From positions 1-45,250 of the forward strand of contig NZ_BJDI01000020.1 of assembly GCF_005405065.1 (NCBI RefSeq): 45,250 bases of DNA, in the 5' to 3' direction. The stretch comes from Lactiplantibacillus nangangensis (lineage in GTDB: Bacteria; Bacillota; Bacilli; Lactobacillales; Lactobacillaceae). The notes beneath the pieces are model-generated. The model was given only the letters and a program-made list of their open reading frames with translations. It did not search any database and had not been told where the DNA came from. The translations under genes and the position numbers were made by a program. Positions 1 through 45,250 of the stretch are shown piece after piece (the stretch's first letter is position 1; every line of letters begins with the position of its first letter).

Positions 1-38
1 AACCTCCATAACTTTGATAACCTAAGGATATCAAGAAT

Positions 39-317
39 ATGGAGACCATAAAATACGTCATCTTATTTACTGCTTACGATGAGTGGGCTACTATGATAAG
101 TGAAAACGAAAAAATGAGGTCTGATTATAGTTGTGTGAGTCTAAAAGGCAACCCTCAGCGAGTACGAGAAGTCTCAGGTTTTATGCTGTTTGATGGTTGC
201 AATTGCAACAGCTGCAAAGCTTTATCGCAAGGAGCAACACTGTCAGAGTGGTCAAGTCTATTTATGGTGAACATCGCCCAACAGCCAGTCTTAATGAGTG
301 GGGGCGGAGGGTCATAA
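39..317 (+). CDS. Hypothetical protein, 92 aa, doubtful
   Basis: This is an open frame of 92 codons starting at ATG. A weak purine-rich stretch (TAAGGA) lies about 11 bases upstream. The product has no family motif that I recognise. It has a small Cys cluster near residues 54-59 (CNCNSC) and a Gly-rich end (GGGGS), with no signal peptide or membrane segment. It lies at the window edge just upstream of a tRNA gene. It could be a short accessory gene or a chance frame; codon use does not clearly decide it. Confidence 0.3.
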   Translation: METIKYVILFTAYDEWATMISENEKMRSDYSCVSLKGNPQRVREVSGFMLFDGCNCNSCKALSQGATLSEWSSLFMVNIAQQPVLMSGGGGS

Positions 318-341
318 CCGTGAAACAGAATGCGCTAAGCA

Positions 342-369
342 TTGAAATTGATTAGTGGTTTGTTATACT
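342..369 (+). promoter_or_regulatory. Promoter of tRNA-Thr
   Basis: A -35 TTGAAA (342-347) and a -10 TATACT (364-369) are separated by 16 bases. They lie 15 bases before the mature tRNA 5' end, the usual layout for a single-gene tRNA unit. Confidence 0.6.
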
Positions 370-384
370 ATTTAAGGAGCAAAT

Positions 385-457
385 GCCGTTTTAGCTCAGC
401 AGGTAGAGCACTTCCATGGTAAGGAAGAGGTCGGCAGTTCAAATCTGCTAAACGGCT
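385..457 (+). tRNA. tRNA-Thr (anticodon GGT)
   Basis: The 73-base cloverleaf has a 7 bp acceptor stem GCCGTTT/AAACGGC. The anticodon stem CTTCC/GGAAG encloses loop ATGGTAA, so the anticodon is GGT and the tRNA reads ACC/ACT threonine codons. The T-arm is GGCAG-TTCAAAT-CTGCT. The discriminator base is T and CCA is not encoded. It has its own promoter upstream and a strong terminator six bases downstream. Confidence 0.95.
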
Positions 458-462
458 TAACT

Positions 463-504
463 AAAAAAAATCACTTAATCGATAACGATTAAGTGATTTT
501 TTTT
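463..504. terminator. Bidirectional terminator between tRNA-Thr and the MarR gene
   Basis: A perfect inverted repeat has 19 bp arms (463-481 and 486-504) and a 4-base loop. It is A-rich on the left and T-rich on the right, so it ends the tRNA transcript on + and the marR-like transcript on -. Confidence 0.9.
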
Positions 505-955
505 AGTTGTGGGCGGGTGTCTGAATGACCTGCTTGGTAAAGTCGCTAAAGAAGGCAAGCATGCTTTCTACCCGTGTATGGCCTAGTTGCTTGACCCAGC
601 CATCAAAGACGTTCTGAATGGCTGCGATCAGCTGTTGATCGATCTCTTGGCCCTTCTTAGTGAGCAGTAAACTCTTCTGCCGTCGATCTGCTGGATTGGC
701 CACTTGGTAGACGTAATCGTATTTGAGTAAGATACTGATCTGTCGTGAAATAGCACTGCGTGAAACGTGGTGACTGGCGGCAATGTCCATTAATAATAAG
801 GGCTTGGGGCTAGTACCGATCTCATGCATAATTAGAAATGCATCAAACGTTAAATGGAATTCCGTAATTGGTTCTGAAATGTAATCATCCATGTAACGTA
901 AAACGGTTGAATAATATTTTAAAAAGTCATTTAGCATTTTGGACTTGTCGTTCAT
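503..955 (-). CDS. MarR family transcriptional regulator
   Basis: The 150 aa product is a winged-helix DNA-binding repressor of the MarR type. The recognition region is visible at SHHVSRSAISRQISILLKYDYV, followed by the wing NPADRRQKSLLLTKKGQ with the family's D-x-R motif. The start chosen is the ATG at 955 because a clean GAGGAGG lies seven bases upstream. An upstream in-frame ATG at 1027 lacks such a site. The terminator at 1094-1130 separates it from the permease upstream on the same strand, so it is probably its own unit. MarR proteins usually repress their own gene and a neighbour in response to phenolics or other small molecules. The target here cannot be read from the sequence. Confidence 0.88.
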   Translation of the reverse strand: MNDKSKMLNDFLKYYSTVLRYMDDYISEPITEFHLTFDAFLIMHEIGTSPKPLLLMDIAASHHVSRSAISRQISILLKYDYVYQVANPADRRQKSLLLTKKGQEIDQQLIAAIQNVFDGWVKQLGHTRVESMLAFFSDFTKQVIQTPAHN

Positions 956-1093
956 GCCAATCCTCCTCGAAGGTATAATTCCTTTAAAATCAATTAATTG
1001 CATCAAATTAATTATAACATTAGTCAATTTATTTCTACATAGGTATCATAAATCTAAATGAATATAATTGGTAGCGTTTTATCACGCAAACTA

Positions 1094-1130
1094 AAAAACG
1101 ACCAACATCTCAGCAATGTTGGTCGTTTTT
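1094..1130 (-). terminator. Terminator of the amino acid permease gene
   Basis: Arms AAAAACGACCAACAT (1094-1108) and its exact complement (1116-1130) enclose a 7-base loop. It is directly downstream of the permease stop, with a U-run when read on the minus strand. Confidence 0.9.
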
Positions 1131-1133
1131 GTG

Positions 1134-2567
1134 TTAAGCGGTTGTCCGATGACGACGCGCAATTAATGGTAAAATCATACCTAAAGCGACGAAGACGATT
1201 GGGGTAATGATGTTTAAGGCTAATTGGAACCACCAGCCACTAGGGTTAGCAGCCATATCAGTCTTAGGCACCATCCCTAAGATGCAGGCAAAGGCGGTGA
1301 ATAAGAAACACCAACCACCGACTAATTTACCAATCAGTGGGTTCTTTAAGAACATGTAATCGCTCTTGAATTCTTTCAGATGCTTATTCAATAAGATGTA
1401 AGCCAGGAAGACCCAGAGGTAACGCATTGGCATCACAACGGAGTTCAAGTTTAAGAGCCAGTTGAATAATTCGTTCATGTTTCCAATACCAAGGGCCGGG
1501 ATGATAATTAAGATGCTGACCAAGACACCGGTCATAATATAACCGTTAATCGGAACATCTTTTTTATTCATCTTGCTTAAGCTCTTAGGAACAAATTCAG
1601 GATCGGCATCACCTAACAAAATCTTTAATGGGGCATCGATTGAGAAGGCTAATGCGGAAACTTGAGCTAAAACATTCGCAATTGCGTATAAGATCAAGAA
1701 GAGGTTACCAACATGGTAAAAAGCACCCAAACGTTGGAATGCATAGTAAGCACCGTTAGCCATTAAGTCCTTAGGAATATCATTTGAGTTGAACAGAATC
1801 CCCATGGCAAAGGACCCAAGTATGGCACAGACGGCAACCATACCGGCTAAAATCAACATCCCGAGTGGGAACTCACGCCCAGGGTTTTTAGTTTTGTTAA
1901 CGTACGGTGAAATCTTTTCAGACCCACCGACCGCAAAGACTAACATGGAAACGGTCGTGAAATAAGCAAAGTCAAATTTTGGTAGATATGATTTAATTGA
2001 AAGCATATCTGGCGTTTGAACGGTGGCCTTAGTCATCAATGGTGCTGAAACGGCTAAAATAATGAACAGGATCGACATGATAAACATCCCGGTACCAGCG
2101 ACACTCCCGATGCGTTTCAAGGTCGTTAATCCTAATGAAGCAATCCAGAGGAAGAACAAAAATAGCACTAAACAAATGGATTGAACGACTAATGCTGGGG
2201 TGTTGTTGATAAAGTTCCCGTTACCCTTAAATAACCAGCTGAGGGCAATGAGAATCCCTTGAGGTTTCTGGGCCAAATATGGAACGTGCACGATCCAGTA
2301 GGTCCAGGCGGCGTAGTAAGCTAAACGCTTAGTACTCGTTGCCCGAATCCAGGATGAGACCCCACCTTCGGCTTCCTTGAAGGTTGATCCAAGTTGTCCC
2401 ACAATCAAAGTGTAAGGGACAAAGTAGATGATCATGATCAAGATCCAAGAAGTGACCACTGATAAGCCTTGTAACGCAAAGTTATTAACAACGTTACCCA
2501 AGCCCCAGACGGCCACGAACGCAATTAGCGCAATGTTGGACCAACGTAGCTGTTTTTCGGTTTTCAT
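1134..2567 (-). CDS. APC-superfamily amino acid permease, glutamate:GABA antiporter type
   Basis: The 477 aa polytopic membrane protein has about 12 hydrophobic segments. The N-terminus has the APC helix-1 signature (ALIAFVAVWGLGNVVNNFALQG). The EAEGGVSSW segment and the length fit the glutamate:GABA antiporter (GGA) subfamily, which includes GadC and YfnA-like carriers. Such carriers exchange or import amino acids; in lactobacilli GadC exports GABA in acid resistance. The ligand here is not proven, and no glutamate decarboxylase gene is in this window. It has its own promoter (2601-2630), a candidate cre box upstream, RBS AAGGAG and its own terminator. Confidence 0.85.
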   Translation of the reverse strand: MKTEKQLRWSNIALIAFVAVWGLGNVVNNFALQGLSVVTSWILIMIIYFVPYTLIVGQLGSTFKEAEGGVSSWIRATSTKRLAYYAAWTYWIVHVPYLAQKPQGILIALSWLFKGNGNFINNTPALVVQSICLVLFLFFLWIASLGLTTLKRIGSVAGTGMFIMSILFIILAVSAPLMTKATVQTPDMLSIKSYLPKFDFAYFTTVSMLVFAVGGSEKISPYVNKTKNPGREFPLGMLILAGMVAVCAILGSFAMGILFNSNDIPKDLMANGAYYAFQRLGAFYHVGNLFLILYAIANVLAQVSALAFSIDAPLKILLGDADPEFVPKSLSKMNKKDVPINGYIMTGVLVSILIIIPALGIGNMNELFNWLLNLNSVVMPMRYLWVFLAYILLNKHLKEFKSDYMFLKNPLIGKLVGGWCFLFTAFACILGMVPKTDMAANPSGWWFQLALNIITPIVFVALGMILPLIARRHRTTA

Positions 2568-2600
2568 AATTTTGCTCCTTTTTTAGTATGAATACGCCTT

Positions 2601-2630
2601 ATTATAAATCGGCAATGGAAGCGTTGACAA
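2601..2630 (-). promoter_or_regulatory. Promoter of the permease gene
   Basis: On the minus strand TTGTCA (2630-2625) and a consensus TATAAT (2606-2601) are separated by 18 bases. They lie about 35 bases before the ATG. Confidence 0.65.
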
Positions 2631-2648
2631 ATTAATTTTTTGAATGTG

Positions 2649-2662
2649 AGAAAGCGGTAACA
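2649..2662 (+). promoter_or_regulatory. Candidate cre (CcpA) box upstream of the permease promoter
   Basis: AGAAAGCGGTAACA matches the cre consensus TGNAARCGNWWNCA at all but the first position. It lies about 20 bases upstream of the permease -35 box, and could act on the permease or on the aroD-like gene. Confidence 0.45.
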
Positions 2663-2720
2663 TTTCCATTTAATAAATGAGGTTTAGCTGTTAGAATGGC
2701 GAAAATTTGCTATTATAGAA

Positions 2721-2758
2721 GAGGAGTCTTGAAAAAATGTGAATTTAGCGGCTATTAA
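2721..2758 (+). promoter_or_regulatory. Ribosome site and possible leader frame before the AroD-like gene
   Basis: A strong GAGGAG (2721-2726) is followed by TTG at 2729. That TTG opens a 9-codon frame ending at TAA 2756-2758, seven bases before and in frame with the GTG at 2765. An ATG-TGA start-stop pair is at 2737-2742. The AroD-like GTG has no good ribosome site of its own. Either translation restarts after this leader, or the N-terminus was once longer and an in-frame stop arose. Confidence 0.4.
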
Positions 2759-2764
2759 AGTTGG

Positions 2765-3547
2765 GTGAAAGTAGGGATAGGTTTGAAGAGTGTAACAATT
2801 GGAACGGTGCCTTTGACCGTTGGAATGCCTAAAATAGGCGTTGTTTTGCGGGGAGCCGAGCGTTCGACCTTGATTGGTCAGGCGGCACAGGTCCTTTCAT
2901 CGGCGGCACAAATCGTTGAGTGGGACTTAACTGGTGCAGACGGTTTAGAAAACCGTGCTGAGCTAATTAATACGGCAACTCAATTGCGCCAAGTTTTGGG
3001 AACGATTCCGCTGATTGCGACGTTACAATCGCCGAGTCAGTCAGCCACGATTGATGAGCAGACCTATTATGAAACGTCTGTGACCTTAGTCAATAATCGC
3101 TTGGTTGATGCATTAGAAATTGATATGGGCATGGTCACCAAAACGCGCTTTATGGCGCTGACCAAACAAATGCGTGCGCAAAAGATCAAATTGATTTTAA
3201 GCGAGACCTATGTTGAAACGATGCCAACGGCACCTCAAATTGTGACCGCTTATCAAACGATGGCTGCTGCAGGGGCTGATATTGCCCGGGTACGGATGCA
3301 ACCGCAAACCGCCACCGCACTATTGACGTTGATGGCAGCGACTGCCACGGCGGGGACCGAATTAAGCTTACCTTTAGTAGTGACCGCGACTGGGAGTTTG
3401 GGACGCTACGCTGCCGCTAGTGGGCAACTATTTGGGTCGACGCTAGTCTTTGGTCGTGTCGGTCGCGTTGGGGGTTCCGGTCAACTACCAGTCAGTCAAT
3501 TGAAACAGACCTTACAGACGTTAGCAACGGTCGAAGGGGGTTCCTAA
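2765..3547 (+). CDS. Type I 3-dehydroquinate dehydratase-like protein, active site lost
   Basis: The 260 aa product aligns over its whole length with type I AroD: N-terminal VTIG strand, VEW at 51-53, GAD at 170-172, PQT at 180-182, FGS at 223-225 and GQ at 239-240. Type I enzymes form a Schiff base with a Lys and use a His to dehydrate 3-dehydroquinate in the shikimate pathway. By my hand alignment to Salmonella AroD, Lys170 is R175, His143 is T148, Arg213 is A217, Ser232 is G236, Arg48 is D54 and Arg82 is Q88. Only the equivalents of Glu46 and Gln236 remain. The fold is probably intact but normal catalysis is unlikely. The GTG start has no clear ribosome site. The gene is followed after one base by a small membrane protein gene. 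Confidence 0.75.
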   Translation: MKVGIGLKSVTIGTVPLTVGMPKIGVVLRGAERSTLIGQAAQVLSSAAQIVEWDLTGADGLENRAELINTATQLRQVLGTIPLIATLQSPSQSATIDEQTYYETSVTLVNNRLVDALEIDMGMVTKTRFMALTKQMRAQKIKLILSETYVETMPTAPQIVTAYQTMAAAGADIARVRMQPQTATALLTLMAATATAGTELSLPLVVTATGSLGRYAAASGQLFGSTLVFGRVGRVGGSGQLPVSQLKQTLQTLATVEGGS

Positions 3548-3548
3548 A

Positions 3549-3770
3549 ATGAAGTGGCAGTCGATTTGGCGGCACACGAGTTATATTATCCAGACACTGA
3601 TGATTTATTTTCTACTGATCCAGGGACCCTATGACGTTTGGATTGCAAAAGTCGGTTATCGCTTAGGGGCCTACCTAATTGATATCGTGGGTATCTCAGT
3701 ATTATTTTTCATTGTTGAACTAAGCTATAATTATTTTCGGCAACGGCTATTAAAGCGTCGACGCAAATAA
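3549..3770 (+). CDS. Small membrane protein, 73 aa
   Basis: The protein has two hydrophobic stretches (about residues 11-25 and 42-60) and a strongly basic tail (RQRLLKRRRK), so the C-terminus is probably cytoplasmic. The ATG lies one base after the AroD-like stop, and its ribosome site AAGGGGG is inside the upstream gene, so the two are translationally linked. I do not recognise a family. The pairing suggests it works with, or anchors, the AroD-like protein, but that is inference. Confidence 0.7.
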   Translation: MKWQSIWRHTSYIIQTLMIYFLLIQGPYDVWIAKVGYRLGAYLIDIVGISVLFFIVELSYNYFRQRLLKRRRK

Positions 3771-3783
3771 ATCAGACAGCCTT

Positions 3784-3828
3784 AAAAAAGGTGACTCAGA
3801 AAGTTATGCCTTTCTGAGTCACCTTTTT
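3784..3828. terminator. Bidirectional terminator
   Basis: A 19-20 bp inverted repeat around AAGGTGACTCAGAAAG has a 6-base loop and flanking A- and T-runs. It lies between convergent genes (small membrane protein and flavodoxin) and serves both. Confidence 0.92.
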
Positions 3829-3846
3829 ATTATAGTAGAAACAGGT

Positions 3847-4296
3847 TTAGTTATTTTGTGCGGCCACTAGTTTTTCAACAAAGGCGTCTAAGCGTTGAAT
3901 ATCGTCACCTTCAGGCGCTAAATTGACGAAGACATCATCAGCACCTTTAGTGGCACCCGTTTTAGCTAATGCAGCGCTGAAGTCCGTCACGGCACGGCAG
4001 TAGTCATCTTCGTAGAAAGTGTCACCCGAGCCGGCACAACCATAAATCTTGCCAGTCAAATCTAAATCTTGTAAATCATCGTAGAAATCAAGGCCTTCTT
4101 CAGGAAGTGCGCCTTCGTCATATGTATAGGGGACAACGACGCAAATGTCGACTTTTTCAAACTCAGTGGCATCTGCCTGTGAGATCTCTTCCTGGGTGAC
4201 ATCAATCCCCAGCTTTTCAAACTTTTCTGTGATCAAATCAGCGACATCTTCATTATTACCCGTGATAGTTGCAAAAATTACTTTGGCAGTTGCCAT
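3847..4296 (-). CDS. Flavodoxin
   Basis: The 149 aa acidic protein is a short-chain flavodoxin, a soluble FMN-carrying one-electron donor. The FMN phosphate loop is TITGNNEDVA (residues 10-19, family T/S-x-T-G-x-T). The second loop is PYTYDEGALPEE and the third is AGSGDTFYEDDYC, with aromatic residues to stack on the isoalloxazine. Length and acidity are typical. RBS GAGGGG precedes the ATG at 4296. No partner reductase is nearby, so its electron acceptor cannot be told. Confidence 0.93.
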   Translation of the reverse strand: MATAKVIFATITGNNEDVADLITEKFEKLGIDVTQEEISQADATEFEKVDICVVVPYTYDEGALPEEGLDFYDDLQDLDLTGKIYGCAGSGDTFYEDDYCRAVTDFSAALAKTGATKGADDVFVNLAPEGDDIQRLDAFVEKLVAAQNN

Positions 4297-4420
4297 GTAA
4301 ACCCCTCGCTTTCAAAAAGTGATACCCCGATTATAACAGAATTTTAATCTGAAATTAAATTAAGCGACATTTATTCGGAAAAGCCGACCGAGAGCGGTTT
4401 CTCCGGCACCCATTCCATGC

Positions 4421-4458
4421 TATAATTTAACTATTATTAGTCGGTTTAACCCGACTAA
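4421..4458 (+). promoter_or_regulatory. -10 box and palindrome before the Ser-rich membrane protein gene
   Basis: A consensus TATAAT lies at 4421-4426 after TGC. Eleven bases on, at about the expected transcript start, is an inverted repeat TTAGTCGG-TTTAAC-CCGACTAA (4437-4458). This could be a repressor site overlapping +1 or a 5'-end hairpin in the mRNA. No -35 match is convincing. Confidence 0.45.
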
Positions 4459-4532
4459 ACAGCGGTTTTACCCGGTAAGTGAGTAAACCTTAAGTTAAAA
4501 ATGAAAATTGACGTAAGCTAGGGGTAATTAAA

Positions 4533-6443
4533 TTGTCTAAAAAATCAAAAAAGATGGGTCTCGGAAAACGGTTATGGCATTCGATTACCGAACCAATTCC
4601 AGACGATAATGAAGATCAAAATAGTGAACAAATTCCATTGGCCTATGACTTAAAGGGGTCATCAGCACCAACTGCTGAAAGTGCTGCGAAACCAACAGCA
4701 AGTTCAGTGGGCGCTTCAACGACGGGCAGAACAGCTGAGTCGGCTGATTCCTCAGCACCACAAACGCGTGCAGCAATGCGAGAAGCTCGAGAATCAGCAG
4801 CCGCTCAATCACAAGCAACTGTTTCACAACAGGGGCCTGCCGCGACTGTAACCGAATCGGCAGTCAGTGAGGCGACAAAAGTTGATGTAAACGCTAAGTC
4901 ACAAGTAACGAAACCGGTAGCGCCAGCTAAAGCCCATTCGGCGCAAGCAACAATTACGCCGCGACAGGCTGCTAAGTCGGCACCACGTGCGTCGGTTAGT
5001 GAAGCCGTGATTGAGCCAGATTTAGTGGCTGAATCTGCTGGCAAACAACAAGGACGTGTCGTTAGAGCGGCGGCGCCCAAGTCTGCGGACGATCCAGATG
5101 CGGCCACTAGCACGATTTCACTGGCTAACAGTACGGCCCGCGTTGCCGCTGGTCGGAAATCACAGGCTGCTGCAGCGACGAATGCCGTCAGTGGTCAAGG
5201 CCAACCGGTTATTTCTGTTCATGGTGCAGAACATCCTGACTCTGATGAGACAACGCCTGAATTGCCGTTGTCACGAGAAGAACTTTATGGTGATCAACAA
5301 CCAAATGGCGGCAGTGAGGCGCCACGCCAACGTCGCGATGAAGTTGATATTGAACCGATGTCACGATTGGCACGTCATGGTGAGAATGAGCCTAATGAGG
5401 CGTTAAATGATGAGACCAGTGAGAATCCTCATTTGAAGAAAAAAGGGTCACGGCCACATCAAAAACCTAAGCAACGTAAAAATGGTAAGTTAGTTGCGAC
5501 TGGGGTCGTTTTATTAATTGTGGCGGCTTTGGGCGCGTTCTTCATGTTCAATCGGGCGAAGACGACAGAAGCCAATGCGCGGACTAACGCTGAAACGGTG
5601 GTTAAAGACATTTATACCTCAAGCGCGCAACGTGATATACGGGCCGATGCGTCAAAAGCAAAGTTAGCACAATTACAAACGTATATTGATGAAATGAAGC
5701 AATCGGACTCGAAGACCGCCCTACAAACGCAACATGATAATGCGGCCAAAATGTTGAAAGTTCGTCAGCAATATGATGGGTTATACAATACAGATAAATT
5801 AGTCAAAGCTAGTGTGACGATGGCCGATGTGACCAACGCCCAGAAAGCTATCACGGATTCTGGCCTCAAGACACGCAAGACTTACTTTACTAAAAAGTAT
5901 GATAAAAAGTTAATGGCCACAGCTAAGATTGTTAAACCAGTTCGGAAGGCTGATGCCGAGTTCAAGAAACTGTACAACAGCAAAGACAAGCTTAAGGGCA
6001 GTGTTTCTACGAGTGATCTCGATAAGGTCCTCAAACATTTGAAACCTTACCGGACTAAGGCGCAATTAGCGGCGGATGACTACAAACGGTTAACGACCGA
6101 TCGCAAAGCCTTGGCTAAGAAGGAACACTCTGCAGCAACGAGTGCTGCCAATGCAGTCAGTTCCAGCAGTTCAAGTTACAGTGAACCTGAATCTTCGAGT
6201 TATTCGAGTGATGATTCAAGCTCGTCAAGTGACACAACTTATTCAAGCACAACGGATACGACTTCTGGTAATGATACGGGAACGACTTCTACTAATAGTT
6301 CAAGCACCTCGACGTATTATGACAACAACGACTATTCGTCAAGCAGTAGTTCATCAACTTCTTATGGAACTGATAACACGACTAGCAGCAGTACTGACAG
6401 TAGTGACAGTACTGGTGTCAGCACCTATTCGTCGTCTAATTAA
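4533..6443 (+). CDS. Single-pass membrane protein with Ser-rich extracellular tail
   Basis: The 636 aa product starts at TTG, with AGGGG eight bases upstream. Residues 1-317 are low-complexity, Ala/Ser/Gln/Glu-rich and basic at the very start, with no signal peptide. One membrane helix follows at about 318-341 (KLVATGVVLLIVAALGAFFMF). Residues 342-530 are Lys/Asp/Ala-rich and helical, probably coiled coil. About 100 residues of Ser/Thr/Tyr/Asp repeats form the C-terminus. This implies an N-in, C-out protein with a disordered cytoplasmic part and a tail in the wall, possibly glycosylated. I do not recognise a named family; a scaffold or envelope-stress sensor role is a guess. Confidence 0.8.
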   Translation: MSKKSKKMGLGKRLWHSITEPIPDDNEDQNSEQIPLAYDLKGSSAPTAESAAKPTASSVGASTTGRTAESADSSAPQTRAAMREARESAAAQSQATVSQQGPAATVTESAVSEATKVDVNAKSQVTKPVAPAKAHSAQATITPRQAAKSAPRASVSEAVIEPDLVAESAGKQQGRVVRAAAPKSADDPDAATSTISLANSTARVAAGRKSQAAAATNAVSGQGQPVISVHGAEHPDSDETTPELPLSREELYGDQQPNGGSEAPRQRRDEVDIEPMSRLARHGENEPNEALNDETSENPHLKKKGSRPHQKPKQRKNGKLVATGVVLLIVAALGAFFMFNRAKTTEANARTNAETVVKDIYTSSAQRDIRADASKAKLAQLQTYIDEMKQSDSKTALQTQHDNAAKMLKVRQQYDGLYNTDKLVKASVTMADVTNAQKAITDSGLKTRKTYFTKKYDKKLMATAKIVKPVRKADAEFKKLYNSKDKLKGSVSTSDLDKVLKHLKPYRTKAQLAADDYKRLTTDRKALAKKEHSAATSAANAVSSSSSSYSEPESSSYSSDDSSSSSDTTYSSTTDTTSGNDTGTTSTNSSSTSTYYDNNDYSSSSSSSTSYGTDNTTSSSTDSSDSTGVSTYSSSN

Positions 6444-6457
6444 AAAGCAACTGGAAG

Positions 6458-6488
6458 GACGCAGCGTTGATATAAACGTTGCGTCTTT
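6458..6488 (+). terminator. Terminator of the Ser-rich membrane protein gene
   Basis: The stem GACGCAGCGTT/AACGTTGCGTC (6458-6468 and 6475-6485) has a 6-base loop followed by TTTTGT. The dehydrogenase ribosome site is only about 15 bases further on. Confidence 0.8.
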
Positions 6489-6514
6489 TGTCTAAATTTG
6501 AGAGGAGTGTTTTG

Positions 6515-7465
6515 ATGAAAATTGTTTTAATGAGTCAAGCAACCAAACCGGAACAGTTAGCAACGTTGATCAAAAATTATCCGGATTGGGAATTCAAGAC
6601 ACCAGCGACGTTAACGCCGGCGGAATATGATCAAGTTGTGGTGATGTATGGCAATCATCCGTTGTTGAGCCAATTTTTAGCGAGTTCTAAGTCACAATTA
6701 GCATTCCTCCAAGTTATTTCAGCAGGAGTGGATTATTTGCCTCTAGCCAAATTAGCTGCGGCAGGGGTGCTAGTTGCCAATACGAGTGGGATTCATGCGG
6801 ATGCGATTAGTGAATCGGTCTTGGCTGCAATGCTGACGGTCGTTCGTGGTTACCATGCTGCTTGGGAAAATCAGCAAGGTGCCCAGCAATGGTCGCTACC
6901 CATGACGACGAGCACATTAACTGGTCAGCAGTTGCTAATTTACGGTACTGGTCAGATTGGTCAATCATTGGCTGCCAAAGCGACGGCCTTTGGGATGCAA
7001 GTGGTAGGGGTGAATACCACCGGCCACCCGTCACCCCATTTCAGGAAAACGGTTGCCTTGACTGCAACCGGTCCAGTTCTAAAAACAGCTAATTTTATTG
7101 TGAATGCTTTACCGTTAACGCCGACGACCACACACTTGTTCAATCATGAGTTATTTGAGCAACTGCAGCAAAGCCCAATGTTGATCAATGTTGGCCGTGG
7201 CCCTGCAGTTGAGACGGCGGATTTGAGTCGCGCCTTGGATCAAAAACAATTGAGTTTCGCTGCGTTGGACGTCACTGAACCAGAACCTTTGCCAGCGGAC
7301 TCCCCACTATGGCGACGGTCGGATGTGTTGATTACACCGCATATTTCGGGTCAAATTGAACATTTTCGTGAGACTGTCTTTCCAATCTTTCAGGCGAACT
7401 TCAGTCAATATGTGAAAACGGGGCAACTTTCCCGCAATCAAGTCGATTTATCACGAGGGTACTAA
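6515..7465 (+). CDS. D-isomer-specific 2-hydroxyacid dehydrogenase
   Basis: The 316 aa NAD(P)-dependent enzyme interconverts 2-oxo acids and D-2-hydroxy acids. The nucleotide loop GTGQIGQ is at 144-150. The catalytic triad of the family is present: Arg228 (NVGRGP), Glu255 (VTEPEP) and His276 (ITPHISG). The start is the ATG at 6515, with GAGAGGAG upstream; an ATG at 6479 lies in the preceding terminator. Its length and sequence resemble the shorter phosphoglycerate-dehydrogenase-like members rather than D-LDH proper. The substrate is unknown. Repeat A1 begins 32 bases after its stop. Confidence 0.88.
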   Translation: MKIVLMSQATKPEQLATLIKNYPDWEFKTPATLTPAEYDQVVVMYGNHPLLSQFLASSKSQLAFLQVISAGVDYLPLAKLAAAGVLVANTSGIHADAISESVLAAMLTVVRGYHAAWENQQGAQQWSLPMTTSTLTGQQLLIYGTGQIGQSLAAKATAFGMQVVGVNTTGHPSPHFRKTVALTATGPVLKTANFIVNALPLTPTTTHLFNHELFEQLQQSPMLINVGRGPAVETADLSRALDQKQLSFAALDVTEPEPLPADSPLWRRSDVLITPHISGQIEHFRETVFPIFQANFSQYVKTGQLSRNQVDLSRGY

Positions 7466-7497
7466 ACTGGTTAAATTGAAGGTGGTCGTATCAGTAT

Positions 7498-7685
7498 GTC
7501 GCTTCCGGTTGTTGTTGAGTGCATGCGGCCGAGGGATCGGGTCAAGCCTGAGAAACGTCTTGCCCCTCGCCCGGAAGCTTTGCCTAAACCGCAAATCTTC
7601 CGGCCGGTCCGTGGTGTAAGACCGGAAAATTGCCGGTCAAACGCCGCCCACACGGCCGATGTACTCAACAACAACCTACAGCTAG
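7498..7685 (+). repeat. Intergenic repeat family A, copy A1
   Basis: This is one of four A copies. Outer motifs are GTCGCTTCCGGTTG at the left and CAACCTACAGCTA at the right. The main stem GGTTGTTGTTGAGTGCAT pairs with ATGTACTCAACAACAACC; this stem sequence differs from A2-A4 but still pairs. Conserved core motifs are AAGCCTGAGAAACGTC, GCCCCTCGCCCGGAA and the hairpin CCGGTC-CGTGGTGTAA-GACCGG. It lies between the dehydrogenase stop and the shared terminator at 7840, so it would be in the 3' UTR. Confidence 0.85.
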
Positions 7686-7839
7686 TTAACTGTTTCGAAT
7701 GAGTGGTGAGTGGATTGCGTCCATTTGGGGCATAACCAACGCCAGTATTACTGGATGCACGATAGAATCGGCACTTTAAGCTCTAGTTGTTTTTAATAAA
7801 GGATATACCAAATTCAATTGTAAAATTTGTATGAGCATC

Positions 7840-7888
7840 AAAAAGGCTGCCAAAACTTGGATTATCCAAGTCTCGACAGCCCTTTTTA
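7840..7888. terminator. Bidirectional terminator with branched stem
   Basis: The outer stem AAAAAGGCTG/CAGCCCTTTTT encloses an inner hairpin CTTGGATTATCCAAG. It lies between the convergent dehydrogenase and EamA genes and can end both transcripts, each of which would first pass through a repeat (A1 or B1). Confidence 0.8.
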
Positions 7889-7942
7889 ACTAGTCATTGT
7901 GATTGTTAAGCTATTGAATGCTATCCGAGAATTGAGCCGATT

Positions 7943-8097
7943 TAGCGCAGGGTGGACTGGCTGAGGCTCAGTGGTGAAATTTTACTTAGGCGGGCGGTTT
8001 TTCCCGGCTTAGTAAAAGCCCAGCTTGCGAGACCGCATTTTGGCTCGCAACTGTGGCCACCACGTTCCAGCCTCAGCCGGACCACCCGGAGCGGCAA
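7943..8097 (-). repeat. Intergenic repeat family B, copy B1
   Basis: Strand gives the orientation in which the element begins with TTGCCG. P1 GTGGTCCGGCTGAGGCT pairs with AGCCTCAGCCAGTCCAC. Conserved motifs are GGAACGTGGTGGCCAC and AAATTTCACCACTGAGCC. The inner hairpins are GCGAG-N-CTCGC and ACTAAGCCGGG/CCGCCTAAGT. The element ends 11 bases after the EamA stop, so the EamA transcript reads it before the terminator. Confidence 0.88.
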
Positions 8098-8108
8098 TCA
8101 ATCGAAAA

Positions 8109-9038
8109 TCACGGATGCTCACGGAAATCTGAAGCCGCACGATCATTGTGGCGCTGACCAATGGCTAAAATGAACACGGTGCTGATAATCAGCAGACTGC
8201 CGAACACATCCAACCATTCAAAGCTAACGCCTAAGAGGGCGACGGCAATGACGGTCGCGGATAACGGTTCAAACGCATCGAGTAGACTGGCAACGGTCGG
8301 TTGAATATATTTCAGACTTTGTAAGAAGAATAGAAAGGCTAACAAAGTCCCAAATAGCACGACAAAGCTTAATTTGCTAATGTTGCCAAGCGTTAATGGC
8401 ACGTGGATACTCCAGAACGGCTGAATGCAGTTGAAGAGAATCCCGCCGAGTAGCATCGACCAAGTATTCACGGTCATCGCACTGTATTTGGTCAGTAATT
8501 TGGCCGGCATCAACGTGTTGGTCGCGGAGGTCACCCCTGAAAGGAGTCCCCAGATCAATGCCCAGCCGGAAATGACTAATGCGGCGGGATTACCATGAGT
8601 CACCAGTAAAAATGCGCCGATGATTGCTAACAAAATGGCGAGCCCTTCCGAACGAGTCGGCCATTGCTGATGCGCAATGACTAACCAGAGTGCGATAAAA
8701 ACCGGACCGGTGAACTGTAAAATAGTCGCGGTTGCCGCATTACTCGCTTCAACAGCTAGAAAATACGTGAATTGAACCGGCATTAATCCTAGCAAGGTGT
8801 AACCGGCAACTTGTAATAAGTCGCTCGGATGGTGCCAAATTGACCAGAGATCAATTTTAGTCACGAGGCTGATGAGCAATAAACAAATTCCAGCGCCTAG
8901 CATGCGGATGCCGGTTAGCCAAATCGAGTTGATGTCGGTCGTATCAAAGAGCGTCTGCGCGATGGCGCCTGAGACACCCCAAAAGGTGGCACTGACGCTA
9001 GCAAGCAAAATGCCTTTGATTTCGTGTGTCGTTTCCAT
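8109..9038 (-). CDS. EamA/DMT family transporter
   Basis: The 309 aa membrane protein has about ten hydrophobic helices arranged as two EamA repeats. The first repeat starts at GILLASVSATFWGVSGAIAQ and the second at ISGWALIWGLLSGVTSATN, each about 140 residues long. DMT carriers of this type usually export amino acids or related metabolites. The start is the ATG at 9038, with GGGAGG eight bases upstream; an in-frame ATG further out (9059) is inside an inverted repeat. The gene follows the PanE-like gene by 73 bases without a clear terminator, so it may share the isoleucine T-box control. Its substrate is not known; a branched-chain amino or hydroxy acid is an attractive guess. Confidence 0.85.
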   Translation of the reverse strand: METTHEIKGILLASVSATFWGVSGAIAQTLFDTTDINSIWLTGIRMLGAGICLLLISLVTKIDLWSIWHHPSDLLQVAGYTLLGLMPVQFTYFLAVEASNAATATILQFTGPVFIALWLVIAHQQWPTRSEGLAILLAIIGAFLLVTHGNPAALVISGWALIWGLLSGVTSATNTLMPAKLLTKYSAMTVNTWSMLLGGILFNCIQPFWSIHVPLTLGNISKLSFVVLFGTLLAFLFFLQSLKYIQPTVASLLDAFEPLSATVIAVALLGVSFEWLDVFGSLLIISTVFILAIGQRHNDRAASDFREHP

Positions 9039-9050
9039 TAGTACGTCCTC

Positions 9051-9094
9051 CCAAGTCAAACTGTCTAATCATCATTGTAACTGATTTGACTTGG
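9051..9094. repeat. Inverted repeat before the EamA gene
   Basis: CCAAGTCAAA (9051-9060) and its perfect complement TTTGACTTGG (9085-9094) are separated by 24 bases. There is no T-run, so it is not a terminator. It could be a regulator site for a private EamA promoter or an intercistronic mRNA hairpin. Confidence 0.6.
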
Positions 9095-9111
9095 AAAAGG
9101 GGATTTAAAAA

Positions 9112-10095
9112 TTAAGCCGTGGCGGCATCCGTTGTGGTTTCCGTAGTCGCTGCCGCTTGCCGGGTCGTTTCTGCGAGGTGGACTAAGTGGGTCAAGAAGG
9201 CGTGCGTCTTCGCTTGATAGTGGTACTTTTGGCCCAGATTAACGAGGTAACCGTTGATATAGTCGACTTCAGTTGGCCGATTGTGCGACATATCTTGATA
9301 CATTGATGGGTAGTGGAGCGGATTCGCAACTTTGCTGACATAGTTTACGGAGGCCAATTCTTCGGCACGTGTATTCAACATAGTGACACCGTCCCGCTCG
9401 CAAACATCGTAAGCTTCATTGATCAGCTGTTTGCTGAGTTCATCAGCACCTGGGTACGCGGCATATTCGCCCATCGTGATTTCAAAAAGCGTGCAAAGGG
9501 TATTGACGACGGAATTGAAAACAACTTTTGCGAGCAAGGTACCGCGGAAATTAGTTGTCAGTTTAGGATTAAATTGACATTTTTCCAGTTCGGCAACGAC
9601 ACGGTGGGTCATCTCGTCTGGTTGTTCGGTGTAGTTAGCGAGATTCATCGTGCCAGCACCGCGCGCGCCGATGAAGTCGACGTCGCCAGGGCCATTCAAA
9701 ACGGTCGCAACTAAGGCCGTTCCCGCCAAAACTTTATCTGGTTTGAAATACTGTAATAATTTTTCCACATGGCCCATACCATTCATGCAAGTGAGCACGT
9801 ATTGTTGGTCGTTGAAACAGTGGGCGGTTCGTTTGAGAAATTCTGCCAGTTGCATCTGTTTCGTGAAAACGACCCAGACATCCGGTTGACCATGATAATC
9901 TTCTGGATAATAAACTTTGACTGGGACCAAGTGTCGGTTCTGATGATCGCGTGAAACGTAGACACCGCCCTGTTGATGCATCTTTTCCACGTTAGGTTCC
10001 CAAGTATCGACAAAATCGACCTGATTGCCAGCTTCTTGTAATAAAACGCCGTAACGTAATCCCATGGCGCCTGCGCCGAGTACTGTAAAATGCAT
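9112..10095 (-). CDS. PanE-like 2-oxoacid / ketopantoate reductase
   Basis: The 327 aa NAD(P)H-dependent reductase is of the ApbA/PanE family. The N-terminal Rossmann loop is VLGAGAMGLRYG (residues 5-16). The catalytic Lys region AKVVFNSVVNTL lies in the middle, with the family's helical C-terminal domain after it (PSMYQDMSHNRPTEVDYINGY). Either ketopantoate or branched-chain 2-oxo acids may be the substrate. Lactococcal PanE is a D-hydroxyisocaproate dehydrogenase, and the Ile-specific T-box found upstream here favours branched-chain metabolism. The start at 10095 is chosen because AAAGG is about 12 bases upstream; the ATG at 10107 abuts that site too closely. Confidence 0.85.
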   Translation of the reverse strand: MHFTVLGAGAMGLRYGVLLQEAGNQVDFVDTWEPNVEKMHQQGGVYVSRDHQNRHLVPVKVYYPEDYHGQPDVWVVFTKQMQLAEFLKRTAHCFNDQQYVLTCMNGMGHVEKLLQYFKPDKVLAGTALVATVLNGPGDVDFIGARGAGTMNLANYTEQPDEMTHRVVAELEKCQFNPKLTTNFRGTLLAKVVFNSVVNTLCTLFEITMGEYAAYPGADELSKQLINEAYDVCERDGVTMLNTRAEELASVNYVSKVANPLHYPSMYQDMSHNRPTEVDYINGYLVNLGQKYHYQAKTHAFLTHLVHLAETTRQAAATTETTTDAATA

Positions 10096-10134
10096 ATGTA
10101 TGACCATCCTTTAGATTGATTTAATTAAATGTGA

Positions 10135-10426
10135 TGAAAAAAGCGCCCAGCAGACGATTGTACGTCTGCCGGGCGCTAAGTGCGTGATACCACCGGTTTT
10201 CGTCAACAACTCACATTGTTGACCTCAAAACGACCCCAAATTGTTGCGAGTCGCGGCACGATAATGGGTGCAACCATTGAAGGTTATGACGATTAGGGTT
10301 AGCCTTCACGCTCACAGTCGATATTCAAATCAGGGTAACCGGTCTGCTTACACCACCTCAGACTCGCTTGACGGTCGGACTGATTTTACTGAACTGCTCA
10401 TTGCTTTTCTCATCAAATATTAATTG
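10135..10426 (-). promoter_or_regulatory. T-box riboswitch, isoleucine specifier
   Basis: The minus-strand leader has all the T-box marks. Stem I carries AGTA (10390-10387) opposite GAA-T-ATC-G, where ATC at 10322-10320 is the specifier (tRNA-Ile). The T-box sequence CCGGTGGTATCACG follows (to 10183). Last is an intrinsic terminator with GCGCCCGGCAGACG/CGTCTGCTGGGCGC arms and a U-run near 10140. Uncharged tRNA-Ile should stabilise the antiterminator and allow expression of the PanE-like gene 40 bases downstream, and perhaps of EamA. Confidence 0.93.
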
Positions 10427-10432
10427 TTCCTT

Positions 10433-10461
10433 AATCTACACGCCTTTTGAAAAATTGTCAA
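10433..10461 (-). promoter_or_regulatory. Promoter of the T-box / PanE-like unit
   Basis: Consensus TTGACA (10461-10456), 17 bases, then TAGATT (10438-10433) on the minus strand place transcription start just before the T-box leader. Confidence 0.8.
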
Positions 10462-10515
10462 CGCTGGACTTCAATTTCTTAAGAATCTTCGGCAACGACC
10501 GATTGAAATGACCGT

Positions 10516-12684
10516 TTAAAGGTTAGTTGACTTAGGATTCTTTTGTAAGGCCTTGATGACGGCGTTTAGGTTACTGTCGAGGGTTAGGGGCGTCACTTGA
10601 CCAAAACGTTGTTGCAGAATTTGTTGGGTGACCAAGCTGAACTGGCCGTGTAGCTGTGGCCAGTATTGATCGACCCGGGTCGCATAAACGCTTAAAGTTT
10701 GACTAGCCGCACGAGGTAATTGGTGCTCGAACCAATGTTGTAATTGTTGATAACTCTGCGACGGGGTTCGCCAAGGTCGTTGCCAACTAATGAGTCTTAG
10801 CCAAACGTGGTAACGGCGCAACCAAAGCGTCGTGAGACCACCGATGAGGCACAACCCAAGTAAACTCGGCCATAGCCAAGGTAGGGCCGTTGTCCGGTTG
10901 GTCTTTTTAATGGCTTTGGGTGCGGCGGGACTGCTGGTTGTTGATTGTTCTGAAGAACTGCTGACATTGGTGCTGGGGCTACTGCTGCTAACACTGCTAG
11001 ACTGTTGAGAACTGCTGTTTGTTTTAGCGGTTGCTTTCGGCGTGGCTTTTTTGAGTCCTGGATTCTGATAGCCGGGGGTTGGATCAAATGGTACCCAGCC
11101 AATTCCTGTAAAGTAAACTTCGGCCCACGAGTGGGCATTTGAATTCAAAATTGAATAATGGTAGCGGCCGTCTTTGGTCTTTTGACCGCGAGACCCGCCG
11201 GTGAACCCTTGGGCCCAACGTGCGGGAATCCCAATTTCACGCAACATGACGACGAGTGCGGTTGAAAAGTTATCACAATAGCCGCGTTGGCTAGTGAACA
11301 GGAAGTAATCCACGTAGTCACGGTCGTTGGGGGTCGCGGGCGTATCCATCTTCGTATAAGTAAAGCGGTTATCATTTTTTAAATAACTGAGCAACGCCTG
11401 TACTTTGGCATACTGCGTTGGGGCCGTTTTTATCAGGTTTTCGCTGAGTATTTTGACGCGATTGGGCACTTCTGCCGGGAGATCGGTTTCGGACTCATCG
11501 AGTTCCTCGGTCGGCTCACCGGTTGCAGCTTTCAACTGGGCCGCCGTATATTGTTGCGGTTGGAACGCATAGTTGAGCTTGGTGAGCGGCTGCTTGCTGA
11601 GATTGATGTAAAGCCGTCCACGTTGCTTGGCATAGCCAATACCATGCCGTTTTTGCTGCGACTTGCTCACGGCCCAAGTGGTCCCACCATAACTGACGGG
11701 GACGTAGGTTGCAGTCGCTGCTAGGTTTACTTGGATGGCTTGTTTAGGGCTCGTTGGCGTTTGCAAATAGCCAGAATCAGTCAAAGTCGGTTTGCGACTG
11801 ATCTTGGTCGACTTATCGACTTCCCAACCTTGTCCTGAATAGGTGTCACGCGTATCGACCCGCCAATAATGACTTTGACTAGCAATCACTTTTAAGGCGA
11901 CGCTATTGTCATCTTGAATCGCCCCGCCAAGCGTAGTGGTGTCTTCAGAAAAGCCGGTCCGTTTAGCAGCTGCCGCTTTCTCTAAAAAGTTATAGAAACC
12001 ATGACTACTGAGGGTATTGCGCCAAGCAACGGTTTGTTGAGATAGCTGCTTGAGTGGTTGCCGTCCCCAAGTATTGAGGGTGGTGCCAGCGAAAATTAAG
12101 GCGAGTGATAAAACGAGATAAATTGCGTTCGTCCAAGTGACCCGCGGGTGCGCGCGGACGAGCAGGAGGGCAGCCGCTAAACCAACGACGGCTGCAATTG
12201 AACTAACTTCATTACGAGTGGCAAATAACGTGACGGCTAAGAGGTAGCTGAGGCTGACCAGCAGGCTTAAATACGGTTGTTGCCAACGGACCGTTAAGAG
12301 GGTCAAGGCAATGACGAGCGCCATGATCAGGACCATACTCAGCAAAATCGGCATCATTTGGGTACTACCGGCGTTGCGAAAAGTGCTGGTTTGTTGGATC
12401 AGATTGTTCATGAAATGTTGCGCCCAATTAAACGAAAAGGCTTGTTTGAGCGGATAACTGGCGTAACAGCTGCCGATGAAGCTCGCAACAATCAATCCGA
12501 TCCAAAGCAAATCGAGTCGTGGCCACCAAGTGCCAAGTAGAATCAAGGCATTGACAAGCACGAGAAAAATTAGAATTGGCCAAGGGTGCTGGAAAGTATT
12601 GACCGTGGTATAGGTGGTTAGTGGCAGCGCCAGTAGGCCAGTGTGTAAGGCGGCCGTGAGCGCTGTTTTGACTTTTTCAGGCAT
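10516..12684 (-). CDS. Membrane transglutaminase-like protein (TgpA/DUF3488 type)
   Basis: The 722 aa product has five or six N-terminal membrane helices, an extracellular transglutaminase-like domain and another helix (ALPWLWPSLLGLCLIGGLTTLWL). A cytoplasmic DUF4129-like tail ends the protein. The triad is visible: Cys470 (RGYCDNFSTA), His518 (NAHSWAEV) and Asp534 (PFDPTPGY). A Ser-rich linker lies between the domain and the last helix. The start is the ATG at 12684, which overlaps the DUF58 stop as ATGCCTGA and has AAAGGAGG upstream. It is the last gene of the MoxR-DUF58-transglutaminase operon, a widespread trio whose biochemical role is unsettled. No terminator is visible after it. Confidence 0.9.
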   Translation of the reverse strand: MPEKVKTALTAALHTGLLALPLTTYTTVNTFQHPWPILIFLVLVNALILLGTWWPRLDLLWIGLIVASFIGSCYASYPLKQAFSFNWAQHFMNNLIQQTSTFRNAGSTQMMPILLSMVLIMALVIALTLLTVRWQQPYLSLLVSLSYLLAVTLFATRNEVSSIAAVVGLAAALLLVRAHPRVTWTNAIYLVLSLALIFAGTTLNTWGRQPLKQLSQQTVAWRNTLSSHGFYNFLEKAAAAKRTGFSEDTTTLGGAIQDDNSVALKVIASQSHYWRVDTRDTYSGQGWEVDKSTKISRKPTLTDSGYLQTPTSPKQAIQVNLAATATYVPVSYGGTTWAVSKSQQKRHGIGYAKQRGRLYINLSKQPLTKLNYAFQPQQYTAAQLKAATGEPTEELDESETDLPAEVPNRVKILSENLIKTAPTQYAKVQALLSYLKNDNRFTYTKMDTPATPNDRDYVDYFLFTSQRGYCDNFSTALVVMLREIGIPARWAQGFTGGSRGQKTKDGRYHYSILNSNAHSWAEVYFTGIGWVPFDPTPGYQNPGLKKATPKATAKTNSSSQQSSSVSSSSPSTNVSSSSEQSTTSSPAAPKAIKKTNRTTALPWLWPSLLGLCLIGGLTTLWLRRYHVWLRLISWQRPWRTPSQSYQQLQHWFEHQLPRAASQTLSVYATRVDQYWPQLHGQFSLVTQQILQQRFGQVTPLTLDSNLNAVIKALQKNPKSTNL

Positions 12685-13666
12685 CGGCCACACCTCCTTT
12701 GGGCCACTGAACAGTTGTGACAAGAGCATTATGTGGTTGTAACGCGGTGACCAAAGCAGTTCTTAACGGACTGTCATCACCAAAGACCACAACGCGGTGT
12801 TGCCGAATGGCCGTTGTTGGCAGGTCGGTTGCACGATAAGGCTGATAACTCGCAAAAGCTTCAGTGGCGGTTGGCGTGATCAACTGTTGGGTTTGCCCAA
12901 TCAGGAGAACTTGCCCTGGCAAGGCACTGACTAATTGGACGAAGCTGTAAAAAGCCGCCAGCCGGTCTTCGAGTTGGTCGTCAGTAGTTGCCAAAAAGAC
13001 CCAACACCAAGACTGTGGCTCATCAGAATTGAGCACGCGTAGCATCGGTTGTTGTTGGCGAGCGGAGAGCTTCCAGTCGATCTGGTTACTAGGGTCGCCC
13101 GGCTGATACGCGCGAAAGTCCTGCGTCTCGAAGCCTGGTTGATCATTAGTTCCAGCTTGGTTGGTCCGTAAGATGGGCTGCAGTTGATCAAATAAGGCTT
13201 GTGCGGCGACTGGCCGTGGTTGTGGTGGGACGATCAACATCGTCTTTAACGATTGGCGATGTTTTTTCATGAGTAAGTGTAAGGGGTCGGTCTTAGTCAA
13301 TGTAACGGTTATGTCAGTATAAATGCCGCGAGATAACGGTATGGTGGTCTCAAATCGCCGCATGGCTGAATTGAAAGTGACCGGGATTGCGGGGTCATTT
13401 AAACTTAAAGTCACATTGGCCGTGCGCCAACTTTTGGGGAGCGTACAGGCTAAAAGTTGACCGGTCGCGGTCGGGATGAGTTTAGCTTGTACCGTCACCC
13501 GCGAGAGTCGGGGTAACAGGCTGAGTAGACTGAGCAGGTCTAACCCCAGTACCATCCAAGCAATCGCCCAACCAGTGGCGTTATTAAAGCTGACCGCGTA
13601 GCCGCAAATGATCACGGTGAAGATGATTAGGCCACTATTATGAAAAGACGATTTTAGCCAGTTCAT
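12677..13666 (-). CDS. DUF58 domain protein
   Basis: The 329 aa product has two N-terminal hydrophobic helices (about residues 11-50) and a beta-rich middle. The DUF58 signature is FRAYQPGDPSNQIDWKLSAR (consensus R-x-Y-x-x-G-D-x-x-R-x-I-D-W-x-x-S-A-R), followed by a von Willebrand A-like C-terminal half. Its start overlaps the MoxR stop by ATGA and its end overlaps the transglutaminase start. DUF58 proteins are thought to be substrates or partners of the MoxR ATPase. Assignment is firm; function is known only by association. Confidence 0.9.
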   Translation of the reverse strand: MNWLKSSFHNSGLIIFTVIICGYAVSFNNATGWAIAWMVLGLDLLSLLSLLPRLSRVTVQAKLIPTATGQLLACTLPKSWRTANVTLSLNDPAIPVTFNSAMRRFETTIPLSRGIYTDITVTLTKTDPLHLLMKKHRQSLKTMLIVPPQPRPVAAQALFDQLQPILRTNQAGTNDQPGFETQDFRAYQPGDPSNQIDWKLSARQQQPMLRVLNSDEPQSWCWVFLATTDDQLEDRLAAFYSFVQLVSALPGQVLLIGQTQQLITPTATEAFASYQPYRATDLPTTAIRQHRVVVFGDDSPLRTALVTALQPHNALVTTVQWPKGGVADA

Positions 13667-14604
13667 CGACTCGTCCCCTTAGTTGGTACTGGGATTGTTT
13701 GCATCAGTTCAGTCACCACTTGTTGTTTGGCGGACAATGATTGGGCGCCATTAGCGAGCACTAAACGGTGACTAAAGGTCGGCACTAAAATGGCTTGAAT
13801 ATCGTCTGGTAGGACATAGTTGCGTTGGTTCAAAAAGGCGTAGGCCCGACTCGCTTGCAACAGGGCTAAGCCACCACGGGGACTGATACCTAAGCGAATT
13901 TCGGCTTGTTGACGCGTCGCTTGAACAAGTGCGAGCGCATATTGGGTCACAGCTGGTGCAATCGTGACTTGAGCGACGGCCTGCTTTAATTGGGTCAAAT
14001 CGCTTTCTGACAAGACGGCTTGTAATTGACGTAATTGCACTTGGCGATCATCACCGGAATACAGCGCCAATTCATCATTGGTCGCGGGATAGCCCACTTG
14101 TAGGCTAAATAAGAATCGATCCAGTTGAGCTTCAGGGAGCGGATACGTGCCCGCATATTCACTCGGATTTTCAGTTGCTAAGACGAAGAAATTCGCTGGC
14201 AGGTCGTAAGTCTGACCGTCGAGGGTGACTTGTCGTTCAGCCATTGCTTGCAGCAGGGCCGATTGGGTCCGCGGGGTCGCACGGTTGATTTCGTCAGCCA
14301 GTAGCATGGTCGTAAAAATTGGACCGGGATGAAACTCGAATTGTGTGGTTTGCTGATTTAAGATGGCGACACCAAGAATATCATTTGGCAAGAGGTCGGG
14401 CGTGAACTGGATGCGATTAAAGTCACCAGCGACACTGCGCGCCAAAGCGCGGGCCAGCGTTGTTTTCCCCACGCCAGGGACATCTTCAAACAGGACGTGG
14501 CCGCCAGCTAAGAGGGCGGTCACCGTTAATTTAATGATTTCAGATTTACCAACGACGACTTGTTGGATTTGCGTTAAGAGTCGCTCGATTGCTTGATTTT
14601 CCAC
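13663..14604 (-). CDS. MoxR family AAA+ ATPase
   Basis: The 313 aa AAA+ ATPase has Walker A GVGKTTLA, Walker B LLADEIN, sensor 1 ATENP and the sensor 2 region LGISPRGGLALLQASRA. MoxR ATPases act as chaperones in assembling complexes with DUF58/VWA proteins. The start chosen is GTG at 14604 because CGGAGGG lies seven bases upstream; the in-frame ATG at 14652 lacks a ribosome site. It is the first gene of the operon and overlaps the DUF58 gene by four bases. Confidence 0.92.
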   Translation of the reverse strand: MENQAIERLLTQIQQVVVGKSEIIKLTVTALLAGGHVLFEDVPGVGKTTLARALARSVAGDFNRIQFTPDLLPNDILGVAILNQQTTQFEFHPGPIFTTMLLADEINRATPRTQSALLQAMAERQVTLDGQTYDLPANFFVLATENPSEYAGTYPLPEAQLDRFLFSLQVGYPATNDELALYSGDDRQVQLRQLQAVLSESDLTQLKQAVAQVTIAPAVTQYALALVQATRQQAEIRLGISPRGGLALLQASRAYAFLNQRNYVLPDDIQAILVPTFSHRLVLANGAQSLSAKQQVVTELMQTIPVPTKGTSR

Positions 14605-14689
14605 TGAAAATCCCTCCGTTTTTTGGTTGAATTCAATAAGTTCAGAATACACTGTTTAGGCGCCAAAGATGACTTGGAAGACTCACTTT

Positions 14690-14728
14690 TGTAAGCGATT
14701 TCCATTATTGGCTCGAATAGCGTACAAT
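14690..14728 (+). promoter_or_regulatory. Promoter of the HAD gene with overlapping cre-like box
   Basis: TGTAAGCGATTTCC (14690-14703) matches the cre consensus at 13 of 14 positions. It overlaps a possible -35 (TTTCCA, 14699-14704), with -10 TACAAT at 14723-14728. CcpA repression of the HAD gene is likely if the site is real. Confidence 0.5.
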
Positions 14729-14761
14729 TAAGGTTGTAAAAATGTAGGAGGAGATTAGCGC

Positions 14762-15583
14762 ATGCCAAAATATCTAGTCTTTATGGACATTGATGGCACC
14801 TTATTAACAGACCATCAATATGTGACAGAACACACGAAAGCCACCATTGAACGGCTGCAAAAACAAGATGTCATGTTCTACATCGCAACGGGGCGGATGT
14901 ATGAACTCGCTAAGATCGTGCGTAACAAAATTAATCCAGACGTGCATTTAGTGACGTCAAATGGGGCCGTTTTCGATGGCGCCCAAGGTCGTGAAATTAC
15001 CAAATTAGGTGGTGCCGCCGTTGAATTAGCCTATTTGATTGCTCGCCGAGACAACTTACCAATGATGTTGTTCACACCCGAAATGGCCTATTATACTGAA
15101 CAGATTCCACGGTTCGTGGCTCGGAACGCAGCCAACTTCGATGCGGATGAAACGTCGATCGGTTATGCCGAGGTCAAGAGTTTCACGCAGTTGGCTAAGA
15201 TTGAAGATCAGATTACCAACGGGGTCATTTTAAGCCGTGAAGATATGTCACGCTTAGATTCTGCCCGTGAAAAGTTGACCAGTAGTAAGCTATTACGTCT
15301 CTCGTCATCGAATCCAAATAATATTGAAATGATTCCGTTAAACACGGATAAAGGGACGGCGGTCAAACAGATCCAACGGGAACAACAGGTCGATGCCGAC
15401 CACACTTTTGTTTTCGGCGATGGTTTGAATGACGTTGGGATGATGGCTGAAGCTAAGTACTCAGTCGCAATGGGCAATGCGCTACCACAGGTGAAGTCAA
15501 TTGCTAATTATGTCACGGGGACCAACTATAATGATGGTTTAGCCCAGTTCTTGGACGATTATTTTGCGGAAACCGCACACTAA
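14762..15583 (+). CDS. Cof-type HAD phosphatase
   Basis: The 273 aa soluble hydrolase is of the HAD superfamily, subfamily IIB (Cof/YidA). Motif I is MDIDGTLL with nucleophile Asp9 and acid/base Asp11. Motif II is ATGR, and motif IV is FGDGLNDVGMM near the C-terminus. The C2-type cap lies between motifs II and IV. Such enzymes dephosphorylate sugar phosphates, FMN or similar compounds; the substrate cannot be told. RBS GTAGGAGGAG precedes the ATG. A terminator follows three bases after the stop, so it is monocistronic. Confidence 0.9.
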   Translation: MPKYLVFMDIDGTLLTDHQYVTEHTKATIERLQKQDVMFYIATGRMYELAKIVRNKINPDVHLVTSNGAVFDGAQGREITKLGGAAVELAYLIARRDNLPMMLFTPEMAYYTEQIPRFVARNAANFDADETSIGYAEVKSFTQLAKIEDQITNGVILSREDMSRLDSAREKLTSSKLLRLSSSNPNNIEMIPLNTDKGTAVKQIQREQQVDADHTFVFGDGLNDVGMMAEAKYSVAMGNALPQVKSIANYVTGTNYNDGLAQFLDDYFAETAH

Positions 15584-15585
15584 TG

Positions 15586-15624
15586 ACTAAAAAAACTTCA
15601 CGATTAGCGTGAAGTTTTTTTAGT
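15586..15624 (+). terminator. Terminator of the HAD gene
   Basis: Perfect 17 bp arms (15586-15602 and 15608-15624, core AACTTCACG) enclose loop ATTAG, with a run of seven T in the right arm. Confidence 0.93.
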
Positions 15625-15646
15625 TAGGTCAGATTACAATCTAAAT

Positions 15647-15833
15647 GTCGTCTCCGATTGTCGCTGATGACATGCGGGCGTGGGACCGGGCCAAGCCTGA
15701 GGAACGTCTTGACCCTCGCCCGGAACCCTTGCCAAAACCGCAAGTGTCCCGGCCGGTCCGTGGTGTAAGACCGGGAAAACACCGCTCTAACGCCACCTTC
15801 ACGCCCGATGCCATCAGCGGCAATCTCCGACTA
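15647..15833 (+). repeat. Intergenic repeat family A, copy A2
   Basis: Ends are GTCGTCTCCGATTG and CAATCTCCGACTA. Where the other copies have GGTTG/CAACC this one has GATTG/CAATC, a compensated change; the outer pair GTCG/CGAC also matches. The second stem CGGGCGTG/CACGCCCG is again a paired variant (A3 has CGGTCGTG/CACGACCG). Hairpin CCGGTC-CGTGGTGTAA-GACCGG is intact. Unlike A1, A3 and A4 it lies after a terminator. Confidence 0.85.
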
Positions 15834-16174
15834 GGCTGGTTTTTGAATGATTAAACGACTTGTTTTTTTGGACCAACCCTATATATCTGGCTGCAACTTA
15901 TTCGCTGTCGTGGATTTAGCCTGGCTGGCGATGATTTCACTGAAAACTTGTTATTACGGCTAACATGATGATACCAACCTTTACAACGCTTTCATCTGTT
16001 AACTTTAAGTAAAAGTTCAATGAGAATTAGCGACAAGTTAACGTCAAAAACAGCTGAAATTTATCACTTTTTCGTCAGAAACGAAATTAATTGCTAGGGG
16101 TAAATACACCTAAAATAGTGGGTCGACTGACTTAAATTATTAAAATTTTGTTATTAGCAGGGTATCGTTGATTG
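15834..16174. other. Gene-free stretch
   Basis: This AT-rich 340 bp has no supported gene. A degenerate cre-like match (TGAAAGCGTTGTAA on the minus strand, about 15978-15991) misses two conserved bases. I see no other site. Confidence 0.5.
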
Positions 16175-16219
16175 ACTTTCCAGCGAGATTTGGCACACTT
16201 ATAGATGGAAAGTGTTTTT
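16175..16219 (+). promoter_or_regulatory. Terminator-like hairpin just before the 163 aa protein gene
   Basis: ACTTTCCA (16175-16182) pairs with TGGAAAGT (16206-16213), followed by GTTTTTT. An alternative pairing ACACTT/AAGTGT shares the right arm. It ends 13 bases before the TTG start, a position typical of a transcription attenuator or of an upstream transcript's end. Confidence 0.4.
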
Positions 16220-16231
16220 TAGGAAGTGACT

Positions 16232-16723
16232 TTGTTGAAGATAGAAATTTTACCGAGCAACACGGCAGTGCCGTTGGCAATCTTGTCACTAACTGGCATT
16301 GATAACCGTGAGTTAAACCCAGCCATTGAAAAACAACTGGCCTTACGTCAGTTAACCCCAGCGACGCCGCAAAGCGCACTGGCAGATTTATTAGTCCTAA
16401 TTGGCGATCGTCATCCGGTGCAGATGCAAGCTTGGGACATGGCCGTTATTCCGGCTGAACCCGTTCAAATTCAAGCATTGCGCGACCAACCCGTTACCTT
16501 GTTAGATCAAGATCAAGCCATCTTACCACCAAATTTAGATGCCAAAAGTAGCCGTGTCTTAATCGTGATTGGGGATGCCCAGACGGATGACGCCACGGTT
16601 CATGCGACCGGACAAGAATTACAACGGAAAATCAAAGCCTTTTTCGGTCTACAAGCGCGTTTGCAATTTCGGACCGGCTCAACTGAGGTTCAGCGATTGA
16701 ACACGGTTAAGACCGTTTCTTAG
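16232..16723 (+). CDS. Unknown soluble protein, 163 aa
   Basis: No family is recognised. The protein has no signal peptide or membrane helix. Its second half has a strand-rich piece SSRVLIVIGDAQTDDATVHATGQELQRKIKAFFG that could form a small alpha/beta domain. The start chosen is TTG at 16232 because AGGAAG is six bases upstream; GTG at 16226 would be too close to it. Its 3' end overlaps the convergent histidine phosphatase gene by 17 bases, so the two share 3' sequence and have no terminator between them. Confidence 0.65.
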   Translation: MLKIEILPSNTAVPLAILSLTGIDNRELNPAIEKQLALRQLTPATPQSALADLLVLIGDRHPVQMQAWDMAVIPAEPVQIQALRDQPVTLLDQDQAILPPNLDAKSSRVLIVIGDAQTDDATVHATGQELQRKIKAFFGLQARLQFRTGSTEVQRLNTVKTVS

Positions 16724-17381
16724 GTGTGATATTAATATCGATTAGTTTAAATTGACGATCATTATAATCAACCCGTGTGACACTGGTGTTTTTTAAGAGT
16801 CGTGCGGGGAGATCGTGGGGACTTAATTGGTAAAGAAAGGCACTGAGGACTAGCCCATGCGAAACAATTAAAACGTTGCGGTCTTCGCCAGACTTTTGTG
16901 ACTCAAAGAGACTGATGCGCCGCAAAGTCCGGTTGATTCGGTCTGTGACGCCGACTAAGGTTTCAGCGGCCCGTGTTTGATCTAAAGAGTTGAAGACCCA
17001 CAAGAGCGTTGCAAAGCGTTCTTTACTTAACATGAGCTTGACAAAAGTCCCAGGACCAAGCTGCTTGCGCACTTGGTTCACGATCCAAGTGTTTTTAGTG
17101 CCTTCGAGGCCACCAAAGTTAAATTCGCGTAAGCCGACGTCAATCGTCGGCTTTTTTAGTTCAGGATGCAAAGCGGTGATGATGCGCGCGGTTTGTTGGG
17201 CACGGCCGAGATCACTAATGTAAGCTGCGTCAAAATGGACGTCTGCGAGCATTCTCGCTAAGCGTTGTGCAGAACGGACCCCCTTAGTGGTCAATTTTGA
17301 ATCGTAAATGCCCTGTAAGCGGTTAGCGGCATTGAGTTCCGTTTGACCGTGGCGGACAAGATAAAGATGAATGATTGCCAT
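16707..17381 (-). CDS. Histidine phosphatase (phosphoglycerate mutase family)
   Basis: The 224 aa protein is of the histidine phosphatase superfamily. The phosphorylated His lies in LVRHGQTELNAANRLQG near the N-terminus, followed by LTTKG. The proton donor Glu is in the REFNFGGLEG segment, and the second His is in VSHGLVLS. It acts on a phosphomonoester that cannot be named from sequence; the family includes cofactor-dependent mutase-like phosphatases such as GpmB or PhoE. The start is the ATG at 17381, with AGGGGG upstream. Confidence 0.88.
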   Translation of the reverse strand: MAIIHLYLVRHGQTELNAANRLQGIYDSKLTTKGVRSAQRLARMLADVHFDAAYISDLGRAQQTARIITALHPELKKPTIDVGLREFNFGGLEGTKNTWIVNQVRKQLGPGTFVKLMLSKERFATLLWVFNSLDQTRAAETLVGVTDRINRTLRRISLFESQKSGEDRNVLIVSHGLVLSAFLYQLSPHDLPARLLKNTSVTRVDYNDRQFKLIDINITPKKRS

Positions 17382-17598
17382 GAGAAGGCCCCCTTCGGCT
17401 AATTTTGTCATAGCTCAATTGTACGGCGGTTGAGTGATTACGACAAGCTTTAGTTAAGCGCTGACAACAAAATAATTGGGACTTTTAGCTAGGAAGCAAA
17501 TTAGTTGTGGTCAACAGCGGTTGATAAGGGAAATTATTTCAATATTAGTGATTGAAATAACAAAAATATTATAAGAAATTTTGAATTGTAACGATAAT

Positions 17599-17643
17599 GC
17601 ACGAGTTTGACTTGCACGATTTAGTTTGGTACGATTCTTCCTG
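17599..17643 (+). promoter_or_regulatory. WxL gene promoter with three 15 bp direct repeats
   Basis: A promoter TTGACT (17607-17612), 17 bases, TACGAT (17630-17635) is embedded in three tandem 15 bp units that begin GCACGAGTT, GCACGATTT and GTACGATTC (17599, 17614 and 17629). Units lying across -35 and -10 suggest binding of an oligomeric regulator. The 220 bases upstream to the phosphatase gene are AT-rich with nothing else recognised. Confidence 0.5.
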
Positions 17644-17694
17644 TAAGATTTGCGCGAATCACAAAAATATCAAACAAAACAGGGGTTTTAAAAA

Positions 17695-18345
17695 ATGAAA
17701 AAAGCAAGCAAGCAACTATTAGCAATTGGTGCCGTTTTAAGTTTGGGTTTAGTTATCAGTACAACGCCGGCAAGTGCGACTATTAGTAAGCCAGCACCGG
17801 AAAAACCAGGGAAGCCATCTGGTGATGCAGGGACGGACAAGCCGACAACTACTACACATGTTGATATTTCACTAGAAGCGTCCGATAACAAAATCACCTT
17901 GGTAGACTCACCAACAATCGATTTTAAAGGTACTAAGATCGTAGCTGGAAAGATGAACTTAACGACCAATTCTATTAAGGATAATCTGCGAGTGTTCAAT
18001 CCTGGTAAGGCTGATGGTTATGGCGTTACAGCTAGGATTGCGGCTTTTAAGGATAAGAGCGTGGCAAATTCGGAAGATAGTTTAAAAGGGGCTCGAATGA
18101 CGCTGAAAGATCGAGTGATTACTGCAGAAGATACCAACAATCAGTCGAAAGCACCAATTGGTGAAGAAAATGTTGAGTTGAATGGTGACGATAAAAACGT
18201 GATGACTGCCAAACCAGGTACTGGGCTAGGAATCTTTAGATTAACGTATAAAGATGCCATGTTAGAAATTCCAGACGGAAATAAGCCAGGAACCTATGGA
18301 ACAGTAATTACTTGGACTTTGACGGAAGCACCAAAATCAAATTAG
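17695..18345 (+). CDS. Small WxL-domain surface protein
   Basis: The 216 aa secreted protein has signal peptide residues 1-28 (KK..LLAIGAVLSLGLVIS, cut after ASA), then a Pro/Lys-rich linker (PAPEKPGKPSG). A WxL-type domain follows to the C-terminus. It ends with the distal motif GTVITWTLTEAP, but the proximal WxL motif reads GYGVTARIAAF, so Trp is replaced. WxL domains attach proteins non-covalently to the Gram-positive wall. A second WxL protein follows 30 bases later, probably in one operon. The usual DUF916 partner is missing. Confidence 0.85.
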   Translation: MKKASKQLLAIGAVLSLGLVISTTPASATISKPAPEKPGKPSGDAGTDKPTTTTHVDISLEASDNKITLVDSPTIDFKGTKIVAGKMNLTTNSIKDNLRVFNPGKADGYGVTARIAAFKDKSVANSEDSLKGARMTLKDRVITAEDTNNQSKAPIGEENVELNGDDKNVMTAKPGTGLGIFRLTYKDAMLEIPDGNKPGTYGTVITWTLTEAPKSN

Positions 18346-18375
18346 TGCGTTGATAAAAAGAAAGGATTGAATTAA

Positions 18376-19818
18376 ATGCGTCAAGGTTGGCGACGGCTAG
18401 TGATTGTTTTACTGATTAGTCAATGTTTTGTAGGGATAATTGGTCAAGCCGCCGTCACGGCCGAAAGTTCCTCAGCGATGAGTAGCAGTGTTGTTAGTAA
18501 CGAACCTGATGAAAAACAGGAAAGTTCCGAGGACAATTCGGCGGACGTTAGTGAGTTATCACAGAGCGGTGTGAGTTCGGAATCGATAGCAAACGATGAG
18601 GAAAAGCCACAAACGCCAACGACTATGGCTGATACCGCCACGTCGACCACTGATACAACGGTAGTCGCGGGGCCACAAGTTGAAGCGACGCAATCGGTTG
18701 TGGCGACTGATTACAATGGACAAGAACTTGTCCAGGGATTAACGGTCACTGGTGGCAAGTTTGTCCAATACAAATTCAAGCTGAACTGGATAACCGGTGC
18801 AACGCTTGAGAAACCTCAATTTTGTTTCTGGCCTTCAAGTAATACGCATGTAACGAAAAGTGCACAATTGGAACAAGCCAACGGGAAGAAAGGCTCATTG
18901 AAGTTGAACGGTGATCATTATGATTTGCCATTGCAAGTTCAGCTAAATGCCCAAAATCCTTGGGTGAGCGTTACGGTCATGGTTGAAACTAAGCCGGTTG
19001 ATAAAGGCAAAACTCAGATTGTTCAAGGTGGCGAAGCTTATTTTGAATATAGTCGTGCGCGCCATAAATTTGCCTTACCAGAGTTCATGCTCGTGGAATG
19101 GCATCCACTGGAAGGGTCAGTGGAACAACAAGAGTTTCGTGTTCAACAAGATGGTCGTATTGTAATCAAAGGGAAGTTCTGGCGTAAAGGTGGGTTACAA
19201 ACTAAAAAAGTTTGGCTTAAAATAACCCGGAATGGTAAGGAGCTATCAAAAGTTGCTATAGATCCGATGACCGCTGAAAATGGGTTTGAACATGTGATTG
19301 AAGCGGCCGATTTGGGTCCCGGAAAACATGAGCTCTATCTGCATGCTAAAGACAACCATAATCTTGCCATTCAACCAATCAGACTAACTGTGATCGTTCA
19401 AGGTGAGCTGAAATTTGAAAAGGTGTCAGCGAAAGCCAAGTTTGAATCCGTCACGGTGACGGGTGAATCGCAAGTTGCGAGTCGGCAATCTGACTGGCAT
19501 TTGAAGGTGGCGGATACGCGTGAAGCAGCTAGCAACTGGGTTTTAACGGCCAGTGTTTCTGAATTAGTAGATAAGGACCAGAATCAAAAACTCGCGGGTG
19601 GCCTAGTCCATCAAGAACAGGGCAAGACACTCATGTTAGATGCGACTGATGTCGTCATTGCGCGTGGTCAGGCGATGCAACATCAGCCAATCCACGACGT
19701 CGCTGGTGGTTGGACGACTGACAGTGGGGTCTTGCTGAAGACGCGTCCGGATGCCGTGCCGGGAAATTATCAAGGAACCATTACTTGGCGATTAGCCGAT
19801 GTCCCACCAACTGAATGA
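18376..19818 (+). CDS. WxL-domain surface protein, 480 aa
   Basis: The signal peptide spans about residues 1-28 (RRLVIVLLISQCFVGIIGQAAVTAE). A Ser/Glu/Thr-rich stretch to about residue 100 follows, then Ig-like beta modules (FRVQQDGRIVIKGKFWRKGG, then GPGKHELYLHAKDNHN). The C-terminal WxL domain has both motifs: NWVLTASVSEL and GTITWRLADVP. It is a cell-wall protein, likely forming a surface complex with the preceding WxL protein. RBS AAAGGA lies 9 bases before the ATG. A terminator follows immediately. Confidence 0.87.
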   Translation: MRQGWRRLVIVLLISQCFVGIIGQAAVTAESSSAMSSSVVSNEPDEKQESSEDNSADVSELSQSGVSSESIANDEEKPQTPTTMADTATSTTDTTVVAGPQVEATQSVVATDYNGQELVQGLTVTGGKFVQYKFKLNWITGATLEKPQFCFWPSSNTHVTKSAQLEQANGKKGSLKLNGDHYDLPLQVQLNAQNPWVSVTVMVETKPVDKGKTQIVQGGEAYFEYSRARHKFALPEFMLVEWHPLEGSVEQQEFRVQQDGRIVIKGKFWRKGGLQTKKVWLKITRNGKELSKVAIDPMTAENGFEHVIEAADLGPGKHELYLHAKDNHNLAIQPIRLTVIVQGELKFEKVSAKAKFESVTVTGESQVASRQSDWHLKVADTREAASNWVLTASVSELVDKDQNQKLAGGLVHQEQGKTLMLDATDVVIARGQAMQHQPIHDVAGGWTTDSGVLLKTRPDAVPGNYQGTITWRLADVPPTE

Positions 19819-19820
19819 TT

Positions 19821-19864
19821 AAAAAATCGCAACGCCTAAGTTAATCTAGGGTTGCGATTTTTTA
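19821..19864. terminator. Bidirectional terminator
   Basis: Arms AAAAAATCGCAAC (19821-19833) and GTTGCGATTTTTT (19851 on) lie between the convergent WxL and glycosyltransferase genes. The right arm overlaps the last codons of the latter. Confidence 0.88.
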
Positions 19865-20596
19865 TTGGTTGTTTAGATCTTCGCTCAAAGTACGCTTGCT
19901 TTCTTGCTTCAAGATTTTCATCATCTTGCGGCGAGCAGCAAAGAATGGAATTCCGATGTGCGATAAGTTACTTCGGAATCGCCAGCGATAATGGTACGTT
20001 TTGTCGGTCAATAATTCGGCTGATTGAACGTAGTCGGCATAGCGAAAGGCAAAAAGTTGATCTTCAAGAAAGCTGATTTCTTCGTTGAAGGTTAAGTGAT
20101 GTGTGGTGATAATTGATCGAATAAAGCACTTGTTCCACGAAAAGCCGCCGACCGTGCCAAAATTAATGTTAGTCACTAAGTCTTTTTGGTCGTAGGTTTT
20201 TGCGGGACTAGGCACGGCTAAATAGCCGAAATGACCACAGATTACCAGTTGAGATTTTGGCGCCGCTTGGTAGGCGGACAAAAAGGCCGCCAAAAAGTTT
20301 GGTTCGACCCAATCATCCCCGTCAACAAAGCAGAGGTATTTACCCTTAGCAGCCGCCATACCAGCATTTCGAGCCGCAGAAACGCCACGATTTCGGTCAA
20401 AGGTAATCACGTGAAAACGTGCGTCACCTTTGATTAACGCCGCAATCTGGTCGCCGGTGTCATCTGTTGAGCAGTCATTAACGACGATCACTTCAAAGTC
20501 GGTGACTGTTTGTTGTTGCAGACTAGTCAAGCAAGGATTAATAAATTTATGTTGATTGTACGCCGGTACAACCACTGAAAATAGGGGTGCAGACAC
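19862..20596 (-). CDS. Family 2 glycosyltransferase
   Basis: The 244 aa product has a GT-A fold. The N-terminus FSVVVPAYNQHKFINPCLTS, the VNDCSTDDT nucleotide-sugar segment, GVSAARNAGMAAAKG and the metal-binding FVDGDDW (DxD) are all in order. EDQLFAFRYA follows, as in GT2 enzymes making cell-wall polysaccharide or teichoic-acid decorations. It has no membrane helix. The start is GTG at 20596, with GGAGG seven bases upstream. It lies next to the WxL pair, but on the opposite strand. Its acceptor is unknown. Confidence 0.9.
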   Translation of the reverse strand: MSAPLFSVVVPAYNQHKFINPCLTSLQQQTVTDFEVIVVNDCSTDDTGDQIAALIKGDARFHVITFDRNRGVSAARNAGMAAAKGKYLCFVDGDDWVEPNFLAAFLSAYQAAPKSQLVICGHFGYLAVPSPAKTYDQKDLVTNINFGTVGGFSWNKCFIRSIITTHHLTFNEEISFLEDQLFAFRYADYVQSAELLTDKTYHYRWRFRSNLSHIGIPFFAARRKMMKILKQESKRTLSEDLNNQ

Positions 20597-20631
20597 GCTA
20601 ATTCCTCCATCATAATTTGATATACCTTACT

Positions 20632-20637
20632 ATTATA
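20632..20637 (-). promoter_or_regulatory. -10 box for the glycosyltransferase gene
   Basis: A consensus TATAAT on the minus strand lies about 35 bases before the GTG start. The -35 is not clear. Confidence 0.4.
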
Positions 20638-20687
20638 GCCGTAAAGTGTGACGAAATTATAGCGAATTGCCTTATTTTGAGGATAAT

Positions 20688-21395
20688 TTAATTATTTGCG
20701 AGATTAGTGGTGTGAAAATAGAGCGCTAACTCCGGATAAACGAAGACCGTATGCGAAAAATCGAGTAAACTATTATTCTTATAATAGTTGCAAGAGTCGA
20801 GGGCCATATAGGTTGCGCCGTGGTCTAATTGCATTAAACTGGCTTCTTCTTCCGTCAAGTTGGTGAGTGACAAATAGTCGTCACTGTTGGCGATGCCAAT
20901 ACCGTAAGCTTCATTTAAAAAGTCCCAGATGGAATGGTTAACAGCTTCCGGTGAGAGATAGGGCACGACTGATTTTAAATAGTAGGCTTTTTCCAAGCAA
21001 TAGAGTTTTTCGTGCCAGTAGCGTAAACGAATCACCCGATAGAGCTCGATACCTTCATCAATTTGCATTTGTTTTGCCAAAGCGGCGTCGGTATGGATCG
21101 TGTCAAAGGTGACCACTTTAGAAACGAGATTTCGCGGATGTAGCGCACTGCTTGGCATAGTTCGTGCTGATAAATTAACAACAGTTTTATGCCGTAATTG
21201 AATGTTGGCAATAAAATAGCCGCTACCTTGGACGCGGCGTAAAAGTCCTTGTTGATAGACTAAATCAATTGCTTTACGGATGGTGTTACGGCTAGCGTGG
21301 TAGCGCGTCATTAACTGCGCTTCTGTGGGTAGCTTAACCTCAAATTCACCATCTTGGATGGCATTAACGAGTTTGGTCGCAATATCACGATACAT
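20688..21395 (-). CDS. GntR/HutC family regulator (UTRA domain)
   Basis: The 235 aa product has an N-terminal winged helix-turn-helix (LPTEAQLMTRYHASRNTIRK, then VQGSGYFI) and a C-terminal UTRA ligand domain (about residues 85-230). HutC-type GntR proteins repress sugar genes and are released by phosphosugars. The start at 21395 gives the usual MYRDIATKL N-terminus; the ATG at 21416 has no ribosome site. It is divergent from the PTS genes, and their shared region carries matching GGTACAAATTT operators. The same operator precedes the DUF871 gene 12 kb away. It is likely the local beta-glucoside regulator. Confidence 0.9.
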   Translation of the reverse strand: MYRDIATKLVNAIQDGEFEVKLPTEAQLMTRYHASRNTIRKAIDLVYQQGLLRRVQGSGYFIANIQLRHKTVVNLSARTMPSSALHPRNLVSKVVTFDTIHTDAALAKQMQIDEGIELYRVIRLRYWHEKLYCLEKAYYLKSVVPYLSPEAVNHSIWDFLNEAYGIGIANSDDYLSLTNLTEEEASLMQLDHGATYMALDSCNYYKNNSLLDFSHTVFVYPELALYFHTTNLANN

Positions 21396-21431
21396 AGAAA
21401 TCACTTCTTTCTTCATTGGTCATTGAAGCCC

Positions 21432-21451
21432 AAATTTATGGGTACAAATTT
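21432..21451 (+). promoter_or_regulatory. GntR operator O1
   Basis: AAATTTATGGGTACAAATTT differs at two bases from the site at 33230-33249. It lies between the regulator start and the PTS promoter, suitable for self-control. Confidence 0.6.
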
Positions 21452-21481
21452 GATAAATTCGTTTTATTTGAACATTAGGAC

Positions 21482-21510
21482 TTGTTAAATTTGTACCCAT
21501 GACTTATAAT
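21482..21510 (+). promoter_or_regulatory. PTS promoter with GntR operator O2
   Basis: TTGTTA (21482-21487), 17 bases, TATAAT (21505-21510). The spacer holds AAATTTGTACCCAT, the inverted 14 bp copy of the core of O1, at 21487-21500. A regulator bound here would block RNA polymerase. Confidence 0.7.
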
Positions 21511-21520
21511 TCTAATTGTA

Positions 21521-21534
21521 ATGAAAGCGGTTTA
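21521..21534 (+). promoter_or_regulatory. Candidate cre box after the PTS promoter
   Basis: ATGAAAGCGGTTTA contains the conserved TGAAAGCG half of a cre site and has two mismatches in the other half. It lies just past the expected transcription start, a common place for CcpA blocking. Confidence 0.45.
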
Positions 21535-21589
21535 TTAAAGCAACCGCATAATCACAATAATTTAAAAACTATTTAGGAGCGTGTTTATT

Positions 21590-21901
21590 ATGGCTGAAAA
21601 AACAATTATGTTGGTATGTGCTGCAGGGATGTCAACTTCACTTTTAGTTTCAAAGATGCAAAAGGCTGCTGAAGCAGACGGTATTGATGCAGAAATTTTT
21701 GCAACCGCTGCCAGTGACGCTGACGCTAAGTTAGCTGAAAAGAATCCTGACATTTTGATGCTTGGACCACAAGTTCGTTACATGTTAAGCGATTTCCAAA
21801 AGCGCGTTGATATTCCAGTTGAAGTAATCAACATGCAAGATTACGGCATGATGAACGGCGAAAAGGTGCTTAAAGAAGCCGAAGCCTCAATGGCAAAATA
21901 A
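21590..21901 (+). CDS. PTS EIIB, cellobiose/lactose family
   Basis: The 103 aa cytoplasmic phosphocarrier has its phosphocysteine as Cys10 in LVCAAGMSTSLLVSKM, the family signature. GPQVRYML follows mid-protein. It passes phosphate from EIIA to the incoming sugar at EIIC, giving 6-phospho-beta-glucosides. The ATG at 21590 has AGGAGCG upstream. It is the first gene of the unit; EIIA follows after a 115-base gap with a hairpin, and two phospho-beta-glucosidases lie beyond. No EIIC gene is present in the window. Confidence 0.93.
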   Translation: MAEKTIMLVCAAGMSTSLLVSKMQKAAEADGIDAEIFATAASDADAKLAEKNPDILMLGPQVRYMLSDFQKRVDIPVEVINMQDYGMMNGEKVLKEAEASMAK

Positions 21902-21918
21902 TTAAATAACTAGAAACA

Positions 21919-21967
21919 AAGGTGCTGCCAGACAGCGGATTAGTTATACAACGGTCGGTAGCATTTT
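21919..21967 (+). promoter_or_regulatory. Intercistronic hairpin between EIIB and EIIA
   Basis: AAGGTGCTGCC (21919-21929) can pair with GGTAGCATTTT (21957-21967) using three G-U pairs, ending in TTTT. It may be a leaky terminator or a processing stem that sets the EIIB:EIIA ratio. Confidence 0.4.
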
Positions 21968-22016
21968 AAATTGTGTGGGCACACGAAATAAGCTAACTAA
22001 AAGGATGAGTAAAATA

Positions 22017-22367
22017 ATGGCAGAAGAAAATCAAGTACCAGTTGAAAAAGAAGCAAGCTTAGAAACAATCATGGGATTAATTGTTAATGGTGGGAATGCG
22101 AAGAGCTCAGCTTTTGAAGCTATCAAGGCCGCTAAGGAAAACGACTTTGAAACTGCTGATGCGAAATTAAAAGAAGCCGACAACTTCTTAACTGAAGCAC
22201 ACAACTCGCAAACATCAATGTTGACTGCCGAAGCCAATGGCGATCATACCCATGTTTCATTACTATTGGTCCATTCACAAGACCACATGATGAATGCCAT
22301 TACTTTCCGGGATTTAGCTGGTGAAATTGTTGATTTATACCGTCGCTTAGCTGCTGAAGATAAATAG
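22017..22367 (+). CDS. PTS EIIA, cellobiose/lactose family
   Basis: The 116 aa all-helical EIIA of the Lac family accepts phosphate from HPr on a His and gives it to EIIB. The family motif HSQDHMMNA is at 86-94, with the first His the expected phosphorylation site. The N-terminal helix ETIMGLIVNGGNAKSSAFEAI is typical. The start is the ATG at 22017, with AAAGGATG upstream; the ATG inside that site (22005) is too close. A hairpin terminator follows 13 bases after the stop. Confidence 0.92.
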   Translation: MAEENQVPVEKEASLETIMGLIVNGGNAKSSAFEAIKAAKENDFETADAKLKEADNFLTEAHNSQTSMLTAEANGDHTHVSLLLVHSQDHMMNAITFRDLAGEIVDLYRRLAAEDK

Positions 22368-22379
22368 TCAATTCTTTGG

Positions 22380-22426
22380 GGGACCCAGACGAATACCTTG
22401 ATGGTGTTGGTTGGGTCCTTCTTTCG
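22380..22426 (+). terminator. Likely terminator of the PTS EIIB-EIIA unit
   Basis: GGACCCAGACGAATACC pairs imperfectly with GGTGTTGGTTGGGTCC, followed by TTCTTTC. The stem is good but the T-run is poor, so some read-through into repeat B2 is likely. Confidence 0.55.
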
Positions 22427-22454
22427 TATTATGGCTGGCGGGGCTAGTGCCTCG

Positions 22455-22620
22455 TTGCCGCCTGCCGGTTGCGCTCATTTAGGGCTGGAACGTGGTGGGC
22501 ACGTTTGGGAGCCATAACCCGGTCTCCCAAGCCGGCCTTTTACTAATCGGCCGGCAAAATTCGCTGCCCGCTAAGTAAAATTTCACCACTGAGCCCTAAA
22601 TGAACGCAACCTCTCGGCTA
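22455..22620 (+). repeat. Intergenic repeat family B, copy B2
   Basis: Full ends TTGCCGCCTGCCGGTTG and CAACCTCTCGGCTA. P1 GGTTGCGCTCATTTAGGGCT pairs with AGCCCTAAATGAACGCAACC. The inner hairpin is TTGGGAG/CTCCCAA, and P4 is CTTTTACTAA/TAAGTAAAA. It follows the PTS unit in sense orientation. With B3 it forms an inverted pair 297 bp apart. Confidence 0.88.
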
Positions 22621-22917
22621 GTTTACTGGTCGAATGCAACGTGCTTTGGTGAAATAACTAGTTTTACGCTAGATTATGAGTTGAACTAGTCTCCTGATTT
22701 GATTCAGAGCAGGTTGGGTTAACAAGTGATTTAGTCTTATACTTATCTAAGTGCCTCGTTTAGCATTAAAACTGGTAGAACCGGTTGAGTGTTTAACAAG
22801 TAACTATATTAGTAAATTGTCAGGCTAGTTTCTAGTTTAGAAGCTGGCAACAGAATGAAGCGTTATTACTTGCCGCTCCATGTTGACAAATTATTCAGAA
22901 TAGAACTGACGTCATTT
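22621..22917. other. Gene-free stretch between inverted repeats B2 and B3
   Basis: The 297 bp is AT-rich and has stop codons in every frame, with no recognisable gene remnant. It occupies the place where a PTS EIIC gene might be expected. A TTGACA at 22883-22888 has no good -10 partner. Confidence 0.5.
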
Positions 22918-23081
22918 TAGCCGAGAGGGTGGGTGTGCTTAGGGCTCAGTGGTGAAATTTTACTTAGCTGACGGTGGTTTACCGGCCGGTTAGTAAAAGG
23001 CCGGCTTTCGAGACCGCACTTTGGCTCGAAACCGTGCCCACCACGTTCCAGCCCTAAGCGCACCCACCCGGCAGGCGGCAA
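22918..23081 (-). repeat. Intergenic repeat family B, copy B3
   Basis: This copy is inverted relative to B2. P1 GGTGGGTGCGCTTAGGGCT pairs with AGCCCTAAGCACACCCACC. The inner hairpin is TTTCGAG/CTCGAAA. The ends are again TTGCCGCCTGCCGG and CTCTCGGCTA. It ends 77 bp before the first glucosidase gene. Confidence 0.88.
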
Positions 23082-23146
23082 GTAACCACTATCTCAAACT
23101 CAATTTATATAAGTAAATTTTTCAAACAAAAACATAGAAATATTAG

Positions 23147-26059
<2,913 letters not shown>

Positions 26060-26076
26060 TTAATTTTTGAATAACT

Positions 26077-26125
26077 GAGGTCACCATACTGAGGTCTAAT
26101 TTAATCAGTAAGGTGACCTCTTTTG
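26077..26125 (+). terminator. Terminator of the glucosidase operon
   Basis: GAGGTCACCATACTGA (26077-26092) pairs with TCAGTAAGGTGACCTC (26105-26120), then TTTTGT. Confidence 0.88.
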
Positions 26126-26247
26126 TGACTAAAAGTGCTACTATTATGTTATGAATATATAAATATTTACAAAGGTTGAAAATGGCGTCTTAGGTAAAAG
26201 TTTGCGCTTACAAGTCGCCGTTTTTAATGCTTTGAGGGGGTAACGTT

Positions 26248-27963
26248 TTGAATTGGAAAAGTAAAATTGGGTTGGGGTTACTGATTAGTTGTACCGCTTT
26301 AACACCGGCATTGAATGCGGATGCGGCGACAACTTATCAGCGGTCAAAGCAGCATTCAGTTGCTAGTCGGCCCTATTATGCCAAAAGTAACGCGGGGAGT
26401 ACTTATCAGCTTAAAGGGTCTGCTAAGAAGACTACTTTAAGGGCGAACCATGCTTTGAAGAACTATCGGTCAACGACTTGGATGAAGACTAAGACGATGA
26501 CGTTGAAGCGTAAAGGCAAGTCCACCACTTATTATTATGTTAGAAATGCCAAGAACGGGGCGACTGGCTGGGTTAAGCCATCGTATTTGAAAGCTGGTAA
26601 GAATTTCCAGGGTCAAAATGCGAAACGGAGTTCTGGGCGTTACAAGCGCGCCAAAACTGGTAAGTATTTCAATATTAGTGGCAATAATAATTATGTCAAA
26701 TTTGGCAAAGGTACCACGTTGTCTGCTTCGGCGACATATACACGTTCAAAGACGCGAACGATTTATAAATCTGGTAAAGCTTACCAATATGACTATATTA
26801 CTAGTGGCAAATCCCATGGGTGGACTTGGCACAGTTATTTGAAGACGGCACCAAAGCCGAAGCCATTTGGCACGACTAAGAAAGTTCGCACAAGTAATGG
26901 CATCAGCTACTATCAAACGAGCGGCAATGTCTTGTCAGCTTATTCTGGCAAAAACTTCTCAACCGTTAATGTGGGTGCCCAATACGTGATGCCAAAGCCT
27001 AGAAATTACGGGACTAGTGCAACGTTCAATGTGCCAGCGCATTTTGAAACTAAGGCTGGCACGATCAGTCGTTTACGGAGTACGGCGGATGCTGCGAGTC
27101 GGTATTCGTTTAAGACGGCTGTTTACTTACCAATTGACTATCCTGGTTTCTCAAGCCAAGCCGTATTTGGTGATCCACAAAGTGCCGCTTTCTCGAAGAA
27201 TGACCGGTATTTATATGTGATGTATAACGATCCAAAGGAATCAACGAAGATCATGGCTAATCGGACTGGCTGGGTCATTCGCTATGATTGGGCTGCGGTG
27301 ACTCGAAACGGCGCTATTCGGACTTTACGTCAAGATACCAATGCCTACTTCCATGGTAAGATTGCGAAACCATCGTATATGACGGTGGGACCAAAATTCC
27401 AGTCTGGACATGTGCAATCATTGGCGTTAAATCCAAAGACGAATGAATTGTGGTTCATTAAAGCGTACAAGGATAGTTTGACTGCCACAGCGCAACGTTT
27501 GAATCAAAACACTTTGAAGCCCGATGCTTCGGTCAACTTTAAGTTGAATTCCAACGTTCACATGGGAAGCACCTTGACCTTTGATAACGCTGGGAATGCT
27601 TATTTCTGGACGCAAACAGCCAGCACCTCATGGGCCCCTAAGAACTCGGTTAAGTTCTACAAAGGACAACTGGGTACCAATAACGTGCATTTCAAGTTAG
27701 TCATGCAAGGCTTACGGCGCGCGCCAGGTGGTGTCGTGCAATCAGCCAGCTACAATCCACGGGACGGCCGTTTCTATGTTGTTTCAGACGACAGCATTTT
27801 CTCAGTGCCAACGTCTAAAATCGGCAACTTACGGACTAGTGATGTGAGTGCCACCAACTTTAGAGGCAATCGTGAATTTGAAGGCTTGATGTTTAAGCAC
27901 AACACGAATGCTGGGTACTTATTGACCAACAAAGGCCCTGAAATCATGCAGATGGTACGTTAA
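26248..27963 (+). CDS. Secreted protein with SH3/GW-like modules and propeller-like domain
   Basis: The 571 aa product starts at TTG, with GAGGGGG upstream. The signal peptide is residues 1-26 (cut after NADA). About residues 55-205 hold two SH3b/GW-type wall-binding modules, each with a Y-x-x-NAKNGATGWVKPSYLK-like end (GWVKPSYLK, then GWTWHSYLK). From about 215 the rest is beta-strand-rich with blocks such as SKNDRYLYVMYNDP, NPKTNELWFI and NPRDGRFYVV, spaced as in a beta-propeller. It is very basic. It is an extracellular wall-associated protein of unknown function. Repeat B4 starts one base after its stop. Confidence 0.8.
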   Translation: MNWKSKIGLGLLISCTALTPALNADAATTYQRSKQHSVASRPYYAKSNAGSTYQLKGSAKKTTLRANHALKNYRSTTWMKTKTMTLKRKGKSTTYYYVRNAKNGATGWVKPSYLKAGKNFQGQNAKRSSGRYKRAKTGKYFNISGNNNYVKFGKGTTLSASATYTRSKTRTIYKSGKAYQYDYITSGKSHGWTWHSYLKTAPKPKPFGTTKKVRTSNGISYYQTSGNVLSAYSGKNFSTVNVGAQYVMPKPRNYGTSATFNVPAHFETKAGTISRLRSTADAASRYSFKTAVYLPIDYPGFSSQAVFGDPQSAAFSKNDRYLYVMYNDPKESTKIMANRTGWVIRYDWAAVTRNGAIRTLRQDTNAYFHGKIAKPSYMTVGPKFQSGHVQSLALNPKTNELWFIKAYKDSLTATAQRLNQNTLKPDASVNFKLNSNVHMGSTLTFDNAGNAYFWTQTASTSWAPKNSVKFYKGQLGTNNVHFKLVMQGLRRAPGGVVQSASYNPRDGRFYVVSDDSIFSVPTSKIGNLRTSDVSATNFRGNREFEGLMFKHNTNAGYLLTNKGPEIMQMVR

Positions 27964-27964
27964 G

Positions 27965-28122
27965 TTGCCGCTTCGGGCGGACTGGCATACCGCTGGAACG
28001 TGGTGGCCACGGTTGTGAGCCAAAAGGCGGTCTCACAAGCCGGGCTCTTACTAAGTCGGGAAAAGCACCCAACTAAGTAAAATTTCACCACTGAGCAGTA
28101 TGCCAGTCCGCCCTACGCTGAA
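27965..28122 (+). repeat. Intergenic repeat family B, copy B4
   Basis: It begins TTGCCGCTTCGGGCGG one base after the stop codon of the secreted protein. P1 GGGCGGACTGGCATACCGCT pairs with AGCAGTATGCCAGTCCGCCC. P3 is TTGTGAG/CTCACAA. P4 is TTACTAAGTCGGG/CCCAACTAAGTAA. GGAACGTGGTGGCCAC is conserved. It ends 84 bases before the terminator, so it is in the 3' UTR. Confidence 0.9.
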
Positions 28123-28205
28123 TAGATCGACTTTTGAATAAAGGTTGGTCGATTCATTAATGATTACTAAAATAGTTTGAAAGATAATCTATGTCTCAAT
28201 GGATG

Positions 28206-28241
28206 AGGAATCAATTCAGTTTTGAATTGGTTCCTTTTTTG
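28206..28241 (+). terminator. Terminator after repeat B4
   Basis: AGGAATCAATTCA pairs with TGAATTGGTTCCT, followed by TTTTTT. It ends the secreted-protein transcript beyond the repeat. Confidence 0.85.
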
Positions 28242-28373
28242 GGCCAAATTTAGAACTGAAACTTCATTTGAGTAAAAAGAGACAGAGCGAGTACAATTAC
28301 TTTGCAACCAAGCAAAGTGATTTCTTGTCAGTCATATGGGTTTGTTGGAGCAGTTTGATAGAAGGGGTTAGCG

Positions 28374-29492
28374 ATGGTAGAACAATTCCGTGAGCTAGAA
28401 GAACTATCGGTGAAACTTAAAAAGCAAGCAGACTTACACTGTTTAAACGCAGATTATTTGAACGTTTACTTTGAAAACAGTTCCTTTGAAGACTATTTAA
28501 CACAACATTTAGCCCCGTATTTTTTGAATTCAGTGGAAGATAACCCTCCTCAATTTAACGTGTATTGTTTTATGCTGAATGACATTGAAAAATTTGCAGG
28601 CTTGTTCACACAGGTACAAAAGATTAAGCATTATTCTCTGAGTGAAAATAAAGTTTATCAGAAACTTGCAGTCCCCATTTCTGATTGTGAAAATTTCGTC
28701 TATGATCCACAGAATCATAGTATTATTCAGGCCAAAAATAATGAAATTACCATCTTTTCGAACAGCTCGCATTACAACCAAGCTTGCAAGCGCGTTATTC
28801 GTGATGAATTAATTTATGGGCTAACGCAAGTCAATGATAATCCGGCCATTTTGTTACATTCAGCTTGTGCCATGAGTCAGGATGGTAAAGGAATTTTAAT
28901 TTGTGGCGATAAAGGCGCAGGCAAAACGACTACTTTGGTTAACCTACTTGCTGCAGGTTATGATTTGGTTAGCAACGATTTGACTTTCGCTAAAATGATT
29001 GATGGTGAGGTTTTTGTGAAAGGAACACCGGAAAGCATCAATGTTGGTTTTGGGACAGCAGCAAAATTTAGCCAACTGAGAGATATCATTCCGCCTAAAA
29101 TGGCGAATTTGAGTGATCATGAGTTATGGCAGACGCACTTAAAACCAGAACTGGATTGGCAAAATCTTGCTAAAAGATTTCACGTCAACCTTGTCTCAGG
29201 ATGGGTGAGACTGGGGACAATCCTATTTCCAAAAATTGGTGAAAACTTGTTAACAAAAACTAATCAGCTTAGCCAGTTACGGTTGAAACGTGAGCTGGAA
29301 AATAACTATCGGGGCATTATTGTTGGTAATAATGTCCCTTGGTCTTCAATTATTCAAAAACGATTAGCATGCGTGAATCAGACTCGTGTAAACCTGTTGC
29401 GTAATCGGCTACTTGATACGGAAGCAATTTCCGTGAGGTATTCGGGGGGGAAAGACGTGCTATTGTCTGCAATTCAGAATAGAATCCGGTAG
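28374..29492 (+). CDS. Orphan HPr-kinase-like (HprK-related) ATPase
   Basis: The 372 aa product has an N-terminal 150 residues of no known fold. A C-terminal P-loop domain of the HPr kinase/PEPCK type follows: LLHSACAMSQDGKGILICGDKGAGKTTTL with Walker A at 178-185, and LVSNDLTF (SND at 200-202), equivalent to the HprK D-D region. True HprK phosphorylates Ser46 of HPr. This protein is longer, lacks the HprK N-terminal domain and stands alone. Related kinases act in some peptide-modification clusters, but no peptide or partner is visible here. The gene is more AT-rich than its neighbours, suggesting transfer. RBS GAAGGGG precedes the ATG. Confidence 0.72.
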   Translation: MVEQFRELEELSVKLKKQADLHCLNADYLNVYFENSSFEDYLTQHLAPYFLNSVEDNPPQFNVYCFMLNDIEKFAGLFTQVQKIKHYSLSENKVYQKLAVPISDCENFVYDPQNHSIIQAKNNEITIFSNSSHYNQACKRVIRDELIYGLTQVNDNPAILLHSACAMSQDGKGILICGDKGAGKTTTLVNLLAAGYDLVSNDLTFAKMIDGEVFVKGTPESINVGFGTAAKFSQLRDIIPPKMANLSDHELWQTHLKPELDWQNLAKRFHVNLVSGWVRLGTILFPKIGENLLTKTNQLSQLRLKRELENNYRGIIVGNNVPWSSIIQKRLACVNQTRVNLLRNRLLDTEAISVRYSGGKDVLLSAIQNRIR

Positions 29493-29572
29493 TCAGAAAT
29501 AGGCCGTTAAACTTTACCACGCTTGAATTAACGATTAATTGTACTAGGATTTTTTACTTAGGATTGATTAAA

Positions 29573-29630
29573 CTAATAGCACGTTGATTACTCATGAATA
29601 GATTGGGTAATCAGCGTGCTATTAGTTTTT
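29573..29630. terminator. Terminator after the HprK-like gene
   Basis: CTAATAGCACGTTGATTAC (29573-29591) pairs with GTAATCAGCGTGCTATTAG (29607-29625), with a T-run after it. It may also serve the convergent S41-like gene. Confidence 0.85.
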
Positions 29631-29649
29631 AGTCGAGTAGATGGAAATG

Positions 29650-30657
29650 CTAAGACGTTAGTGCTGCATCGCTTTTAATTTTAGCGGCTAATTCAGCCAG
29701 AAAATCTTTATCCAGTGGTTGCTGCTTGGTATAGTCGGCCTTATCAGTAGCTGGCATAGGCGCATAAACCGGCAGAAATGTCGGTGAAATCGGGTCGTTA
29801 TTGAATGTTTGCTTACCGTTAATGGGAGCGGAGGTGGTGATGCTGCCAACTGTAATCACGGCAACGGCTTGATGTTGGCCAATAACGACGGTCTTATTTT
29901 GACTAGTTGCGCCAGCTGTGTCGCGACCAACAATCGTCACGCGGGGATTGTGTGCGAGGGCAATAATCGTAAATTCCGCCGCACTGGCGGTTGTTTGGTC
30001 GGTAATGACATAAATCCGCTTATTTAATAATTTACCCGTCGACGCCAACGGTTCAGAATCATGCGCCATGCCACCAGTGACCTGATGTTTTGTCAGTCGT
30101 ACTTTGAATGCTTTGCCGTGGTTGTCGACATCAGACCATAGCGTGCCATTTGGAATTAACGCGCTTAGGCCGGCCACCATTGGGTACACGTCGCCACCGG
30201 TGTTGTGCACAAAATTCAAGATGATGCTGTGATCATGACGCACTTGTTGGACTTGTTTCGTTAATGTTTTGACGTAGCGTTGTCTTTTTTTAGCACTATT
30301 AGTGTAAAAAGCGGGGACGTTAATGATCTTAAGTTGTCCGACAGTTGTGGTTGACGGCTGGGTGATGTGTTCGATTTTTCCCAATGATGAGACAGCCCAA
30401 GAATGAGAATTACCAGCAGACAGCGCTTTACTCAGCTCTTTGACGGTTTTAATTTTCTTCCCATGATCGGTTTGTTTGAGGACTTGTTCCCATGCTTGTG
30501 AATCTTCAATGAGGCCTTCCTTAGACATCATCGTGATAGCAGGAGTCGCATCAAAAGCGGGCTTGGACTCTTTTGGCTTAGTACAGCCTGAAATTGTTAA
30601 GCCGAGGATTGTCACGGCTATACCAGTGAACAACTTTTTTGAAATGTAACTAATCAT
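29650..30657 (-). CDS. S41-family peptidase-like lipoprotein
   Basis: The 335 aa product has a lipobox LTISGC with Cys25 after a basic start, so it is lipid-anchored outside the membrane. The S41 core follows: SIILNFVHNTGGDVYPMVAGL (family D-x-R-x-N-x-G-G, here N-F-V-H-N-T-G-G), DQTTASAAEFT with the expected nucleophile Ser, then VGRDTAGATSQ. The Lys of CtpA-type enzymes (GKG) is not there; TAGAT resembles the tricorn/IRBP-like S41 branch. There is no PDZ domain. RBS AAGGTG precedes the ATG. The substrate is unknown. Confidence 0.8.
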   Translation of the reverse strand: MISYISKKLFTGIAVTILGLTISGCTKPKESKPAFDATPAITMMSKEGLIEDSQAWEQVLKQTDHGKKIKTVKELSKALSAGNSHSWAVSSLGKIEHITQPSTTTVGQLKIINVPAFYTNSAKKRQRYVKTLTKQVQQVRHDHSIILNFVHNTGGDVYPMVAGLSALIPNGTLWSDVDNHGKAFKVRLTKHQVTGGMAHDSEPLASTGKLLNKRIYVITDQTTASAAEFTIIALAHNPRVTIVGRDTAGATSQNKTVVIGQHQAVAVITVGSITTSAPINGKQTFNNDPISPTFLPVYAPMPATDKADYTKQQPLDKDFLAELAAKIKSDAALTS

Positions 30658-30805
30658 GCCAGCACCTTCAATCCGTTATAATCATGTTCATCTATTCACA
30701 ATCAATATAACACCCTGACTGGTGATTACAACCTGTTTTCTTCAAAATAGTCTTTACTAATCAAAACAGATTGAGGTAACGACTGTTAAGCAAAATTCCG
30801 TATCA

Positions 30806-30849
30806 AAAAAACGTCTTCACAAAGCTGAACAGCCTCGTGAAGACGTTTT
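30806..30849 (-). terminator. Terminator of the DUF871-acetyltransferase operon
   Basis: The stem ACGTCTTCAC/GTGAAGACGT has a 16-base loop and U-run on the minus strand, just after the acetyltransferase stop. Confidence 0.88.
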
Positions 30850-30857
30850 AGAATTCG

Positions 30858-32042
30858 TTAAAAGTAATCGATCAATGCCGGTGCTTCATGTACTAGCACG
30901 TGGTCCAATCGTTTCGCTGCGGCGATGTCACCGGTAATTTGGCCGTGTTGCCATTCGCTAGCTAGTGAACGGGTGCCAAATAGGGCTTTCGTCAATTGCT
31001 GAATGCTTAGTTGCAAATCTGAACGCTTCGTGAGATCGGTGGTGACGCGATTCATCGTCACTTTGTCGGCCGTCACCTGTAGCTCCCAAATACCTTGGTT
31101 TTGCGCCAAGGTCTCATCGGTCACGGCTAACCGAATTGGGGCTAAGTCGCCACCGGCAAATGGATACCGTTTGATGAAGGCATGGAGTAAAACGATTCGC
31201 GCCATCATGTAAGGCGTTGTCTTGACGGTCAGTGGGTAAGGATCAGCTAACAAATCTAAGCCGTGTTCGTCACTCGGTCCCTCATAACTGAACGTTTCAA
31301 ATGAGGTGCCATGCTTCGTGACAAAGTTAGCGAGCCGTTCAAACGCGACTGGCGTGCTGGTCGTCCATTCTTGGATGGCAAAATTAGTGGCTTGCCGTTC
31401 ATAAATCAGATACCCTTCAATTTGGTCACTCGCATTGCGATAGATGGCGACTGACCAGTCATGTTTCAGACTGAGATAGTGTAACCACCAAGCTGGCCGA
31501 ATCACGCCGCCACGCTGATTGATTGGCTGAGCGGCATAAAAGTCGTTAACTAACGCCAAGCCTTCGTTACCGTAACGCGTCACTGTGCCACTGAAGTCGC
31601 TTGGCTTAAGCCGTGGTAAGTCTTTAGCGGCAATCGTTTGAGTCGCATGGTTGAAAGTCTGTTCATAGCCGAATTTCCGATAGTAACCATATGAAAATGG
31701 GGCCAGATAGGATAAGGCAACTTTTTTTGTGGCCATTTCGTTGAGCGCCGCTGTGAGTAATTTTCCCGCACCACCACGACCAGAATATTCTGGCGCACTC
31801 ATCACGTCGCCAATCCCATTCATCTGATAGGTGACGCCGTGAAAGTTGACCTGAAACGGTAGGCTATACAAACCACTGACTAATTTGTCATGGTCATGTA
31901 AGCCGTAGATCCAGCCGTGTTGGTAGCGGTCCATGAAGAACGCCCGTCGTTCAGGCGTATCGTCGCGATTAAAGGCATATTGGTATAACTGATAAAAGGC
32001 TTCGCGGTCCTCATCAGTCGTTAACCGTAAATTTTCCGTCAT
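30858..32042 (-). CDS. Eis-type GNAT acetyltransferase
   Basis: The 394 aa product is a three-part Eis-like protein. The N-terminal GNAT domain carries the acetyl-CoA loop SGRGGAGKLL (residues 87-96). A second GNAT-like domain follows, and a C-terminal SCP2-like domain ends in Phe. In Eis the C-terminal carboxylate on Phe takes part in catalysis, and the ending ALIDYF fits. YGYYRKFGYE carries the expected Tyr. It acetylates amines; the target here is unknown. It follows the DUF871 gene by 14 bases, so it is in the same sugar-controlled operon. Confidence 0.87.
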   Translation of the reverse strand: MTENLRLTTDEDREAFYQLYQYAFNRDDTPERRAFFMDRYQHGWIYGLHDHDKLVSGLYSLPFQVNFHGVTYQMNGIGDVMSAPEYSGRGGAGKLLTAALNEMATKKVALSYLAPFSYGYYRKFGYEQTFNHATQTIAAKDLPRLKPSDFSGTVTRYGNEGLALVNDFYAAQPINQRGGVIRPAWWLHYLSLKHDWSVAIYRNASDQIEGYLIYERQATNFAIQEWTTSTPVAFERLANFVTKHGTSFETFSYEGPSDEHGLDLLADPYPLTVKTTPYMMARIVLLHAFIKRYPFAGGDLAPIRLAVTDETLAQNQGIWELQVTADKVTMNRVTTDLTKRSDLQLSIQQLTKALFGTRSLASEWQHGQITGDIAAAKRLDHVLVHEAPALIDYF

Positions 32043-32056
32043 CAGTTACCCCTTCC

Positions 32057-33148
32057 TTAGTTAGCAGGTAAAAATTTGAAGTCCATCCAAGGCACTAATA
32101 AGCCCATAATTGGGTGTTCTTCAGCTGGAATATGACCAACCACGTTGATCCGACCGGTGTTCTTGAAATCGCGTAACGCAATTTGGGTTTCGCCTTTGTA
32201 TTGGCCGTATTGGTCGTTATCGATTAAGACATCGCCAACATGGACATCATCAGTATGGTGGGCTGGGAAGGCTTCATCTTTGTAGATGACTCGCGTCTGT
32301 GAAGAACGGATGACGTAGTCGGAACAGTCGCCACGATAGGTTTGCGATTGATTGAAGAGCGCTGCTTTTTCAGCGTCCGACAAGTCAGCTGGTGTCTCAA
32401 CGTGTAACAAGGGGAGTGGGCTGAAGAAGACTTCACTAGCAGCCTTCAATTCGGCTTCACTGGCATAGGCGTTTCCAATTAACACGTCATCGATTAAGCC
32501 GGTCATTTTCAAATGTTGAACTTGGGTCGCAATTGGTAAGCCCCGGTGATCTTCCAAGGTGCAGAGACCATCTTGCATTGGCCAAGGACCATAAGTGGCG
32601 TCGTTTGAAGAAACGAAGGCCGCGGTGTTGATGCAGTAGTGGCGGTATTGTTGCGACGTTTCGACAAAGTAGTTATAGCCTAAGCCGGTATATTGTTGTG
32701 GGTAGAAGTTATGTGAACCCAACAAGTTATCTTTTTCAGGGTAGAAGTCCATGATCGTATCGACGTAGTGGGTTCCTTTAGACATGTTAACTTCGATCTT
32801 GATGCCATATTCGTTGTGGGTCATGCGGGCTTCTTCTTGGCCAGTAAAGCCAAGGTCTAAACGGACACCCCAAGCACCTAAATTGTGGAAGAATGACAGG
32901 TCGTCATAAGAAACGCCTAGTTGTTTGAATAAACCGGGGTTCACGTCGACCATCACTTGTAAGCCAAGTTTGTTGGCATAAGTGATAACTTTTTTAAAGT
33001 TTGCGACCACTTCATCTTTGTCACCCTTGATTTCAAGCAGTGAGGTGAAGACGCGTTGATAACCATACTTCGCTGCCAAATCTAAATAAGCAGCATCCTT
33101 TTCAAAGGTAGACCGTTCAGGATAGACGGATACGCCAAGTTTACTCAT
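32057..33148 (-). CDS. DUF871 / MupG-type TIM-barrel glycosidase
   Basis: The 363 aa product has the DUF871 signature start KLGVSVYPERSTFEKDAAYL and GAWGVRLDLGFTGQEEARMTHNEYGIKIEVNMS. A short C-terminal barrel domain ends near MGLLVPWMDF. Staphylococcal MupG of this family cleaves MurNAc-6-phosphate-GlcNAc after PTS uptake; other members sit with cellobiose PTS genes. RBS GGAGG precedes the ATG. The promoter region carries a perfect cre box and the GntR operator also found at the PTS genes, so the protein probably handles a phosphorylated disaccharide. Confidence 0.88.
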   Translation of the reverse strand: MSKLGVSVYPERSTFEKDAAYLDLAAKYGYQRVFTSLLEIKGDKDEVVANFKKVITYANKLGLQVMVDVNPGLFKQLGVSYDDLSFFHNLGAWGVRLDLGFTGQEEARMTHNEYGIKIEVNMSKGTHYVDTIMDFYPEKDNLLGSHNFYPQQYTGLGYNYFVETSQQYRHYCINTAAFVSSNDATYGPWPMQDGLCTLEDHRGLPIATQVQHLKMTGLIDDVLIGNAYASEAELKAASEVFFSPLPLLHVETPADLSDAEKAALFNQSQTYRGDCSDYVIRSSQTRVIYKDEAFPAHHTDDVHVGDVLIDNDQYGQYKGETQIALRDFKNTGRINVVGHIPAEEHPIMGLLVPWMDFKFLPAN

Positions 33149-33176
33149 AAAATAATTCCTCCATAATAGTCGTAGT

Positions 33177-33195
33177 TGTATTCGCTTTCATTGTA
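33177..33195 (-). promoter_or_regulatory. -10 box and perfect cre site of the DUF871 operon
   Basis: On the minus strand TACAAT (33195-33190) is followed directly by TGAAAGCGAATACA (33190-33177). The latter matches the cre consensus TGNAARCGNWWNCA at every position. CcpA bound at the transcription start should repress the operon on glucose. Confidence 0.75.
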
Positions 33196-33229
33196 GCATG
33201 ATTGATTGGTCCGTACCAGCGGAAAAGTG

Positions 33230-33249
33230 AAATTTGTTGGTACAAATTT
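33230..33249 (+). promoter_or_regulatory. GntR operator O3 upstream of the DUF871 promoter
   Basis: AAATTTGTTGGTACAAATTT has 8 bp inverted arms. It differs at two positions from O1 at 21432. It lies about 35-55 bases upstream of the -10, above the usual -35 position, so its effect may differ from that at the PTS promoter. Confidence 0.65.
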
Positions 33250-33308
33250 GAGCGCTGTTTTTATCGCTAGGATTATGCTACGATTTGAGTATTATATTAT
33301 AGTTTGCT

Positions 33309-33469
33309 TTGCCGCCTGCCGGTTGGGGCCTAAAACGCTGGAACGCTGTGGGCCATTTTAAAGCCAAAAAGCGGTCTTTAAAACTGGCCTTTTCCTAAGT
33401 CCGGGCAAAACCCACCCGCACTAAGGAAAATTTCACGGCTGAGCGTTTTAGGCCCCAACCTCTCGGCTA
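33309..33469 (+). repeat. Intergenic repeat family B, copy B5
   Basis: Ends TTGCCGCCTGCCGGTTG and CAACCTCTCGGCTA match B2. P1 GGGGCCTAAAACGCT/AGCGTTTTAGGCCCC is perfect and unlike other copies. P4 reads TTTTCCTTA-type (TTTTCCTAAGT/ACTAAGGAAAA) where others have TTTTACT/AGTAAAA, a compensated change. It faces B6 as an inverted pair 29 bp apart. Confidence 0.88.
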
Positions 33470-33498
33470 GCTAACCGTTCAACATTTTTAACTAACCT

Positions 33499-33652
33499 AA
33501 CGGCGGGTGGGCTGAAATTGGCTCAGTGGTGAAATTTCACTAGGTTGGCGTTGTTTGCCGACCTAGTGAAAGCCCAGCTTGTGAGACCGCCTTTTGGCTC
33601 ACAACTGTGGCCACCACGTTCCAGCCGATTTCAGACCACCCAGAGTGGCAAA
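33499..33652 (-). repeat. Intergenic repeat family B, copy B6
   Basis: P1 GGTGGTCTGAAATCGGCT pairs with AGCCAATTTCAGCCCACC. P4 TTTCACTAGGTCGGC pairs with GCCAACCTAGTGAAA, with compensated changes at several positions. P3 is TTGTGAG/CTCACAA. It ends 23 bases before the DUF2829 start codon, so it lies in that operon's leader in antisense orientation. Confidence 0.88.
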
Positions 33653-33675
33653 TTAATCACAATTATGGAGGAAAA

Positions 33676-33900
33676 ATGATGACATTTGAAGCAGTATTAC
33701 CCGCGTTGAAAAAAGGTCAAAAGGCCGTTCGAACTGGCTGGGAAGGGACCGAATTGTATGTGGTTTTACAACCAACCACGACCTATCAAGGTGACGTGTT
33801 GAATCCTTATTTCTTGATCAAGACCGCTGACGAAGCCTTTAGCTTATGGTCACCAACAGATTGCGATATTTTAGCCGAAGACTGGCAATTGGTCGACTAA
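33676..33900 (+). CDS. DUF2829 / Tad2-like small protein
   Basis: The 74 aa product carries the DUF2829 pattern: MTFEAVLPALKKGQKAVRTGW at the start, YFLIKTADEAFSLW in the middle and TDCDILAEDWQLVD at the end. Phage Tad2 proteins of this family bind and sequester the cyclic nucleotide signals of Thoeris (and some CBASS) immunity. Chromosomal members are poorly described. The start at 33676 has TGGAGG upstream; the longer frame from 33607 runs into repeat B6. Its stop overlaps the SDR start (TAATG), so it heads an operon with SDR, HIT and Nudix genes. Confidence 0.8.
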   Translation: MMTFEAVLPALKKGQKAVRTGWEGTELYVVLQPTTTYQGDVLNPYFLIKTADEAFSLWSPTDCDILAEDWQLVD

Positions 33901-34646
33901 TGCAATTTAGCGAGTATCAAGGCCAAACGATTCTCGTGACCGGCGCCGCTTCTGGCATCGGCTTGGCACAAACCCAAGCTTTCTTGGCGCAAGGAGCGAA
34001 CGTAATCGCCATTGATCGACAACTCCAACCAGCCGGACTCGTTAGTACCACCGCGTTAAACTACCAAGTTGCGGATGTCTGTGATGAAGTAGCGTTGGTC
34101 GCGGCAATTAAAGCGGGGGTGGCTGAACTGGGTCAACCCACGATTGTCTGCAATACGGCGGGTAAATTGGATGCGTATCGCCCGACTTTGGACACGAGCT
34201 TAACCCAGTGGCAGTCGATTTTAGCGACCGATTTAACGAGCCAATTTATTGTGACCAATACGGTTTTACCAGCGATGCTACAAGCTAAACACGGCGTTTT
34301 CGTGAACATGGCGTCGATTGCGGGGCTTGTCGCAGGTGGCGGTGGTGCGGCTTATACCGCGGCCAAGCATGCTATTATTGGCTATACGAAGCAACTCGAT
34401 TTGGATTACGCCGCCCAAGGTATTCGGGCGAACTGTATTGCCCCGGGCGCAATCGATACGCCGATGAACGCCGCGGACTTTGCGGGTGACGCGAAGATGG
34501 CTAAATGGGTCGCAAGTGAAACGCCAGCCAAACGTTGGGCTCAGCCGAGTGAAGTGGCGGACTTAACGTTATTTTTGGCCAGCAGGCACGCTGACTATAT
34601 TCATGGCACCGTCACCCCAATCGATGGCGGTTGGCTAGAAAAGTAG
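33900..34646 (+). CDS. Short-chain dehydrogenase/reductase
   Basis: The 248 aa classical SDR has cofactor loop TGAASGIG (14-21), a NTAG variant of NNAG, catalytic Ser in NMASIAG, YTAAK (Tyr-x3-Lys) and a PGAIDTPM tail. An acidic Asp after the second strand (VIAIDRQ) points to NAD rather than NADP. It resembles FabG-like 3-oxoacyl or sugar/polyol reductases; the substrate is not known. The start ATG overlaps the DUF2829 stop by one base, so they are translationally coupled. HIT and Nudix genes follow closely. Confidence 0.9.
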   Translation: MQFSEYQGQTILVTGAASGIGLAQTQAFLAQGANVIAIDRQLQPAGLVSTTALNYQVADVCDEVALVAAIKAGVAELGQPTIVCNTAGKLDAYRPTLDTSLTQWQSILATDLTSQFIVTNTVLPAMLQAKHGVFVNMASIAGLVAGGGGAAYTAAKHAIIGYTKQLDLDYAAQGIRANCIAPGAIDTPMNAADFAGDAKMAKWVASETPAKRWAQPSEVADLTLFLASRHADYIHGTVTPIDGGWLEK

Positions 34647-34655
34647 GTGAGTGTT

Positions 34656-35015
34656 ATGACGGACTGTATTTTTTGTCAACCACAACCATACGTCCTCGAA
34701 AACGAGCTGGCAGCGGCGTTTTTTGATATCCACCCGGTTAGTCGGGGCCATTTATTAATTATCCCTAAACACCATTACGCCACTTATTTCGACGTTCCGG
34801 CCGCTGATCGCCAAGCGATGGCGGCTTTGATTGACGATGCGAAAGATTATTTGGCTGCGCATTACCAGCCGGATGGGTATAATATTGGCATTAATGTTGG
34901 TGCGGCGGCTGGACAGACGGTGATGCACTGCCATGTGCATTTGATTCCGCGCTATCACGGCGATACGCCGCATCCGGAAGGTGGCATTCGTAAGATGTTG
35001 CCGGCTGAAAAATAG
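34656..35015 (+). CDS. HIT family nucleotide hydrolase/transferase
   Basis: The 119 aa Hint/HIT protein has Zn ligands CIFC at the start and the histidine triad H91-C-H93-V-H95-LIP. HIT proteins split nucleoside phosphoramidates, AMP-lysine or dinucleoside polyphosphates through a nucleotidyl-His intermediate. The start at 34656 has AGGTGAG upstream; the GTG at 34647 is inside that site. It lies nine bases after the SDR stop and 22 bases before the Nudix gene, all on one strand. Confidence 0.93.
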   Translation: MTDCIFCQPQPYVLENELAAAFFDIHPVSRGHLLIIPKHHYATYFDVPAADRQAMAALIDDAKDYLAAHYQPDGYNIGINVGAAAGQTVMHCHVHLIPRYHGDTPHPEGGIRKMLPAEK

Positions 35016-35037
35016 GATTGAGAGAAGGCACTTTTCA

Positions 35038-35604
35038 ATGACAAATGCACTAGATAAGGCTGGCCGTAAAGGCACCGTGCTAAGCAAACAACAAGTTTAC
35101 AGCGGGCCAATTTTTAAGCTGGTCAAAGAAACAATCAAGACGCCGGATGGCTTAGAAGTGGAACGCGATTTGATCGATCACGGCAATGCGGTCACGATTT
35201 TGGCGCTCACGGCGGATGACCAAGTCGTGTTAGGTTCGGAATATCGGGTCGGTCGGAACTCTGAAACAATCGGGTTGCCAGCCGGCTTAATTAACGCTGG
35301 CGAAGATCCACTGACGGCGGCTAAACGTGAATTGCAAGAAGAAACCGGCTATATTGCGCATGATAGTGAAGTGATGACGACCATCAGTTCTTCGGAAGGT
35401 TTTACGAATGAAGCGGTGAGCCTGATTTTGACGCACATCGATCCAAGTGAACACGGTGAACGTCACTTTGACCATGACGAATATGTGAATACGCAACTTG
35501 TGCCGTTGACTGACGTGATCGACTTGTTAAAAGCTGGGAAGATTCGGTCAGCCCAAGGCATCTGTGCGATTACTTGGTATTTGAATTTCATTCGGAAAGA
35601 CTAA
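35038..35604 (+). CDS. Nudix hydrolase, ADP-ribose pyrophosphatase type
   Basis: The 188 aa product has a complete Nudix box G83-x5-E89-x7-R97-E98-L-Q-E101-E102-T-G104-Y. It also has the ADPRase-type N-terminal dimer strand (YSGPIFKLVKETIKTPDG) and the SSEGFTNE loop. Such enzymes cleave ADP-ribose to AMP and ribose-5-phosphate. RBS GAGAGAAGG precedes the ATG at 35038. It is last in the DUF2829-SDR-HIT-Nudix operon. Repeat A3 begins eight bases after the stop. Confidence 0.92.
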   Translation: MTNALDKAGRKGTVLSKQQVYSGPIFKLVKETIKTPDGLEVERDLIDHGNAVTILALTADDQVVLGSEYRVGRNSETIGLPAGLINAGEDPLTAAKRELQEETGYIAHDSEVMTTISSSEGFTNEAVSLILTHIDPSEHGERHFDHDEYVNTQLVPLTDVIDLLKAGKIRSAQGICAITWYLNFIRKD

Positions 35605-35612
35605 GTGTAAAG

Positions 35613-35805
35613 TTGCCGTCTCCGGTTGCCGCTGATGACATGCGGTCGTGGGACCGGGTTAAGCCTGAGAAGCGGTCTTATCCCTCGCTCGGAACAGTTG
35701 CCAAAACCGCAATTGTCCCGACCGGTCCGTGGTGTAAGATCGGCAAAAATCAGCCGGTCAAACGCCACCTTCACGACCGATGCCATCAGTGGCAACCTCC
35801 GACTA
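35613..35805 (+). repeat. Intergenic repeat family A, copy A3
   Basis: Ends TTGCCGTCTCCGGTTG and CAACCTCCGACTA. P1 GGTTGCCGCTGATG pairs with CATCAGTGGCAACC. P2 CGGTCGTG/CACGACCG is a paired variant. P5 is CCGGTCCGTGGTGTAAGATCGG. A one-base change against A4 shifts all reading frames, arguing against a coding role. It is the 3' UTR of the Nudix operon. Confidence 0.87.
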
Positions 35806-35980
35806 TATCGTAGATTTAAGATGAATATGCATACCTTCAAAGGTAAGAAATAAGCAAAATGGGTTTTAGCGTATTTGCTCTGATTGATGAGCATAGTTGA
35901 AGGACATAAGTTTAATTAGGACTAGTTATCACAGGGACTAAAACGAATTTCAAGTTATAAAACATTTAGAAGATGAAACT

Positions 35981-36023
35981 AAAAATGCTTGCCCAATCGA
36001 AGTTGATTGAGGCAAGCATTTTT
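35981..36023. terminator. Bidirectional terminator
   Basis: AAAAATGCTTGCC pairs with GGCAAGCATTTTT, with an inner CAATC/GATTG. It ends the Nudix operon (after A3) and the thrC-HAD operon (after B7). Confidence 0.88.
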
Positions 36024-36089
36024 GAGTTATACAAATTGATTTATCAGCTAATTAGTATTAGTGGTTATAACAAATAGTTGCGGTTAATC

Positions 36090-36245
36090 GAGCGCAGGGT
36101 GGGCTGGCATGAGGCTCAGTGGTGAAATTTTACTTAGTTGGGTGGTTTTCCCGACTTAGTAAAAGCCCGGCTTGTGAGACCGCTTTTTGGCTCACAACCG
36201 TGGCCACCACGTTCCAGCCTCATGCCAGTCCACCCGGAGCGGAAA
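36090..36245 (-). repeat. Intergenic repeat family B, copy B7
   Basis: P1 GGTGGACTGGCATGAGGCT pairs with AGCCTCATGCCAGCCCACC. P3 TTGTGAG/CTCACAA encloses CCAAAAAGCGGT. P4 is TTTTACTAAGTCGGG/CCCAACTAAGTAAAA. It starts 10 bases after the HAD stop (minus strand) and precedes the terminator, the same layout as B1 and B4. Confidence 0.9.
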
Positions 36246-36255
36246 TTAGCTCAAT

Positions 36256-37059
36256 CTAAACTAGTCCGAAATACTGCTCCAAGAACACCGCCACGCCATC
36301 GGCATCGTTGTTCAAGGTGTGGTCGGTCGCGATGGCTTTGACTGCCGGAATCGCATTGTCCATGGCAACGCCGACTTCGGCAGCTTCCAACATCCCAAGG
36401 TCGTTTTCTTCGTCACCAAATGCCATCAAATTGCTGTAATCTTCGCCAAAGTGAGCGAGTAATTGTTTCAGACCACTTGCTTTATCCGTGTGTTGCGGCA
36501 AAAATTCGAGTAAATTACGACGCGATGGGACGGCATGGAATTTGGCATTGATTTCAGCGGGCAATTGATCGCGATGATCAACCGCTTTGGCCGAAGCACT
36601 GACCGCTTTACCGAAACGATCGTCTGCTGGTAAATCTTCAAAGTTAATGTCGCTAAATGGCATCAAGCCTTTCAAAAAGGCTTCATAAGGCGACTTGCCG
36701 AGGTCGACTAAGGAGTAGACTTGAGTCAAATCAATAACATCTAGCGGAATGCCGAGTTCTTTGGCATAAGCGTGGAGTGGTGCTAAATCGTCCTTGCTCA
36801 AACTGGTTCGAGCTAGAATTTCATTCGTCGCGTTCTGTTGCACGAGGCCGCCGTTAAAGGTAATCGAATAATCATCGGGTTCGGTTAAGCCGAGCTGTTT
36901 GATGAGCGGCTGGATCGCCTTAATTGGCCGACCAGTACAGAGCACGACGCGGATGCCAGCGCCATGCAGTTGTTTTAGGACGGTTTCGTTGCGCGGCGAA
37001 ATCGTCTTTTCAGAAGTTAGTAGTGTGTTATCTAAATCCAATGCAATCGTCGTAATCAT
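36256..37059 (-). CDS. Cof-type HAD phosphatase
   Basis: The 267 aa HAD-IIB enzyme has motif I ALDLDNTLL (two Asp), motif II CTGRP, Lys of motif III in DKASGLKQLL and motif IV FGDEENDLGML. The cap lies between motifs II and III. The start is the ATG at 37059, with AAAGG upstream; TTG at 37080 is less likely. It follows thrC by 21 bases in one operon. A phosphatase next to threonine synthase could act on phosphohomoserine or an unrelated phosphosugar; the sequence does not say. Confidence 0.88.
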   Translation of the reverse strand: MITTIALDLDNTLLTSEKTISPRNETVLKQLHGAGIRVVLCTGRPIKAIQPLIKQLGLTEPDDYSITFNGGLVQQNATNEILARTSLSKDDLAPLHAYAKELGIPLDVIDLTQVYSLVDLGKSPYEAFLKGLMPFSDINFEDLPADDRFGKAVSASAKAVDHRDQLPAEINAKFHAVPSRRNLLEFLPQHTDKASGLKQLLAHFGEDYSNLMAFGDEENDLGMLEAAEVGVAMDNAIPAVKAIATDHTLNNDADGVAVFLEQYFGLV

Positions 37060-37080
37060 GACAAAAATCCTTTCTGCCAA

Positions 37081-38574
37081 CTAATTTAAATTTAAAATTT
37101 GTTTAATCGTGGACCCCATGCCTGCCGTTTCAGTAACTTTGTTGTGACGGACGGGGGCATCCCGCAAGTTTTCGACCGTTGCTGGAATCGGTGTCTTGAT
37201 CAAGTCGTGGAGTTGATCAACGGCAGCGAGTCCGTCAACGGTGACGTCTTCACCAGTAATCGCAGTCAGGACGGCTTGTGGGAACTTATACGGACTAGCC
37301 GTTGAAACGACCACCATTGGCCGCTGGTCCTTCGTGGCTGCCTGGTACTGCTTGGCAACGGCGGAAGCGACCGCCGTATGCGGGTCAATCGTGTAATGGT
37401 GCCGCGCATAAAGATGATGAATCTCGTATTGGTCTTGGCCTTCCGTAACGAAGCCTGCCCAGAAGTCTTTGATGGCTTGACGCATGGCTGGTGACAAGCT
37501 GTACTGGCCGGTCGTCTTCAGGTCAGCCATCAAGCTGGCGGTTTGAACCGGATCTTCACCAGTTAAATAGAAGATTAAGCGTTCTAAGTTGCTGGAAACG
37601 AGAATGTCCATCGATGGTGAACTGGTTAAATAAAAGTCGCGGTTTTTATTATAAACGCCGGTATTAAAGAAGTCGGTCAACACGTTATTCCGGTTGGACG
37701 CACAGATCAGCTTGTGAATCGGCGTGCCGAGTTGTTTGGCGTAATAGCCGGCCAAAATGTCGCCGAAGTTCCCGGTTGGCACACTGAAGTTGACTTCATC
37801 GCCGTTTTTGATTTGGCCTTGCTTGATCAGTTGCGCGTAGGCATAGACGTAGTAGGCCACTTGTGGGAAGAGCCGGCCGATATTGATCGAATTGGCACTT
37901 GAAAATTGGAACTGGCTGGCGGCCAACTTTGCGTGTAAGTCGGGGTCGTTGAGCAGTTCCTTGACCTTGGTCTGTGCTTCGTCAAAATTACCATTGATGG
38001 CGACAACGTAAGTATTTTCGCCTGCTTGGGTGATCATCTGTTGTTTTTGAATGGCGCTGACGCCATCTTTGGGATAGAACACGATGATGCGGGTTTGCGG
38101 GACGTCGGCGAATCCGGCCATGGCCGCTTTACCGGTATCACCGGAAGTGGCCGTCAAAATCACGACTTCACTGGCTAACTGGTTCTTTTTGGCAGCGGTC
38201 GTCATCAACTGTGGCAAAATTTGTAGTGCCAAGTCCTTGAAGGCAATCGTTGGGCCGTGAAAGAGTTCCAGATAGTACTGCTTCCCATGCTTCGTCACTG
38301 GGGCGATGGCAGGATCATCGAATTGAGTCCCGTAAGCCGCTTGAATGCAGGCTTTTAACTCGGCTTCAGTGTAGTCGGTGAAGAATAATTTCAGCACCTC
38401 GTAGGCAACTTCCTGGTAGGACATGGTTGCGAGTTGGTCGAAGTCAAAGTGGGCGGTCGGTAAGTTGACGGGGACAAATAAGCCGCCGTCGGGAGTGAGC
38501 CCTTGTAAAACCGCTTGCGAACTAGTCATAGTGCGACTTGCAGTTTCGCGGGTACTGCGATAAAGTGTTTCCAT
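37081..38574 (-). CDS. thrC: Threonine synthase
   Basis: The 497 aa PLP enzyme converts O-phosphohomoserine to threonine. The N-terminus METLYRSTRE and the PLP Lys113 in HGPTIAFKDLALQ are present, as are ATSGDTGKAA for phosphate binding, and SANSINIGRLFPQ. VPTGNFGDILAGYYAK follows as in the longer (type II) threonine synthases. The start is the ATG at 38574, with GAAAGGACG seven bases upstream; the frame is open further to 38592. It is first in an operon with the HAD gene. No T-box is visible in its short leader. Confidence 0.95.
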   Translation of the reverse strand: METLYRSTRETASRTMTSSQAVLQGLTPDGGLFVPVNLPTAHFDFDQLATMSYQEVAYEVLKLFFTDYTEAELKACIQAAYGTQFDDPAIAPVTKHGKQYYLELFHGPTIAFKDLALQILPQLMTTAAKKNQLASEVVILTATSGDTGKAAMAGFADVPQTRIIVFYPKDGVSAIQKQQMITQAGENTYVVAINGNFDEAQTKVKELLNDPDLHAKLAASQFQFSSANSINIGRLFPQVAYYVYAYAQLIKQGQIKNGDEVNFSVPTGNFGDILAGYYAKQLGTPIHKLICASNRNNVLTDFFNTGVYNKNRDFYLTSSPSMDILVSSNLERLIFYLTGEDPVQTASLMADLKTTGQYSLSPAMRQAIKDFWAGFVTEGQDQYEIHHLYARHHYTIDPHTAVASAVAKQYQAATKDQRPMVVVSTASPYKFPQAVLTAITGEDVTVDGLAAVDQLHDLIKTPIPATVENLRDAPVRHNKVTETAGMGSTIKQILNLN

Positions 38575-38696
38575 GGATGAACGTCCTTTCAATTGATTTT
38601 GTCTAAATGATACACTAAATTAGACGCGAACGGGGACGTTTACAAGAAAAAGCCCCGGACATTTCATGAATTAGACCAATTTAAATTCACGAAAAT

Positions 38697-38708
38697 GTAA
38701 CCGGTTAC
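38697..38708 (+). promoter_or_regulatory. LacI-type operator before the neopullulanase gene
   Basis: GTAACCGGTTAC is a perfect 12 bp palindrome with the CpG centre typical of LacI/GalR-family sites (TGTAANCGNTTACA-like). It lies 5 bases before the ribosome site AGAAGGAG. A MalR-type regulator is the natural candidate, but no such gene is in the window. Confidence 0.6.
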
Positions 38709-38727
38709 GATAGAAGGAGTTAACAAA

Positions 38728-40446
38728 ATGCAATTAGCAGGAATTTTACACCGGCCTGAGAGTGAGGACACGGCGATCTTAGCGGATCATCAAGTCTTGA
38801 TTCGGCTACAGACGGCGATTGATGATGTGGCGCAAGTTGAACTAGCTTATGCGGATATGTATTTGTGGCAAGAGGGCGCGCCGATGCACCATGTGGCGAT
38901 GCAAAAAGGCTTAGCCACACAGGCCAATCAATATTGGACGCTCCCAGTTGAGCTACCGACTAATCGGGCGATCTATGCTTTCAAGTTGACGGATCAAGCT
39001 GGTCAGACGATCGGTTATGGCGATGAGGGCTTCTTTGATGATACCGCCGCCAATTGGGCTGTCGCTGGTCGCTACTTCCATCTGCCTTACTTACACGTGA
39101 GTGACGCGGAATTGCCACCGGCTTGGGTCAAGCATACTGTCTGGTACCAAATTTTTCCAGAACGCTTCGCGAATGGCGACCAGACCAATGACCCTGCCGA
39201 CGTGCAACCATGGGGCCAAGGCCCGGTCAAACGTGATTCGTTCTATGGTGGCGACTTACGCGGCATCATTGACCATTTGAATGATATTGCGGCGCTAGGT
39301 GTGAACGGCCTGTACCTCTGCCCAATTTTTACGTCACCATCGAATCATAAATACGATACGATCGACCATTTCGAAATTGACCCACATTTTGGGACGAAAA
39401 AAGATTTTCAAGAGTTAGTCGATCAAGCCCATGCGCGCGGCATGAAAGTTATGCTAGACGCCGTCTTCAATCACTTTGGTGACCAATCGCCGCAGTGGCA
39501 AGACGTGATCAAAAATGGCCAGCAGTCACGCTTCGCTGATTGGTTCCACATCCATGATTGGCCAGTTGGTCGTGATGCCAAGACCGGTGAGCTGAACTAT
39601 GAAACGTTTGCTACCGGCGCAGCCATGCCGAAGGTGAATACGCAGAATCCGGCCGTTCAGCAGTATTTGATTGATGTGACGAAATATTGGATCGAACAAT
39701 ACAACATCGATGCTTGGCGTTTTGATGTGGCGGATGAAGTCGACCACGGTTTCTGGCGCAAACTCTGTGGCGCCTTGCGCGCGGTTAAGCCGGATGTTTA
39801 TTTGTTGGGCGAAGCTTGGCACAGCAGTCAGGCCTTGGTCAGCAACGGCCAGTTTGATGCGGTTATGAATTATCCGTTGACGCAGCCGATCCTAGCGTTG
39901 TTTAAGCACGAGTTAACGTTAAAAGATTATGTCGGCAAAACCAATTTACAGTTGATGCAATATCGCCAACCGAATCAGCAAGTCATGTTTAATGCCATCG
40001 ACACGCATGATACCGCGCGCTTGTTGACGGTACTGAATAACAATGTTGATCAAGTTAAAGCCGCGTTGACGCTATTGATGTTATTGCCAGGAACACCATG
40101 CTTGTACTATGGGACGGAAGTTGGCTTAGCTGGCGGACCAGACCCTGACAATCGGCGTTGCATGCCATGGCAACCAGCTGACCAAAATTTAGATATGCGG
40201 GCGTTTGTGACCAAGTTAGTCACTTGGCGGCAAAGTCAGGCTGACTTTTTAGCGGACAGCCAATTGAGTTGGCAGATTACGGCTGATGTCTTGCGGCTGA
40301 CACGTAAAACGGCTGGTCAGACGGTTTCGGGGACGTTTAACTTGGGACAAGCAGCTGTGACAGTTTCGGATAGTCAAATTGTGTTAGCTAATGGCTTGAA
40401 AGATAGTGTGCTTGCTGAAAACGGATTTGTATTGACCGTCGATTAG
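38728..40446 (+). CDS. Neopullulanase / cyclomaltodextrinase (GH13_20)
   Basis: The 572 aa product has an N-terminal CBM34-like beta domain (1-125) and a GH13 barrel. Region I is DAVFNH (244-249); region II is WRFDVADEVDH with nucleophile Asp333. The acid/base is Glu362 (LLGEAWH), and region IV is AIDTHD with Asp428. A C-terminal beta domain follows. There is no signal peptide, so it acts inside the cell on imported maltodextrins, cyclodextrins or pullulan fragments. An upstream LacI-type palindrome suggests control by maltose. Repeat A4 begins eight bases after the stop. Confidence 0.92.
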   Translation: MQLAGILHRPESEDTAILADHQVLIRLQTAIDDVAQVELAYADMYLWQEGAPMHHVAMQKGLATQANQYWTLPVELPTNRAIYAFKLTDQAGQTIGYGDEGFFDDTAANWAVAGRYFHLPYLHVSDAELPPAWVKHTVWYQIFPERFANGDQTNDPADVQPWGQGPVKRDSFYGGDLRGIIDHLNDIAALGVNGLYLCPIFTSPSNHKYDTIDHFEIDPHFGTKKDFQELVDQAHARGMKVMLDAVFNHFGDQSPQWQDVIKNGQQSRFADWFHIHDWPVGRDAKTGELNYETFATGAAMPKVNTQNPAVQQYLIDVTKYWIEQYNIDAWRFDVADEVDHGFWRKLCGALRAVKPDVYLLGEAWHSSQALVSNGQFDAVMNYPLTQPILALFKHELTLKDYVGKTNLQLMQYRQPNQQVMFNAIDTHDTARLLTVLNNNVDQVKAALTLLMLLPGTPCLYYGTEVGLAGGPDPDNRRCMPWQPADQNLDMRAFVTKLVTWRQSQADFLADSQLSWQITADVLRLTRKTAGQTVSGTFNLGQAAVTVSDSQIVLANGLKDSVLAENGFVLTVD

Positions 40447-40453
40447 TTTAGAC

Positions 40454-40646
40454 TTCCGCCGCCGGTTGCCGCTGATGGCATGCGGCCGTGGGACCGGGCC
40501 AAGCCTGAGAAGCGTCTTGCCCCTCGCCCGGAACAGTTGCCAAAACCGCAATTGTCCCGGCCAGTCCGTGGTGTAAGGCCGGCCAAAGATCAGCCGACCA
40601 AACGCCACCATCACGACCGATACCATCAGCGGCAACCTCTGGCTAG
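40454..40646 (+). repeat. Intergenic repeat family A, copy A4
   Basis: Ends TTCCGCCGCCGGTTG and CAACCTCTGGCTA. P1 GGTTGCCGCTGATGG pairs with CCATCAGCGGCAACC without mismatch. AAGCCTGAGAAGCGTC, GCCCCTCGCCCGGAA and the P5 loop CGTGGTGTAA are conserved. It lies between the neopullulanase stop and its terminator. Confidence 0.88.
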
Positions 40647-40683
40647 ATTAGTGGGTTTAGATTTTTAAGGTAGTTGAGACGTG

Positions 40684-40731
40684 AAAAGGGCCAGAACTTC
40701 TTATCAATTCGAGAAGTTCTGGCCCTTTTTT
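40684..40731 (+). terminator. Terminator after repeat A4
   Basis: AAAAGGGCCAGAACTTCT and AGAAGTTCTGGCCCTTTT form an 18 bp stem with a 10-base loop and T-run. Confidence 0.93.
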
Positions 40732-40768
40732 GAAAGGCTATTTTTTGCCTCAGCCTTATTTAAAATTA

Positions 40769-41302
40769 TTAGTTTGGATAATCAATAGCTTTAATTTCGC
40801 AATAGTCAAAGCTTCGTTGGCCGGTCAACTGGGTCATGACTTCGCCGTGAGTGATGCAGGCGATGCAGTCATAGTGTGCGGCGTACCGAGCGAAGACGGC
40901 GTTGACGCGTGCTTGGACTTCGTCGGCGGTTTCATAAGGGTAGGGGAAGTCAGCGGGGCGACTATGTGGCGTCCGTTTATATTGGGTATAGGCGCGGGCG
41001 ACTTGTCGATTGTTTTCAATTAACGTCCCGGTACGGTCGGGTTGCCATTCATGTAAGTCGAGTTCGACGGTCACTGGCACGGCAACTTGTCGAGCAATCT
41101 CAATCGTGGTCGCCATCGCGCGCGTAAAGGGTGATGTCAGGATCAATTGGACTTGTTGTAATTCCGGTTTTTGCGCACACTGCTGGGCCATTTTCACCCC
41201 AGCAGGCGTCAACCCACCCAAGTCGCGGCCGTACCCAACGTAGTGCTGATTAGTGACATCGGTATAGTCAGGTTCACCATGGCGAATTAAATAAATTTTC
41301 AA
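40769..41302 (-). CDS. Histidine phosphatase family protein
   Basis: The 177 aa product has phospho-His in IYLIRHGEPDYTD, LTPAG as the branch motif, LTSPFTRAMATT, a Glu in LHEWQPD and the second His in ITHGEVMT. It is shorter than the 224 aa family member at 16707. The start chosen is TTG at 41302 because GTAGG lies about eight bases upstream and the protein then begins KIYLIRHGEP as usual; GTG at 41320 is an alternative. The substrate is unknown. It stands alone. Confidence 0.85.
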   Translation of the reverse strand: MKIYLIRHGEPDYTDVTNQHYVGYGRDLGGLTPAGVKMAQQCAQKPELQQVQLILTSPFTRAMATTIEIARQVAVPVTVELDLHEWQPDRTGTLIENNRQVARAYTQYKRTPHSRPADFPYPYETADEVQARVNAVFARYAAHYDCIACITHGEVMTQLTGQRSFDYCEIKAIDYPN

Positions 41303-41320
41303 CTTAAAGCCTACTTTCAC

Positions 41321-41510
41321 AAATTTTTACCAAAAGCCCGACACCTAAATCGTTTAACAAAATTATCTAAGTTACAAAATTTTTTTATGGATTTAACTCG
41401 TACCAAATTGATTAAAAGCTGGGGTGTCGGTTTACGGTTATGACGCCAAAAATCACTATAAATTTATTAATTGTCAGCTTTTGAATTTTAGGGGTAACGG
41501 GGTAGTTCTT
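41321..41510. other. Gene-free stretch
   Basis: This AT-rich region upstream of the histidine phosphatase presumably holds its promoter. No convincing boxes, hairpins or frames were found. Confidence 0.4.
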
Positions 41511-41668
41511 TAGCCGAGAGGTTGGGGTCGCTGAGGCTCAGCGGTGAAATTTTTCTTAGCTGGAGGGGCTGGTCCAGCTTAGAAAAAGGCCGGCTTACGA
41601 GACGGGGTGTGGCTCGGAAACGTATCCACCGCGTTCCAGCCTCAGCGGACCCAACCGGTAGGCGGCAA
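41511..41668 (-). repeat. Intergenic repeat family B, copy B8
   Basis: Ends (minus strand) TTGCCGCCTACCGGTTG and CAACCTCTCGGCTA. P1 GGTTGGGTCCGCTGAGGCT pairs with AGCCTCAGCGACCCCAACC. P4 is TTTTTCTAAGCTGG/CCAGCTAAGAAAAA, again paired but different. The P3 loop is less conserved. It lies downstream of the small membrane protein gene, after its terminator. Confidence 0.85.
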
Positions 41669-41709
41669 TCGAACGCAAATCAACGAACCTACCACGCGCC
41701 AATAAAAAA

Positions 41710-41743
41710 AGTCGCTGAAATCCATGAGATTTCGAGCGACTAA
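41710..41743 (-). terminator. Terminator of the small membrane protein gene
   Basis: AGTCGCTGAAATC pairs with GATTTCGAGCGACT around a 5-base loop. A-rich sequence on its left gives a U-run on the minus strand. Confidence 0.88.
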
Positions 41744-41749
41744 TCAACT

Positions 41750-42067
41750 TTATTTAGTTGCGGCTGGTTTAATGCTGCGGCCTTGGAAGAATTCAATTAC
41801 GATCAAGACAACGTAGCAGATCAGCACGATACCCAACAAGTTCGTTGTGTTGACGTTGCTGGATAACCAGTAATACTGCCAGTGTTGGTTGTTAAAGACC
41901 CACCAAACTAACAAACCGGCTAAAGCGCCTAAAGTGTTCATAATTGCGATAAAGAAAATATTGCCATTTTGTTTTTGGCCGGCCCAGTATGCTGATAAAA
42001 TGGCCATCCAAACGCCCCAGACGATTAAGCCCACGACAACGACCCAATAAATAATTGCTGCGATCAT
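41750..42067 (-). CDS. Small membrane protein, 105 aa
   Basis: Three hydrophobic segments are visible (about residues 3-25, 36-58 and 75-95). Trp-rich stretches (WWVFNNQHWQYYW) lie near a membrane face and the tail is basic (RSIKPAATK). No family is recognised. RBS GAAGGAG precedes the ATG at 42067, and it has its own terminator, so it is a real monocistronic gene. Confidence 0.75.
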   Translation of the reverse strand: MIAAIIYWVVVVGLIVWGVWMAILSAYWAGQKQNGNIFFIAIMNTLGALAGLLVWWVFNNQHWQYYWLSSNVNTTNLLGIVLICYVVLIVIEFFQGRSIKPAATK

Positions 42068-42255
42068 TGGTACTCCTTCTTTCTACAAGTTAATAACTTT
42101 ATTTTACCATGAATTCGATTACATTGGGAGAGCTCAGTGATAATTTTCACAATCAGTTGTGTAAATAAGTTTGGTGGCATTACTTGTTATTTAGACCTGA
42201 TTTATTTACAATTAGGTAATAATAACAATGAAACAGGGAAAGGGTTGGCCTATCA

Positions 42256-42894
42256 ATGACTTCTGCATGGAACTGGATTGGAATCATTGCTTGGATTATT
42301 GCTTTGGCGGTGTTTGTTTGGGTATTTCATCATATCCGCGTCCGTCGCATTAAGATGATCGTGGAGCGCAAGCATACGTTTGAATGGCGTAATTTAATTG
42401 GTAGCGGCATCGAGCTAATTATCGCCTTTGGGTTAGTCATCGGCATGGGCTATGTGACGTTTAATCGCCACGTTAATTTATCGGACACGAAAGCGGTCAA
42501 AGTGACCTATAGCTACGAACCGCTTGTTTTGCGCGTGGGGACGGAAGGGTCTTACTACGTGGCTGTGGATCGGAGTACGAGCAATAAGCCGGTCCATGTT
42601 TATAACTATTGGGTCAAAGGGGCAAAATACACGGTCTCCAGCAACAAAGCGACCGTGATCAGTAGTTTGAAACAAGCCAAAGTTTTGGATACCGGGATTC
42701 CGTGGTCACAAAAAGCGTTACAAAAACAAGATAACAAGCATGAAAATGCCTACGTGGTTAAAATGACTGCCACCTATCAGCCCTCATTTATGAATGGGTT
42801 AGGCGTGCGAGTCGGCCATCAAGCCGTTACCCGTTGGTTGCTCCGCGTACCGGCACAATCATTTATTAATACGACCGATGTTCAAAATCAATAA
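42256..42894 (+). CDS. Membrane-anchored protein, LVIS_2131-like
   Basis: The 212 aa product has two membrane helices (about residues 5-25 and 47-66) and an extracellular beta-rich domain to the end (VKVTYSYEPLVLRVGTEGSYYVAVDRS and after). The layout and length resemble the LVIS_2131 family seen only in lactobacilli; this is recognition from memory, moderately sure. The function is unknown. RBS AAAGGG lies about 11 bases before the ATG. It is divergent from the 105 aa membrane protein and could share a promoter region with it. Confidence 0.7.
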   Translation: MTSAWNWIGIIAWIIALAVFVWVFHHIRVRRIKMIVERKHTFEWRNLIGSGIELIIAFGLVIGMGYVTFNRHVNLSDTKAVKVTYSYEPLVLRVGTEGSYYVAVDRSTSNKPVHVYNYWVKGAKYTVSSNKATVISSLKQAKVLDTGIPWSQKALQKQDNKHENAYVVKMTATYQPSFMNGLGVRVGHQAVTRWLLRVPAQSFINTTDVQNQ

Positions 42895-42907
42895 TTAAAG
42901 ATTAGGA

Positions 42908-42936
42908 TTGGCTGGGGGTAAACCTCAGCCTTTTTG
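42908..42936 (+). terminator. Terminator after the LVIS_2131-like gene
   Basis: GGCTGGGG-GTAAA-CCTCAGCC forms a short GC-rich hairpin followed by TTTTT. Confidence 0.82.
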
Positions 42937-43111
42937 GTGCAATAAAATTAACGGATTGCTAAAAGTTGTTAAATATTTATATTTAAAATAGTTTTTAGTT
43001 TATGCCAGTCTCATAAAGGGGTAAACTAATGTTGTCACAAAATTTTGGTAATTGGCCAATTTTTATGATTAATGATCAAAAAAGTTATGTCAGATGAAGG
43101 AAGCGGAACCG

Positions 43112-43618
43112 ATGATAGTCGAGCAAGATACACCGCTATTCGTTTGTGGCGTCATTGGGGATGAAACCACTTTAGTCGTCAACAAATGCTTAACGGGGCC
43201 ATTTAAGAATCGTTATGACCTGGCCACGGCGCCAGTGTCCATGACCCAAACGATGAGTGAGACCGTGACGAGTATCACTGCCACGGAGACAGGCTTACAA
43301 ACAGCCATTGAAAAACAATTAGGGACGCTTCGTTTGCTGTTGCCGGCAGCTGAAGATGAGATCGGCGTACGGATGATTTTGAGTACCTTTTACTTGTTGG
43401 AACCGGTTGGTGGGCAACTGCTGACGGAACGGCCGAAGTATACTGAGTCGTTATCGGCTGGGGCGGCCCGCGTGTCGTTAAACCAACTCAATTGGGGCAA
43501 CAGTTCGCCACTCGTATTACAGGCAAAACGTTACTTGGAAACGGGGACTTTCCCGATTGCCGATCAGTTGATTGCCAGTTATGCGATTCCTGATCAGCCT
43601 CAATTTTTAGGGCACTAG
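43112..43618 (+). CDS. Nudix-like protein with degenerate Nudix box
   Basis: The 168 aa product begins like a Nudix hydrolase (DTPLFVCGVIGDETTLVVNKCLTGPFKNRYDLATAPV). At the place of G-x5-E-x7-R-E-U-x-E-E-x-G-U it reads A-x5-Q-x7-SITATETGL, so only one Glu and the Gly-Leu end remain. Metal binding and hydrolysis are therefore unlikely. It may bind a nucleotide or protein instead. The start at 43112 has AAGGA ten bases upstream; the ATG at 43094 has none. It has no operon partner. Confidence 0.65.
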   Translation: MIVEQDTPLFVCGVIGDETTLVVNKCLTGPFKNRYDLATAPVSMTQTMSETVTSITATETGLQTAIEKQLGTLRLLLPAAEDEIGVRMILSTFYLLEPVGGQLLTERPKYTESLSAGAARVSLNQLNWGNSSPLVLQAKRYLETGTFPIADQLIASYAIPDQPQFLGH

Positions 43619-43623
43619 GTTGC

Positions 43624-43652
43624 TTGACAATCGGTAATGGACGTTGTAAGTT
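43624..43652 (+). promoter_or_regulatory. Promoter of the methionine T-box / MalY unit
   Basis: A consensus TTGACA (43624-43629) is followed after 17 bases by TAAGTT, a weak -10. It lies just ahead of the T-box leader. Confidence 0.55.
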
Positions 43653-43664
43653 AGAAATAACTTA

Positions 43665-43917
43665 AAAAATGAAACGTTGATGAGAAGAGTAACTAAGATT
43701 GCCCCGACAGCGAGTCAATGGTTGGTGGAAATTGATGCGGTGATTTTAGCGAAGATGAGCTCGGAGTTGGTCAGTTGTTGACGCAGCTGGTCCGGATTGG
43801 TCGCCGATATCAGATTAAGCGTTAATTTAGCGCGGTAATGAGGCAGCAGTAGCTGTGAAGATAGGTGGCACCTCGGAGTGAAAACTTCGTCCTTCGTAAT
43901 GAGGACGGAGTTTTTTA
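43665..43917 (+). promoter_or_regulatory. T-box riboswitch, methionine specifier
   Basis: The leader has AGTA at 43688-43691 and, opposite it in stem I, GAA-G-ATG-A with specifier ATG at 43755-43757 (tRNA-Met). The T-box AGGTGGCACCTCGG is at 43863-43876. The terminator ACTTCGTCCT/AGGACGGAGT lies at about 43884-43911, with TTTTTT. Low charging of tRNA-Met should turn on the C-S lyase gene 34 bases downstream. Confidence 0.9.
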
Positions 43918-43951
43918 TTTTGGTCATGAACGGTCGAAGGGAAGTTTTAAG

Positions 43952-45148
43952 ATGGATCAAGCAGCATTTATTGAAAAATACGCAACGAATCGGTTAAATA
44001 CCAACTCACTAAAATGGGACGCGTTGGATGAACGTTATGGCAACAAGGACTTGATTGCAATGTGGGTCGCCGATATGGAGTTCAAGGTGCCTGAACAAGT
44101 CACGCAAGCCTTGACGGAGCGGGTGGCGCATGGTGTTTACGGTTATTCATTTACGCCGGATAGCTACTATGACGCGTTCTTCAATTGGGAAGAACAGCGG
44201 CACGGCTTGACGCTAAAAAAGGACTGGATTCGTTTTGGGACGGGCGTGGTTAACTCACTGTACGCCTTAGTCAATGCCTATACGCAACCGGGCGACGGCG
44301 TCTTAATCTTAACGCCAGTCTACTATCCATTTTTCAATGCAGTTCAAGATAACCATCGCCAACTGGTGACGTCGGAATTGCGCAATGACCATGGGAGTTA
44401 TTCGATTGATTTTGACGACGTTGAAGCGAAAATTAAGGCTAATGAAGTCCGCTTGTTTATTCAATGTTCACCCCATAACCCCGTGGGCCACGTCTGGACC
44501 GAAGCCGAAGAAACGAAGCTTTTGGCGTTGTGTGAACAGTATCATGTGCTTGTGGTGTCGGATGAGATCCACCAAGATTTAGAGATTGACCCCGAAAATC
44601 ACCCATTCATTTCGGCGTTAACAGTCGCTAACCAGCGTTTCGCTGATAATGTGATCGTGCTCAATTCACCATCGAAGACCTTCAACGTGGCCTGTTTGCT
44701 GAATTCACACGTCATTATTCCGAACGCGACCTTGCGCCAACGTTATGATGACTACAGCCAGATGACTAACCAGACGGAAACTAATATCTTGGGTCAAACT
44801 GCTGGGGAAGCCGCCTATAAATACGGCGCTGAATGGCTAGATCAAATCTTGGAAATTGTGCGCGATAACTATCACTATTTGACGACCGAATTGGCTGCCC
44901 ATGCGCCGAAAATCGTCGTCGCCGATTTACAAGGAACGTATTTAACTTGGTTGGATATTCGGCCTTACGTTAAGCCAGAATATACGCGCGAGTTCATTCA
45001 AGATAAATGCGGCTTAGCCGTTGATTTTGGCGAGTGGTTCAGTGCCAACGACAAAGGCTTTGTCCGCTTGAACTTAGCGACTGATCCTAAATACGTCCAT
45101 CAAGCCGTTCAAAATATCTGCCGCTGTTTAGACGAACTAACGAAATAG
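43952..45148 (+). CDS. MalY/PatB-type PLP aminotransferase (cystathionine beta-lyase)
   Basis: The 398 aa class I/II aminotransferase-fold enzyme is of the MalY/PatB branch. The N-terminus has KWDALDERYG and MWVADMEFKVPEQV, the PLP Lys is in NSPSKTFNVACL, and DEIHQDLE and SPHNPVGHVW are the PLP-ring and phosphate segments. Such enzymes split C-S bonds in cystathionine or cysteine, feeding homocysteine and methionine. The Met-specific T-box upstream supports that role. The start is the ATG at 43952, with GAAGGGAAG upstream; the open frame from 43865 is inside the T-box. Confidence 0.92.
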   Translation: MDQAAFIEKYATNRLNTNSLKWDALDERYGNKDLIAMWVADMEFKVPEQVTQALTERVAHGVYGYSFTPDSYYDAFFNWEEQRHGLTLKKDWIRFGTGVVNSLYALVNAYTQPGDGVLILTPVYYPFFNAVQDNHRQLVTSELRNDHGSYSIDFDDVEAKIKANEVRLFIQCSPHNPVGHVWTEAEETKLLALCEQYHVLVVSDEIHQDLEIDPENHPFISALTVANQRFADNVIVLNSPSKTFNVACLLNSHVIIPNATLRQRYDDYSQMTNQTETNILGQTAGEAAYKYGAEWLDQILEIVRDNYHYLTTELAAHAPKIVVADLQGTYLTWLDIRPYVKPEYTREFIQDKCGLAVDFGEWFSANDKGFVRLNLATDPKYVHQAVQNICRCLDELTK

Positions 45149-45196
45149 AACCCTCATAGGATCATTCATCAACAGCCGTTTGACAAAGAGCCTATA

Positions 45197-45239
45197 AAAT
45201 ACGTCCTTGGAAAACTTAAAATTCCGAGGACGTTTTTTA
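45197..45239 (+). terminator. Terminator of the MalY-type gene
   Basis: ACGTCCTTGGAA (45201-45212) pairs with TTCCGAGGACGT (45222-45233), then TTTTT. Confidence 0.88.
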
Positions 45240-45250
45240 ATTTTGAAAAG

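Follow-up and report, generated by a model that had tools for sequence, protein, structure and literature searches.

Covarying three-way-junction modules as a probable REPIN- or MITE-like mobile intergenic element of Lactobacillaceae

The window, i.e., the whole 45,250-nt stretch of DNA analyzed here, contains eight modules of approximately 155–165 bp (E modules B1–B8), all of them intergenic and sharing a common three-way-junction fold, alongside modules of a related family (A modules). An earlier note on this DNA had described the eight copies, all of which could be located and assigned to a strand, and the core observation of one fold with variable stems and conserved loops is confirmed as real. 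The modules are distributed in the window as follows:

7496..7685, plus strand: A module, R2 match with E 1e-10, facing B1
7944..8097, minus strand: E module B1, 167.8 bits with covariance model R1, R2 E 5e-41
15646..15833, plus strand: A module, R2 match, no partner detected
22455..22619, plus strand: E module B2, R1 and R2 match, facing B3
22919..23081, minus strand: E module B3, R1 and R2 match, facing B2
27965..28119, plus strand: E module B4, R1 and R2 match
33309..33468, plus strand: E module B5, R1 and R2 match, facing B6
33499..33651, minus strand: E module B6, R1 and R2 match, facing B5 across a 30-bp spacer
35613..35803, plus strand: A module, facing B7 across a 287-bp spacer of 31% GC
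36091..36245, minus strand: E module B7, R1 and R2 match, facing the A module at 35613
40456..40648, plus strand: A module, 9 bp after a stop codon
41512..41668, minus strand: E module B8, R1 and R2 match

A partner on the 3′ side of B4 was looked for and none was detected. The sequence blocks described as shared by all eight copies are exact in six of them for GGAACGTGGTGG and likewise in six for AAATTTCACCAC, while B5 and B8 carry variants.

The module is an imperfect palindrome of about 155–190 bp, in which a long outer stem leads into an asymmetric internal loop, with GGAAC on one side and TG on the other, and from there through a second stem to a junction carrying two hairpins. The single fold and the genuine covariation are borne out by RNAalifold and by larger alignments: on the eight copies, RNAalifold yields 54 pairs, 27 of which are changed on both sides. 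However, the statement that the two arms of the outer stem P1 always match was too strong, as 6 of 20 outer-stem columns contain one to three unpaired copies and one column is gapped in four. Folded one at a time, two copies are much more stable than their dinucleotide-shuffled versions (z −8.5 and −5.8), and the opposite strand of B7 folds more stably still (z −10.9 by the same comparison). In two alignments fitted to the covariance model, and hence biased towards it, double changes affect 48 of 53 pairs among 97 matches from other genomes (1230 double-changed cells as compared to 351 in shuffles; one member is the antisense reading of another) and 50 of 53 pairs among 85 matches, most of them of other genera, drawn from named genomes and plasmids (1168 cells as compared to 325), with 0 of 500 shuffles reaching the observed count in either case. 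In plain MAFFT alignments double changes form the majority of departures from the commonest pair, the exception being the small G005 beta set (0.38). By eye, the loop and junction bases CTGGAAC, CTGAGC and AAGCC...GTCT are retained across genera at a mean identity of 56%.

Searching genomes with R1 recovered 91 matches in the 2.9-Mb source genome, two of them A copies; A modules number 42 (41 of 44 matches, the other three being fragments, plus the window copy at 7496), and the genome harbors at least 131 modules of both kinds. When up to 50 candidates were scored in each genome, modules were present within the genus in 19 of 21 genomes (the source genome included) and beyond it in 3 of 16 other Lactobacillaceae genera sampled and in 0 of 23 genomes from other families of the order. 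All searches combined extend them to eight Lactobacillaceae genera besides this one. Scanning 84,980 species by pattern returned at least 111 loci, with every locus among the matches listed naming a Lactobacillaceae genus, and R1 confirmed 42 of the 43 loci tried (40 of these pattern loci and three plasmid loci). A plasmid search with B7 alone as the query gave no match; a G005 unit matched 25 plasmids (18 of Lactiplantibacillus and 7 of Ligilactobacillus), with no annotated gene beneath the 20 matches listed from these, and a phage search with two queries gave none. No known Rfam family matches the modules: across the whole window, only a T-box and tRNA reached gathering scores in Rfam 15, both away from the modules, and both strands of 33250–36300 gave nothing at E ≤ 1.

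The close neighbors show a facing layout that the earlier note missed. Among neighbors less than 900 bp apart in the source genome, 36 of 40 face each other, four are in tandem and none are divergent, and in other genomes 28 of 29 close neighbors face each other; spacers of 17–54 bp occur. The B5–B6 insertion has promoter-like DNA on one side and a gene's ribosome site on the other. Its site is module-free in 18 of 20 congeners; in 16 of the 20 the two flanks are 5–76 bases apart, and the gap is about 99 in G011 and about 175 in G009, both without a model match. At the A 7496/B1 site, R2 detects no module in 13 of 20 congeners. We set aside the reading of A 7496 and B1 as one unit because a terminator-like hairpin (by eye, approximately 7841–7888) lies between them, giving the appearance of two insertions. 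Loci L068–L070 were rejected as orthologs, as their differing flanks point to paralogous copies, and the wider facing pairs L274 and L278 enclose further modules and reading frames that look ordinary by eye.

In one subfamily, which burst in two relatives, the whole pair was transposed. Its 16-bp terminal inverted repeat (TIR) is ACGCTTGGTGCTAGTT, and a search for TTTGGTGCTAGTT-N4-TTGCCGCC with up to two mismatches finds 54 sites of TIR plus E module in G008, 74 in G017, 10 in the source genome, three in G009, one in G007 and none in 16 others. The subfamily has target duplications of 8–9 bp: exact duplications of at least 7 bp flank 9 of 20 measured units, as compared to 0.6% in a swapped-flank control, and a long exact duplication is absent from the other 11. 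Inverted ends with duplications are shown for this subfamily only, pairs from other genera having no general TIR. Among 100 listed of the 109 exact TIR hits in G017, there are 15 facing pairs 134–384 bp apart, none at 0.4–3.4 kb (a range possible for a parent transposon) and six at 3.4–9.9 kb; up to a distance of 3.4 kb, the TIR pairs listed for G017 include no autonomous unit.

In RNA, G-U should outnumber A-C among the one-sided stem changes that persist. One round of counting used 30 random copies of 84 from the source genome and 38 of the 85 rows of alignment A5 (one per locus, 141–184 bases). RNase P from 30 Lactobacillaceae, treated by identical steps as the sole control, gives 94 G-U as against 10 A-C events in the sense reading (0.90) and 15 as against 62 in the antisense reading (0.19). 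On the strand drawn in the earlier note, the modules give 20 as against 28, 18 as against 28 and 23 as against 32 (0.39–0.42), and on the opposite strand 25 as against 13, 33 as against 20 and 37 as against 18 (0.62–0.67), and every one of these ratios departs from that of RNase P (p ≤ 0.0013). Given this dissimilarity, the stems look to be kept as Watson–Crick palindromes. Double changes account for a fraction of 0.71 of stem changes in RNase P and of 0.75–0.76 in the modules, about the same, so that this measure cannot separate DNA from RNA. For the modules, both this count and the wobble count excluded the 35 weakest of the 119 rows of alignment A3, which were A copies, fragments, weak matches and readings of the antisense strand.

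These counts speak against a structured RNA of the drawn strand as the best reading. Strong covariation, conserved unpaired bases and the sense placement of 28 of 31 A modules behind stop codons are what such an RNA family would lead one to expect; nevertheless, we regard it as very improbable, since G-U is not preferred over A-C on that strand, the E modules show a random-like orientation to genes (37 of 89 in sense), and no promoter or terminator was found in the unit at 35590–36270 (A module plus B7). Promoters and terminators in a G005 unit were at chance level. The evidence leans at most modestly to the opposite strand, with its mild G-U excess (137 as against 76 context-distinct events, p 3.5e-5) and the greater stability of B7 when folded on it. 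Even so, structured RNAs running outwards from each pair on that strand seem unlikely, as the G-U share stays below that of RNase P, spacers of 17–54 bp leave little room for two promoters, and 28 of 31 A modules would be transcribed antisense to the upstream gene.

No mobilizing gene was found among 317 proteins near the motifs at 153 loci. The recurrent families are an ABC transporter (five loci), a C69 peptidase (four) and a P-type ATPase (three), with two-locus families set aside; as a partner protein beside the modules, the examined neighbors thus offer ordinary families only. In the largest cluster of neighboring proteins, from 20 loci, 19 of 28 matched parts lie no more than 250 bp from a module motif, which suggests reading frames through the repeats. 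No parent transposon with the ends of the burst subfamily was seen among the module-neighboring proteins.

We posit that the modules probably represent a REPIN-/MITE-like non-autonomous mobile intergenic element of the Lactobacillaceae, in which a folded DNA module is the part conserved. Its modules occur singly or as facing pairs around a spacer. The conserved loops and Watson–Crick stems may form a cruciform or an extruded hairpin, with the strand opposite to the drawn one the likelier to fold. The element might be recognized in trans by a recombination or transposition enzyme, by analogy with REPs or IS200/IS605 ends, and repair of one arm from its partner during replication probably helps keep the arms matched. 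An alternative without any function of the fold, namely arms matched by replication template switching and loops conserved as the copies are young, would account for covariation without a G-U preference, for the outermost arms of G005 units, which by eye differ from copy to copy yet match, and for internal deletion derivatives that by eye retain both P1 arms. We nonetheless find it doubtful, given the loop and junction bases kept across genera despite the low mean identity and the retention of the fold and GGAAC in A modules that R1 scores weakly. Movement as REPINs by a RAYT-type Y1 transposase is highly improbable: Y1 elements are not known to make target duplications, unlike the burst subfamily; the transposase domain PF01797 has no match in the source genome, G008, G005 and G020, all module-rich, and is present in G001 and G002, both module-free; and GTAG/CTAC within 12 bp outside either module end (8 of 91) shows no enrichment over control windows 100–112 bp off (5 of 91). 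The arrangement that favors it, facing intergenic palindrome pairs whose ends are conserved and whose spacer is less so, is that described for REPINs (PMC3116915).

Going beyond the REPIN-/MITE-like reading, it is possible, if tentative, that the modules form a family-wide class of mobile DNA whose signal is a large folded three-way junction, the shape and a few unpaired bases being kept and most stem bases free. This would extend an attC- or REP-like principle to RNA-like complexity, with the enzyme yet to be found. Integron attC sites have variable stems and conserved unpaired bases, and are recognized as folded single-stranded DNA with one strand preferred. The modules would resemble them in their stems, unpaired bases and proposed recognition as folded DNA, but neither a cassette array nor an integrase was noticed. 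The pneumococcus repeats BOX, RUP and SPRITE are, like the modules, structured, intergenic and probably trans-mobilized repeats of Gram-positive bacteria, differing in size and fold. The MITE review PMC10969869 names these three. With the MITEs it describes, the modules share short, non-coding, intergenic DNA with an AT-rich spacer and, in one subfamily only, TIRs and target duplications; they differ in that conservation lies in an internal module, which occurs in several genera where those TIRs are absent, and that a parent transposon was not found in the listed G017 TIR hits or neighboring proteins. REPINs and REP-BIMEs (PMC3116915, PMC3733652) are intergenic palindromes in high copy number; most of them face one another in pairs around a spacer of lower conservation, and they are predicted to fold as single-stranded DNA. 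The modules too are high-copy intergenic palindromes, mostly in facing pairs, but have 155–190 bp and a three-way junction rather than palindromes of approximately 20–60 bp, no detected Y1 transposase in the source genome, no GTAG tag, and target duplications in the burst subfamily.

The open-access literature, screened by titles and abstract openings, yielded no description of the repeat in Lactobacillaceae, which is weak evidence of absence. Covariation, usually read as proof of RNA structure, is strong here without the G-U signature and in mobile DNA; if this is confirmed, automated screens could mistake such repeats for structured RNAs, and the G-U/A-C ratio would filter them out at little cost. 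Food-associated lactobacilli carry the repeat in abundance, and its insertion points lie between promoters and genes, as at B5–B6, and between stop codons and terminators. Family A is a related module of the same kind as the E modules, a kinship that the earlier note did not recognize, and its sense placement behind stop codons hints at a transcript-level role. The A module at 40456..40648, missed by both R1 and R2 within the window, is followed on its 3′ side by a perfect 18-bp hairpin at 40684–40729.

The object is a mobile repeat found family-wide in the Lactobacillaceae, with a complex DNA fold as its conserved feature, and is more interesting than its drawing as an RNA in the earlier note suggested. 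The eight copies of the roughly 155–165 bp three-way-junction fold (E modules B1–B8) lie at the positions that the note had given, all are intergenic, and they have the fold that it described. These copies and the modules of the other repeat of the window, family A, are as follows:

7944-8097, minus strand: E module B1
22455-22619, plus strand: E module B2
22919-23081, minus strand: E module B3
27965-28119, plus strand: E module B4
33309-33468, plus strand: E module B5
33499-33651, minus strand: E module B6
36091-36245, minus strand: E module B7
41512-41668, minus strand: E module B8
7496-7685: A module
15646-15833: A module
35613-35803: A module
40456-40648: A module

With a covariance model built from the eight copies (R1), 91 matches reach E ≤ 0.01 across the L. 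nangangensis genome of 2.9 Mb, 150 of 274 candidates having been scored. The model also detects many family A copies (E 4e-13 to 7e-5), of which two are in the window, at 15652 and 35613. R2, a further model made from sequences of named genomes, picks up the window A copies at 7496, 15651 and 35613 (E 1e-10 to 2e-13) but not the fourth, at 40456. By eye, both types have ends like TTGCCGCC...CGGCTA and a GGAAC internal loop. The A module is a distant version of the E module. The genome holds at least 89 E and 42 A modules, a lower bound, with more A copies in a further listing; A modules are also abundant in the comparison genomes G004 and G016.

The claim that stem pairing is kept holds in two larger alignments, both fitted to the covariance model. 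In the first, with 97 matches in other genomes, 94.2% of cells are paired and double changes occur in 48 of 53 pairs (1230 double-changed cells versus 351 in shuffles); in the second, with 85 matches in named genomes and plasmids, the values are 94.4% and 50 of 53 (1168 versus 325). The observed double-change count is equaled by 0 of 500 shuffles in either alignment, and pairing falls to 43–46% when partners are slid by one base. Arm-to-arm repair, which would keep the arms matched without selection, would account for matched arms but not for loops conserved across genera, and we regard it as a serious complementary explanation.

In a preserved RNA fold, one-transition mismatches should survive as G-U far more often than as A-C. 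Both were counted in columns with a Watson–Crick commonest state, using MAFFT alignments and RNAalifold structures, the sole control being a structured RNA, RNase P from 30 Lactobacillaceae (all those with loci among 61 genomes searched). For RNase P, the context-distinct events number 94 G-U versus 10 A-C when read in sense and 15 versus 62 when read in antisense. On the strand drawn as RNA and its opposite, respectively, the G-U/A-C counts are 20/28 and 25/13 for 38 module loci, mostly of other genera, 18/28 and 33/20 for 30 of 84 L. nangangensis E copies, and 23/32 and 37/18 for 32 A modules (29 from this genome). All six counts differ from RNase P, with p-values serving as guides only because the sequences are related; none has its excess of G-U over A-C, and the opposite strand leans mildly to G-U. 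Model-fitted alignments show the same lean, the drawn strand having 76 G-U versus 137 A-C events (leaving out one conserved loop G-T column), and the other-genera alignment gives 71 versus 107 cells without that column. RNase P (0.71) and the modules (0.75–0.76; 0.78 and 0.38 for two module types of genome G005) have similar shares of double changes, which leaves the G-U test as the one that tells them apart. Lacking the G-U preference of RNase P, the modules make the RNA interpretation doubtful, and we read their pairing as a property of the DNA.

The modules are often paired. Of 40 L. nangangensis neighbors less than 900 bp apart, 36 face each other across a spacer (21 E/E, 15 A/E), four are in tandem and none is divergent; 59 modules lack a facing partner. 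Across 43 loci of other genomes, the facing arrangement holds for 28 of 29 neighbors within 1.2 kb. Spacers range from 17 to 1105 bp, and those above 60 bp in L. nangangensis (n = 26) have 31–45% GC, with only two pairs alike in sequence. In G005, 17 facing pairs, hand-picked from the match list (L227–L243), form a repeat of roughly 750–900 bp with two different modules per unit and, by eye, common flanks and a conserved spacer; the outermost arms vary from copy to copy, yet pair with each other. E modules are not oriented relative to genes (sense in 37 of 89), and of 31 L. nangangensis A modules examined, 28 follow a stop codon in the sense direction.

Occupied and empty sites attest to mobility. 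The B5–B6 site has promoter-like DNA on one side and, on the other, the ribosome site of a gene for a Tad2-like (Thoeris anti-defence 2-like) protein (33607-33900, PF11195), the module pair being upstream. Its flanks are only 5–76 bases apart in 16 of 20 congeners, five of these empty sites being called from gap length alone; G011 (~99 bases) and G009 (~175 bases) have no model match between the flanks, and the site holds a pair in G017 and one module in G008. At the site shared by B1 and an A module, 13 of 20 congeners have no module by R2, an upper bound for empty sites because R2 can miss A copies, and one that treats G002, with its marginal 18.9-bit match, as empty. Where read, the region shows two stop codons with a terminator-like hairpin between them; in G008 and G017 a complete pair lies between a stop codon and this hairpin, and A-like modules occur in G020, G014, G016 and G009, and weakly in G011.

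One subfamily has burst. Sites combining its 16-bp terminal inverted repeat (TIR) with an E module number 74 in G017, 54 in G008, 10 in L. nangangensis, three in G009, one in G007 and none in 16 other genomes. Full units measure about 385–405 bp and carry ACGCTTGGTGCTAGTT at their ends; shorter derivatives also occur. Exact duplications of 7–13 bp flank 9 of 20 units measured, far above the 0.6% obtained with swapped right flanks, and several further units show, by eye, a duplication with one mismatch; the burst subfamily thus moved by transposition with an 8–9 bp stagger. It cannot account for the whole family, since most L. nangangensis E copies are without its ends and some modules begin only a few bases from a stop codon. 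In L. songbeiensis, L471–L475 are deletion derivatives that have lost the inner hairpins and mostly retain both P1 arms; one derivative, 154 bp long, still shows the two ends together with a 9-bp duplication.

Searching with R1, as had been proposed, gave matches beyond the source genome, in 22 of 60 genomes surveyed under stricter filters with no more than 50 scored candidates per genome: 19 of 21 from the genus (L. nangangensis included), 3 of 16 from the family's other genera and 0 of 23 from the order's other families. The congeners G001 and G002 are module-free, also with R2. A pattern scan over 84,980 species found at least 111 loci, all among the matches listed being named as Lactobacillaceae genera. 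R1 confirms 42 of 43 loci tried, comprising 39 of 40 from the scan (Lactiplantibacillus, Lapidilactobacillus, Lacticaseibacillus, Levilactobacillus, Companilactobacillus, Liquorilactobacillus, Schleiferilactobacillus, a Candidatus Limosilactobacillus and an uncultured Lactobacillus) and all three plasmid loci, one of them from Ligilactobacillus; the sole miss is a Secundilactobacillus locus whose module is cut off by the locus end. The plasmids are NZ_CP023773, NZ_CP016492 and NZ_CP011405, with L. plantarum, L. pentosus and Ligilactobacillus salivarius as hosts, and no annotated gene underlies the matched stretches.

The modules are thus mobile, non-coding, often paired and conserved in fold, without G-U preference, and we infer that an enzyme reads the folded module DNA. 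No Rfam family fits them. Their architecture is that of REPINs, as set out in PMC3116915, but we reject a REPIN assignment because Y1 transposase has no match in L. nangangensis or the other module-rich genomes tested, and the GTAG tag is not enriched beside modules; Y1 is present in the module-free G001 and G002. MITE criteria apply to the burst subfamily only. The neighboring proteins examined and the TIR matches listed yielded no partner gene.

Elsewhere in the window, a T-box leader (10166-10410, minus strand) lies upstream of the reading frame at 9112-10107. Two similar adjoining frames at 23159-26059, the first a 6-phospho-beta-glucosidase (NCBIfam), apparently represent a tandem duplication.
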